IMG/VR virus record: IMGVR_UViG_3300028557_000062
Location: 1-47,585 of that record
Strand: one strand, 5' to 3'
DNA from: a virus
Length of the DNA stretch: 47,585 bases
The notes beneath the pieces are model-generated. The model was given only the letters and a program-made list of their open reading frames with translations, ran no database searches and had not been told where the DNA came from. The translations under genes and the position numbers were made by a program. Within the stretch, counting starts at the first letter, position 1. Each line of letters begins with the position of its first letter. Shown here in pieces: positions 1 to 47,585 of the stretch.

Positions 1-138
1 TATTTTACCGGTCTGCTTGTGTTTTAACTGATATATACAAGGACCACCTTGATAGATTTTTAAAATGTCATTCATAATTATTTTTTGCGGGACAACTCGA
101 GTCATTCCGAGCTGGGTGCTGTAACACTCTAACCGCAT
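1..138 (-). CDS. N-terminal fragment, possible GIY-YIG nuclease
   Basis: A minus-strand reading frame starts at an ATG whose first base is 138 and stays open to the left edge, giving 46 residues of an incomplete protein. Residues about 31-45 read GGPCIYQLKHKQTGK. This resembles the start of a GIY-YIG domain, where an IY pair is followed about nine residues later by GK(I/V)Y. The second half of the signature (YIG) and the catalytic Arg and Glu lie outside the window, so the call is an inference from one short motif. The gene is divergent from the gene at 191, and the 52 bases between them are AT-rich. GIY-YIG proteins in T4-like phages are often homing endonucleases. Confidence 0.4.
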   Translation of the reverse strand, partial: MRLECYSTQLGMTRVVPQKIIMNDILKIYQGGPCIYQLKHKQTGKI

Positions 139-190
139 TATTATTTATTTAAAAGTTGTAAAAAAATACAATGGCTATATTATATAAAGT

Positions 191-859
191 ATGACGTCCC
201 TGGAGCGCAAAATCTTCAACAAGCATTTGATTGTATCTCGTTCCCTTCGTAATAAACCTTTCAAACTCCGTCAGAACTTTGATAACTTCGAACAAGATCC
301 GAAATACATCCATATAAAAAGACTTTCAATATTCTTTTCAAAGTATCCAGACGTTAACATGGATACCTATTTTTTATCTCCTTATAAGCTTTACCCTGAT
401 GTTCAGTATTTTGATTTAGCTTACTTTGCTTCACCTAGAGCAATAAAGTCATATACAATTTACAAACAACAATTGTTTCAAGAATCTCCAGATGCTCAAA
501 AAGATGACGTGAAAGAGTCTCTACAATTTTTAGTTCGTTACTGCCTACAGAATAAAATACAGCTCCACGATTACATCTATCATAAAGATAAAAGCATTGA
601 ACCTATCTGGACTTACCATATTAAGCATAACAAAATTAATCCTTATGTTTTAATGGAGTTTCCTAATATATTTCATACAATACAGGAAATGCCTAAAGAT
701 GAAAGAGAGTTCCTTTTAGGACGTTTCGGAACTAACTTTCTTGATTACCGGACAAAGTATATGAATTCAAAAGAACTTCGACCCTTTATGGAAAAAGCTT
801 TTTACCGTCTAAAACTTTTTGTAGATAAAAACTTGAACTCTGCAAAATACAATACATAA
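191..859 (+). CDS. Possible gp59-like helicase loader (divergent)
   Basis: This 222-residue basic protein has many Lys, Tyr and Phe residues and no membrane segment. I do not recognise it with certainty. Two things suggest the T4 gp59 helicase-loader family. It lies directly upstream of gp32, as gene 59 does in T4, and its length is close to the 217 residues of T4 gp59. The order of helical segments also looks similar: a KR-x-(F/S)-FF-x-KY-like stretch near residues 43-52, a Y-x-x-Y-K segment near 89-93, and a W-x-Y-x-I-K-x-N-K-I-x-x-x-x-L segment near 140-155. In T4 gp59 loads helicase gp41 onto gp32-coated DNA. It could instead be an unrelated phage protein of unknown function. Its stop is 10 bases before the gp32 start. 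Confidence 0.4.
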   Translation: MTSLERKIFNKHLIVSRSLRNKPFKLRQNFDNFEQDPKYIHIKRLSIFFSKYPDVNMDTYFLSPYKLYPDVQYFDLAYFASPRAIKSYTIYKQQLFQESPDAQKDDVKESLQFLVRYCLQNKIQLHDYIYHKDKSIEPIWTYHIKHNKINPYVLMEFPNIFHTIQEMPKDEREFLLGRFGTNFLDYRTKYMNSKELRPFMEKAFYRLKLFVDKNLNSAKYNT

Positions 860-869
860 TATATCAACT

Positions 870-1790
870 ATGACATTCACAAAAAATATGTTTAACGAAA
901 TTAAGGCTTCCTTGTCGAACAATAAAGATAGTTCGTATAAGGATATCATGAAATTTGAACCCGGGAAGACTTACGTTGTTCGTCTTGTCCCTAACGTAAC
1001 TGATCCTAAGACTACAATGTATCATTACTATCACCATTCCTGGAATAGTCTTTGTACTGGCCAGTTTGTTACTACCCTTTGCCCTTCCACTTACGGAGAG
1101 CAATGCCCGATTGATCAATACGTTCTTAAGACCTATAAAACTGGGTCTGCTGAAGATAAAGAGAAGATTAAACCTATCACTCGTAAAGAGAATTGGTTTG
1201 TTAATGCTTATATCATTTCTGATCCTACTAATCCTGAAAACGAAGGTAAAGTTAAGGCTATTCGCTACGGTAAAGAGTTGGCTAAAGTTATTAATGCAGC
1301 TATTGACGGAGATGATGCTGATGAATTTGGTGTTAAGATCTTCGATGTTGCTGAAGGCTGTTCCCTTAAGATCAAATGCGAATCTCGTACTGGTATGGGA
1401 GGCTCTAGAGCGTTTGTTACCTACTCAGCTTCTAAGTTTACTTCACCCTCTAAGCTTGAAGGTGTAGATGCTAAGAAGATTGATGGTATCTATGAGTCTG
1501 TTCTTGAGCTTGATAAGTTCAATAAGCCGAAAACCTATGCTGAACTTCAGCGTATGCTCGATCAGCATTTCTTCTGCATCCAGGATGTCACCTCTGTGGA
1601 AGAACCAGATGAAGAGACTACACCAGTCTCTAAGCCAGCTGTCTCTAAGAAAGATGAAGCTTTGAACTCTATCTTTGCAGGCATTAAAGAATCTACTCAT
1701 AAAGAGGTAGAAGAGAAACCTAAAGCAGAAGAAAAGCCTGCTGTGGATGATACTGATGCTAAACTCAAAGAACTTCTCGCTAGTCTTTAA
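870..1790 (+). CDS. 32: Single-stranded DNA-binding protein gp32
   Basis: This 306-residue protein matches the layout of T4 gp32: a short basic N-terminus for cooperative binding, a core with a zinc-ribbon-like segment, and an acidic C-terminal tail for partner proteins. The core contains PENEGKV followed by a RYGK-like motif (residues about 123-135), characteristic of the family. The zinc segment carries H52, H55, H56, C62, C71 and C79, but the position of T4 Cys90 is Asp82 (sequence QCPIDQY). The tail from about residue 245 is rich in Glu and Lys and ends in DDTDAKLKELLASL, like the acidic end of T4 gp32. It coats single-stranded DNA during replication, recombination and repair. M7 is an alternative start; no Shine-Dalgarno element is visible before either. 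Confidence 0.9.
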   Translation: MTFTKNMFNEIKASLSNNKDSSYKDIMKFEPGKTYVVRLVPNVTDPKTTMYHYYHHSWNSLCTGQFVTTLCPSTYGEQCPIDQYVLKTYKTGSAEDKEKIKPITRKENWFVNAYIISDPTNPENEGKVKAIRYGKELAKVINAAIDGDDADEFGVKIFDVAEGCSLKIKCESRTGMGGSRAFVTYSASKFTSPSKLEGVDAKKIDGIYESVLELDKFNKPKTYAELQRMLDQHFFCIQDVTSVEEPDEETTPVSKPAVSKKDEALNSIFAGIKESTHKEVEEKPKAEEKPAVDDTDAKLKELLASL

Positions 1791-1793
1791 TTT

Positions 1794-2459
1794 ATGTTAA
1801 GAAGTAAAAAGAAACTCCAATACGCTAATCATAATATTCTTCATTCACCTGAAGAGGTTGAAGAACTTATTAACAACGGTGCAAAGGCTTATGAAGCTTA
1901 TCTTGATGCTCTAGGCTTTGATTGGCGTAATGACCCGAATAGCGCAGATACACCTCGTCGAGTTGCTAAGGCGTTTGTTACTGATTTAGCTATGGGGTGT
2001 TATTCTGCACCACCTAAAGTAACCGCCTTCGATAACGTAGATGGTTATGATGGTATGGTATGTCAGAATAATATCAAAGTTGTTTCAATGTGCTCTCATC
2101 ATCATGCTCCTTTTATGGGTGTAGCTCATGTGGCTTATTTACCTGCTAAGAACGGTAAAGTAATTGGTCTATCAAAGCTCAATCGTATTGTAGATTGGTT
2201 TTCAAGAAGGCCTCAGGTTCAAGAAAACCTAACTATGCAGATTCATCAATACATTGATCAAGTTTGTGAGAAAAATAAGGGAGTAGCTGTATTAATTGAG
2301 GCTAATCATACCTGCTGCTCTAACCGGGGCATTAAGCATGATTCTACTATGAGAACTGCCAGAATGTCTGGTTCTTTTTTAGATGAAAAAGATAATTCAA
2401 GGGCTGAGTTTTACAAATTTGTGGAATTTGCCCAAAATAATAAAGGACATATTTCGTAA
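1794..2459 (+). CDS. folE: GTP cyclohydrolase I
   Basis: This 221-residue protein is GTP cyclohydrolase I, which converts GTP to 7,8-dihydroneopterin triphosphate. That product feeds folate or tetrahydropterin synthesis, or the 7-deazaguanine (preQ0) route. Residues 100-104 read CSHHH and supply the zinc ligands Cys100 and His103; the third ligand is Cys174 in [24 protein letters not shown] (125-144) is the highly conserved family block, and a [10 protein letters not shown] segment (52-61) is the usual N-terminal motif. E. coli FolE has Glu after the first zinc Cys, whereas here it is Ser. The gene starts 3 bases after the gp32 stop and ends 1 base before the next start, so it is probably co-transcribed. 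No other pterin or queuosine gene is in the window. Confidence 0.95.
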
Positions 2460-2460
2460 A

Positions 2461-2898
2461 ATGAGTACTATTGAGGAACAACTTGCAACAGCTATTGTAG
2501 CTAAAATGGCTGGAGTTGAGCTACAAAGAGTTGATGAACATACAATAACTCAGTCCTCTACAGGCCCGGCTGCAAGGATAGACCCTAAGTCATTTCTGCC
2601 CGGCGTTCAGCAGCACCAACAAAGGCAACAAGATGCAATTATTGCTGCTGCTAATCGAGAGGCGGAAATGGCATATCCTTTGCCACCTGAATACGGAAAT
2701 CAGTCTCAGCCCATGCTTCAAACGCTTACAGGTACACCACCAGTCTTAGCACAACCTCAAGCTGACCCTAACCAGCTTACCTTTGATTTCTTAGATGAAG
2801 CTACAACTAAAAAATCTTTAAAACAACTTGATTTAATTGTCGATTACCTGTATTCTATTAATAACAAATTAGATAAGGTACTCTCAAAACGTGACTAA
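2461..2898 (+). CDS. Unknown protein next to the sliding clamp gene
   Basis: This 145-residue protein is not recognised. I chose the ATG at 2461, one base after the folE stop, because the longer frame from 2383 would run back inside folE. The N-terminal 25 residues look helical, the middle (about 45-100) is rich in Gln, Pro and Ala and probably disordered, and the last 30 residues look helical or coiled coil (KKSLKQLDLIVDYLYSINNK). Residues 105-111 (QLTFDFL) resemble a sliding-clamp-binding peptide. The gene ends inside the start of gp45: the coding ends overlap by 8 bases at GTGACTAA. Together these suggest a clamp-associated accessory protein, but that is inference. Confidence 0.7.
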   Translation: MSTIEEQLATAIVAKMAGVELQRVDEHTITQSSTGPAARIDPKSFLPGVQQHQQRQQDAIIAAANREAEMAYPLPPEYGNQSQPMLQTLTGTPPVLAQPQADPNQLTFDFLDEATTKKSLKQLDLIVDYLYSINNKLDKVLSKRD

Positions 2899-3628
2899 TA
2901 TTCTATCTCTTAATAAAGAATCTTTTGTTCAGAAGTTTCTTTTACCTATCAGTAAACTAGCTGATAACGTTTCCATCACTATTGATGATAACGAAGTATT
3001 TACTACTTGTGCCTCTCAGGACGGCTCAGTAGTACTCTTAGCTAGTTATAAAACTGATACAGCTGTTAAAGGTATTCCTCGGATAAACCTTCCTGATGTT
3101 AAGAAGTTTGTTCGTCTTCTTGACTGCGTTGAAGAGAGTAACATCGCATTAACTATTGATGATAATCATCTCAAGTACACAACACCTGCTTTTAAGTTTA
3201 ATTACTATCTTCTAGAGGATAGCTATATGCAGAGGTGCCCGGTTAACCCTGAGAAGATTAAAAAGTTAAAATACGATACTGCTTTTATTCTGCCTAATTC
3301 AAAATTTAATGAAGTGTTAAAAGGTAGCTCAATTGCTACAGACTCTGATAAGTTATATTTTTATACGAAAGATAGTAAAGTTTACTGCGAGCTTAATGAT
3401 CTTGAGAGACAGAATATTAATAATATTACATACCTTGTAACAGACAAATATGTAGGAGAAGATATTAAAAATACCCTACCGCTTAATTTAGAGAATATTC
3501 GTCTGCTTGCTGGTACTAAATGCAATGAATTTACTGTAAAGGTTAATAATGAACTAAAAGTGACGCTTTTTCAAATTGAAGAAAAAGATATAGATATAAA
3601 ATTTATTATATCAGCGCTGGTAAAATGA
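2891..3628 (+). CDS. 45: DNA polymerase sliding clamp gp45
   Basis: This 245-residue protein looks like T4 gp45 (228 residues), the trimeric ring that tethers DNA polymerase to DNA and activates late transcription in T4. The evidence is overall size and alternating beta-strand/helix organisation: an N-terminal LSLNKESFVQKFLLPISKLA segment, the IPRINLPDVKKFVRLL helix (about 62-77), and a C-terminal strand with KVTLFQIEE. It has no enzyme motif, as expected. It starts with GTG at 2891 inside the end of the previous gene, which suggests translational coupling; AAGG about 11 bases upstream is a weak possible ribosome site. The matching clamp-loader ATPase gp44 is at 17645-18550 on the other strand. 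Confidence 0.85.
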   Translation: MTNILSLNKESFVQKFLLPISKLADNVSITIDDNEVFTTCASQDGSVVLLASYKTDTAVKGIPRINLPDVKKFVRLLDCVEESNIALTIDDNHLKYTTPAFKFNYYLLEDSYMQRCPVNPEKIKKLKYDTAFILPNSKFNEVLKGSSIATDSDKLYFYTKDSKVYCELNDLERQNINNITYLVTDKYVGEDIKNTLPLNLENIRLLAGTKCNEFTVKVNNELKVTLFQIEEKDIDIKFIISALVK

Positions 3629-3651
3629 CGCCCTAAAGTATAAGTCTTAAT

Positions 3652-3990
3652 ATGTCAAATAAATTATCCACCCTTGGCTACACCCTGAAACGTCTGAGAG
3701 ATTCAGGCTACTATGCCCATAAACTTTTTACAGAGTATAATGATGCTGATCCTCGGGCATGGACTATTATAATTGACCCTGGAATTAGCTCTGTGTTCTG
3801 TACCTGCTTTGTAAATCAACCCTTTTACGGAGAGTCTTTTTTTGAATTAACAGACGGCGATCAAAGAATTCCAGGCCGCTTAAAACTATCTACTTCTTCT
3901 TTTGAAGTACTTGTTGAACATCTTGTTAAGTTCAACATTAATAATAAAGCTCCAGGCTACAATAAGAAATTTAGTAACACCGATAAATAA
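3652..3990 (+). CDS. Conserved-looking small protein of unknown function
   Basis: This 112-residue soluble protein has no transmembrane segment. Its most distinctive stretch is DPRAWTIIIDPGISSVFCTC at residues 33-52, followed by a predicted beta-rich section and a helical end (SSFEVLVEHLVKF). That pattern of a compact alpha/beta fold looks like a genuine conserved phage protein, but I cannot assign a role. It lies between gp45 and another small unknown gene upstream of the terminase, all on the same strand with short gaps (23 bases before, 6 after), so it is probably expressed with them. Confidence 0.7.
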   Translation: MSNKLSTLGYTLKRLRDSGYYAHKLFTEYNDADPRAWTIIIDPGISSVFCTCFVNQPFYGESFFELTDGDQRIPGRLKLSTSSFEVLVEHLVKFNINNKAPGYNKKFSNTDK

Positions 3991-3996
3991 TAGTGT

Positions 3997-4377
3997 ATGG
4001 CTAAAAGTGATAAAGATAAAAATAAGCCATCTAAAAGAGTTTATCGTAAGAAGAAAACTGAATCCCTTGGCCTGAGTGCTTTAGAGGCTTCTGAAGAAAA
4101 AATACTTCCTGAAAAACAGCTTGCGCAGGTTGAAGAAGTTATTAAGAATGCATTTCTCCGCTTTTATGACAACGCTACTTTAAAACAGTATAAAGTAAAA
4201 GATCTTGAACACTTGGATAGTGTTGTGTCTGAATTTTTAAAAACATTTATGATCTTGGGTTATGACCTAAATGGGGAGAAAGCATTTATTATGCACGCTA
4301 CTAACCCCCATGATAAAGACGCTTTAGTAGAACATCTTCGTACAACTCTACTAGGAATTATCAATGCACAGAGTTAA
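3997..4377 (+). CDS. Unknown basic-tailed protein upstream of terminase
   Basis: This 126-residue protein has a strongly basic, probably disordered N-terminus (about residues 1-24, many Lys and Arg) and a helical domain from about residue 40 to the end, containing a FMILGYDLNGEKAFIMHA segment (86-103). It sits immediately before gp17, which is where small terminase gp16 lies in T4. However, the sequence lacks the T4 gp16 pattern, and the protein at 19248-19757 fits gp16 better. A DNA-binding or transcription-associated role would suit the basic tail but is not shown. A GATAAATA sequence overlaps the preceding stop codon. Confidence 0.65.
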   Translation: MAKSDKDKNKPSKRVYRKKKTESLGLSALEASEEKILPEKQLAQVEEVIKNAFLRFYDNATLKQYKVKDLEHLDSVVSEFLKTFMILGYDLNGEKAFIMHATNPHDKDALVEHLRTTLLGIINAQS

Positions 4378-4385
4378 ATAACTCT

Positions 4386-6173
4386 GTGTCAAAAAAAGCT
4401 AAAGAAGAGATATTTAAAGATCCCTACGAAGACGTTATAATTGAAAACCCTATAGACGATTCTCAGTTCTATAGAGGGGATAAAAATGTACCAAAAGAGG
4501 ATGCCCAGTTTGAGTGGACCCCTGCGATGGTCAAAGAGCTCAAAAAGTGTAAAGAAAATATTGTACACTTTGCTGAAAGTCATTTTTGGATTGTAAATCT
4601 TGATCAGGGTAAGATGAAGATTGAGCTCTATAAGGCTCAAAAACGTGCTCTTAAGTCTCTAGCAGATAATAGGTTTGTCTGTGTCTTAGCCTCCCGTCAA
4701 TGTGGTAAGACAACAATCACTACTATCTACGCACTTTGGAATACCTGCTTCTTTGACGATCAACGTGTCATTATTGTAGCTAATAAAGAAAACACAGCTA
4801 TTAATATTTTTAAAAGAATAAGAATGGCTTATGAAATGTTACCTAACTATCTCAAGCCCGGGGTTAAAGAATATGGTAAAACCGGAGTAACATTTGCTAA
4901 CGGTTCTAGTATTGGTATTAGTACAACCACCTCAACTGCAGCTCGTGGCGATACTGCTTCTATTCTCTGTATTGATGAGGCAGCTTTTATTGATCCTCAT
5001 TTTATGGATGAGTTTTGGAAATCTGTTATACCGATTGTATCATCCGGTAAAAAGACTAAGATCTTCATGGTCAGTACTCCAAACGGATCGAGTAATAAGT
5101 TTTATGAAATTTATTCTGGAGCTGAAAAAGAAACGAACGGCTGGAAGGCTGAAAGGATTGATTGGTGGGATGTTCCCGGGAGAGGTGAAAAGTGGCGAAA
5201 ACAAATGGTATCAGCTTTAGGTTCTGACGAAGCCTTTCAACAAGAGTTCGGTAACACATTTCTTGATGCAGGTAATTCTGCTGTAGGAGCTGCTGTCATC
5301 GAGAGGTTTAAAGAACAAAAGAAACCGGTCATCTATACAGGGGAAGAGGGAGCCTATAAGGTATTTGAGGCTCCGGACACTTCCAAGTTATATGCCATAG
5401 GTGTTGATGTCGGGGAAGGTATTGGGAGAGCCGCGTCCGTGGCCCAGGTTCTTGATATTACAGACCTAACTGAGATAAAGCAAGTAGCTGTTTACGGAAC
5501 TAATGTTGTTGAACCCTATCATTATGCTAACAAGCTGGTTAATTTATGTTCTCAATGGGGTAACCCCCCTTTGCTTGTAGAAAGAAATAACTGTGGAGCT
5601 CAAATTATTGATGCCTTGTTTCATAAACATATGTACGAAAAAATCGTATCATGTTCAAAACTCGCTAATACAGGCTCATTTTCTAATACAAGACACTTAG
5701 GAATTTTATCTCATAATAATTTACGCTTTGCAGGTGTTGCTAACATGCGCTATTGGGTAAACTTTTTGCAAACTGTTCATGTAAATGATGTAGATACAAT
5801 TAAAGAGTTTGAAACTTTCATTCGGTATCCGAATGGCACTTACAGAAAGAAGAATGATTTATTTTATGACGATAGAATTATGTCTCTTGTTTGGTCTTTG
5901 TTTATTTTAGAACCTGAAATCTGTCAACAATATTTTGAAATCCAAGAATTTGATGAACAAAATAAACCTTTAAAGATAAGTAATTTAGATTATTTTGAAG
6001 TAGATAAAAGTTTATACAAGGTAAAAGACTTAAGTAATAGTAATAATATAACAACTTTGGGTATTGATGATGATTTAAAGTATCAGCCATTAGTTTCAGA
6101 AAAAGAACTGGAAAAAATGTTTGATACCTCAGATATGGATGATTTAATGTCTCAGGGTTGGAAGCCAATGTAA
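4386..6173 (+). CDS. 17: Terminase large subunit gp17
   Basis: This 595-residue protein is the packaging motor ATPase and headful nuclease. Residues 103-110 (SRQCGKTT) are the Walker A loop, with Arg-Gln as in T4 gp17. Residues 194-199 (LCIDEA) are Walker B with the catalytic Glu, and STPNG at 230-234 is the coupling motif. The C-terminal RNase H-like nuclease domain shows Asp341 in GVDVGEG, Glu399 in LLVERNN, and the Asp pair 495/496 in YDDRIM. It starts at GTG 4386, eight bases after the previous stop; the next in-frame ATG (residue 48) would remove conserved N-terminal sequence. T4 gp17 has 610 residues, so this is full length. It should dock on the portal, which is not in this window. Confidence 0.96.
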   Translation: MSKKAKEEIFKDPYEDVIIENPIDDSQFYRGDKNVPKEDAQFEWTPAMVKELKKCKENIVHFAESHFWIVNLDQGKMKIELYKAQKRALKSLADNRFVCVLASRQCGKTTITTIYALWNTCFFDDQRVIIVANKENTAINIFKRIRMAYEMLPNYLKPGVKEYGKTGVTFANGSSIGISTTTSTAARGDTASILCIDEAAFIDPHFMDEFWKSVIPIVSSGKKTKIFMVSTPNGSSNKFYEIYSGAEKETNGWKAERIDWWDVPGRGEKWRKQMVSALGSDEAFQQEFGNTFLDAGNSAVGAAVIERFKEQKKPVIYTGEEGAYKVFEAPDTSKLYAIGVDVGEGIGRAASVAQVLDITDLTEIKQVAVYGTNVVEPYHYANKLVNLCSQWGNPPLLVERNNCGAQIIDALFHKHMYEKIVSCSKLANTGSFSNTRHLGILSHNNLRFAGVANMRYWVNFLQTVHVNDVDTIKEFETFIRYPNGTYRKKNDLFYDDRIMSLVWSLFILEPEICQQYFEIQEFDEQNKPLKISNLDYFEVDKSLYKVKDLSNSNNITTLGIDDDLKYQPLVSEKELEKMFDTSDMDDLMSQGWKPM

Positions 6174-6174
6174 T

Positions 6175-6783
6175 ATGCCAGATAACGACCTTTGCGAGAC
6201 TCCACAACCAACCCAGCAATCAGTTCTTAATAGATCTGGTAAGGATAAATTTTTACTCGTTTTAAATTTACCTCAGGTTTTAAGAAAACAAACTCTTTCA
6301 AACGATTTACTAAAAATAGACCCCTTACAAATTAGTATCTTCGGAACTGTAGTACCCCCTATACAAGTTCCAAGCAATGAGGTTCGTTACGGAGGACAGT
6401 CGTATAATGTTTCTTCATATACCCGGCCAAATTACCCACCCCTTCCAGTAAACTTTATTGTTGATAATAGTTTTCATAATTACTGGGTACTATGGAAGTG
6501 GTTATCAATTTTAAATGATCCTAACTCAAGCTATTACACTGGTACAGATCCAAAACTAGAAACTTGGAAAGATAGAACTGAAACTGGTATAGTTACTGAA
6601 TATCAAACCAATTTTTCAATTTTAGGTTTAAACGAGTATAATGAAAAAAGTATAGAATTTGTATTCTATAATGCGTTTATTACCAATTTAGGTGGCATCA
6701 ATTATGACTATAATGATCCGGAGTTTATAAAATCTTCTGTAGATTTTCAATTTTCTAAACTAGATGTAATTATTCCTACATAA
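6175..6783 (+). CDS. Tail-tube-fold structural protein
   Basis: This 202-residue protein lies between the terminase and the tail sheath. Its central and C-terminal part follows the pattern of phage tail-tube proteins: strands ending in VPPIQVPSNEVRYGGQ (60-75), then a strand with PLPVNFIVDNSF, an amphipathic helix with YWVLWKWLSIL (102-113), and a final strand SSVDFQFSKLDVI. This resembles the gp19 family and the tube-like domains of gp48/gp54, but it is not the main tube protein, which is at 9111. It could be a tail terminator, a tube-tip protein or another baseplate tube-like component. The start is separated from the gp17 stop by a single base (TAATATG). The first 25 residues look flexible. 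Confidence 0.6.
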   Translation: MPDNDLCETPQPTQQSVLNRSGKDKFLLVLNLPQVLRKQTLSNDLLKIDPLQISIFGTVVPPIQVPSNEVRYGGQSYNVSSYTRPNYPPLPVNFIVDNSFHNYWVLWKWLSILNDPNSSYYTGTDPKLETWKDRTETGIVTEYQTNFSILGLNEYNEKSIEFVFYNAFITNLGGINYDYNDPEFIKSSVDFQFSKLDVIIPT

Positions 6784-6800
6784 AAAAATACCATAAAAAG

Positions 6801-6808
6801 CATAAATA
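6801..6808 (+). promoter_or_regulatory. Late-promoter-like CATAAATA before tail sheath
   Basis: CATAAATA differs by one base from the T4 late promoter TATAAATA. It lies 13 bases before the sheath ATG in a 38-base AT-rich gap, one of the larger gaps in the tail cluster. Late transcription of gp18 would be expected. In such AT-rich sequence a chance match is possible. Confidence 0.3.
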
Positions 6809-6821
6809 ATAATACAAGATT

Positions 6822-9098
6822 ATGGCACGTTCAATTAATTCACCAGGTGTACAGATTACGGAAACAGATTTATCAAACTATCAGCAAATAGCTGGAGGTA
6901 CAACCGTGCTTGTACCAGGTTTTGCTGCTCAAGGTCCTACCGATGAAGTTCGTTTAATAACCTCAATAACAGAATTTGAGCAAATTTACGGAACTCCAAC
7001 AACACCAGCAGAAAAATATTTCTATTATTCCTCTAAAGAAGTTCTTAATTCTACAGCCAATCTTCTAACAACTCGACTACCCTACGGGTCAGGAAGTGGT
7101 GCAGGATTTGCAACTCAATATAGTGCACTTCTATATCCAGTATTATCAAGTTCTAATAGTTATACTATAGGGGAACCAACACATATTACATTTGATGAAG
7201 ATACGTATGTTAATATCTTACAAAATAATATATCTTGGGCTCCAATAACCAACGGTGGTGAATTATCTAGTACAACAGTTACACCTGCTGTATCAACAAT
7301 TACAGCAGTTAATACTACCTCTGCTGCAGCATTAACCGCAGTTATTGCAATAGATCCGTCATACACTCTGACTGTTAATCCTGATCTTACATCTATAACT
7401 TTAACATTTGATGTATCTATTTCGTCTACAACTTTTATAGGTGGTCCAGCAACATTTACTGATAATGTGTTTAATGCTGGTATTGTTGTTATTAACAGCT
7501 CTCAAACATCTGTAAATGAATTCTATGAAGGCTACTATGTATCTCTAACTGATAATAGTGAAATTGTACAGGGTAGTGAGTTTGCAGCAGTAAAATCAAT
7601 GTTTACTTTATCAGCTCAAGATAGCTTTTTATCAGTACCAACAACAAGATTAGGCTTTTCCCTTTCAGGCGATGTTACAACAGAAGGATCTAAATCAATT
7701 TCTGAAGTAATTGAGTTTATACCTACTTGGAACTTCGGATTAAGTAGCTATCAAGATTCTTTAATTTTAAGTCTCTTTAAAATACGAAATTCAACATATG
7801 AGCCCGACACTTTAATATACTCTTTAGTAGAGTCTCATATTGGTTCATTAAATAGTAGACGAAATGATGAATTTAATAATACAGCATTTCTAGAAACTAA
7901 AGTTAATACAAGTTCACCTAATTTAAAATTACTAGTTCATCCCACAATTAGTAAGAAAACCGATTGGTCTACACTTGGTTCAAATTCAACACCAAATCGT
8001 TCAGTGCGTCTAACTAATAATACAAAAACATTATACGCCCCCGGTGTTTTTACACCTACATATACTTTTGAAGAAGATAAAAAAACCGGCAGAGTGAATC
8101 AAAAACTTGAACGAGTTTTATCCCTTGTTTCAACACCGGAAACTCTATTAATAGATATTGTAGTAGATGCAGGTCTATCCACAATTAATGCAACTACTTC
8201 TAGTGAAGGTTATTATGATGATTTAGCCCCCATTACTCAAACTCAATTAACCACAGAAGGTTCAGCTACTCTTAATCGCTGGAAAGATACATTCAATGTA
8301 TTTAATAATTTTGTAACAAACACTCGTAAAGATTGTATGTTTATTGCAGACCCTTTACGTCAAATATTTGTTAACGGTAATTTAAAAACATTGTCAGTTA
8401 GAAATAACTCTTTTAACCAAAATATTTATAACCCACTAAAAAATCTCTTAAATGGTGTTAATACAAATTATGCTGCAATTTACGGCAACTGGGTAAGATC
8501 TTATGACGTATTTTTAGATCAAGATATCTGGTTACCAATTTCGGGTTTTGCAGCTGCTATATTCGCAAAAACAGATGAAACAGCTCAACCTTGGGTTGCA
8601 CCAGCCGGTTTAAATCGCGGTATTATTAATAATATTACAGATTTAGGCTTTAACCCTAACCAAAAACAAAGAGATTTTCTTTATACAATATCTATTAACC
8701 CTGTAGTATTTTTCTCAGGAGATGGATATGCCATATACGGACAAAAGACTCTACAAAATAAACCGTCTGCTTTTGATCGTATTAATGTACGTCGTTTGTT
8801 CTTAACTCTAGAAAGAGCAACACAACAAGCTCTTAAATATTTTGTATTTGAACCAAACAGTGAATTTACCCGCACAAGACTTAAAAATACATTAACCCCT
8901 ATTTTAGAACTTGCTAAAAATACCCAAGGTTTATTTGACTACTTAATTGTGTGTGATGAAAGAAATAATACACCTGACGTTATTGACCGTAATGAGGTTG
9001 CTGTAGATATTTACATTAAACCAGTTAAAGCTGCTGAATTTATCTTAGTTAATTTTATTGCAACCCGCACTGGGCAAAATTTTCAAGAATTAATCTAA
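6822..9098 (+). CDS. 18: Contractile tail sheath protein gp18
   Basis: This 758-residue protein forms the contractile sheath around the tail tube. It begins SPGVQITETDLS (residues 7-18), the typical sheath N-terminus, followed by a VPGFAAQGP segment. The C-terminal half carries the usual core: KDCMFIADPLRQIF (about 506-519), a GFAAAIFAKTDETAQPWVAPAGLNRG block (about 575-600), and the final INVRRLFLTLERATQQALKYFVFEPN segment. The C-terminus KAAEFILVNFIATRTGQ matches the domain linking neighbouring subunits. T4 gp18 has 659 residues. The extra length includes a Thr/Ser/Ala/Val-rich beta segment around residues 145-230 that is likely exposed on the tail surface. The tube gene follows 12 bases later. 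Confidence 0.96.
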   Translation: MARSINSPGVQITETDLSNYQQIAGGTTVLVPGFAAQGPTDEVRLITSITEFEQIYGTPTTPAEKYFYYSSKEVLNSTANLLTTRLPYGSGSGAGFATQYSALLYPVLSSSNSYTIGEPTHITFDEDTYVNILQNNISWAPITNGGELSSTTVTPAVSTITAVNTTSAAALTAVIAIDPSYTLTVNPDLTSITLTFDVSISSTTFIGGPATFTDNVFNAGIVVINSSQTSVNEFYEGYYVSLTDNSEIVQGSEFAAVKSMFTLSAQDSFLSVPTTRLGFSLSGDVTTEGSKSISEVIEFIPTWNFGLSSYQDSLILSLFKIRNSTYEPDTLIYSLVESHIGSLNSRRNDEFNNTAFLETKVNTSSPNLKLLVHPTISKKTDWSTLGSNSTPNRSVRLTNNTKTLYAPGVFTPTYTFEEDKKTGRVNQKLERVLSLVSTPETLLIDIVVDAGLSTINATTSSEGYYDDLAPITQTQLTTEGSATLNRWKDTFNVFNNFVTNTRKDCMFIADPLRQIFVNGNLKTLSVRNNSFNQNIYNPLKNLLNGVNTNYAAIYGNWVRSYDVFLDQDIWLPISGFAAAIFAKTDETAQPWVAPAGLNRGIINNITDLGFNPNQKQRDFLYTISINPVVFFSGDGYAIYGQKTLQNKPSAFDRINVRRLFLTLERATQQALKYFVFEPNSEFTRTRLKNTLTPILELAKNTQGLFDYLIVCDERNNTPDVIDRNEVAVDIYIKPVKAAEFILVNFIATRTGQNFQELI

Positions 9099-9110
9099 TA
9101 AATATTTTAT

Positions 9111-9659
9111 ATGGCACAAAACATCTCAGACTTCTATAGATCAGTACAACAAAACGATTTTGCACGTCAGTTTCAATTTCGAGTAGTACAGTTAGCAAAT
9201 ACTAATTTTGGAGAGAGTGAGCTAGTCTATCTAGAGACTGCCAGTTTGCCGGGTCGCACAATAAACAACGTAACTGTACCTTTTATGGGGCTTCAGTTTA
9301 ATGTACCAGGTACTGCCTCCTACCCTGGATCCGAATCATACGCTGTAACATTCAGATGTGACCAAAATTACAATATTAGAGCTGTTCTAGAAAATGCTAC
9401 CTTTAATACATTTGATGATGGCACATCAACTGGGGATTATAATATTGCAAGAAACTCTTCAGTTATAACTCTAAACTTACTTAGTAAAACTGGTTCAACA
9501 GCTAGACAATATACCCTGTATGGTGCATATGTTGCTTCTGTTGGAGATATTGCTTATAATTTAGGAGATAATGGAACAATTGTTACTGTTCCTGCAACTC
9601 TAGCATATCAATATTGGAGAGTAACTTCTACTAATAATCCTCCCAACCTCTTAGGTTAA
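9111..9659 (+). CDS. 19: Tail tube protein gp19
   Basis: This 182-residue protein follows the sheath gene, as gene 19 follows gene 18 in T4, and is close to the 163 residues of T4 gp19. It begins with an N-terminal helix (ISDFYRSVQQNDFARQFQFRV), then a LETASLPGRTINNVTVPFMG segment (about 44-63), which is the usual loop between strands in tube proteins, and strands including ESYAVTFRCDQNYNIR. The protein should assemble in hexameric rings around the tape measure to form the inner tube. It should be among the most abundant virion proteins. A 9-bp hairpin lies just after the gene. Confidence 0.9.
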   Translation: MAQNISDFYRSVQQNDFARQFQFRVVQLANTNFGESELVYLETASLPGRTINNVTVPFMGLQFNVPGTASYPGSESYAVTFRCDQNYNIRAVLENATFNTFDDGTSTGDYNIARNSSVITLNLLSKTGSTARQYTLYGAYVASVGDIAYNLGDNGTIVTVPATLAYQYWRVTSTNNPPNLLG

Positions 9660-9667
9660 TAAAAAAG

Positions 9668-9688
9668 TAGCAATAAGTATTATTGCTA
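9668..9688 (+). terminator. Perfect 9-bp hairpin after tail tube gene
   Basis: TAGCAATAA (9668-9676), loop GTA, and TTATTGCTA (9680-9688) form a perfect stem. It begins 9 bases after the gp19 stop and ends 4 bases before the next ATG. No T-tract follows, so it is more likely an mRNA 3'-end stabiliser, a processing site or a translational brake on the downstream gene than a full intrinsic terminator. Confidence 0.45.
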
Positions 9689-9692
9689 TACT

Positions 9693-10460
9693 ATGAACAA
9701 CCCAGAACTAGGTGGGCAAATACCATTCTTTTTAGAATCTTTTTTAAGCAAACCTGCTAGTGCCCTCCCGAAAGGTGCTCAATGGATCTTAGTATTTGAA
9801 GGCAGTTTTAATCCAGAGAGAGGTAATAATGACTACAATGATGTATTACCTGTACCTGCAATTAAAAAAATTGCTCGATCGTTTGAGCCTCAGGTTTGGG
9901 ATATCGACGGTGCTATAGATGCTACTCTTAAAAAAGACTATCAAACCACAAAAGGTTGTATGTTTGCTCAAGCTGTTCAGCTTCCAGGGGAATCTAACCA
10001 AGTAAACCCTGAAGGTTTCCAGCAAAGTGGTTTTATTAGAACTTTTGTAGGAGCAGGCAGAGACCCTTTTCCAAATTTACAGGTATCGTTTTTAGACACC
10101 AATATAAGCTTTGCTGATAATGTCATTAGGCCTTGGGTTGTAGCCACAGCTCATCTCGGTTTAATAGCTAGAAACGGAGAAGATAATTACAGATGTAATA
10201 TGTCTGTTTATAAGTTAGGTGTTATATCAGTTGATAAGACACCTTTTATACTTCAAAAATATACTTTTTTTGGTGCATGCCCTGTCAATGTGACGGGGGA
10301 AGAATATAACTACACTCAAACTCAAAACCCTATAAGTAGAGAAGCTTCATTTATATATCACTATTACACTATAGACTCTAGAGCCGGATCAGACAATGTT
10401 AAGGTTAATCTGCCCTTACCTTTAAGCACTCGTTCTAAGGGTGTTAATATACTTGTATAA
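9693..10460 (+). CDS. Tail tube initiator-like baseplate protein (gp48/gp54 type)
   Basis: This 255-residue protein looks like a tube-fold baseplate protein of the gp48/gp54 type. Visible features are PKGAQWILVFEGSF near residues 25-38, then AQAVQLPGES (90-99), NLQVSFLDTNISFADNVIRP (124-143), a WVVATAHLGLIAR helix, and the end strand KYTFFGACPVNVTGEEYNY (184-202). That order of strand, LP-containing loop, strand, helix and final strand is the tail-tube fold. In T4, gp48 and gp54 cap the hub and nucleate the gp19 tube. Which of the two this equals is unclear; the protein at 14258 is the other candidate. The TAA stop lies inside an exact TATAAATA sequence. Confidence 0.65.
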   Translation: MNNPELGGQIPFFLESFLSKPASALPKGAQWILVFEGSFNPERGNNDYNDVLPVPAIKKIARSFEPQVWDIDGAIDATLKKDYQTTKGCMFAQAVQLPGESNQVNPEGFQQSGFIRTFVGAGRDPFPNLQVSFLDTNISFADNVIRPWVVATAHLGLIARNGEDNYRCNMSVYKLGVISVDKTPFILQKYTFFGACPVNVTGEEYNYTQTQNPISREASFIYHYYTIDSRAGSDNVKVNLPLPLSTRSKGVNILV

Positions 10461-10463
10461 ATA
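10456..10463 (+). promoter_or_regulatory. Exact T4-type late promoter TATAAATA
   Basis: TATAAATA overlaps the stop codon of the preceding gene and lies 46 bases before the ATG at 10510. This is the exact T4 late promoter element, and the leader it would create is long enough to be useful. The leader contains a small hairpin, TGTTG-CTAAA-CAACA, at 10474-10488. The sliding clamp gp45, a T4 late-transcription activator, is encoded here; gp33 and gp55 were not recognised. Confidence 0.45.
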
Positions 10464-10509
10464 AGGATAGGGATGTTGCTAAACAACACTCTATATATTA
10501 AATCTCTTA

Positions 10510-11397
10510 ATGAGTGTTAACTTTATAAGTAAGTCTTCAATTTCTAGTAAAGATATTTATTTTAACGAACTTAAAGTAAAACACTTAAAAACTATTTATA
10601 AATCTTTAATTGGAGAAGACTTACAGTTTGATATTATTTTTAATAATTTAAATAATATATTACAAGATATAGTAAAAGATAACATTTCTAATCTTAATTT
10701 TATAGAATATTTTATACTTCTCTTTGAAATAAGATGTAACAGTATAGGTAATATAATATTTGGAGAACTCCCGGAGAAAAATAATACTAAAATAGAAATT
10801 AATATTTTAAAATTTATAGAAATATTAAATGAGTTTAATACTAATAATATTCTAGAACCTGATACTATAGATAATGTTACTATATATTATAAGTTACCAA
10901 CAGTTATTGAGCTTATATTAATAGAAAAAACTACAACTATTGATAATATATACCCATACTTTATTCACGACCTTGTTATCAATAATACATCTTTAGTAAA
11001 AAATTTAGGAACTCTTAATAAAAATAAAATTCTTGAAAATATACCAGCAAAAATAACTTCTAAGGTTATAAACCGGGTTCAACAAATCTTAAAAAAAACA
11101 AACGAGTTAAATTTATTATCAGCTACACATGGTATGACTGATAAATTTTTACCGTTTAATTGTAGTATAAAAAATTTAGCGTTTATTGTAAAGTTTTTAT
11201 TTGGTAATCAACTTCTGTCCCTGTATGAAAATATTTTTGCTCTATGTAAGGCAGGCAACTTAACACCCGAATATATTGAAAATTCTACTCCGGGAGAATA
11301 TTTATTATTTGTTAAAAAATTAGAAATACTTTCTAAACAACGAGAGTCTCCAGGGCCGCCTGTTACAGATTTTGATCCATTATCTGAATTTAGTTGA
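10510..11397 (+). CDS. Baseplate hub assembly protein, gp26-like (first copy)
   Basis: This 295-residue, strongly AT-rich gene encodes a Leu/Ile/Asn-rich helical protein. The segment ISNLNFIEYFILLFEIRCNS (about 59-78) resembles the conserved block of the T4 gp26 / T4-type baseplate family, where a FDxEYLFLKLRxxS(V/I)G pattern occurs; here it continues with IGNIIFGE. The preceding FNELKVKHLKTIYKSL segment also fits. Proteins of this family act in assembly of the baseplate hub and are usually chaperone-like. A second gene of the same type follows 29 bases later, and the tape measure comes next, as expected for the hub cluster. The assignment to gp26 rather than gp51 is a guess. Confidence 0.6.
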   Translation: MSVNFISKSSISSKDIYFNELKVKHLKTIYKSLIGEDLQFDIIFNNLNNILQDIVKDNISNLNFIEYFILLFEIRCNSIGNIIFGELPEKNNTKIEINILKFIEILNEFNTNNILEPDTIDNVTIYYKLPTVIELILIEKTTTIDNIYPYFIHDLVINNTSLVKNLGTLNKNKILENIPAKITSKVINRVQQILKKTNELNLLSATHGMTDKFLPFNCSIKNLAFIVKFLFGNQLLSLYENIFALCKAGNLTPEYIENSTPGEYLLFVKKLEILSKQRESPGPPVTDFDPLSEFS

Positions 11398-11426
11398 GAT
11401 TTAATAGCTAACAAATAAATACCGAT

Positions 11427-12251
11427 ATGAGTGCATCCCTTGATGTTAAAGATATTTTATCCCTAATTAAGGATCTAGATAATAACACGAATTTTAATTT
11501 ATATATTCCCTCTCTACAAAAAGAGATAGGGTTTAAACAGCTTACTACTGAACAATTAAAAAGAATTTTAAAAACTGTAATTGATTCTCCAATTTATAAT
11601 ACCGAATTTACACTTACCCTTAATTCTATTATAAAAGAAAACTGTCTAGATAAAGAAATTAATACAGAAAATTTTACAGTATATGATAAAATGCTTATTT
11701 TATTTAAAACTCGTATTGAGAGCATTTCAACAGAGCTGACACTTAATTTTACAGACGAAGAAAAAGATCAGTTTAAAGGTGTTGAAGATAGCAAAGTTAT
11801 AAATTTAGCTGAACATTTTAACAGTTTTATAGAAAAAAATATATCTTTTCAGGAAGAAACGTTCGAACTAAATAAGTGTATTCTAGTCTGTAATTTACCT
11901 ACTATTCAAACTGAGAATAAGTTAGAGAAAGAGCTTCATAAAAATACTAAACTAGAAGTTAGCACAACTGAGGAACTTCGTAATATAGTTGGAGAAACTT
12001 TTATTAACGAACTTGTAAAATATATTTCTCAAATAACTATTAATGAAAAAACAATAGATTTAATAGCTCTACCGTTTAAAACAAGAATAAATATTATAGA
12101 AGGTCTGCCAACTACTTTAATTAATAAGGTTATAAAATATATAGAAAAATACCGGGACGCTATAAAGCCTTTATTAACTACTAAAATAGTAGTACAAGAT
12201 AAAGAAATTACAAAAGATATACCTCAGGACGCTTCGTTTTTTAATATGTAG
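11427..12251 (+). CDS. Baseplate hub assembly protein, gp26-like (second copy)
   Basis: This 274-residue protein has the same architecture as its upstream neighbour. An N-terminal strand (FNLYIPSLQKEIGFKQLTTE, about 23-42) is followed by LKRILKTVI. A YDKMLILFKTRIESIST block (85-101) corresponds to the gp26-type EYF-x-LLFEIR-x-x-S block of the first copy. Further helices follow, including LVKYISQITINEKTIDLIAL and INKVIKYIEKYRDAI near the end. The two tandem genes probably represent gp26/gp51-type hub assembly factors that diverged after duplication. The gene is AT-rich like its neighbour and precedes the tape measure gene, whose start lies in a hairpin. Confidence 0.55.
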   Translation: MSASLDVKDILSLIKDLDNNTNFNLYIPSLQKEIGFKQLTTEQLKRILKTVIDSPIYNTEFTLTLNSIIKENCLDKEINTENFTVYDKMLILFKTRIESISTELTLNFTDEEKDQFKGVEDSKVINLAEHFNSFIEKNISFQEETFELNKCILVCNLPTIQTENKLEKELHKNTKLEVSTTEELRNIVGETFINELVKYISQITINEKTIDLIALPFKTRINIIEGLPTTLINKVIKYIEKYRDAIKPLLTTKIVVQDKEITKDIPQDASFFNM

Positions 12252-12260
12252 TCTTAAATT

Positions 12261-12284
12261 ATCTTCTTAAATAATAAAGAAGAT
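12261..12284 (+). promoter_or_regulatory. Hairpin enclosing the tape measure start codon
   Basis: ATCTTCTT (12261-12268) and AAGAAGAT (12277-12284) are perfect inverted repeats with an 8-base loop, AAATAATA. The last two bases of the right arm are the A and T of the ATG at 12283. If formed in the mRNA, the stem would hide the start codon and could hold down synthesis of this low-copy protein. Confidence 0.4.
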
Positions 12285-14241
12285 GGCTACTATCGCTTTT
12301 TCACCAGATCAACAAAACGAGCTTATTCAAACTTTGGCATCTCAGTTTGAAATAAGTCCTGATTTTATTAATGATATAACAAAAAAAGCTCTAGCAGTAG
12401 TTAAGAGTGCTGCAAAAAAATATAACGTCACTAATAAATTTAAAAAAAGTAATGTTTTAGATATAGTTGCTAGTGCATTTAAATTGCCCTCTCCTCCAAC
12501 AGCTACTACTAAAACAGATACCACTAATACTGATACACAACATAAAGAGTATCAAAAAGAGTTTAAACAACTTTTAAAAGGTTTACTTAGCATCACTAAA
12601 GCAGCAATTAACGAAAGTACCATTGAAGTAGCTCCAAAAGATAGCAAAACCGCTACACAAGCAGATTTTTTTAGTAAGTTAAATCTACCACCTAATAAAG
12701 AGAGTAGCGAAAATAAAACCGAAGAAAAAAGCTACTTTAAAAAGTCAATGCTAGTTGAAATAGACGGAATAACTGAAACGGGAGCACGTATTTTAAAACA
12801 AAAAATGCCTTTAATTTTTGAAGACATAATTGATAAACTTAAAACAGAAACTGTAGCTATAGAAAAAGAAAAAGGATCAAAAGAAAAATACACAGAGGGA
12901 GGATTACTCGGATTATTACCTAAAGGGCTTCTAGCTATGGGTGGAGGTTTGGCTCTACTGTTAGGTGGTCTAGCAGCTCTTGTAACAGGCTTACAAACAG
13001 ATGGTCAATTTAAAGGTTTATTAAAAATTTTTAGTAATGTTGGATTAGCGGGAGGATTAAAACTACTTGAAAAGGGTGCTAAAACTTTTATTGACACTCT
13101 TAAAAACTTTATTGATGCTCCAATTAAATTACTTGACACCGTTGGAACCGGGCTTAAGGGAGCTCTTAGCAGCTTGCTACCTAAGGGCATAGGTAATATT
13201 GTAAAAGGTACAGCAAGTATTTTTACAAGGATGCTTGGTGGCCTAGTAAAATTTATTACACCCATATTAAAAAAATTACCATTAATTGGCACTGTTATAA
13301 GTTTAGGTTTTGCCTATACTCGTTTTAAATCTGGTGATGTAGTTGGAGGTATTATTGATGTATTGTCTGGTATAGCATCTATATTCCCAGGTGTCGGAAC
13401 AGGTATTGCTATTGGCTTAGATGTTCTAAATGCATTTTTAGATTATAAGACCGGTGGAGCCACTAAAGAAACTTCACAGAAAAAAACCGGTATACTTAAA
13501 GAGTGGATGTTTGGCTTAGGTAAATGGTTTAAAGATAATGCAGAAAATTTTCCATTAATAGGCACATTAATAAAAACAGGCCGGTTATTTAGTGAAGGTA
13601 AGTGGACTGAAGGATTAGTAGCTTTTTCTAAAATAATTCCAGGTACATCTTGGCTATTAGATCTTGTTGGTTTTACAGAAGATAAACAAATAGCTCATGC
13701 AAAAGCATCCCAAGACATAATTGGAGATCTTTGGAACTGGATGCAAACTACTATGTGGGAAAAAATTACCAATGCCGCTAGCTGGCTTGTTGACGGAGTT
13801 AAGAGCTGGTGGAGTAATTTATCCTGGGACCCTAGAACCTGGGTTGGAGGCGTAGAACAAGGCGCACCTGAAAATCTTATAAAACAGGGTAAGCCAATGA
13901 AAGATGGAGGTATTGTTAAAGAACCTATAAATGCTGTTATTGGAGAAGCTGGGCCTGAAGCTGTGGTACCTCTCGAAAAATACTTTGACCCTAAACTAAC
14001 TTCCCTAAACAATAATGCTTTAGAAGAAATTGTTAAAAATACAAATAACACTAATACTTCTTTAGAAGCTTTAAGTAATGCTATCTTTAAACTCGCTCAA
14101 GTGTTTAATGGAAAACCCAATAATAACAACAACATTATAGTTAATGAGCAAAAACAGCCTGAAAACTATCCATCAGCTTCTCAAGTTGCAGCCTCTAATA
14201 TTGATCCTATACGTCAAGTTCGTATGCAGTTTGCTATTTAA
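12283..14241 (+). CDS. 29: Tape measure protein (gp29-like)
   Basis: This 652-residue protein sets tail length and threads through the tail tube. The N-terminal 200 residues are mostly helical and charged. Residues about 207-237 form a long Gly/Leu/Ala hydrophobic segment, followed by further amphipathic and hydrophobic helices to about residue 390, a Trp-rich section (DLWNWMQTTMWEKI), and near residues 541-565 the motif GGIVKEPINAVIGEAGPEAV followed by VPLEKY. This GEAGPEAVxPL motif is typical of tape measure proteins. T4 gp29 has 590 residues, so tail length should be similar to or slightly greater than T4. The gene follows the gp26-like genes and precedes the tube-cap gene, as expected for the hub. 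It has a hairpin over its start. Confidence 0.88.
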   Translation: MATIAFSPDQQNELIQTLASQFEISPDFINDITKKALAVVKSAAKKYNVTNKFKKSNVLDIVASAFKLPSPPTATTKTDTTNTDTQHKEYQKEFKQLLKGLLSITKAAINESTIEVAPKDSKTATQADFFSKLNLPPNKESSENKTEEKSYFKKSMLVEIDGITETGARILKQKMPLIFEDIIDKLKTETVAIEKEKGSKEKYTEGGLLGLLPKGLLAMGGGLALLLGGLAALVTGLQTDGQFKGLLKIFSNVGLAGGLKLLEKGAKTFIDTLKNFIDAPIKLLDTVGTGLKGALSSLLPKGIGNIVKGTASIFTRMLGGLVKFITPILKKLPLIGTVISLGFAYTRFKSGDVVGGIIDVLSGIASIFPGVGTGIAIGLDVLNAFLDYKTGGATKETSQKKTGILKEWMFGLGKWFKDNAENFPLIGTLIKTGRLFSEGKWTEGLVAFSKIIPGTSWLLDLVGFTEDKQIAHAKASQDIIGDLWNWMQTTMWEKITNAASWLVDGVKSWWSNLSWDPRTWVGGVEQGAPENLIKQGKPMKDGGIVKEPINAVIGEAGPEAVVPLEKYFDPKLTSLNNNALEEIVKNTNNTNTSLEALSNAIFKLAQVFNGKPNNNNNIIVNEQKQPENYPSASQVAASNIDPIRQVRMQFAI

Positions 14242-14257
14242 AATATAAGTACTATAT

Positions 14258-15235
14258 ATGGCTAATCTTTTTAACGAACAACGTCAGCAAACAGTGGGTG
14301 GCCCGGGCGGCTTAGCTAAAATATATACCCCTAACGGTGGTACTTATTCTTATGTCAATGTAACTAAAAACTACACTTGGACATTAAACAGTAGTATAAG
14401 AGAAAATGCTCCCAGGATATTATTAAGAGAGTTTCAAATTAATGAAACAACTATTCAAAGACAAGCACAGTTTTATACTACCGGGGCAACCACTTTTTTA
14501 AGCGATAATGATATATTACAACCCTATGAAGAGCTTTACCAAAAAAATCTCCCTACAGGGTTTGTTTATGATTTTCCATATTTTTCAGATATCAACTTTC
14601 AAGTCAATACCCCTATGTGGGTATCTTTAGATAATTTAGAGCAGTTTGCAAAAGCAGCTACAGGTCTTGCAGGAGCATTGGGAGGTAGAGGTTTTGCTAA
14701 TTTTACAGAAAGTGCTATAGGGGGAGTTGGTGGGGCAGCGCTGGCTGGTTTATCTATGAGTTACCCTAAGGTGGGTATTACCGATCGCCCCCGTCTCTGG
14801 GATAGTCATGAACCCAGATCAATTAATATTAAGTTTCCTCTCTTTAATACTGTTAACCCTTCTGATTGGAAAAAAAATAGAGAACTTTGCGAGTTGTTAG
14901 TTAATCAAAACCTTTATAATAAAAGAGATTTTATAACTAGTATACCCCCTGTGTTTTATGAGCTTATTATTCTGGGACAGCATTACAGTTACGCCTCATG
15001 TGTAACTCAACTTACAATTTATAATCGAGGTAATATGAGATTACTTACTGATACAGATGGCTTAGCAGTTAATGTGCCCGACGTTTATGAAGTAGACATC
15101 ACTTTAACTGACATGGTAATGCCAAGTAAAAATTTATTTCAAACTATTAAAAATAGAGACGTTATAAGCGAACTTGCTCAAAATGTAACTACAACAACAG
15201 TGGAGGGGCAACAAGTCTTTAATAACCCCACATAA
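14258..15235 (+). CDS. Baseplate tail tube cap/initiator (gp48 or gp54 type)
   Basis: This 325-residue protein has a C-terminal tube-like domain: a SINIKFPLFNTVN strand (about 187-199), a helix KKNRELCELLVNQNLYNKRD, then PPVFYELIILGQHYSYASCV (about 229-248), QLTIYNRGNMRLL, and finally PDVYEVDITLTDMVMPSKNL. This ending resembles T4 gp48, which ends with a Gly-rich loop, then STFTLEITMREIITLNRASLY. A Gly/Ala-rich segment near residues 132-165 (TGLAGALGGRGFANF) also matches the hydrophobic central part of gp48. In T4 gp48 binds the hub and gp54 sits on it to start tube growth. It follows the tape measure gene, as gene 48 follows gene 29 in T4, so gp48 is preferred. Confidence 0.75.
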   Translation: MANLFNEQRQQTVGGPGGLAKIYTPNGGTYSYVNVTKNYTWTLNSSIRENAPRILLREFQINETTIQRQAQFYTTGATTFLSDNDILQPYEELYQKNLPTGFVYDFPYFSDINFQVNTPMWVSLDNLEQFAKAATGLAGALGGRGFANFTESAIGGVGGAALAGLSMSYPKVGITDRPRLWDSHEPRSINIKFPLFNTVNPSDWKKNRELCELLVNQNLYNKRDFITSIPPVFYELIILGQHYSYASCVTQLTIYNRGNMRLLTDTDGLAVNVPDVYEVDITLTDMVMPSKNLFQTIKNRDVISELAQNVTTTTVEGQQVFNNPT

Positions 15236-15237
15236 AT

Positions 15238-15594
15238 ATGTACCAAAACGATATACAAGATTTACCTAATTTAAGAAACGAAAATTACGAAAATATTTTT
15301 CAAGTCTATCAAGATGAAGATCAGAAATATTTTTATAATATTTTACAAACTATAGCTTTACCTACAAATCTTCCGGAAGGATATTTTCAGTATTACTATA
15401 TAAAATACGGTGATACCTGGCCCTTTATTTCGTATAAGGTATATAAAACACCAAATCTATGGTGGTTAATATTACCGTTTAATAATATATTAGACCCTAC
15501 AAGTTTACCTCAAAACGGCACTCGCCTCAAAATTTTAAAAATACAATATGTTAGAACTGTATTAGATCAAATATCTATTCAACGTCAAACTTAA
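15238..15594 (+). CDS. 53: Baseplate wedge protein gp53 (LysM-like)
   Basis: This 118-residue protein carries the pattern of T4-like gp53: YYYIKYGDTWPFISYKVYKT followed by PNLWWLILPFNNILDPTSLP and GTRLKILKI (about residues 47-104). The core resembles a LysM fold, with a GDTxxxIS(Y/x)KxY opening, an NLWW motif and a final LKI strand. T4 gp53 has 196 residues, so this is a short version. In T4 gp53 joins neighbouring wedges around the hub. The start is two bases after the previous stop. A CATAAATA sequence covers the stop-start junction but ends on the start codon, so it is probably not a promoter for this gene. Confidence 0.8.
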   Translation: MYQNDIQDLPNLRNENYENIFQVYQDEDQKYFYNILQTIALPTNLPEGYFQYYYIKYGDTWPFISYKVYKTPNLWWLILPFNNILDPTSLPQNGTRLKILKIQYVRTVLDQISIQRQT

Positions 15595-15595
15595 T

Positions 15596-17404
15596 ATGGA
15601 AATTTTAAATCAATTTACATATGATACTAAATTTAATCAAACACGTCATGAGTTTGAAATATACTTAGACAATGGAGCAGGGGAATCAGATCAAAGACGT
15701 TACCCTATAAATCCGAATGCTATAGTTAATTTAACCATACAAGACACTTTAGCTGATTGGGTTGCAAGAGGTCATATGACTTTTTATTACAATCCTGAAA
15801 GTAATATAGGTGTATATGATGAACGTCTCGGACAAATTAGCGAAGGTACAGGGCTTCTTACCCCTGAACAAAAAGGTTTTTATGTTTTTCGTAATGATGG
15901 TAAAGATTATTTACGTATAAGAATAAAACCAAATATTCAAGATCAAGCTAATATCAATCAAACTGGTACAGGTACAGGTATTAATATAACTGATGAAAAA
16001 CATTGGACTTTGTCTTATTTATTTTCTATCTATGATGTTGAAGACATTGACTTACCTCCCGGTGCTCGTAATCAAGCATCAGCTACACTTAAATGTTTTA
16101 AGATATATTTTTGGGATTCTTGGTATCAAAAAATGTTAACTAATTTTGTTCAATATTCGACAGCATTATCTCAACAAGCAAATATTGAAGAAGATAAATT
16201 TCAAGGTTTATATGCAAACCCAGGGGTAATACCTACAGGTATAGCAATGAAAGAACTTATTGATTTGAGCTTAACAACAAATACCTCCCAAGAAAATTAT
16301 ACAGGAGAAGTTATAGGCTTAACAGACAGCTCTTTACGTTTATTGTATAATCCAACAGCACCTCTCGGAGAAAATTGGGAAGAAGGAGCTGCAAAAATAT
16401 TTTTTACTAATCCTACATCTTCAAATGCATACCAAAGTTTAACATACTTGTATGACAAACATATAAGTAATTCAAGCGAAAATGTTCAGTCTAGTCAGCA
16501 ACAAACAAGAGATGGAGTGCCCGCTGACACAGCTATTCATGATTTTAGTATTCTTATTAAAGAAAGAGGCCCTCAAGCAACCGATGTAGGACAGCTCACA
16601 CTTAGATCAATGTCTTCTTTTTTTAATAAAGCCGGTAATAGTTTAAATGCCCCTGGCCCGTATCAAATAGAACATTTTTTCTTACAAAATTATGGTAACT
16701 TTAGTGCGTCTAAGATAAGAGACCAAGACGCAATAGGTACAACTAGAGCTACAAAATCATATAGAGCACCGATAGGTAATACTTCTAGTGATACTGTAGA
16801 TTTTAAATCTTTAAAATATAATCAAATAACAAATTATCGTTTTGTAGATATATCTGCTCTTACTAACGCTACTGAGTTTTGTACTACTCCAGTTTATTCT
16901 TTTGACTTTAAAAATCGATCTTTTAATGTTGAATTTAAAAATAACACTGTTTTAGCTGCTAGAGAGTTTATGTCAAAAAAGTATATAAACCAATTATATA
17001 AAAAAGATATTAGTGATGTTGAAAAGCTTTTTTTGATAACTCTAGATCAAGACAAAAAAAATAAAAATATTAATTCTAATTTTTCATGCTATGGAGACAA
17101 TCCACTAATTAGACAGTCTAACGGTATTCAAAAGCTATTATACCTTGGAGTGTTTCAAAATGCCTGTATAAACTTTAGATCATTAGGTCTTACGAGTAGA
17201 AAACCAGGCCGTTTTATAGCTATTGATAAAACTGATGGGGTTGATTCAGGAGTTTTTGAAGATAAGTTTTACGGGCAATGGTTTGTTATTGATGTAAAAC
17301 ATATATTTGAAACTGAATTATTTTATAACGATATTACAGCAATTAAAATACACCGTTTTGACACTCTCCCCTTGAACTTTGTAGGTACTATAGATAATCA
17401 ATAA
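15596..17404 (+). CDS. 27: Baseplate hub protein (gp27-like)
   Basis: This 602-residue protein lies in the hub cluster after gp53. Its N-terminus has EFEIYLDNG and INPNAIVNLTIQDTLADWVA (about 38-57), typical of hub proteins with a beta-barrel docking domain. The C-terminus has GRFIAIDK followed by DKFYGQWFVIDVKHIFETEL and NDITAIKIHRFD, the usual end of gp27-type hub domains. T4 gp27 has 391 residues, so this protein has about 200 more, including the DIDLPPGARNQASATLKCFK section. In T4, gp27 connects the central spike gp5 to the tube. No gp5-type lysozyme was seen in the window. It starts one base after the gp53 stop in TAATATG. Confidence 0.75.
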   Translation: MEILNQFTYDTKFNQTRHEFEIYLDNGAGESDQRRYPINPNAIVNLTIQDTLADWVARGHMTFYYNPESNIGVYDERLGQISEGTGLLTPEQKGFYVFRNDGKDYLRIRIKPNIQDQANINQTGTGTGINITDEKHWTLSYLFSIYDVEDIDLPPGARNQASATLKCFKIYFWDSWYQKMLTNFVQYSTALSQQANIEEDKFQGLYANPGVIPTGIAMKELIDLSLTTNTSQENYTGEVIGLTDSSLRLLYNPTAPLGENWEEGAAKIFFTNPTSSNAYQSLTYLYDKHISNSSENVQSSQQQTRDGVPADTAIHDFSILIKERGPQATDVGQLTLRSMSSFFNKAGNSLNAPGPYQIEHFFLQNYGNFSASKIRDQDAIGTTRATKSYRAPIGNTSSDTVDFKSLKYNQITNYRFVDISALTNATEFCTTPVYSFDFKNRSFNVEFKNNTVLAAREFMSKKYINQLYKKDISDVEKLFLITLDQDKKNKNINSNFSCYGDNPLIRQSNGIQKLLYLGVFQNACINFRSLGLTSRKPGRFIAIDKTDGVDSGVFEDKFYGQWFVIDVKHIFETELFYNDITAIKIHRFDTLPLNFVGTIDNQ

Positions 17405-17405
17405 T

Positions 17406-17648
17406 ATGAAACAGCACTACACTTCAATTGAAATTGTTAACGGAAGATATGTTGGAATAGTTTATAACCCAAACAATAACGAAGCTATATACAAAAGCCA
17501 ACCATATCACACTCAAGCTGAGGCAACCCTTGATGTAACAGAGTATCTTAAAACTCAGATACCTACAACTAAAAATGTTATACCTACATCAGCTCCAGCT
17601 GCAATTCATCCTGCACCTCAGAGACCTCATAAATGTTGTGGGCGTTAA
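17406..17648 (+). CDS. Small hub-linked protein with CCGR C-terminus
   Basis: This 80-residue protein has a compact alpha/beta N-terminal part (residues 4-48: YTSIEIVNGRYVGIVYNP, then a helix QAEATLDVTEYLKTQ), a Pro/Ala-rich linker (52-72), and a C-terminal tail HKCCGR, preceded by another His in IHPAPQRP. The role is unknown. The His/Cys-containing tail might bind a metal, and the gene follows the hub gene directly (one-base gap), so a spike-tip or hub accessory role is possible but unproven. Its TAA stop overlaps the stop codon of the convergent gp44 gene in a shared TTAA. Confidence 0.7.
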   Translation: MKQHYTSIEIVNGRYVGIVYNPNNNEAIYKSQPYHTQAEATLDVTEYLKTQIPTTKNVIPTSAPAAIHPAPQRPHKCCGR

Positions 17649-18550
17649 CTATAAAGCTTTAAACAAGTACTAAACCAGTTAATTTCTTTATCAATTACAA
17701 TTGCATCCTTGTACATTCCCTCTGATATAACTAAGAGGCTATTAGCATTAGTATCAGTTTCAAATAGTACTTCGAACATCTCTTTCAAGAGCTGTAAATA
17801 ATCCCCGGAGAATTCTTGCTCTCTTTCAATAACATATTTTCTAAGCTCTTGAGGGGATGCTTTACTTTTAATCTTCTCTACTACTTTGTTAGCAATACCC
17901 TTAGCCTGGTTATCCTTAATGACTAAAGTTCCTGTAAATGAGAACTTTTGAATATCATTAATAATACGTCGCAAGTCAGGATAACCCGATCTAACTAGCT
18001 CTACGAGCCTTTGTTTCTCGGTATCCGGAACAGTGATTCCCTCATTTTTAAGTATAGACACTACTCTATTCAATACTCCATCAAGAGGCGGTGTTAGATT
18101 AAAAATCTGGCAGCGTGATTGCAGAGCAGGAATAATTTTAAAGAGATAGTTACAGGTAAAGATAAACCTAGTATTCTCAGAATACTCTTCAATAACATTA
18201 CGAAGAGCTTTTTGAGAGTCTAAAGTAAGTGCATCACATTCATCAAAGAGAACTAACTTTAACTTACCATCTAAGGATTTCGTAGAGGCAAACCCGATAA
18301 CTTTAGAACGAATTGTATCAATACCGTTTTCATCTGAAGCATTAATATAAAGATACTGACAATCTAAGATATCATTAGCGATAATCTTACTAAGAGTAGT
18401 TTTACCGGTTCCAGGGTTACCTGCAAAGAGTAAGTTAGGAATCTCTTCTTTAGACTTTAAAGACTCAAAGTATAACCGTTCTTCGTTAGTAAGAACGATA
18501 TCTGCAAGAGTTTTCGGCCTGTAGCGCTCTACAAATAGATTCTGAAACAT
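17645..18550 (-). CDS. 44: Clamp loader ATPase subunit gp44
   Basis: This 301-residue AAA+ protein is the large clamp-loader subunit, which opens the gp45 ring and places it on primer-template DNA. It begins FVERYRPKTLADIV (residues 6-19), the RFC box. Walker A is GNPGTGKT (44-51), Walker B is LVLFDECDA (99-107), and the trans-acting arginine motif is SRC (145-147). The C-terminal collar helices follow, with YPDLRRIINDIQ near 194-205. T4 gp44 has 319 residues. No gp62 small subunit was seen beside it. It is the last gene of a three-gene minus-strand run with dUTPase and a 54-residue protein, against the late tail genes, and its end overlaps the convergent neighbour by 4 bases. Confidence 0.93.
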   Translation of the reverse strand: MFQNLFVERYRPKTLADIVLTNEERLYFESLKSKEEIPNLLFAGNPGTGKTTLSKIIANDILDCQYLYINASDENGIDTIRSKVIGFASTKSLDGKLKLVLFDECDALTLDSQKALRNVIEEYSENTRFIFTCNYLFKIIPALQSRCQIFNLTPPLDGVLNRVVSILKNEGITVPDTEKQRLVELVRSGYPDLRRIINDIQKFSFTGTLVIKDNQAKGIANKVVEKIKSKASPQELRKYVIEREQEFSGDYLQLLKEMFEVLFETDTNANSLLVISEGMYKDAIVIDKEINWFSTCLKLYS

Positions 18551-18564
18551 GTAAGTAGTATAAA

Positions 18565-19038
18565 CTATTTTCCCGAAGAACCAAAGCCTTTTTCCCCTCG
18601 TTCAGTCTCATGAACAGTTTCAGACCAGCTCGTCTCTGCAGTCACTAGAGGGTAGAGAACTAATTGAGCTACTCTATCACCCTTTTTTACGGTATAGTAG
18701 TTATCAGAATGATTAAGCATACGAATGCCCATATCCCCTCTATACGAGTTATCAATAATACCTCCAAAGGCCTGGAGACCGTGTTTAAACTGTAAACCAG
18801 AACGAGACTCAATCCTAATCCAAATACCAGGAGGAAGATACGCCAATTTTAAACCTACAGGAACAACAATAGCCCCTCTAGCTGGAATAACAGTATCTTC
18901 AACAGCAGTTACATCATAGCCAGAATCTCCTGTATAAGAGTCTTTATGATTCCGTTCAGGTAGAACTGCATCAGGATGAGTTTTAAGAAACTTAATACCC
19001 GTCATATTAGGTATTGTATATGTATAGGAATTATTCAT
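18565..19038 (-). CDS. dut: dUTP diphosphatase
   Basis: This 157-residue protein is a trimeric-type dUTPase, which hydrolyses dUTP to dUMP and pyrophosphate and keeps uracil out of DNA. All five family motifs are visible: DSGYDVTA (38-45), RSGLQFKHGL (79-88), GGIIDNSYRGDMGI (92-105) with the catalytic Asp96, GDRVAQLVLYP (120-130), and the flexible P-loop-like tail RGEKGFGSSG (147-156). The start at 19038 lies inside the end of the upstream 54-residue gene, in AATGAATAA, which suggests translational coupling; Met12 is an alternative start. It is encoded beside gp44 and close to the ribonucleotide reductase gene, consistent with a dNTP-supply role. Confidence 0.95.
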   Translation of the reverse strand: MNNSYTYTIPNMTGIKFLKTHPDAVLPERNHKDSYTGDSGYDVTAVEDTVIPARGAIVVPVGLKLAYLPPGIWIRIESRSGLQFKHGLQAFGGIIDNSYRGDMGIRMLNHSDNYYTVKKGDRVAQLVLYPLVTAETSWSETVHETERGEKGFGSSGK

Positions 19039-19195
19039 TGATTAGCTGACGTCCAGTATACTGCCCTTCTTTAATTTCTCCAATAGGTGTTGCACCTGGT
19101 CTAACAGCATTACTCTCAAGCCATTGAAGAAGTTGATCAAGTTTCCTTGCAGGAACAATATAAGTCCCTTTAATTGTGTTAATGATTGTTTCCAT
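19031..19195 (-). CDS. 54-residue protein upstream of dUTPase
   Basis: The minus strand reads METIINTIKGTYIVPARKLD, then a helix QLLQWLESNAV, then RPGATPIGEIKEGQYTGRQL and INE before TAA. It is short but protein-like, with balanced composition, and its last 8 bases overlap the dUTPase start, as expected for a phage operon. A 68-codon frame over the same bases (19042-19248) is a shadow of it. The function is unknown. The ATG at 19195 faces the plus-strand gene at 19248 across a 52-base divergent gap rich in TATA-like sequence. Confidence 0.75.
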   Translation of the reverse strand: METIINTIKGTYIVPARKLDQLLQWLESNAVRPGATPIGEIKEGQYTGRQLINE

Positions 19196-19247
19196 TTGGT
19201 TATAATAGTATAAAGTTTAATAAAAGCAACTACAGGCTTAATTATCA

Positions 19248-19757
19248 ATGATGTCAGATATCGATACTCTATTAGACGAACTATCTTCTTTTTCGTTTCC
19301 GCAACCTTCTACCGCTAGATCAGTACCCAGAGGTGCACCTACCAATATAAATGAAGATAATATTAATGATTATATTTTACAAAAAACGGGCAATTTAGTT
19401 GATGCAGGTCTTGGTGCAGTGCAAGATTTAAAAGACTTTGTCGTACAAGGTCAAAATCCAGACGAAATTGCCGCTCTTTCTGAACTTATCTCTTCTACTA
19501 CAAAAGCCATTGAAGCTCTTAATAGAATTAATTTACAAAATAAGAAAGCAAAGACTGACAAGGAAATTAAAATAATGGATATTGAAGGCAAAAAAGCTAT
19601 AGCTAATTCATTGCCAGGAAATAACATAACTAATAACACAGTTAATTTAGTTGCTAGTAGAGAAGAGATCTTTAAACAGCTTTTAAATAATATAGAAGAA
19701 CAACCCGCTATAGAAATTATAGAGGACATTATTATAGAAGAAAAAGAAGATAAATAA
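19248..19757 (+). CDS. Probable small terminase subunit (gp16-like)
   Basis: This 169-residue helical protein resembles T4-type small terminases in plan. A flexible N-terminus is followed by a two-helix core (GAVQDLKDFVVQGQNPDEIA, then ALSELISSTTKAIEALNRIN, about residues 56-95). After a charged stretch comes NNITNNTVNLVASREEIFKQ (124-143), comparable to the T4 gp16 end, where Asn-rich residues lead into TVFMGSPTEL. Small terminases recognise DNA and regulate the gp17 motor. If correct, gp16 is about 15 kb from gp17 instead of adjacent. ATG at 19251 is an equally good start. The very acidic end (EDIIIEEKEDK) is notable. Without a profile search this remains moderate. Confidence 0.5.
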   Translation: MMSDIDTLLDELSSFSFPQPSTARSVPRGAPTNINEDNINDYILQKTGNLVDAGLGAVQDLKDFVVQGQNPDEIAALSELISSTTKAIEALNRINLQNKKAKTDKEIKIMDIEGKKAIANSLPGNNITNNTVNLVASREEIFKQLLNNIEEQPAIEIIEDIIIEEKEDK

Positions 19758-19762
19758 TTGAT

Positions 19763-20332
19763 ATGGCCAGTATTTTTACACCAACATCTAACAATCTTTC
19801 AGGTCCTTGGAATATAAATCGAGAGGATTGTATTGGAGACTCCCTTGGTTATATTAATGCTAATTCAAATTATTTTGGATTAAAAATCAATACCCTAGAT
19901 ACAAAAATTGATAATATTTTTAGCACTGGTATGATCATGATGTGGTCTGGCTCTATAGTGAATATACCAATCGGCTGGGATCTTTGTGATGGTCAAAACG
20001 GTACCCCCGATTTAAGAGACCGTTTTATAGTAGGAGCCGGTAATACCCATGCTGTTGGAGCTACTGGAGGAGCTAATTCAGTGACATTAACTGTTGCTCA
20101 AATGCCTGCCCATAATCACAGTATTACAGATCCAGGTCACAGACACTCTGTAACAAACTATGCGGGTGTAGATCAAAACAATCTTCGTATTGATTCAAGA
20201 ACAATTAATGCTCAATCGGGTACTCTAACAACGAGTTCAACAACCGGTATTACAATTAACAACACAGGCGGGGGCGAAGCTCACGAAAACCGACCCCCTT
20301 ATTATGCTTTGGCTTTTATAATAAAGGTTTAA
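19763..20332 (+). CDS. Tail-collar domain fibre protein
   Basis: This 189-residue protein has two parts. Residues about 18-50 carry EDCIGDSLGYINANSNYFGL, a motif shared with proteins at 44400 and 46132 and probably a virion anchor. From about residue 55 it is a phage tail-collar (microcystin-dependent-type) domain: GMIMMWSGSIVNIPIGWDLC, DGQNGTPDLRDRFIVGAG, an MPAHNHSITDPGHRH His-rich stretch (114-128), and GGGEAHENRPPYYALAFIIK at the end. Such domains form the tips of short tail fibres, and the HNH/HxH pattern may bind metal ions along the trimer axis, as in T4 gp12. It stands between two minus-strand metabolic islands, far from the other fibre genes. Confidence 0.88.
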   Translation: MASIFTPTSNNLSGPWNINREDCIGDSLGYINANSNYFGLKINTLDTKIDNIFSTGMIMMWSGSIVNIPIGWDLCDGQNGTPDLRDRFIVGAGNTHAVGATGGANSVTLTVAQMPAHNHSITDPGHRHSVTNYAGVDQNNLRIDSRTINAQSGTLTTSSTTGITINNTGGGEAHENRPPYYALAFIIKV

Positions 20333-20334
20333 TT

Positions 20335-22326
20335 TTACTTAACCGGGCATGCCCCGCCTTCACACTCCATACTTTCAATTTCACCTTGCCCGATATTAAT
20401 CGTAGTAATTGGTTTAACTTTTTCAGATAGCCTCTTATAGTCTTCTTCAGAGATCTCTTCGTAAGGGGCTTGTGCAAATCCATGCTCACTATGAAGCAAG
20501 AATGAGACTGACTTAATAGATGTTTCGTAGTTATATTCGAGCCAGGCTTTAATCTCTTCTAGTTCCTCTTGTCTGTAATAAACAGTAACGGAAACAGCAT
20601 TATCTGACCAATACGTTTGAAGCTTTTTAACGATGTCAAGCTGCTGAACTGCAGTCATTGATTTAGCAACAACACAGCTTTCCCCAGCATTACAAGGAAA
20701 CTCTACAACAACAGTTGTATGGTCATCTTTACCATCAAAGCCTCGGACGTACTCAACATGGTACCCAAGCTCGCGGCAGATACTAACAAGTCTATCTCCT
20801 GAACCCATTCTCACTCTACGGATATAAAATGGTGAATAAGCAGGATGCACTCCAGGAGTTGAACCAGCTAGTAATGAAAGTGTACCCGATGGCTTAACAG
20901 TTGTAAGTTTAATTGACTCTGGGTAACCTTTAGTCTTTGACCACTCCTTATCAAATTTACGAAGTGCTTCATACCCCTTATCTAGCCATCCAATCTTTTC
21001 ATCTGAACACTGACAGATACCGGTAACACCAAGACCCAGACGCATATTCTTATGAACGATCTTATTCGTCTCATCATGAATAAAAGGCATAGCAGCTGTT
21101 GCCTTTTGTGTCTTATAAAGAAGTGTAGCGCAATCTACTAACTCTTCTGCAGAAGAAATATTGTTAAGATACAACTCCGATAAGTTACAGCACTCGTAAG
21201 AGTTTAAAGAAATCTCAGCACAAGGATTAGTACCCTGTACGTTATCCTCATTAGTAGGATATAGCTTAGATGACTTCATTTGACCGTCTTTAAGTCGACC
21301 AAACTTCTGAGATAAGGGTAGGTTAAAGAACCCATAAGGCTCTCCCTTAGCAAACCCAGTCTCTTTATCTATAATATAACCGTTAGTCCAAATCTCACTT
21401 GAAATATGTGAGAAGTCATCTGCATAGATAGTATTATTCGACATCGCTCTCCAATTAGGTATATTGCCAAACGACCAATTCTTAGCTCGGAGATAGAGAT
21501 AATCGTCTGGGTCCCCTAGCGCGATTTGAGCTGAACGACGAACATTACCGGCTACAACAATAGAACCAATAATATTGCAGATATCAAGAACATCTGTAGA
21601 ACGTAATTTTTTGCCTTCTCTTGACTGAAAGATTTTAGAAATCTTTTCAATACCTTCAATAAGGATGCCCGGACCAGAAGCTGTACCTCCAAAGCCGGCT
21701 ATTCTTTCTCCAGCACCTCTTACAAGAATGGTTGAGAAGGAGAACGATTTACCATTTCCGTAATAAGCATCTAGAACCTTACGAAGTAACTCTACCCAAC
21801 CTGAACGAGAATCAGGCACAATAAAGTCAGCATCCTTTGTACATTGATGCTCTACAACAACACCTTTCTTAATCTTAGGTAGTTCGTGAATGTCTTCTCT
21901 ACGAATAGAGAACCCTACTCCACCACCAAGCATTAGGTTTTCAAAGATAAAAAGAAACGTTTTAGGATCATTGATACTACAGTACCAGCAATTGAGTAAA
22001 GAGTTAGCACCAAACTTCTTAACTGTTTCAGTACCTAATTGCCAAAGCATCCTACCTGCAAAGTTACATTTAAGGTTATAAACTAAATCATACAATCTTT
22101 GAGCCTCTTGTGGTGTATAGTCTGCTCCAATCTCTTGCGCACCATTAATACACCGGGCAACTGTCTGCCACCACTCTTCAGTTTGATCTGTACCTTCAAT
22201 TTTTCTTGCGTAAGTTCTTTTATAAACAATGTAGCCCAGGCCATTAAAGCCCCAAGGAACTTCTTTATTGATATATTTTTGTAAAAACTTTTCGGGTAAT
22301 AGATCAGAGGTATAGTTTGTAATCAT
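20335..22326 (-). CDS. nrdJ: Class II (B12-dependent) ribonucleotide reductase
   Basis: This 663-residue protein is a monomeric adenosylcobalamin-dependent ribonucleoside-triphosphate reductase, making dNTPs for phage DNA synthesis. Residues 367-373 (NPCAEIS) hold the thiyl radical Cys369 and Glu371. Cys380 in YECCNL is 11 residues later, the same spacing as Cys408 and Cys419 in the Lactobacillus enzyme. Its redox partner is Cys113 or Cys116 in LNCWYCS. The C-terminal tail CEGGACPVK has Cys655 and Cys660, the pair that re-reduces the active site. KPSGTLSLLAGSTPGVHPAY is the usual phosphate-binding loop region. It converges with the collar-fibre gene, with 2 bases between stops, and is 65 bases downstream of the unknown gene at 22392 on the same strand. 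Confidence 0.95.
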   Translation of the reverse strand: MITNYTSDLLPEKFLQKYINKEVPWGFNGLGYIVYKRTYARKIEGTDQTEEWWQTVARCINGAQEIGADYTPQEAQRLYDLVYNLKCNFAGRMLWQLGTETVKKFGANSLLNCWYCSINDPKTFLFIFENLMLGGGVGFSIRREDIHELPKIKKGVVVEHQCTKDADFIVPDSRSGWVELLRKVLDAYYGNGKSFSFSTILVRGAGERIAGFGGTASGPGILIEGIEKISKIFQSREGKKLRSTDVLDICNIIGSIVVAGNVRRSAQIALGDPDDYLYLRAKNWSFGNIPNWRAMSNNTIYADDFSHISSEIWTNGYIIDKETGFAKGEPYGFFNLPLSQKFGRLKDGQMKSSKLYPTNEDNVQGTNPCAEISLNSYECCNLSELYLNNISSAEELVDCATLLYKTQKATAAMPFIHDETNKIVHKNMRLGLGVTGICQCSDEKIGWLDKGYEALRKFDKEWSKTKGYPESIKLTTVKPSGTLSLLAGSTPGVHPAYSPFYIRRVRMGSGDRLVSICRELGYHVEYVRGFDGKDDHTTVVVEFPCNAGESCVVAKSMTAVQQLDIVKKLQTYWSDNAVSVTVYYRQEELEEIKAWLEYNYETSIKSVSFLLHSEHGFAQAPYEEISEEDYKRLSEKVKPITTINIGQGEIESMECEGGACPVK

Positions 22327-22391
22327 AAATTTGACAAAGAATGTATGTGAATAACTTAAGCCATTCTACGCCAAAATACTAGTTAATCTAC

Positions 22392-22937
22392 TTAGTATTT
22401 TCTTTTTGGCGAGTTTCCTGCACCTGGTTTTTTATCATCCCACTTTGTACCACCAGGCAATTGTACATTCTTGTTTTGAAGGTTAATATCAAAATCAGCT
22501 GATTGTTCAGCTTCTGTTTCTTCAGGCTTAATATTAATTTTAGATTTACGCTTTAATGAATCAGGAACTGGACCTCTATTAATACCATCATCTTGAAGTT
22601 CAAAAGCTTCAATAGGCACTGTCATTGGGTTACGATAAAGACCAGGGGCATATTCAATAATAACATCTGCAAAAATAGCATCAGGAGACTCTGTCCCACC
22701 GCGATAGTTCTGAGAAGTTGTTGGGTAAACTGATTTAAGAGCAGAAACTCTCAAGTTAAGATCAAAACTTGGATCCATACAAGCTTTAACAATATCAATG
22801 AAGTTCTGACCTTTACCCTTAAAGAACTCCATGGAAAGAACGTTCTTTTTAAAGCGAACTCGGTCTCCAATAAGAAAGCCACCCTGTTGATATCGCTCTA
22901 AGACATTTTCGTATAATACATCAAATTTTGTTTCCAT
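22392..22937 (-). CDS. Conserved-looking phage protein of unknown function
   Basis: This 181-residue soluble protein has an N-terminal domain with YENVLERYQQGGFLIGDRVR and FKKNVLSMEFFKGKGQNF (residues 9-45), then DLNLRVSALKSVYP (59-72), and an IIEYAPGLYRNPMTVPIEAF section (93-112). The GFLxGDRVxF pattern suggests a small SH3-like or OB-like beta barrel. The last 60 residues are charged and probably disordered, ending in many Lys and Arg residues. It reads like a genuine conserved phage protein, but I cannot name a role. It shares strand and direction with nrdJ. Its 49-base upstream gap is divergent with gp25 and holds CATAAATA on the minus strand. Confidence 0.7.
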   Translation of the reverse strand: METKFDVLYENVLERYQQGGFLIGDRVRFKKNVLSMEFFKGKGQNFIDIVKACMDPSFDLNLRVSALKSVYPTTSQNYRGGTESPDAIFADVIIEYAPGLYRNPMTVPIEAFELQDDGINRGPVPDSLKRKSKINIKPEETEAEQSADFDINLQNKNVQLPGGTKWDDKKPGAGNSPKRKY

Positions 22938-22986
22938 AGTTATTCTGATATTATTTATGCAACTCTTGTACTAAATAATAGTGTAA

Positions 22987-23484
22987 ATGGCTATAAAAAT
23001 TAAAAGTTTAGAGCAAGCTGCTAAAAATTACGTAGAGCAAAAATATGTATATAAGGATCTTCAGCTTGATTTAGAACTTGTTAAGATCCTGTCCCCAGGG
23101 TTCAAACAAAGTATACCTAGTAATGATGTGAAAGCGTCTTTTGATCTAAAAGCTATTACAAATTCTTTACTTAATCTCTTTAACACTCTACCCGGACAGA
23201 GGTTTTTGTTTCCTGAATACGGCTTAAGCCTACAACAATTTTTATTTGAACCTATTACAGTTGATAACGGTAATTTAATAGGCAATGCTATCTTTGAGGG
23301 TATTAGAGCATATGAACCTAGAGTAAAACCTCGCCAAGTACGAGTAATCGGGGACCCTGATAGCAATCAATACAGAGTTAACATAAATATCGAAATACCT
23401 ATTTTCAATATTACTACCGATACCACTTTTTTGCTAGACCTTAAATCTCAATCTTTTATAACAATAGAACCCTCTCAATCCTAA
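22987..23484 (+). CDS. 25: Baseplate wedge protein gp25
   Basis: This 165-residue protein is a gp25/TssE-type (lysozyme-like fold, non-enzymatic) baseplate protein that links wedge and sheath. The signature EPR is at residues 110-112 in AYEPRVK. It is preceded by NSLLNLFNTLPGQRFLFPEY (59-78), with the conserved TxPGxRxxxPxYG pattern, and LxxFLFEPI. The C-terminal strands NINIEIPIFN and TTFLLDL complete the fold. T4 gp25 has 132 residues. It is followed 3 bases later by gp6, the same order as in many T4-like phages. Confidence 0.92.
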   Translation: MAIKIKSLEQAAKNYVEQKYVYKDLQLDLELVKILSPGFKQSIPSNDVKASFDLKAITNSLLNLFNTLPGQRFLFPEYGLSLQQFLFEPITVDNGNLIGNAIFEGIRAYEPRVKPRQVRVIGDPDSNQYRVNINIEIPIFNITTDTTFLLDLKSQSFITIEPSQS

Positions 23485-23487
23485 AAT

Positions 23488-25320
23488 ATGGCAACTAACT
23501 CAAATAATAACTTTGATATACCAAAAGACGGTTATGTGTCTTTTGATGCTCTGTCTTTACGTCAATTAATCATAGAAAGGTTAAACGCTCAGAATGTTTT
23601 TACTGATCAAAATTTCATCGGTTCTAATTTAGCAGCGATTATAGATATTGTTGCTTATTCATATAATACGTTAATTTACTATTTAAACAGAACTTCAACT
23701 GAATCAATGTTTTCTGAAGCTCAGCTTTATGAAAACATTAATCGTATAGTTAAAATTTTAGATTACAAGCCGGTTGGTTTTCAAACATCTACTCTCTCTT
23801 TTGATTGTTCTGCTCAAAATTTTTCATCAGGCTTGTATACTATACCTCGTTACTCGTATATTACAACAAATAATATATCGTTCTCTTTTAATGAAGACAT
23901 CACATTTGCAAAAACTGTTCCAGTAGAGATTGAAAATTTAACAGAACTTGCACAACAAAAACTTCTATATCAGGGTAAGTATCAAGAGTATCCAATCTAT
24001 AATGCGACTGGGGATGATAATGAATTATTAATACTAGATACTACTAATATTAATGTAGATCACTTTAATATCGATGTATATGTAAAATCAGGTCTGACAA
24101 ATATTTGGAAGCTTTATACAAAAACAGCTAATCTATATCTAGAAGATGGTTACACCGAGAAGTATGAAATACGCCTTAATGCTAATAAGCGTTACGAAAT
24201 AAAATTTGGTAATGATATAAACGGTAAAAAATTACAAGCTGGAGATCAAATTGCTGTTTATTATTTAGTTAGTAACGGAACTAATGGGGAGATAGGACCT
24301 AATGTTTTTGAATCTTCTAATACAGGTTTATTTCTGTATAACACCCCACAGTATAATGAAATTACAAATAGCATTAACGGTAATCTTAGATATATAACAA
24401 ATCAAGAAACTAACAATTTATTTTTTAGTAATACCACATCTTCAACTTTATCTCAACCTGGAGAAGAAGCTGAACAAGTTCGGGCTAACGCTCCTGCTTT
24501 ATATAAAAGTCAGTATCGCTTAGTAACCGCCAGAGACTATGAAGTCTTTATAAAAACAAATTTTGCAAATTTAATAACTGACGTTAAAGCTGTTAATAAT
24601 TGGGAATATGTTTCTGGTTATTTAAAATACTTTTATGATATCGGTTTAATTAATCCTGCTAATACAGAAAGAGCTCTCTTTAATCAATTACTATATTCTG
24701 ATAGCTGCAATTTTAATAACATATATCTTATAGTTGTACCAAAAAATTCAACTTTAACATCTTTAGATTATCTACTACCTGCCCAAAAAGAACTTATTAA
24801 CTCTTCTATCTTACCTACAAAAATGGCAACAACTGAAACTACCTTTATTGACCCAGTTTATAAAGGAGTATCGTTTGGTGTTCAAATATCTTTATCAGAA
24901 GATTTAGCTATTGATAATATAGGGGATTTAAGCCGTATACGAGTTTACAAAAAAGCAGACTCTCGTCGAGATAACGATTCAATAAAAAAAGATATTAGCA
25001 ATATTTTTACTGATTATTTTAGTAAACGTAATATGAAACTAGGTCAAACTCTTGATTTAAGATTTTTAACTCAGTCTATATTAGGGGTAAACGGTGTTGA
25101 TTATTTTGTAACAACTAGAATTGATGCTCCTGAAGTAGTAGTGCAAGGCCTTTCTCTCTTTGTATGGAACCCCTTATATTTAGAAAATGACTTTCAGGTA
25201 ACTCAAAACAATATAACATCTAAATATTTTGAATATTTTTACTTTGACGGTCTACAAAATATTGAAAATAAAATTGAAATAGAATCAGTAGTAGGAAATT
25301 TTTCAACTACTGAATATTAA
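23488..25320 (+). CDS. 6: Baseplate wedge protein gp6
   Basis: This 610-residue protein matches gp6 (660 residues in T4), the main wedge component and a relative of the baseplate J family. The N-terminal segment SLRQLIIERLNAQNVFTDQN (22-41) continues as FIGSNLAAIIDIVAYSYNTL and YYLNRTSTESMFSEAQLYEN, the diagnostic helical block of gp6. Later it has RLVTARDYEVFIKTNFANLI (about 345-364), the conserved TxxDYE motif of J-type proteins, and NGVDYFVTTRID near the C-terminus. It forms the iris-like ring around the hub and contacts gp25 and gp53. No start problem is seen; ATG follows the gp25 stop by 3 bases. Confidence 0.9.
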   Translation: MATNSNNNFDIPKDGYVSFDALSLRQLIIERLNAQNVFTDQNFIGSNLAAIIDIVAYSYNTLIYYLNRTSTESMFSEAQLYENINRIVKILDYKPVGFQTSTLSFDCSAQNFSSGLYTIPRYSYITTNNISFSFNEDITFAKTVPVEIENLTELAQQKLLYQGKYQEYPIYNATGDDNELLILDTTNINVDHFNIDVYVKSGLTNIWKLYTKTANLYLEDGYTEKYEIRLNANKRYEIKFGNDINGKKLQAGDQIAVYYLVSNGTNGEIGPNVFESSNTGLFLYNTPQYNEITNSINGNLRYITNQETNNLFFSNTTSSTLSQPGEEAEQVRANAPALYKSQYRLVTARDYEVFIKTNFANLITDVKAVNNWEYVSGYLKYFYDIGLINPANTERALFNQLLYSDSCNFNNIYLIVVPKNSTLTSLDYLLPAQKELINSSILPTKMATTETTFIDPVYKGVSFGVQISLSEDLAIDNIGDLSRIRVYKKADSRRDNDSIKKDISNIFTDYFSKRNMKLGQTLDLRFLTQSILGVNGVDYFVTTRIDAPEVVVQGLSLFVWNPLYLENDFQVTQNNITSKYFEYFYFDGLQNIENKIEIESVVGNFSTTEY

Positions 25321-25328
25321 TAAAAACT

Positions 25329-28300
25329 ATGATACAAACTAGTTTTTTAACAACTCCTTTAACAGGTAATGTATATGTAACAGATTTTACTTTTACAGAC
25401 CAAACTACTAGTGTTGCCCCTATTGCAACTCGTATATGGAGTTTTGGAGATCAAACATACACTTATAATACTATCTCTCCTACCCACGTATATACCTATC
25501 CAGGTGTATATACTGTTTCTTTAACTGCTACTGACACTTTAGGTAGTATCTACGTAGACACTCAAAATATAACAGTAGACTATGCTTTTAGAGATGCTTT
25601 ACAATTTTTAGAAATACCTGATAGCTATGCCAACCCGGGTGTAAGTACTTCAACAACCTTTAAAGTTGGTGTAACCTCTGCTCAAATAAATGTACCACTT
25701 ATTGTCAATCTTTTTGCAACAAACTCTAAATCTACCCCTTATCAATTTGTACCTGATAAGTGGAAATTCTTAACACCCACTTGGAGATTTCTAGATAAAA
25801 ATTACAATACTATTACATCTCTTTCTGTCGAAGCAGTACCTCTTTATGTAAATAATAAAGTTGCTGCGGTTTCCGGAGAAGTTGAATTTTATTATATCGA
25901 TGACTTATATTCTAGTCCCCCGAATGTATGTGGACCTCTTTTGCTTACAGCTACCCTTGAAACATCAGGGTTTATTTACCCTTTAGATTCTAAAATTTAC
26001 GACTATTTTAGTTATGCAAACAATAAAACAGTACGTACTGGTCTCTTGTGGCAGGTAAATAATATTTTACCTGATTATCTTAAAGTTTCAGAAAATTATA
26101 TAAATGATATTTACCCGCAAAAATGGAATGGAGTAAAAATACCGTTTACTGTTACATGTCAGAGTAGTAGAGCTAGTCTTTTATCAGGATCAGACTCTGC
26201 AGAATCCGGTATAATATTTTCTTACCCTGAGAGTAATAATTTAGGACTACAATCTAACATTTTTGTAAAACTATCAAATACTGATAATTTTACTGTTGAT
26301 GAAGCTCCCTTACACTTTAAAGCTACAGATGATAATGGATCTACAACTGGGGGTTTTATATTTACAACAATAACCCCGACAACCTCAATAGATACAACTA
26401 ACATTTTAGTCAGTACTGTAGCATATATAGACATTGATATTGAAACAAACAAATTTACTTACCCTGTTGGATATACACCCAACCCCTTTGTATGGGTATC
26501 AAATCCTGAACGCAACACCATAAATAGAGTTACTCTAGAGCCCTATTTTAATACTTGCCCCAGTATTAATGAGTATAAAAATAATAGAGTATTAGTAGAG
26601 GGGTATGTTAAAGCAATATCTGTACCTAAAGTTGAACTAAATACAACATATAATTATTCCATGTCTGGTTTTGCTGGTATATATGGTATGGCAATAGATC
26701 CAAGACGACATGAGCTTATTGCAACTGACGCTGAATTAGATCGTATTTATAAATTTTCTAGTCAGGGCTTACTCTTAAGCACTATAGAATTATCGAGTAT
26801 TACAGGCTATTCACCAGTAACAGGTGGACCCACCCCTTCTAATATAAGTATTGACGAAAATTATAACTTCTATGTATCATTGTTTAATGCAGTTTCAGTT
26901 TTAAAGTTTGATAAGGAATTTAATTATCTTTATACACTGACACCTTCAGGTATTGATATTGAAGAAATTATTAATGGGGATAATATTTTAAAACCCCCTA
27001 CTGTAGAAACAGATAGAGAAAATAATGTTTGGGTAACATACGCTTACCCACTTTGTAGTTTATTAGTAAAATATAATTCAACAGGGCAACCTATATTACA
27101 AATACCTTTAAGCTCATATATTATACCTGTAAGTATTGCCATTACCCCAGACAACAGTGTTTGGGTAGGTAATAATATTGTTACAACTGTTACACCCTCT
27201 ACTGCTGTACCTTTTCTAGTACAAGATACAATACTCAATTACATACCTGGCTACCAAATAACTACTGGTAATTTACAATTGTTTAGTGCTAATGGTACAC
27301 TTTTAAGTACTGTATCAGGATTTATAAACCCTAGCTATTTGGCATTAGATAGAAATAACAGTTTATGGTTCACTCACGGTATTCGCAATATTGGTTATAT
27401 TGATATAAACGGTAATACAGGTTCTTGGCGTGTCAATAATGAGTCTAATGAAGAACAAGTTAAATTTCAACCACTCGATGAGGTTTATATAGAAGATGAG
27501 TCAGTTATAGGTAGTGATCAAGAGCTAATAGTTTTAGACGCAGATGAAGAGCTAGGGGGTCTTGGAGTCGATGTTTACAATAGAGTTTGGGTTATTGATT
27601 CTTTAACTAATCTTGTTTATGCTTTTTCTGCTACTTCTACTATATCGAATGATCAAATTCAAATTGCAAAAATTTACCCTGATTCTACAATTGGTTATTT
27701 TAATAATTTAAACGATACCTTTACATACACTACTACAAGTGAATTTTTTAAATCCGCTCAAGCCAATGGCGACTGGACTGGTAACAGATGGTATCAAAAA
27801 TATTTTAGACCATCTGCAGTTTCTGCAATACCTTTATCAGGAATTTCTACTTCTTTTAGTATTAAACCATTTATTAATAACACAGAAATATACCGCATTA
27901 ATGAAAACTTTAATAATGCTAATTATTTTAAATCTCTTATACTACCTGACTCCCTAAATAAGAATACAAATTTACTTGATAATTTTTTCGGTGCAGCTGT
28001 AGGCACTAGTACACCTAGCGCTTATGAAGATCTGGGACAAATAGTTTATGAAAGAATTGCCAATTTTGTTTACAATCACACCGATGTAGATACCTGTAAT
28101 ATAGATCAACTTCTGTCTCTTGCTGATCAAATGGATGTTTTTGCTGCCAACTACGATTTAACGTTACCAAGCGAGATTAAAAAATATCTAGATATTGCAT
28201 CGATTTCTAAAAATAAACTTTGGGGTCTGAGATCCCCGATACCTCTTTCAGCTTTAAGTATTGGATCTAAACTAAACACTCGAACAGATTATATAACAGC

Positions 28301-28619
28301 TGGTACTTATATTTACCTACAAAGTAAGTTTGATTCAAAATATACGTTCTATCAAGTACCTCTATTGAGTAGTTCTACAATTTACCCGTTATCGTCATTA
28401 CAGGGTTACGGTTTTGTTCAGCCCGTATTAGCAAATTACCTTTTTTATAAATTTGTACCTAGATATACTGATAATTTTATTGAAAACTACATAGACTGGC
28501 AAAACCCCAATACTACCCTATCTCCCTATCTATCTACAACTATAGAGTGGTACGGAGATAACGGAGCTATTGAAACAGCATTTAACTATTTGTTAACTGA
28601 GAATCTAGTAGTTAAATAA
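25329..28619 (+). CDS. Large tail/baseplate protein: PKD domain and NHL-like propeller (gp7 position)
   Basis: This 1096-residue protein occupies the place of gp7 after gp6. It begins with a PKD/Ig-like domain (about residues 10-85): IWSFGDQTYTYNT, then HVYTYPGVYTVSLTATD. Residues about 90-430 are beta-rich and unassigned. From about 447 to 770 comes an NHL/SMP-30-like propeller with repeated (I/V/A)xxDxxxxxxV(S/T) units: GMAIDPRRHELIATD, ISIDENYNFYVSLF, VETDRENNVWVTYA, IAITPDNSVWVGNN, LALDRNNSLWFTHG and GVDVYNRVWVIDS. The C-terminal 240 residues are helical and beta mixed. T4 gp7 (1032 residues) also has an N-terminal Ig-like domain and a propeller-like body, so a gp7 equivalent is plausible, but sequence identity was not established. 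Confidence 0.7.
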   Translation: MIQTSFLTTPLTGNVYVTDFTFTDQTTSVAPIATRIWSFGDQTYTYNTISPTHVYTYPGVYTVSLTATDTLGSIYVDTQNITVDYAFRDALQFLEIPDSYANPGVSTSTTFKVGVTSAQINVPLIVNLFATNSKSTPYQFVPDKWKFLTPTWRFLDKNYNTITSLSVEAVPLYVNNKVAAVSGEVEFYYIDDLYSSPPNVCGPLLLTATLETSGFIYPLDSKIYDYFSYANNKTVRTGLLWQVNNILPDYLKVSENYINDIYPQKWNGVKIPFTVTCQSSRASLLSGSDSAESGIIFSYPESNNLGLQSNIFVKLSNTDNFTVDEAPLHFKATDDNGSTTGGFIFTTITPTTSIDTTNILVSTVAYIDIDIETNKFTYPVGYTPNPFVWVSNPERNTINRVTLEPYFNTCPSINEYKNNRVLVEGYVKAISVPKVELNTTYNYSMSGFAGIYGMAIDPRRHELIATDAELDRIYKFSSQGLLLSTIELSSITGYSPVTGGPTPSNISIDENYNFYVSLFNAVSVLKFDKEFNYLYTLTPSGIDIEEIINGDNILKPPTVETDRENNVWVTYAYPLCSLLVKYNSTGQPILQIPLSSYIIPVSIAITPDNSVWVGNNIVTTVTPSTAVPFLVQDTILNYIPGYQITTGNLQLFSANGTLLSTVSGFINPSYLALDRNNSLWFTHGIRNIGYIDINGNTGSWRVNNESNEEQVKFQPLDEVYIEDESVIGSDQELIVLDADEELGGLGVDVYNRVWVIDSLTNLVYAFSATSTISNDQIQIAKIYPDSTIGYFNNLNDTFTYTTTSEFFKSAQANGDWTGNRWYQKYFRPSAVSAIPLSGISTSFSIKPFINNTEIYRINENFNNANYFKSLILPDSLNKNTNLLDNFFGAAVGTSTPSAYEDLGQIVYERIANFVYNHTDVDTCNIDQLLSLADQMDVFAANYDLTLPSEIKKYLDIASISKNKLWGLRSPIPLSALSIGSKLNTRTDYITAGTYIYLQSKFDSKYTFYQVPLLSSSTIYPLSSLQGYGFVQPVLANYLFYKFVPRYTDNFIENYIDWQNPNTTLSPYLSTTIEWYGDNGAIETAFNYLLTENLVVK

Positions 28620-28636
28620 TAATATAACTATTAGCC

Positions 28637-31600
28637 GTGGCAATCAACACTCAACAGTTAAATTTGTTTTCAAAGCCTATTTCTCAAGCAACTTCTGCAA
28701 GAGATACGAATAGCCCTTTGTCTTATAAAGAGTGGTATACTTCATATACCGGCATAATACCCGGGCAAGAGCTAGCATTGTATAACTCATATCTGATAAA
28801 TTGGTATAATCAAAAAAAAGATCAGTACACATCTCTTACTACGCAAACTAGATTAAATTATCTAACTCTTTTAAAGCAATTACAAATTTTTTATTCTAAC
28901 GAAGAAGCTGAAAACTGGTACAGCCAGGTAAATTTAGATAGTGAAAAAGAATTATTAATAGCAATTCCTTATTTTGCAAAAAAATTAAAAGAAATAGCTC
29001 TTTATTATCTCAATATAAGAGAAGAAATAAAAAAGAATAAGATCAAATATAACGTTGTAGGCACTACCACCGGAGTTACACAAGAACTACAAGAACAATT
29101 ATTGACACTATTTACAAAGAGACCTAATCAAAGTGTATCTATACCGAGTAGTATTTGGACTAATATTTCCGAGCTTAGCTCTGTTAAAGATAATCTAGTT
29201 ATACAATTTGAAGAACTGTATGACGATCATGAATATTCTGATCAAAGTGCCACACTACCAGTCTCTGCTTACTACAATTTAGATAGTAAAAATTTAAAAG
29301 ATTTTTTTGAAACAAAAAATCTACCACTTACTGCTACTAACTGGATTTATAAGCAAGGTACATACGATATTAATGATGAGGAACTCACTTTTAATATTGA
29401 CCTTGCAACTCAGATCTTACAAAAATATATTGGAGAAAATAAATTTGCTGTTTCAACATCTACTCCAGCCCCTAGTTCTTCTACAGAGTTTTATGATATA
29501 GTTATATCGTCTGGTAATAACAATTTTTATTGGCCTAAGGGTGTTTACAAGCCTGACATTTCTACAGTTACTATATATAAACCTGTACCGCTGACAGCTT
29601 CAAATATACAAGACCTTGGGGTAGCAGGAGACTCTATTCTTAACTCTGACACTATATTTGTTAAAAGTGCTAAAGGTATTGAAGGAGCTTGGTTAAGATT
29701 TAAACAATACGATGAAACGGATGCAGCTGTTAATTCTTATATTGAAGGAAATAAAACAACCACATTTAAGTTCCCGTTTCCTGGTTTTGGTTTATCTGGA
29801 GAAGATATTGAATGGTCTGGCCCAAGCTTAAACTTCACAACTGAATATTCTTATTTAGAAACTGAAATAAAAGAAGCAATTAATGCTGCTTATTGGAATA
29901 CAGACACTAGCAACTTTCAAATAACCCCTATTAGTTTAAACTCTACAACTTTAATAGATTCTGGAGCTTATGCTAATGATTCATATTTACTTGCAGACAA
30001 AATAACAATTCGCCCTAACCCACCACTTTACGATTCTACTAATTACTCTGGGGAAATACAAGAAGCTTGGTTATATAAAATTACCAAAACAGATATACCT
30101 GTTAATATTGGTAATAGTGTTATTGTGTGGCCCTACCAGAGAGTTGATCCTAATGAACAATTTCCTTCTTATATACCCTCTAATATAAATACCGTTTGCG
30201 AGCCTTTAAATTTATCAAGCATACCGGTACCAGGGGCTACAAGTTCGAGATATCTATCGAGTGCTGATAAGATTTATAAAATTCAAAACTATACAGATAC
30301 AATAGATCTAGCAGTTGAATGTGCTTGGTTATCAGGAACAGAAGCTATTTATGAAAATCGCACCGGTGTTAGTCAGCCCAGTTTAAACGGAATATTTAAA
30401 TCAGGGGAATATAGTCGCTTTATTTGGGAGGGACCCGATCTAACAGATGCAGATTTAGTTTTTAAAACAATAAAACATCAACCTGATTGCACCTTCACGA
30501 CAACGGCTACTTCTTATAAAGATTTTAGTCTTTGTACATGCTATCAAACACTTTTTACTCCATTTGGACATTCAGGTACTGATTATGATGATAATAACAG
30601 AGTTGCTGATTTTATCGCAGAAGATCTAGTTCCGTTCGAAGCTTTTAACTTACTTAGTTGGCGAGATATTTTTAGTACAAATTATACGTCTAGCTCTGCT
30701 TTCGGATGGTATAGAACAAATAAAGAGATCGGATGGGGAGATGGCAGCTGGCGAACCGGTTCTTCCTTAGTAGACAACAAACTTTATCTTCGCTACGGTA
30801 AAACATATATATATTATCGAGCAAAAGATACATCTCTTAATAACACCTTACCTGAACTTGTCATTCGCTATCCTTATCTAAACCCTAGTGTAAAATGGAT
30901 GAAGGCCATTAAAAATGAAATTAATGAATGGGTTAGTACCGATAGTGAAGCCGATATGGTTATCCGCCCGGGCGATTTATTGATTTACGAAAAAACTGCT
31001 ACTACATCCTATGACTATATAAGTTCAAGTACTAATATACAAAACATTGGTCCTACAGCAGCTAATATTAATACAATATGGTCTGACTATAACTATGTAA
31101 CTATTGGAGCTAGTCAGTTTGGAATCCCTCAATCGGTTACAGTTTTTTATCCTACAGATATATTTACAGTTAATGGAGCGAGGGATGTTGATCTATCAAC
31201 AGATTACTCTCAATATCCATTTACTAATTATAATAATATTGTTAATGGTGTAGTTAACTGGAAGCTAACAGACCCGTTTAATCAGGAATATTTTATAAAC
31301 AATGTTGCCCGCTTTACATTCCAACCAAATGTAACTGGAGTTTATACAGTGATGTTAACTGCTATAACAGCAGCTAAAATTTTACCTGGAAAAACATACA
31401 CATCGACCGAGTCAGGGCTCATGATATTTTCAGATATACCTCCTATAACCGCTATTGATACTTATATAACTCAAACTACCAATTTAAGTACCTACAGTAT
31501 TATACGAAACGTTCCTGGGTTTGTTATTAACGCTCAACTATATGGGTGGAACTATAACACTAATAAGCCCGCATCTAACACTATTGGGGCTCGTCCCTAC

Positions 31601-33640
31601 TGGGCAAATAGCTCAACACTTTATCGAGATATAGATAGTTGGGGAACACCGTTTCGTTTAGTAGATAACTACAATATTGTAACTCAACCAATCATATCTG
31701 ATATACAGCTAAACGCAAATAATTTATTTGAATATGAACGCAAATATTCAACATCTTTTAGCTGGGTACAACCTATTAACTATAAAACTGAAGTTAATGA
31801 AAGTGTATGGTCTACAATTTATTTTAATACCACCGGAGCTTCAAATTTTGAACATATTTTAAACAATTTAACCAATCAATTAGTTGCTCGAGTATCTAAT
31901 GATACGTCGCCCATAATATTTCAAAATATTGTTAATAATCAACCCGTTGAAGTTTGGTATAAAGCTCTAAATTCTTTTATTTGGAATATAACAGCTGAAC
32001 CTTCCATTAACAGTGTAGTATATTCTAATCCAATTCCTGAATTAAGAATAGCTGCAGATAGACCTTGGAATAATCTAACAAATAGGTATTTTCCAAAATA
32101 TAATATCACTCCGGCATTAGACAGCCTTTACACAGAACAAGATAGAGGTGGTTTTTTCACCCCAAATAATTTAGGTATATCTACATATCTTAATAAAGAT
32201 TTTATAGGGGTTCTGCAGATCTCTTCTACTGCTTTATCTGGAGTTTTTGAAGATGCCTCTACAAGAGTTGGTGGTCGCGGTTTAACAAAAGCTGATCAAC
32301 CTACTCCATATACACAAGTCATAGAGAATAATATATGGTTAAAAGAGCCTATTGTATCAGGTCCTATTGCTGGTACAATAAAAAAACAAATAACTAAAAA
32401 ATATCAAAAGTTTATACCCTATCAATCCACATATGAAACTAACCCAAGGTCTCAGGTTGGTCTAATATTACCAACTAGTCGACAGACCCCTTGGGGTGCA
32501 GATCAAGATTTACTATGGACTGATACCGCCAATAAACCAGAAAGCTTTTCAGGGGTACCTAATGTAAGTGCATGGGGTCAATCTCAAATTCTTAAAAATA
32601 CCTCTAAGATGCTCACTAACTGGGTTACTGATATATTTGGTAACCAATACGGTTTATATAAAGATTTACAAGATTTGAATTCTTTTAGTAATCGGTACAC
32701 ACCAGGAGAGATTTGGATTAGAAAAAACTCTCAGTTTGTATCCCCTGCCCAAATAGCTTTAAGTGCAGTTTTTGATACCTATAAAGCTTATAACTTCTAT
32801 AATCAATTAACAGGAGACGGTGTTAGAAAAATAGACATGTTTTTTAATACTCTATATATTGAAACATCTAGTATTATTTTATTAGAAGATATTAATTTTA
32901 ATTATGAAACTGATAATATTTTTAGTATATCTGATAACTCCCGTCAGATACCTTTAATATATGCTTCTAATGATCAGAATATATCTCAAACCCTTCTTAC
33001 CCCCGCTTCTACAATACCGGTAATACCAGGAGACACATGGTTTTTCCCAGAAAATAAAAAAGTAATATTAACTGTTTGCGGATTAGATAATACAGTACTT
33101 TACCCGTTCTTATATGAATATAGTTTAATTAGTAAAGATTTAATTAAAGTATTTCCTAAAAATTTAAGTGACATAAACACGATTAACACTCTTAGTAGTT
33201 TAGATATACAGGTTATTGAGCCACCGGTTATCTCATACGATGAACTTAAAAAAGAATTTATTTTAACTATACTTGGTAGAAATACCAATAATAAAGACAA
33301 TATTATCGAAATTTCTATAAACAATTTACCTGATATGGTTTTAAACGATATAAATGTTTATACCCCTACAGAAACACTCTATAATAAGGTGCCACCTTTT
33401 GTTATAAGCCCTCTTTCTATATCTACTTCTGCAAATAATATATTTACCTATACGGTTTCAGCTTTAAATGAACCTAATACGTATACTTTACTAACAGCTA
33501 CTAATTGGGCATCAGTAAACAATTTCGGTGTATTCTCTCTTACTTCTCCATCATTAATTGGCAATTACTTTTTACCTTTTGTTGTAAGCAATAACATCGG
33601 GCCTACTTATTACTCCTTACATATAAACGTTACAGCATAA
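28637..33640 (+). CDS. Giant virion structural protein of unknown type
   Basis: This 1667-residue protein starts with GTG at 28637. Its first about 180 residues are helical and aromatic (SYKEWYTSYTGIIPGQELAL, NSYLINWYNQKK, a Lys-rich helix near 115-137), and the rest is beta-rich with many Tyr, Trp, Asn and Ser residues. A Trp-rich section near 700-730 includes GWYRTNKEIGWGDGSWRTG. A PKD-like unit ends in NVTGVYTVMLTAITAAK (about 900). Near residues 1270-1340 is a distinctive SRQTPWGADQDLLW, SAWGQSQILKNTSKM and TNWVTDIFGNQYGLYKD section. The last 80 residues resemble a cadherin/He_PIG-like Ig domain. There are no enzyme motifs. It belongs to the baseplate/tail-fibre block and is probably a tail periphery protein. 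Confidence 0.75.
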   Translation: MAINTQQLNLFSKPISQATSARDTNSPLSYKEWYTSYTGIIPGQELALYNSYLINWYNQKKDQYTSLTTQTRLNYLTLLKQLQIFYSNEEAENWYSQVNLDSEKELLIAIPYFAKKLKEIALYYLNIREEIKKNKIKYNVVGTTTGVTQELQEQLLTLFTKRPNQSVSIPSSIWTNISELSSVKDNLVIQFEELYDDHEYSDQSATLPVSAYYNLDSKNLKDFFETKNLPLTATNWIYKQGTYDINDEELTFNIDLATQILQKYIGENKFAVSTSTPAPSSSTEFYDIVISSGNNNFYWPKGVYKPDISTVTIYKPVPLTASNIQDLGVAGDSILNSDTIFVKSAKGIEGAWLRFKQYDETDAAVNSYIEGNKTTTFKFPFPGFGLSGEDIEWSGPSLNFTTEYSYLETEIKEAINAAYWNTDTSNFQITPISLNSTTLIDSGAYANDSYLLADKITIRPNPPLYDSTNYSGEIQEAWLYKITKTDIPVNIGNSVIVWPYQRVDPNEQFPSYIPSNINTVCEPLNLSSIPVPGATSSRYLSSADKIYKIQNYTDTIDLAVECAWLSGTEAIYENRTGVSQPSLNGIFKSGEYSRFIWEGPDLTDADLVFKTIKHQPDCTFTTTATSYKDFSLCTCYQTLFTPFGHSGTDYDDNNRVADFIAEDLVPFEAFNLLSWRDIFSTNYTSSSAFGWYRTNKEIGWGDGSWRTGSSLVDNKLYLRYGKTYIYYRAKDTSLNNTLPELVIRYPYLNPSVKWMKAIKNEINEWVSTDSEADMVIRPGDLLIYEKTATTSYDYISSSTNIQNIGPTAANINTIWSDYNYVTIGASQFGIPQSVTVFYPTDIFTVNGARDVDLSTDYSQYPFTNYNNIVNGVVNWKLTDPFNQEYFINNVARFTFQPNVTGVYTVMLTAITAAKILPGKTYTSTESGLMIFSDIPPITAIDTYITQTTNLSTYSIIRNVPGFVINAQLYGWNYNTNKPASNTIGARPYWANSSTLYRDIDSWGTPFRLVDNYNIVTQPIISDIQLNANNLFEYERKYSTSFSWVQPINYKTEVNESVWSTIYFNTTGASNFEHILNNLTNQLVARVSNDTSPIIFQNIVNNQPVEVWYKALNSFIWNITAEPSINSVVYSNPIPELRIAADRPWNNLTNRYFPKYNITPALDSLYTEQDRGGFFTPNNLGISTYLNKDFIGVLQISSTALSGVFEDASTRVGGRGLTKADQPTPYTQVIENNIWLKEPIVSGPIAGTIKKQITKKYQKFIPYQSTYETNPRSQVGLILPTSRQTPWGADQDLLWTDTANKPESFSGVPNVSAWGQSQILKNTSKMLTNWVTDIFGNQYGLYKDLQDLNSFSNRYTPGEIWIRKNSQFVSPAQIALSAVFDTYKAYNFYNQLTGDGVRKIDMFFNTLYIETSSIILLEDINFNYETDNIFSISDNSRQIPLIYASNDQNISQTLLTPASTIPVIPGDTWFFPENKKVILTVCGLDNTVLYPFLYEYSLISKDLIKVFPKNLSDINTINTLSSLDIQVIEPPVISYDELKKEFILTILGRNTNNKDNIIEISINNLPDMVLNDINVYTPTETLYNKVPPFVISPLSISTSANNIFTYTVSALNEPNTYTLLTATNWASVNNFGVFSLTSPSLIGNYFLPFVVSNNIGPTYYSLHINVTA

Positions 33641-33641
33641 T

Positions 33642-34967
33642 ATGACTACAAGCTATTCCATAATTTCAAGTATAACAGTGCCAGAAAATTATTCCTGGGA
33701 CGACGGTAACCCATTTAGTACCACCGTTTCTCTAGTTACAGGTACAACTAATTCCGGTTATATAATTGGTTATGCCCCTGGTGTAAAAATCACTTTTCAA
33801 AATAGATCTACAGATGATGAAGGTTTTGATTTTGTAGAATATACATGGAATTTTAACGATTACTATAACTCTCTCTACAATAATATTTCTTTATCATGCA
33901 AACAAAATGTAACACATACATTTATAATGCCTGGGGAGTACACAGTAAGCTTAAAACACTATCAAACTAAAACGGTACCTGTTTTAATTGACCCTGGTTT
34001 ACCAACTTTATCATGTCTTGGTAAATATGATATTGAATGGTATTGGGATAATCTTAGCGCAACTAATATTTGCCGTACATGGTTTGAAACAGAGTGTAAC
34101 GCAAGTTTTGAAAAAACCTGGGATGATGAATTAGCATGCCTCGGTAGATTTTGTAAATTTTGGTCTTGGACTCAACTTGAAAAGCAAGGAGGGGCTAACC
34201 CCGTAACTTGGGAACAAACTAAAACTGAAGCAGAATTTACAAAACGTTGGTTATACGAACCACCCACAACAGTCTGTTCTTCTGGAGAGAATGCTACATT
34301 TATAGATGTACAACAAGTACAAGAACAAACTTATACTCCATCGACAATAACAGTACGAGTACTGGAAATTAAACCTACTGCTAATATTTACTCAATTACT
34401 CAACCTACTACAGGGGTAACACCATACACTATTGAACTAACACCTCAAGAAACAAAAAGTGGTAGTTTCCCTATTGATAGAATCGTTTGGGACCCAGGGG
34501 ATGGATCAGGCCTTAAAACAGTAACACGCCTCGAGGCTCCCGATGTAAACACCTTTACCTTTACAAATTATTTTTCTGCTGATCCTTTAGACCCTAGAAA
34601 TTATAATCTATTACATACATATAAAAGAGGTCTTAAAACTTACCCTATTTTTTACCCCTCATTAACAGCATTTAGTAGCTCCACGGATAGTTATGATACA
34701 TGCTCGACAACAGTTGGTCCGATAGTTTTATCATCTATCTCAGGACAAACTCACCTTTTAGGGGTTCGTAATAGTTCTGCCGGTAGATTATATAGCATAC
34801 AAACTCAAGATTATGTCTCCTTTATGACTACACAAACAGCAACAAACACTCAAGAATATGTAATTACTATCCCTAGCAACCCTATAAGACCTATTATATT
34901 ACAAGAGCAAATATTACGCGGTAACAACGGGGCAGGTTACCCTGAACAGAGTATATTTGTATGCTAA
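33642..34967 (+). CDS. PKD-domain tail protein with Cys/Trp modules
   Basis: This 441-residue protein has an N-terminal PKD-like domain (about residues 45-110) with GVKITFQNRS, then YTWNFND and HTFIMPGEYTVSLKHY. Two copies of a Cys/Trp-rich module follow: CLGKYDIEWYWDN to KTWDDEL (125-164) and CLGRFCKFWSWTQ to KRWLYEP (166-207). Similar modules occur in the protein at 38425. From about 240 to 370 is a second Ig-like part (YTIELTPQETKSGSFPIDRI and VWDPGDGSG). It is probably a structural or adhesive virion protein. The start follows the previous stop by one base (TAATATG). No T4 homologue was recognised. Confidence 0.7.
   Translation: MTTSYSIISSITVPENYSWDDGNPFSTTVSLVTGTTNSGYIIGYAPGVKITFQNRSTDDEGFDFVEYTWNFNDYYNSLYNNISLSCKQNVTHTFIMPGEYTVSLKHYQTKTVPVLIDPGLPTLSCLGKYDIEWYWDNLSATNICRTWFETECNASFEKTWDDELACLGRFCKFWSWTQLEKQGGANPVTWEQTKTEAEFTKRWLYEPPTTVCSSGENATFIDVQQVQEQTYTPSTITVRVLEIKPTANIYSITQPTTGVTPYTIELTPQETKSGSFPIDRIVWDPGDGSGLKTVTRLEAPDVNTFTFTNYFSADPLDPRNYNLLHTYKRGLKTYPIFYPSLTAFSSSTDSYDTCSTTVGPIVLSSISGQTHLLGVRNSSAGRLYSIQTQDYVSFMTTQTATNTQEYVITIPSNPIRPIILQEQILRGNNGAGYPEQSIFVC
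34014..34262 (+). repeat. Two copies of a Cys/Trp-rich protein module
   Basis: The coding sequence holds two adjacent units with the pattern C-(L/Y)-x-(K/R/N)-(Y/F)-x-x-x-W-x-W, then about 25 residues, then W-x-x-(T/E), then (F/Y)-x-K-x-W. Additional units of the same pattern lie at 41734-41931 and 42946-43113 in the downstream giant gene, and a degenerate one at 42772-42945. It is a repeat at protein level, not an exact DNA repeat. Confidence 0.55.
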
Positions 34968-34993
34968 CCTAAAACAACTATTAAATATTACAA

Positions 34994-35923
34994 ATGGCTA
35001 AGGTTACATATAAATCTTTAACAGCTTTACAGCCGGTTGAATTAAGATACGAGTACTTTAATAATGAAGTATTAAAGACAGAATCGGTCGGCTTTACTGA
35101 AGGGTATAATTTTTATAAAACCACAGGTCTTATTAATTTTACAGATACTTCTATTAATAAAGGCTCATGCTTTGTACTAACTACAGCCACAAGTCTTAAA
35201 GATTTTTTTTCTGAATCTACTAATTTATCTATAGGGGAAATACCCGGAACGTTTAAATTACAACCTCGTAACTCTTTGATCTATTATGCTGGCTATGATT
35301 CTACAACAAACACTATAAACATTAATTCATTTGAAGGTACTAATTTTTTTATAACCCCTATAAATTCTGCGGGCAATGAGGTTGAGATTCGATTAGGGGA
35401 TCTCTATTTGCAAATTGATAGCACTTACCCGTATACAGTTAGATTAGGAAAAAAAATAATTGTTGAAGAAGAGAAATATAGACAACAATTTATTTTTATG
35501 TTTGCAAACGGCTTTATTAGCTTCAAAGCTTTAACTAATGCTGGTTACCGCTATTTAAGTTATGGTACTGATAACATTCTGAGAGCTGTAGGACTCATTT
35601 TAAATGATTCTATAATAAATGACTACTATTTTAAATGTATTGATGTAACTACAAATATTATGCCTTATGGTTATACTCCAACAAATAACTGGGTAACATA
35701 CTTTCTTGATTTTCCAAATCAAGTAAATAATAAAGATGTTTCTCTTAATAGAGAATTTATTAATACTCCAGTAAACTTCTTAATAGATTTTCCTATTGAA
35801 CAGGCAATAAAAACAGGTAAAACAACTCTTAATATAGCAAATCTTAAAACTGGCTTTACCCCTGCTGGTGGACCTACCCCAGTAGATAACAGTTATACCG
35901 AACCAATACTTACTACAAATTAA
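34994..35923 (+). CDS. Beta-rich structural protein of unknown function
   Basis: This 309-residue protein has no recognised domain. It is mostly predicted beta-strand, with TYKSLTALQPVELRYEYFNN at the N-terminus, an LYLQIDSTYPYTVRLGKKII section (about 139-158) and a QFIFMFANGFISFKA strand pair near 171-185. The final 25 residues are Pro/Thr/Gly-rich and probably flexible. There is no signal peptide or transmembrane helix. Its last base overlaps the next ATG (TAATG), which suggests coupled expression with the LamG-like protein that follows. By context it is a virion tail protein, perhaps a connector between the large proteins on either side. Confidence 0.65.
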   Translation: MAKVTYKSLTALQPVELRYEYFNNEVLKTESVGFTEGYNFYKTTGLINFTDTSINKGSCFVLTTATSLKDFFSESTNLSIGEIPGTFKLQPRNSLIYYAGYDSTTNTININSFEGTNFFITPINSAGNEVEIRLGDLYLQIDSTYPYTVRLGKKIIVEEEKYRQQFIFMFANGFISFKALTNAGYRYLSYGTDNILRAVGLILNDSIINDYYFKCIDVTTNIMPYGYTPTNNWVTYFLDFPNQVNNKDVSLNREFINTPVNFLIDFPIEQAIKTGKTTLNIANLKTGFTPAGGPTPVDNSYTEPILTTN

Positions 35924-38379
35924 TGAACAATTTTAATCAAAGAAAATACTATAAAATTTTTTCAGGTTCTAATCAAACGGGCGGTTATGATAAAATTCAT
36001 TTAGGTTATGAATCTGAAACAGCTGAAATTATTTTAAAAAAAGATAAAACTACCTCTTTTCATGTACCGTTTTTTAGCTCTATAAAAGATTTGATACCTG
36101 AACAAATTATAGGGGACGGTGCTGTACCCGGACCCATACCCGCTATGGCGGATCGTATTTTTCAAAAACAGAGCGGTTATGGCCAAACTACACCATGGGG
36201 ATCTACAACCGGGCCAGCAGACGGTAAATGGCTGTGTAGTTGGTTGTATTCTCTTTCAGGTGAAACCCCTCAGTGGTTAGACCGTTATTATAACCCAGGT
36301 CGAATAACTTATGATGAAGCCTTTAAGGGAGAAATAACCCCTGAAGGGTATAAAAAGAATGACCCGGTTTTTATAGATACGCCATCCTCTATGAAAATAG
36401 AGCCAGGGGTTTATTATCAGTATTTTCATAATGGTGAAAAAACAGCACAAGAAATAGTTAATACCTTTGCTGGTAATGATAGCTCTCATTTAAGATTAGA
36501 TCTCGATACTTGGACTAGTATACCGCCCGATAAATCAATTTATAATAATCAAGTGTTTATTAATAATTTTAAAGACGCGTGGTCTATAGATCTAAAGGAG
36601 CCTGATGTAATAGATAGAAATGCTTTAAATTTTAAAAATAATAATTTTATAGATGCACGAGTCACTTATTCTGATAATTACAATTTATCTAATGAATTTA
36701 CTATTAATTTTTGGATACAAGAAGATAATTGGGACAACGCTACCAGCACTCAGTTAGTTGGCAATTTTAATTACGGAGGCTATGGCATTTTTTATAATAA
36801 TTTAAAAAACTATCCATTTTTTGTAATACCGGAAACATTTTATGGACATCTTTTTTTCTTTAATCAAGAAGGTAACAACTATTTAGATAAAAGCACTCAG
36901 CCAGTTATAACCAATATAGATACTCCTTTATTAAGTGGCTCTAGCTCCCCTATAAAAGTTGCTATTAACGGAGAAGAAGAGCTAGTTGTTATTGACACCG
37001 GGGTACTCAACAGTGTCTATAAAGTTAATCACTTAGGAGACATTTTAGCTATACCTAGAACCTCTAGCGGTACACCTTTAGTTATTATCGGAAATTTAAA
37101 AGATCTTATTATAGATAAAAACAATAGTTGTTATATTATAACGACAACTAGTACTTACTTTTTTGATAAAAATTTAACTCTTATAAGTTTATCTGCTGAT
37201 AGACCTTATATTGATAACAAAAAATTTGCATATGACATTAACGGTATCTTACAAGAAGAAATATGCTTAGATTTTAAATTTGATAATTTAAACAATAAAT
37301 GGGTTATTAATTTGCAAGGAGATCTTTTTTTTAATAATCAGCAAATAATCAATATAACAGACTGTACAAGTCTAGCTATTGACCCGATGAATAATATATG
37401 GGTTTTATATGATAGAAATAAAATTGTAAAATATAACGCTGAAACTTTATTACCAACAGCTACTTACGAAGTAGGTTTAAATGCCAATAATGGAGTACGT
37501 AACTTAAGCTTTATTAGTAGTTATGATCGAAATACAAATACTCAAACTTGGTATGCTCTTGCCTATTATAGCGACGATCAAATATTATATCAACTAACAC
37601 TAAACGGAGAAATTAAACAACTCACCTTTATACCAGATAAAATTAATATTGAGCAGTCTCCACCAGCTCAACAAGACAAGAGCCTTCTTAAATTTTCTGC
37701 AACCGGAGATTTTACAGGTTACGAATGGAAGCGGATATTTAATAATGTGCTTTATGGTAATACCCCACAAATACAATTTAAAATTGCAGCTCAAACATCT
37801 ATAAAAAATACCCCACTAACCACTTTTACAGTATCGGTTCCAGTTCAATATTTTTCTGACAATACATGGCATTTAGTAACCTGTACATATGAAAATCAAA
37901 CAATGAAGGTTTATATAGATACTAGATTAAGAGACCAATTAACTCTACCTGGCACGTATAATTTAAGTTATGTAAGAAAAAATGATCTTTATATTGGTAC
38001 CCCAAGTGGTAAGTTTACAAATCTTAATATTGAACTTAACTCAAAAGCATTAATATTTAACGGCTATATTGACAATATTAAAATATACGATTATGCTCTT
38101 AAACCAGAAAGTTTACAGCTGTTTTTAAGGTCTCGCTTTATAGGCCAAGATCTAACTTGGAACCTGCCTACAGCCCCACTGCAGTATATAGAAGGTATAG
38201 ATAGATTTTTTAAGCATAAGTTACCAGGATCTAAAAGTACCTTTTTTAAGTTAAAATTATCAGGCCTACAAATAAAGGACCCGGGTACACGTAAAACAGT
38301 AGAGGCTTTTATAAAAAACGCCATACAACAAACAAAACCAGCTTATACAGAGTTATTACATATAGAATGGGTAGAGTAA
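35923..38379 (+). CDS. Tail protein with LamG-like domain split by an NHL-like propeller
   Basis: This 818-residue protein has four parts. Residues 1-210 are a unique N-terminal domain including ADGKWLCSWLYSLSGETPQW and LDRYYNPGRITY. Residues about 220-296 begin a LamG/concanavalin-like fold (NEFTINFWIQEDNWDN, GGYGIFYNN). Residues about 306-572 contain propeller-like units such as SLAIDPMNNIWVLYDRNKIV and DLIIDKNNSCYIITT. The LamG fold resumes at about 600-733 with YFSDNTWHLVTCTYENQTMK, VYIDTRLRDQLTLPG, DLYIGTPSG and FNGYIDNIKIYDYALKPE. The C-terminal 85 residues (RFFKHKLPGSKSTFFKLKLS, ending LLHIEWVE) look like an attachment domain. LamG domains commonly bind glycans, so a receptor or surface-binding role is inferred. 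Confidence 0.75.
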   Translation: MNNFNQRKYYKIFSGSNQTGGYDKIHLGYESETAEIILKKDKTTSFHVPFFSSIKDLIPEQIIGDGAVPGPIPAMADRIFQKQSGYGQTTPWGSTTGPADGKWLCSWLYSLSGETPQWLDRYYNPGRITYDEAFKGEITPEGYKKNDPVFIDTPSSMKIEPGVYYQYFHNGEKTAQEIVNTFAGNDSSHLRLDLDTWTSIPPDKSIYNNQVFINNFKDAWSIDLKEPDVIDRNALNFKNNNFIDARVTYSDNYNLSNEFTINFWIQEDNWDNATSTQLVGNFNYGGYGIFYNNLKNYPFFVIPETFYGHLFFFNQEGNNYLDKSTQPVITNIDTPLLSGSSSPIKVAINGEEELVVIDTGVLNSVYKVNHLGDILAIPRTSSGTPLVIIGNLKDLIIDKNNSCYIITTTSTYFFDKNLTLISLSADRPYIDNKKFAYDINGILQEEICLDFKFDNLNNKWVINLQGDLFFNNQQIINITDCTSLAIDPMNNIWVLYDRNKIVKYNAETLLPTATYEVGLNANNGVRNLSFISSYDRNTNTQTWYALAYYSDDQILYQLTLNGEIKQLTFIPDKINIEQSPPAQQDKSLLKFSATGDFTGYEWKRIFNNVLYGNTPQIQFKIAAQTSIKNTPLTTFTVSVPVQYFSDNTWHLVTCTYENQTMKVYIDTRLRDQLTLPGTYNLSYVRKNDLYIGTPSGKFTNLNIELNSKALIFNGYIDNIKIYDYALKPESLQLFLRSRFIGQDLTWNLPTAPLQYIEGIDRFFKHKLPGSKSTFFKLKLSGLQIKDPGTRKTVEAFIKNAIQQTKPAYTELLHIEWVE

Positions 38380-38424
38380 TAAAAAATCTTTGTATTTTTA
38401 ATTTTCAACCGTTAAATAATCTAA

Positions 38425-41400
38425 ATGGCTCTTGGTGCAATAACAGTTAGTGCAGTCCGCTTTGATAACGAACCGTTTGTAAGATCGTTAACTGCGACAA
38501 TATTGCCAGGCACTGGTACAGTACCCTTTGGTACAGAAACTGTTGCTTGGCTTTATAGTGATGAGGTCTGGGCTGTTACAAAAACCGGTCAAAGTTATGT
38601 ATCTGAAACAACTGGAACATACACTCAATTAAGTACAGTTTATTTTTATGTTTCTACTGATACATACGATTTTCGAGTAGCATCCTATGATTTATTTGAG
38701 CAAGTAATTTTAGCAGTATATTTAGACCCAGTTCCTAATATTTTTTCTTCAGATAGTGTACAGATCATATACGACAATTTCCCTAATATTCAAGTACCGA
38801 CTTTGTATTTTAATAATGAAAATACAAATTTTTCATCATTATTTTATAGAGAAAAAAGACCTCAGTATACTTTTAATTTAAGCGCAACTGTCGAGGAATC
38901 TTTTATTAACCCAACAAATTATCTACTTTCAAGTGAAAGTTTTAATAGCTGGACAATACAAAAAAATATAACAGCTACTAAACAAGGGCAGTTATCTCAA
39001 GACGGGGAATCATTAGCTACACTACTTATACCTATTAGTACAAGCATTTTTAACACAATAGGTTCTATTTCTAATTTTAATAATATATTAGGTACAACCC
39101 CTCACCCACCAGGTACGTATACCGTTGGGCCAACCGGTTACACTGTTTTTGGTAATGGACAAAACGCAGTTTTTGATATAAAAGTTACTAGCGCTAGCGC
39201 TGTATCAGCAATTGAAATTTTAAATGGAGGTCAGAATTTTAGTCCAGGAGATCTTATAACTATTAATAATTCGATTTTTAATTTAGAAACAGATACTTAC
39301 CCGATCAGCTTTGAAGTAGAAAATATTTTAAATGTAAATCATGAATTAGGACAAAATGTCTATCTAGACCCCGATACCTATACATACTCTGTTTTTGTTT
39401 ATCCGTTGAGTGGTAAGTATGTATATCTTAAGGGCTTTAATAAAGGAGAGGTTATTTTTGATATTGAGCAAGGTCTGTCATATCCAAATGGAAATTGGTT
39501 AAATAGTACAGTAGATTTTGTTGATACGAGTTTACCTATCTTTAACCCTTTAGGTGTAGGTTTTAACGACGTAGTTCGTTCTGTAGTTGTATCAAGTGAT
39601 CGAATTTTTGTAGGAGGAGACTTTACCTCTTATAATAATATACCAGTAAATCGTTTTATATGTTTAGATAGAGACGGTGTACCAGTACCAACATTCACTG
39701 TCGGCTCTGGGTTTGATAGTAGTGTACGAGTTATAACACCGTCCCAGGACGGTTCAAGTTTATTTGTCGGGGGAGATTTTACAGAATATAGTGGTATAAG
39801 TGCAGGTCGTATTATTAGTATAAATGCTTCTACGGGAGATGCCCTTCCGGGTTTAACCGCGCTTCCGGGCTTAACAGGGTTAGGGTTTAATGATCAAGTT
39901 TTAAGTATAGCAGTATCTGGCACTAATTTATTTGTTGGAGGAGCATTTACAGAATATAGAGACGTTTCTTCTAACAGAATAATTTGCTTACAAAGTGAAG
40001 ATGGAGCAGTAAATTCTAATTTTATAACCGATTCCGGATTTAACGATATTGTTAGAACTATTGCTGTTGATTCATCAAATAATCGTGTTTACGTTGGGGG
40101 GGACTTTACACAATATAAAACTACTACTACAAAGGTACAAAGAATTATCTGTCTTAATAGAGTAGGAAGTTATGTCAGTGGCTTTACGCCAAATACTTCG
40201 GCTTTTGATGATTCTGTTTTTGCTTTAAAATTAGATAGTGCTAATAAAGTACTGGTAGGTGGTAGTTTTACTAATTACGATAAAATTAATAGAAGAGGGA
40301 TTGCTCGTCTTTTAACAACAGGGAAAACAGATGCAGCCTTTAATCCCGGAAACGGGTTTGAATATGAAGCCGGCTCTACAACAAGAGCAACAGTTAAAAG
40401 TATTACAATCGATCCAGTAGATACAAATATATATGTTGGAGGTACCTTTACTGTTTATAATAATGAGCCTAATAATAAAGGTATAATTTCATTAACCCCT
40501 ACAGGTTCAAAAAATATCGACTTTAATAATAGCAACCTATACTCTACACTAGAGCTTGAAGATTTAGCATTAACTATAGAATTATTAAGTAATTCGATAT
40601 TTGTAGGTGGAGCGTTTAATTTAATAAGAACTATACCTATAGGGAGATTAGTAGAATTAAACAAAACCGGTACTATACCAACACTAACTATAACAGAAAA
40701 CCGTTTTCAGTTATGGAGACGCTGCACTGCTACTTTTTCTCTATCAGATGGAGACAATTATGATGCTTATATTGGCATAACTACAAATACAGAAAGCGTA
40801 TCATCAGCAACTACAGGAACTGAAACACTACTTATTTGGGGTAGTCAAATTAATAGAGGGCAAGCTAGTACTTTTGCCCCCTATATATCAACTCTTCATG
40901 TACCAAGAACTGTAAAATATAATGATACTTGGATTTCATTTAATAATAGTAATATAAAAGCTGGTACTGTACCTCTTACTTCAACAATTTATTCTGCTCT
41001 TTGTAGCTTTAATACCCCAACCCCCACTGTTTGCAGTATTAATATTACCCTATCAGCTAGATCTACCTTTGATTCCTTTTCACCTTGGTTTACACCACAT
41101 ATAGTAACAAATAGTTTAACCGGTGTGTTTCTACAAAAAATGCTAACCGCAGACTTTATAGGTTTCCCTGTAAACTATTTTGATTCATTTGGAAGACAGA
41201 TTACTGATTTAAATTTTGTAACTGAAACATACACGACGTCTCCCGGTTTATGTTTTTATGGAGAGGGTCATACCGAGGTTATAAAACTTTCTGCAAAAAA
41301 TCAAACAGATATTAGTAGCTACTACTGGACAATAGGCAATGAAGATACAAGTTTTTATGATATATCAGCAATTGATTCTATTAATGGGCTTTTCCAGATA

Positions 41401-44316
41401 ACTGTTTCAAGTGCTATCGGGAATTACCCTACTATACCTATAAACTTATTAATAAGTGATGGTACGATTCTTTCTTCTGGTCCTTTTTATTACTTAGATG
41501 ATAATACCGGGGAGCAATTATCATACCCATTTTTTTATACTACAGAGAATAATTCTAAAAATACAAACTTAAAAGACTCTATAAAGATAGTAGGCTTTGA
41601 AACTCCAGCTTCTGCATTTAATCCAGGTATTGTCGGAGATAATATATTTTTACCTGCAGACGGGGCACCCGTTTTATATGATGCATTTTTAAAGGTGTCT
41701 TTATCAGGTTTTAAAGGTGAAATTTTAGATTCATGTTACGATAAATACAACTTAATTTGGAGATGGTCTACGTTTACTGGGTGCACCGCAAACCCAACAA
41801 GTTTTATAGGACTACCTTCAGCTTGGTCTACGATGCAATGTCTATATTCAGCAGGGTCCTTACCCTCTATGACAGCTACACCTGTTACTGCAGAGCCCGG
41901 TCCGTTTACTAAGACTTGGAAGCCAGAAGGAACATCTAATCTTTCTGCAGAAAGATCGCCCTTTTTTTGTTTTGGTTCTAATATTCTTTGGACTTTATCT
42001 ACACAAAGATGGACAATTAATCAATCTAACCCTGGGGATATAACAAATTACACATATCCGTTACAATATCTTAACAACGGTTCCCTACCTACTACTATAG
42101 ATATTAATGCTAATACTCGTCTATTAGTACGTGGTGAACAAATAGTAACCTGTACTATTTCATCTCCTCCATTCGATTGGGGCCTTAAAGAATTTATTAT
42201 TTCTGAAGACAGTGCTTTTACAATACTTTCTCGTGGTAATTTTAGCTTTTATTTGTCTAACAAATATATTTTAACAGGAACAGCAATCACCTTTGAAAAT
42301 ATTTCCAGAGGTTTTAATAATGTTCAAAGTATTATTATTGATCTCGGAGAAGCTAATAGTATAACTCTAACCCCTGAAACTTTGTATCAGAATTTTACAG
42401 CTACATATAATTCAGTTGGACCTAAAACTATTACTGTTACAACTTATTATCAACCTAGCGCAAGTTTATCCCCCTCTATAGATATTTTTAGTAATGTAAT
42501 TAATGTTATACCTTTTTATGATAGTGTTATTCCTGAAAATTATCTTACCGAGAGTACACCTTTAAATTTACCGTATCCTGAAAAACCTTTAATAGCTTCA
42601 AACGAATGGGCTGTTGAAGATAATATCAATTCTGTATTTCGTAAGTTTTACGAAAATTTACAATACCTTGAAACCAGAAGCAACATGTATGAATACACTC
42701 CAACAGAGTATTATGGCTGGCTTGGTAATATACCCTTAGAAAGTCAAGTTAAAGAAGAAATGAATGAAGTATGTCCTTTATGGACATGGGTAGACGTTGA
42801 TTGCTTAGAGAGCGACGAGATTGTACATTGGGAAGATACACAAATAGTTAGTGATGCAACCCCCTCTATAACTACCACAGGACCATTAGCTAGTTGTGGT
42901 ACGTGGCAGCAACATCAATGCAGCCTTAATATAGTTAACCCTGATTGTTACGGTAATTATGGAATAGAATGGAAATGGAAATCACGTAAAGCTGCAGCTT
43001 CTACAAAATTAATAACATGGAAAACTACAAAATGTAATGAAGCTTATGCAAAAAAATGGAAATTTGAACCTTGGATTACTCAAAACGGAGAAACCATAAC
43101 AGGTATACCGTGTGTTATTGGAGAGTGGCATGTTAATATTCCAAAAATTGATACGTTTAGAGATCCAATTCCAAGCTGTAAACCCTTAACTAGATGTAGT
43201 TATAGGGATATTGTAAGTAGGAATAATATTCTTTATGTTGCTTTAAATACTGAAATAAAAATTTTATCCTCTAATTACTCTCCGATACAAATAACTAACA
43301 AGCGTTTAATAGATGATGTATTTTCTTTTAGAAATATTAAAGCTATTGGACTCGATTCTACAGACAAACTTTTTGTATTAGACGGAACACTAAATAAGAT
43401 AGCATCATATAAAGTAGATTTAACGCAGTCGATACCGTTTGAAAATTATCTATCCTGGGGTGGCTTCGGTTCAAAAAAATCAACCTCAAAATTTTCAAGA
43501 CCTAACGACTTACATATTGATGCTGAGGATAATATTTGGATAACTGACACCGGTAATAACTGTATTAAACAATACTCAAATAACGGTAGCTGGCTTCAAA
43601 CTATTACTAATGAAATTTTAGACAATAATCCACCTATTAGTATGTGTGTAGATAGTGCTAATAGTTTACACGTATTAACAAACAAAAGTGTGTATGTATT
43701 TTCTAATCGAGGGGAATTTGTAAATGAATATTCGTTTTTAGACGAGGCAACAGAAACCCCTCTAAGAATTACTACAAGCTATAATAGAGAGGTCATTTAT
43801 ATTAATACACCATCACAAGTTATAAAATATTTTAGAAATGGGGTATTTTTTGGATTTTTAGCAAACAATCTGCAATGTGTCACAAACATTAGCAGTGTTT
43901 ATCAGGATGAATATCGAAACACATTGATAGCTTCTGAAGATAAAATAGTCAAGTATGTTGATTTAATGACCACTAAGAGCATAAAGGGCAATCTACCAAC
44001 TACATACAGAACTTTAACAGATTTACTTATTCACAAAGAAGAGTACATACAAAGCTGGGTATATACAAGATCGTTTCAAAAATTGTGGGATAATATTGAG
44101 ATATTTAGGCATGCATTAATTTTTGATAATAGTAATCTCTGCAAACAATATGTGCCCCCTGTACACAATAAAAATAAACTTACAGTTGGACAAAACGAAA
44201 TTGTTACATCTTCTGTTATTAATAGAAATATTAACTATCTTTGGGATAATTTTTTAACATTGCTAAATTATTTTGATCCAAAATGTATACAATCAATTGA
44301 AGAAAAAAACTTATAA
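38425..44316 (+). CDS. Giant adhesin-like tail protein with delta-60 and NHL propellers
   Basis: This 1963-residue protein is the largest in the window. Residues 1-375 are beta-rich. Residues about 377-748 are a seven-copy delta-60 repeat region with (I/L/V)(F/Y/L)VGG(D/A/S/T)F(T/N)xY in each copy. Residues about 940-1400 hold Ig/PKD-like parts and a Cys/Trp module (C1104). About 1450-1565 has two more Cys/Trp modules (C1450 degenerate, C1508). About 1595-1850 is an NHL-like propeller (KAIGLDSTDKLFVLDG, NDLHIDAEDNIWITDTGNNC, MCVDSANSLHVLT). Helical segments INSVFRKFYENLQYLETRSN, FQKLWDNIEIFRHAL and INYLWDNFLTLLNYF surround that propeller. It is probably a long tail-fibre or baseplate-adhesin protein; no catalytic motif was seen. 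Confidence 0.75.
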   Translation: MALGAITVSAVRFDNEPFVRSLTATILPGTGTVPFGTETVAWLYSDEVWAVTKTGQSYVSETTGTYTQLSTVYFYVSTDTYDFRVASYDLFEQVILAVYLDPVPNIFSSDSVQIIYDNFPNIQVPTLYFNNENTNFSSLFYREKRPQYTFNLSATVEESFINPTNYLLSSESFNSWTIQKNITATKQGQLSQDGESLATLLIPISTSIFNTIGSISNFNNILGTTPHPPGTYTVGPTGYTVFGNGQNAVFDIKVTSASAVSAIEILNGGQNFSPGDLITINNSIFNLETDTYPISFEVENILNVNHELGQNVYLDPDTYTYSVFVYPLSGKYVYLKGFNKGEVIFDIEQGLSYPNGNWLNSTVDFVDTSLPIFNPLGVGFNDVVRSVVVSSDRIFVGGDFTSYNNIPVNRFICLDRDGVPVPTFTVGSGFDSSVRVITPSQDGSSLFVGGDFTEYSGISAGRIISINASTGDALPGLTALPGLTGLGFNDQVLSIAVSGTNLFVGGAFTEYRDVSSNRIICLQSEDGAVNSNFITDSGFNDIVRTIAVDSSNNRVYVGGDFTQYKTTTTKVQRIICLNRVGSYVSGFTPNTSAFDDSVFALKLDSANKVLVGGSFTNYDKINRRGIARLLTTGKTDAAFNPGNGFEYEAGSTTRATVKSITIDPVDTNIYVGGTFTVYNNEPNNKGIISLTPTGSKNIDFNNSNLYSTLELEDLALTIELLSNSIFVGGAFNLIRTIPIGRLVELNKTGTIPTLTITENRFQLWRRCTATFSLSDGDNYDAYIGITTNTESVSSATTGTETLLIWGSQINRGQASTFAPYISTLHVPRTVKYNDTWISFNNSNIKAGTVPLTSTIYSALCSFNTPTPTVCSINITLSARSTFDSFSPWFTPHIVTNSLTGVFLQKMLTADFIGFPVNYFDSFGRQITDLNFVTETYTTSPGLCFYGEGHTEVIKLSAKNQTDISSYYWTIGNEDTSFYDISAIDSINGLFQITVSSAIGNYPTIPINLLISDGTILSSGPFYYLDDNTGEQLSYPFFYTTENNSKNTNLKDSIKIVGFETPASAFNPGIVGDNIFLPADGAPVLYDAFLKVSLSGFKGEILDSCYDKYNLIWRWSTFTGCTANPTSFIGLPSAWSTMQCLYSAGSLPSMTATPVTAEPGPFTKTWKPEGTSNLSAERSPFFCFGSNILWTLSTQRWTINQSNPGDITNYTYPLQYLNNGSLPTTIDINANTRLLVRGEQIVTCTISSPPFDWGLKEFIISEDSAFTILSRGNFSFYLSNKYILTGTAITFENISRGFNNVQSIIIDLGEANSITLTPETLYQNFTATYNSVGPKTITVTTYYQPSASLSPSIDIFSNVINVIPFYDSVIPENYLTESTPLNLPYPEKPLIASNEWAVEDNINSVFRKFYENLQYLETRSNMYEYTPTEYYGWLGNIPLESQVKEEMNEVCPLWTWVDVDCLESDEIVHWEDTQIVSDATPSITTTGPLASCGTWQQHQCSLNIVNPDCYGNYGIEWKWKSRKAAASTKLITWKTTKCNEAYAKKWKFEPWITQNGETITGIPCVIGEWHVNIPKIDTFRDPIPSCKPLTRCSYRDIVSRNNILYVALNTEIKILSSNYSPIQITNKRLIDDVFSFRNIKAIGLDSTDKLFVLDGTLNKIASYKVDLTQSIPFENYLSWGGFGSKKSTSKFSRPNDLHIDAEDNIWITDTGNNCIKQYSNNGSWLQTITNEILDNNPPISMCVDSANSLHVLTNKSVYVFSNRGEFVNEYSFLDEATETPLRITTSYNREVIYINTPSQVIKYFRNGVFFGFLANNLQCVTNISSVYQDEYRNTLIASEDKIVKYVDLMTTKSIKGNLPTTYRTLTDLLIHKEEYIQSWVYTRSFQKLWDNIEIFRHALIFDNSNLCKQYVPPVHNKNKLTVGQNEIVTSSVINRNINYLWDNFLTLLNYFDPKCIQSIEEKNL
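39553..40668 (+). repeat. Seven delta-60-type propeller repeats
   Basis: The encoded repeats are about 53-60 residues apart. Each contains FN(D/x)xVxxxxVxxxxxxxVGGxFTxY and usually an RIxxLxxxG segment. VGG sequences are encoded near 39614, 39767, 39935, 40094, 40256, 40436 and 40604. Seven copies fit one closed seven-bladed beta-propeller. Repeats are clear at protein level but diverged in DNA. Confidence 0.8.
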
Positions 44317-44345
44317 AAGTAATACCTTTTAAAGTATTATTTTTA
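44315..44345 (+). terminator. Weak AT-rich hairpin terminator candidate
   Basis: TAATAC (44320-44325) and GTATTA (44334-44339) are perfect inverted repeats around CTTTTAAA, extendable by A-T pairs and followed by TTTTT. The element starts at the stop codon of the giant gene and lies in an 83-base gap. The low GC content of the stem makes it a weak intrinsic terminator at best. Confidence 0.4.
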
Positions 44346-44399
44346 CAATATGAACAATGTAGTAATTATAAAAATAGATATTAAATAATAAACAAAGAT

Positions 44400-46121
44400 A
44401 TGGCGCGTGTTGAAACTACCACTATTCAAAAAACAGAATGTATTGGCAATTCTTTAATTACTATTAATAGCAATTTTGATAATCTTAAAAATGCTATTAA
44501 CACTCTTCAGACCGGTATTGCTTTACAAGATGAGACAGTGCAATTAAGCACTAATATAGAAACTATAAATTTTGTAGGCGCTGGAGTAAACACTATTATA
44601 GAAAACGGTATAGCAAATATCAATATACCCGGTAATGAACCACTTAAGGTAGCTCGATTAGAGGAGCAAGGTATAAATTCCGGTGGTGGTAAAAATAATT
44701 TTTTTATATTAAACGACGGTTCAATGAGAGTCTGTGGCTTTAATGCTAATGGAAGTTTAGGAACCGGTCTAGGGGATGTTCGTGTATATACTCCAAAAAT
44801 ACCTGCTTTCAACCCCCCTCTCGAGGTAGACGAGAGTATAGCTAAGTTACAAACACAAGGAGATTGTACATACGCTATTACAACTAAGGGTCGACTATAT
44901 GGTGCTGGTTATAATGCTCAGGGACAGTTAGGACAAGGCAACACTGTAGCTTTTTATACTGTGTTTAGTTTTATAGATGTAACGGGTAACGGTTATACCG
45001 CGGCACCTAATGACCCTATAACCCACATATCAACTGGTACAGGCTTTCAATTTACTTTTACTACAATATTTGCATTAACAAAATCTGGCAACCTTTATGC
45101 TTGGGGTTATAATAATTTAAGTCAAGCAGGAATCTCTCAAAGACAGACCGGTAACACAATAACGGTACCTCGCCCCGTTTCAAATCTCGGGATAAGAGGT
45201 CGTTTAGTTACTTCTGGCGGCAATAGAAATGCTACTACCACTTTTGTTGTTGATAGCGACGATAAGCTTTATGTTGTAGGCCGTAATGCCGATGGACAAG
45301 CAGGTATTAATGACAATACAGGCCCAGAAATTAATATAAGTAATTTTACACTTGTTCAAGGTCTACCTTCTGGGTATCGGGTTAACAATATTCGAGTCGG
45401 TGGAACGGCTGATAACATTACCACCTTTGTAATATTAAAAGATGGAACACTATGGGCAGCTGGAAGAAACACCAATGGGGTAGTGTTCGGAAACGCAACA
45501 ACGTCTCCTGCTAATCAAATCTCTTTTACAAGAGTTTCTGGATTTACAGACGCAGATTATGTTGTAGACGTTGTTGCACATATAGATGCAAACTCTGTTA
45601 CTTGCTGGGCACTTATAAGAGACGGAGATTTTTACAGGTTAAAAAGTTGGGGTAACGACTCTTTTGGGCAAATGGGCGTTGATAGTGTTGCAACAACAAG
45701 AGGGGTAGTATCTAGTATTAATTGGCCCTGGATAAGAAGTGGGGCTAAAGTAAAGCAAATAGTTGTTGCAGGTGCAGGTACTGCAAAAACAACACTTGTT
45801 CTAGATACAAATAACTATTTATGGGCAGCTGGTTATGGTGGTACAGGCTTATTAGGTAACGGTACACTCACTGTTACAAATAATACATTTCGAAGAGTGC
45901 TTTTTAATCCAGCTCTAGGTACCCCTGTTGAAATTAGAAGCACTAATAATGACTTCGGCCGTCCACCGCCTGGCCGTGGTTATATTGCTAACTTTTTAGT
46001 ATTATTAAATACTGGAAAAGTTCTTGGCTGGGGATACGACAACGTAAGTTCAGGTCAACTCGGCGTAGATGCTTTTCCTGAGATTACTACTATACCTAGC
46101 ATTGTACAAATTAAAAATTAA
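44400..46121 (+). CDS. RCC1-type propeller tail fibre protein
   Basis: This 573-residue protein begins with the shared anchor motif, TECIGNSLITINSNFDNLKN (residues 12-31), then a probable trimeric coiled section to about 90. The rest is an RCC1/ATS1-like beta-propeller. It has eight units with the pattern G(x)L(Y/W)xxGxNxxGQLG: MRVCGFNANGSLGTG, LYGAGYNAQGQLGQG, LYAWGYNNLSQAGIS, LYVVGRNADGQAGIN, LWAAGRNTNGVVFGN, LKSWGNDSFGQMGVD, LWAAGYGGTGLLGNG and LGWGYDNVSSGQLGVD. RCC1 folds are best known from eukaryotes, where they bind proteins. Here, joined to a phage anchor and placed among tail genes, it is likely a receptor-binding fibre tip. No chromatin role is implied. Confidence 0.85.
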   Translation: MARVETTTIQKTECIGNSLITINSNFDNLKNAINTLQTGIALQDETVQLSTNIETINFVGAGVNTIIENGIANINIPGNEPLKVARLEEQGINSGGGKNNFFILNDGSMRVCGFNANGSLGTGLGDVRVYTPKIPAFNPPLEVDESIAKLQTQGDCTYAITTKGRLYGAGYNAQGQLGQGNTVAFYTVFSFIDVTGNGYTAAPNDPITHISTGTGFQFTFTTIFALTKSGNLYAWGYNNLSQAGISQRQTGNTITVPRPVSNLGIRGRLVTSGGNRNATTTFVVDSDDKLYVVGRNADGQAGINDNTGPEINISNFTLVQGLPSGYRVNNIRVGGTADNITTFVILKDGTLWAAGRNTNGVVFGNATTSPANQISFTRVSGFTDADYVVDVVAHIDANSVTCWALIRDGDFYRLKSWGNDSFGQMGVDSVATTRGVVSSINWPWIRSGAKVKQIVVAGAGTAKTTLVLDTNNYLWAAGYGGTGLLGNGTLTVTNNTFRRVLFNPALGTPVEIRSTNNDFGRPPPGRGYIANFLVLLNTGKVLGWGYDNVSSGQLGVDAFPEITTIPSIVQIKN

Positions 46122-46131
46122 ATTATAATAT

Positions 46132-46620
46132 ATGAGCTTCTTTACTACAACAATAGATGAAAATCAATGCATTGGAGACTCTCTTGAAACTCTTAATGCT
46201 AATTTTAGTGCTTTAGATACAGCTACACTTAATCTTTATACAGCACCGGTTGTAGCGTTTACTTGCGAAAGAAACGGAACTGGCACTCAAAATCAATTTA
46301 TGAGTTTTGGTAGTGGTGCAACTCAACATGAAGGAACATGTATGCCCTTTGCGGGTAAAATTATCTCTGCTACTTTACAGGTTTACGGAGTTACTGGTAC
46401 AGTTACAACAGACCCTTGTGTTAACGGTGTAGCGCAACAAGAGTATAGACTTACAACTACCGGTATTAATTTAACTGGTAATAATATTCGGTATTACACT
46501 GCTCCGCAACTGTTGTTTAATGTTGGAGATAGGTTAGGGTGGAAGCAGGTAGGTATACCCTCCTCTGCAAACTGTTATAATGTAACATTTATAGTAGAGT
46601 TTAGCGGTGTACAAATATAA
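46132..46620 (+). CDS. Small tail fibre/receptor-binding protein with shared anchor
   Basis: This 162-residue protein starts with NQCIGDSLETLNANFSALDT (11-30), the anchor motif shared with the proteins at 19763 and 44400. The rest is a compact beta-sandwich-like domain: PVVAFTCERNGTGTQNQFMS, ATQHEGTCMPFAGKIISATL, QVYGVTGTVTTD, GDRLGWKQVGIPSS and NVTFIVEFSG. The Cys residues at about 45, 70, 89 and 149 could pair. The overall plan, a short anchor followed by a small globular head, fits a minor fibre or receptor-binding protein. The head resembles the C-terminal heads of phage fibres in general, but no named family is claimed. Confidence 0.7.
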   Translation: MSFFTTTIDENQCIGDSLETLNANFSALDTATLNLYTAPVVAFTCERNGTGTQNQFMSFGSGATQHEGTCMPFAGKIISATLQVYGVTGTVTTDPCVNGVAQQEYRLTTTGINLTGNNIRYYTAPQLLFNVGDRLGWKQVGIPSSANCYNVTFIVEFSGVQI

Positions 46621-46658
46621 AAAACAGCCTAAATAGAATAAATATAATTATAAACCAT

Positions 46659-47447
46659 ATGAAGCAAAACCCTCTTTCCGAAATTTATGAATCAAAGGTA
46701 TTAACCTCTGAAGCAGTTCCCTCTAACAAAGTTAAAGGAGACAAAGAACTTGACGATATGATGGATGCTAAAAAAGCTCGTCCAGTATCAGGTCAAGGAC
46801 CAGAAGCTTGTAAAAAAGATGTACATGCACCAAAAGAGATGCATGGCACTGAAGTACACGACCCTAAAGTTTTAAAAGATTCTATGGAAAAACCAACAAA
46901 ATCATTTGAAGGCTCATTTGAAAAGCTCTTCAAAGCAACAATTAATGAGCAGTTCCCTGGTGAAGAAGAAATGGGTATGGAAATGGAAGTTGAAGTGCCT
47001 ACTTCAGACGACGAAATGATGGATGAGCTCGAAGGTGAAAAAGACGAAGTAACAGATCTGGTTTCTGATCTTAAATCAGTAATGGACCATCTTCAAAATA
47101 TCCTTGATAAAATTTCTGAAGAAACAGGTGGTGGAGAAGAAAAGTCAGAAGAAGAAGTAGAATTCGGAGATCAAGAAGCCAACGACGTTGAAGATCTCGA
47201 AATGGAAGAAGAGCCAGTTAAAGAAGCAACAGAGCTAAAACCTCTTGGCGACAAGAGTAAGGTGCTTCAGAACAAGAGTAACAAAGTTGGTGGACATCCA
47301 AAAGTTCACGGCGGTAAGGCACACGGTGGAGATGTTGATTCAGATCCTAAGTTAAAGCCAGCTAAGGGTCATGATAAATCATATCAAAACCCAAAAGGTA
47401 AGCCTGAGGTTAAGTCGACTGTTAAAAAAGGCGATTTCTTTAAATAA
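46659..47447 (+). CDS. Very acidic protein, possible prohead core/scaffold component
   Basis: This 262-residue protein is highly charged, with no membrane segment. The N-terminal 85 residues are Lys/Asp/Pro-rich. FEGSFEKLFKATINEQFPGE (about 83-102) is a short amphipathic helix. Residues about 103-195 are extremely rich in Glu and Asp, with one helix DLVSDLKSVMDHLQNILDKI (about 132-151). The last 60 residues are Lys/Gly/His-rich and end KKGDFFK. This composition resembles T4-type prohead core or internal proteins (gp67/gp68-like), whose acidic scaffold is later cleaved. The following gene fragment begins MKKLFEEEFDKA. No head genes are in the window, so the assignment is tentative. A strong terminator follows 23 bases after the stop. 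Confidence 0.65.
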   Translation: MKQNPLSEIYESKVLTSEAVPSNKVKGDKELDDMMDAKKARPVSGQGPEACKKDVHAPKEMHGTEVHDPKVLKDSMEKPTKSFEGSFEKLFKATINEQFPGEEEMGMEMEVEVPTSDDEMMDELEGEKDEVTDLVSDLKSVMDHLQNILDKISEETGGGEEKSEEEVEFGDQEANDVEDLEMEEEPVKEATELKPLGDKSKVLQNKSNKVGGHPKVHGGKAHGGDVDSDPKLKPAKGHDKSYQNPKGKPEVKSTVKKGDFFK

Positions 47448-47469
47448 TAACTATTTACAGAATTAATAG

Positions 47470-47497
47470 ACGGCCCCGTAAGGGGCCGTTTCTGTTT
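47470..47497 (+). terminator. Strong intrinsic terminator
   Basis: ACGGCCCC (47470-47477), tetraloop GTAA, and GGGGCCGT (47482-47489) form a GC-rich 8-bp stem, followed by TTTCTGTTT. In this AT-rich window it is the only clear rho-independent terminator. It should end transcription of the tail and fibre block after the acidic protein gene. Confidence 0.9.
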
Positions 47498-47522
47498 ATA
47501 GAGAAAAGCTTAAATACAATAT

Positions 47523-47585
47523 ATGAAGAAATTATTTGAAGAAGAATTTGACAAAGCTTATCTCAAATATCATACACACCCAGTA
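47523..47585 (+). CDS. N-terminal fragment of next gene
   Basis: An ATG at 47523 opens a frame that reaches the right edge, giving 21 residues: MKKLFEEEFDKAYLKYHTHP, then V. It begins 25 bases after the terminator T-tract, and a CTTAAATACAAT sequence lies just upstream, which could serve a late-type promoter. The protein cannot be identified. The opening is amphipathic and charged, similar in flavour to the acidic protein before it. Confidence 0.6.
   Translation, partial: MKKLFEEEFDKAYLKYHTHPV

Follow-up and report, generated by a model that had tools for sequence, protein, structure and literature searches.

Gene content of the block following gp6

The window, that is, the whole stretch of DNA that was analyzed, is a virus record of 47,585 bases and represents a fragment. 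Downstream of genes for two clear T4-type proteins, gp25 and gp6, eight uninterrupted ORFs (P1-P8) were found on the same strand at positions 25329-46620, encoding 7,029 aa in total. These genes and their neighbors are as follows:

22987..23484, + strand: gp25-type baseplate wedge protein/sheath initiator (phrog_261, 4e-25; syntenic among relatives)
23488..25320, + strand: gp6-type baseplate wedge protein, 610 aa (phrog_219, 3e-40; T4 gp6 by HMM-HMM comparison, 98.8%)
25329..28619, + strand: P1, 1096 aa, with a PKD/Ig string, an NHL-type propeller and an alpha/beta C-terminal domain
28637..33640, + strand: P2, 1667 aa, with conserved N- and C-terminal parts and no known family
33642..34967, + strand: P3, 441 aa, with a PKD domain and two Cys/Trp modules
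34994..35923, + strand: P4, 309 aa, no family, kept in close relatives (39-49% identity)
35923..38379, + strand: P5, 818 aa, with a LamG domain split by an NHL-like propeller and conserved terminal domains
38425..44316, + strand: P6, 1963 aa, with DUF5122 and NHL propellers, Cys/Trp modules and a conserved C-terminal part
44400..46121, + strand: P7, 573 aa, with an N-terminal tag and an RCC1 propeller
46132..46620, + strand: P8, 162 aa, with a P7-type tag and a small unrelated body
46659..47447, + strand: P9, 262 aa, charged, the next gene kept in relatives (40-70%)
47468..47491, unstranded: strong terminator-like hairpin that closes the gene run

The original prediction had placed the block at the correct coordinates after gp6; its estimates, seven genes and some 6,000 residues, were slightly too low. 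P9 probably begins the head module and would thus lie outside the block. Repeats at the DNA level were rejected as an explanation of the block because just two short low-score arrays were detected.

Domain composition of P1-P6

P1 consists of a PKD/Ig string (residues 1-345), a propeller (about 400-830) and a C-terminal alpha/beta domain (854-1096). Its PKD match exceeded the Pfam cut-off (39.6 bits vs 27, 5.7e-10), and, in the PDB, a profile built from 43 P1 relatives matched collagenase PKD domains (1.6e-17) and the propellers of Pizza and PknD (9e-19). For an orthologue of P1 that lacks the propeller (621 aa), AlphaFold gave a model (pLDDT 86) with an Ig-like string and the alpha/beta C-terminal domain. 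The top PDB matches of this model in Foldseek were Ig, cadherin and S-layer strings, and only one viral model matched it over a similar extent, that of a PKD protein from an uncultured phage of the Caudovirales (3e-33). When the C-terminal domain of P1 was folded alone (pLDDT 81), no PDB match was obtained at E≤1e-3.

In P2, the N-terminal part was conserved and appeared helix-like by inspection, and the C-terminal part was conserved as well; the length of P2 relatives ranged from 749 to 2106 aa. P3 contained a PKD domain above the Pfam cut-off (37.2 bits vs 27, 3e-9) and two Cys/Trp modules (125-163 and 166-206), and it was found to be homologous to the C-terminal part of P6. P6 harbored two further modules (1104-1168 and 1508-1548). 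These four copies matched at 1e-6 to 3e-16 after iteration, and the module had no Pfam hit in P3 or P6. Every listed P3 homologue had two copies of it, and P6 homologues had between one and four.

P5 has a conserved N-terminal domain (1-200) and a conserved C-terminal domain (735-818). Laminin_G_3 was detected in P5 in two stretches (52.1 bits vs the Pfam cut-off of 27.6, 1.1e-13), and in the alignment these LamG halves flank a propeller; the middle of the protein matched the P1 propeller by HMM-HMM comparison (97% probability, 2e-11). The C-terminal motif of P5 ('KPAYTEL..IEW') was also considered as a candidate TIGR02242/gpI, which gained no support: no NCBIfam or Pfam hit was obtained for it, and none in the window. 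P6 contained a DUF5122 (delta-60) propeller at about 375-741 (69.6 bits vs a cut-off of 27, 2.7e-19) and an NHL propeller at about 1640-1840 (Pfam NHL, 1.1e-5; P6 profile against the PDB, 5e-10); P6 was also matched by the P1 propeller (HMM-HMM, 94%).

Most of the domains originally predicted from the sequence were recovered in this way, namely, NHL-like propellers in three proteins (P1, P5 and P6), the delta-60 propeller, the split LamG fold and the Cys/Trp modules, as was an RCC1 propeller in P7, described below. PKD domains had been expected in two or three proteins; those of P1 and P3 were above the cut-off, and the third, in P6, was only a weak PKD-like copy (41%).

Conservation of gene order and turnover of domains

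At least 80 related loci were found in IMG/VR, all of them on uncultured contigs, and the gp25-gp6-P1-P2 synteny was kept in nearly all loci of these approximately 80 contigs. The P3-P9 order was kept in contigs G004, G005, G006, G009 and G012. In the five closer contigs, the full order was gp25-gp6-P1-P2, then P3 with accessory genes, P4-P5-P6, the tag genes described below and P9. In G011, the part comprising P3-P6 and the tag genes was located approximately 40 kb from P1-P2 and on the opposite strand; therefore, adjacency of P1-P2 and P3-P6 is not obligatory. The closest cultured relative of gp6 was 29% identical, with none above about 30%, and P1, P2, P3, P5 and P9 had no cultured relative in a tblastn search of 50,697 phage records. 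A search of bacterial genomes for the host revealed no relative, and psbA, a sign of a cyanobacterial host, was absent from 19 records, which are fragments.

The ends of P1, P2, P5 and P6 were conserved across the clade, in P6 chiefly at the C-terminus. The propeller of P1 was missing, at one and the same position, from the copies in L010/L016/L020 and in L054, and the gp6 tree forces at least two independent changes in propeller presence. Other P1 copies carried inserts: a phrog_677 domain at residue 304, approximately 250 aa at 496 and a BNR-like stretch at approximately 1012. Because the ends of P1 were constant while its propeller was lost or other domains were inserted, it may be concluded that the propellers are optional. 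P1, P2, P5 and P6 are probably structural scaffolds with their own conserved ends. It is noted that P1-P6 could be wedge structure devoid of an adhesive role.

High domain turnover, together with the lack of cultured relatives of P1, P2, P3 and P5, is what would be expected of cargo or hypervariable surface-like genes with no role in the virion, whose products are, for example, secreted or exposed on the cell surface during infection. This explanation appears very improbable, however, since the conserved ends are under strong constraint, the order between the baseplate genes and P9 is kept, and the gene run has no gene-length intergenic gaps and one closing terminator.

Search for T4 baseplate periphery genes

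Each block family was compared by HMM-HMM alignment with the T4 gp5, 6, 7, 8, 9, 10, 11, 12, 53 and wac families. No T4 gp7-gp12, gp53 or wac was recognized in P1-P9, where every probability was ≤5%; this agrees with the original prediction that no T4-like gp8-gp12 would be recognizable in the block. Similarity to the gp7 profile was likewise not found when the block proteins were split into domains. In the window and 15 related records, no match was obtained to PF07880 (gp9/10 N-terminal), which matches T4 twice in the control, or to PF09215 (gp8), for which the comparison was run with no known-positive control phage. A collar/Gp10_C-like gene was present upstream of the block at 19763-20332; it was below the Pfam cut-offs and matched a PHROG tail fiber family (2.8e-39). 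Given this gene, gp10/gp12-type domains are probably not wholly lacking from the window. The collar-type domain was absent from P1-P9.

These results bear on the possibility that P1 (or P2) is a very diverged gp7 and P2, P4 and P5 are diverged gp8, gp10 and gp53, so that the block would differ from that of T4 by extra domains and drift only. P1 directly follows gp6, as gp7 does in T4, the ends of P1, P2 and P5 are conserved clade-wide, and contractile systems, T4 and T6SS among them, are described as sharing a well-conserved (gp6)2-gp7 wedge (PMC10457771). However, P1, P2, P4 and P5 reached at most about 1% against T4 gp7, gp8, gp10 and gp53, compared with 98.8% for gp6 against T4 gp6. The predicted C-terminal domain of P1 had no counterpart in the PDB, and the short P1 resembled Ig, cadherin and S-layer strings, as described above. 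The N-terminal helices of P2, which by eye resembled a gp6-like core bundle, failed in HMM-HMM comparison. Similarly, an eyeballed likeness of the P1 C-terminal domain ('LP..L...DTC...L.SLA') to gpI of phage P2, and hence to gp7/gpI, was supported neither by HMM-HMM comparison nor by fold, in a comparison that is weak because the scan gave near-identical sequences only and gpI was used as a single sequence. Descent of the whole set from the T4 proteins by drift is, on balance, rather unlikely. Since known contractile wedges contain a gp7-like partner, one of P1, P2 and P5 may still fill the gp7 role and may be a structurally preserved gp7.

A common N-terminal tag in P7, P8 and their relatives

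P7 contained an RCC1 propeller (RCC1_2, 76.5 bits vs 22; RCC1, 49.5 vs 21.7; 1e-21 to 8e-40). P7 and P8 were found to share an N-terminal tag of approximately 25 residues with the pattern C-I-G-[DN]-S-L-x-x-[IL]-N-x-N-F, which in P7 reads TECIGNSLITINSNF (about residues 12-30). The tag was present in 20 of 1,264 contig proteins, always starting within residues 11-27, and did not occur in any of 20 shuffles. Over the first 45 residues, 176 of the 190 pairs of tag-bearing proteins matched, compared with only 9 of 190 over the remainder, with E-values that are generous because the database was very small. The tag core IN.NF resembles the gp10/gp9 N-terminal motif KIN.NF..Y, and gp10 and gp9 were the best two of 12 profiles (11% and 5%). 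As the best of the 12 profiles reached a probability of only 11%, the tag was not accepted as a proven gp9/gp10 homologue, and the resemblance was kept as a hint.

In relatives, one to three tag-bearing proteins with unrelated bodies were encoded after P6. The body was an RCC1 propeller in P7 of the window and in a G004 protein that aligns lengthwise with P7. A pectate-lyase fold was found in G009 (Pect-lyase PF12708, 1.8e-14), an S74-chaperone fiber in G004 (Peptidase_S74, 4.8e-11) and a collar domain in G011 (Collar, 8.6e-20). The accessory genes located between P3 and P4 in relatives were PHROG tail fibers (down to 5.9e-53).

The slot occupied by P7 and P8 is, as judged from its occupants, a putative port for fibers and spikes. 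Because fiber and spike bodies occur in the tag slot, an adhesive role is supported by genomic context, and these bodies in relatives provide the strongest evidence for such a predicted role. The adhesive role had been part of the original prediction, and it gained this contextual support from the spike and fiber bodies that replace RCC1 in relatives; receptor binding by P7 and P8 is suggested by the same context. The accompanying idea of a different periphery built from propeller modules held in part: propeller, Ig and lectin proteins are present and the T4 genes are unrecognizable, but the block is not simply a set of propellers, and that of P1 is removable.

The bodies in the tag slot are also informative about whether the block proteins could be head or neck decoration or whisker proteins that are merely encoded beside baseplate genes. 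Ig-type folds are found on heads and tails alike, Ig/PKD domains being common on heads; the fold matches of P1 include, weakly, a head outer capsid protein; and the head module probably begins with the adjacent P9. Nevertheless, fiber and spike bodies in the tag slot point to the tail, and synteny with gp25-gp6 is tight over a divergent clade, which makes a location on the head or neck improbable.

Discussion

The block is likely to specify the outer part of the baseplate, and a module for host contact, of a T4-like myovirus not yet cultured, composed of scaffolds with optional domains and of fibers docked via the tag. P1, P2, P5 and P6 would be large structural scaffolds added to the conserved gp25-gp6 wedge, and they would display the propeller, Ig and LamG domains that were inserted into them and that are gained and lost. 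P7 and P8 would be receptor-binding fiber- or spike-like proteins docked via their common N-terminal tag, so that one port could accept swappable bodies, namely, an RCC1 propeller, a pectate-lyase spike, an S74 fiber or a collar fiber. We infer in the same way a place in the virion for the block proteins, docking through the tag and binding of ligands. It is probably by gain and loss of domains, together with tagged fibers and spikes, that the structures with which these phages grip cells are assembled and altered. The broader proposal that the T4 gp7-gp12 periphery was replaced by unrelated domain-swapping scaffolds and by a tag making any domain an exchangeable adhesin is advanced tentatively, with somewhat less than even confidence.

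The analysis provides a testable map of the host-contact apparatus for a whole clade of uncultured myoviruses. Searches with the tag could collect candidate receptor-binding proteins that ordinary annotation misses, such as RCC1 proteins, which carry the name 'chromosome condensation'. P1, with domains that were lost and gained repeatedly, illustrates how baseplate proteins may change their outer domains with the core undisturbed, and P1, P2 and P5 raise the question of which protein fills the gp7 role of other contractile wedges.

As in the T4 gp6-gp12 run, a gp6 homologue heads a run of genes on the same strand, and this run stops short of the next structural module; in contrast to T4, gp7-gp12 and gp53 are unrecognizable, and P1-P8 are found instead. 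In pelagimyophages and cyanomyophages, T4 gp7 was reported to be absent and proteins with recognition domains were found in the baseplate operon (PMC7029224). The operons of Kyanoviridae and pelagimyophages (VrlC) are similar to the block in that giants of 3,500-4,300 aa follow gp6 in the cyanophage records, and a YHYH domain is common to these giants and one block protein of contig G023. They differ in having one giant, whereas many separate proteins are encoded here. P1-P9 profiles showed no similarity to the cyanophage giants, VriC or their gp8, and VrlC and the giants were rejected as relatives because nothing matched except the YHYH domain in that one extra protein of a relative.

RCC1-type 'DNA condensation proteins' were detected by mass spectrometry in phAPEC6 virions, and the authors regarded them as possible DNA-ordering or DNA-condensing proteins (PMC7247149). 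Their presence in virions favors the reading of P7 proposed here, and the view of those authors weighs against it; in the passages considered, neither a tag nor a baseplate setting is described for them. In phi11 Gp45 and phiKZ gp131C, propellers are found at the periphery of the baseplate, and receptor binding was shown or proposed (PMC4901313). Elsewhere, both propellers at baseplates and giant proteins other than gp7 downstream of gp6 have already been described. The propellers of phi11 Gp45 and phiKZ gp131C belong to other families, whereas those of the block are loop inserts in predicted scaffolds or are located behind the tag.

Cys/Trp module shared by P3 and P6

A Cys/Trp module with the consensus C.G.[YF]...W.W...TW..T...Y.K.W..E was located in two proteins of the block that follows the baseplate gene gp6:
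P3 (441 aa), residues 125-206
P6 (1963 aa), residues 1104-1168 and 1508-1548

A Pfam search with this module gave no match. The module was found only in P3 homologues, in P6 homologues and in one P1 protein. P3 and P6 may contact each other through it.

Shine-Dalgarno usage and host

Shine-Dalgarno (SD)-like motifs were compared among the window genes and the related contigs G004, G009, G012, G014, L037 and L039. Such a motif preceded 0 of the 33 window genes (random expectation, 7%), and in the L045/L037/L039 subclade it was present before approximately half of the genes. The kind of host may differ across the clade, and the host of the window phage may be SD-poor; the Bacteroidota are an SD-poor group.

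Gene content around the block and in relatives

A fibre gene was found outside the block:
19763-20332, collar/Gp10_C-like fibre gene (189 aa), 2.7 kb upstream of gp25

It adjoins a ribonucleotide reductase gene on the opposite strand.

In the related loci L010 and L020, gp6 was followed by a propeller-less P1 and then directly by P9; P2-P8, absent from this site, were present in the close relative L016/G006. In L035, an insertion in the C-terminal domain of P1 (residues ~940-1120) weakly matched BNR/sortilin-like repeats (0.0017); this is a third propeller-type insertion site. A 1183-aa block neighbour, L158:5302-8850 (G023), carried both YHYH and RCC1 domains, and its YHYH part also occurs in cyanophage giant proteins.
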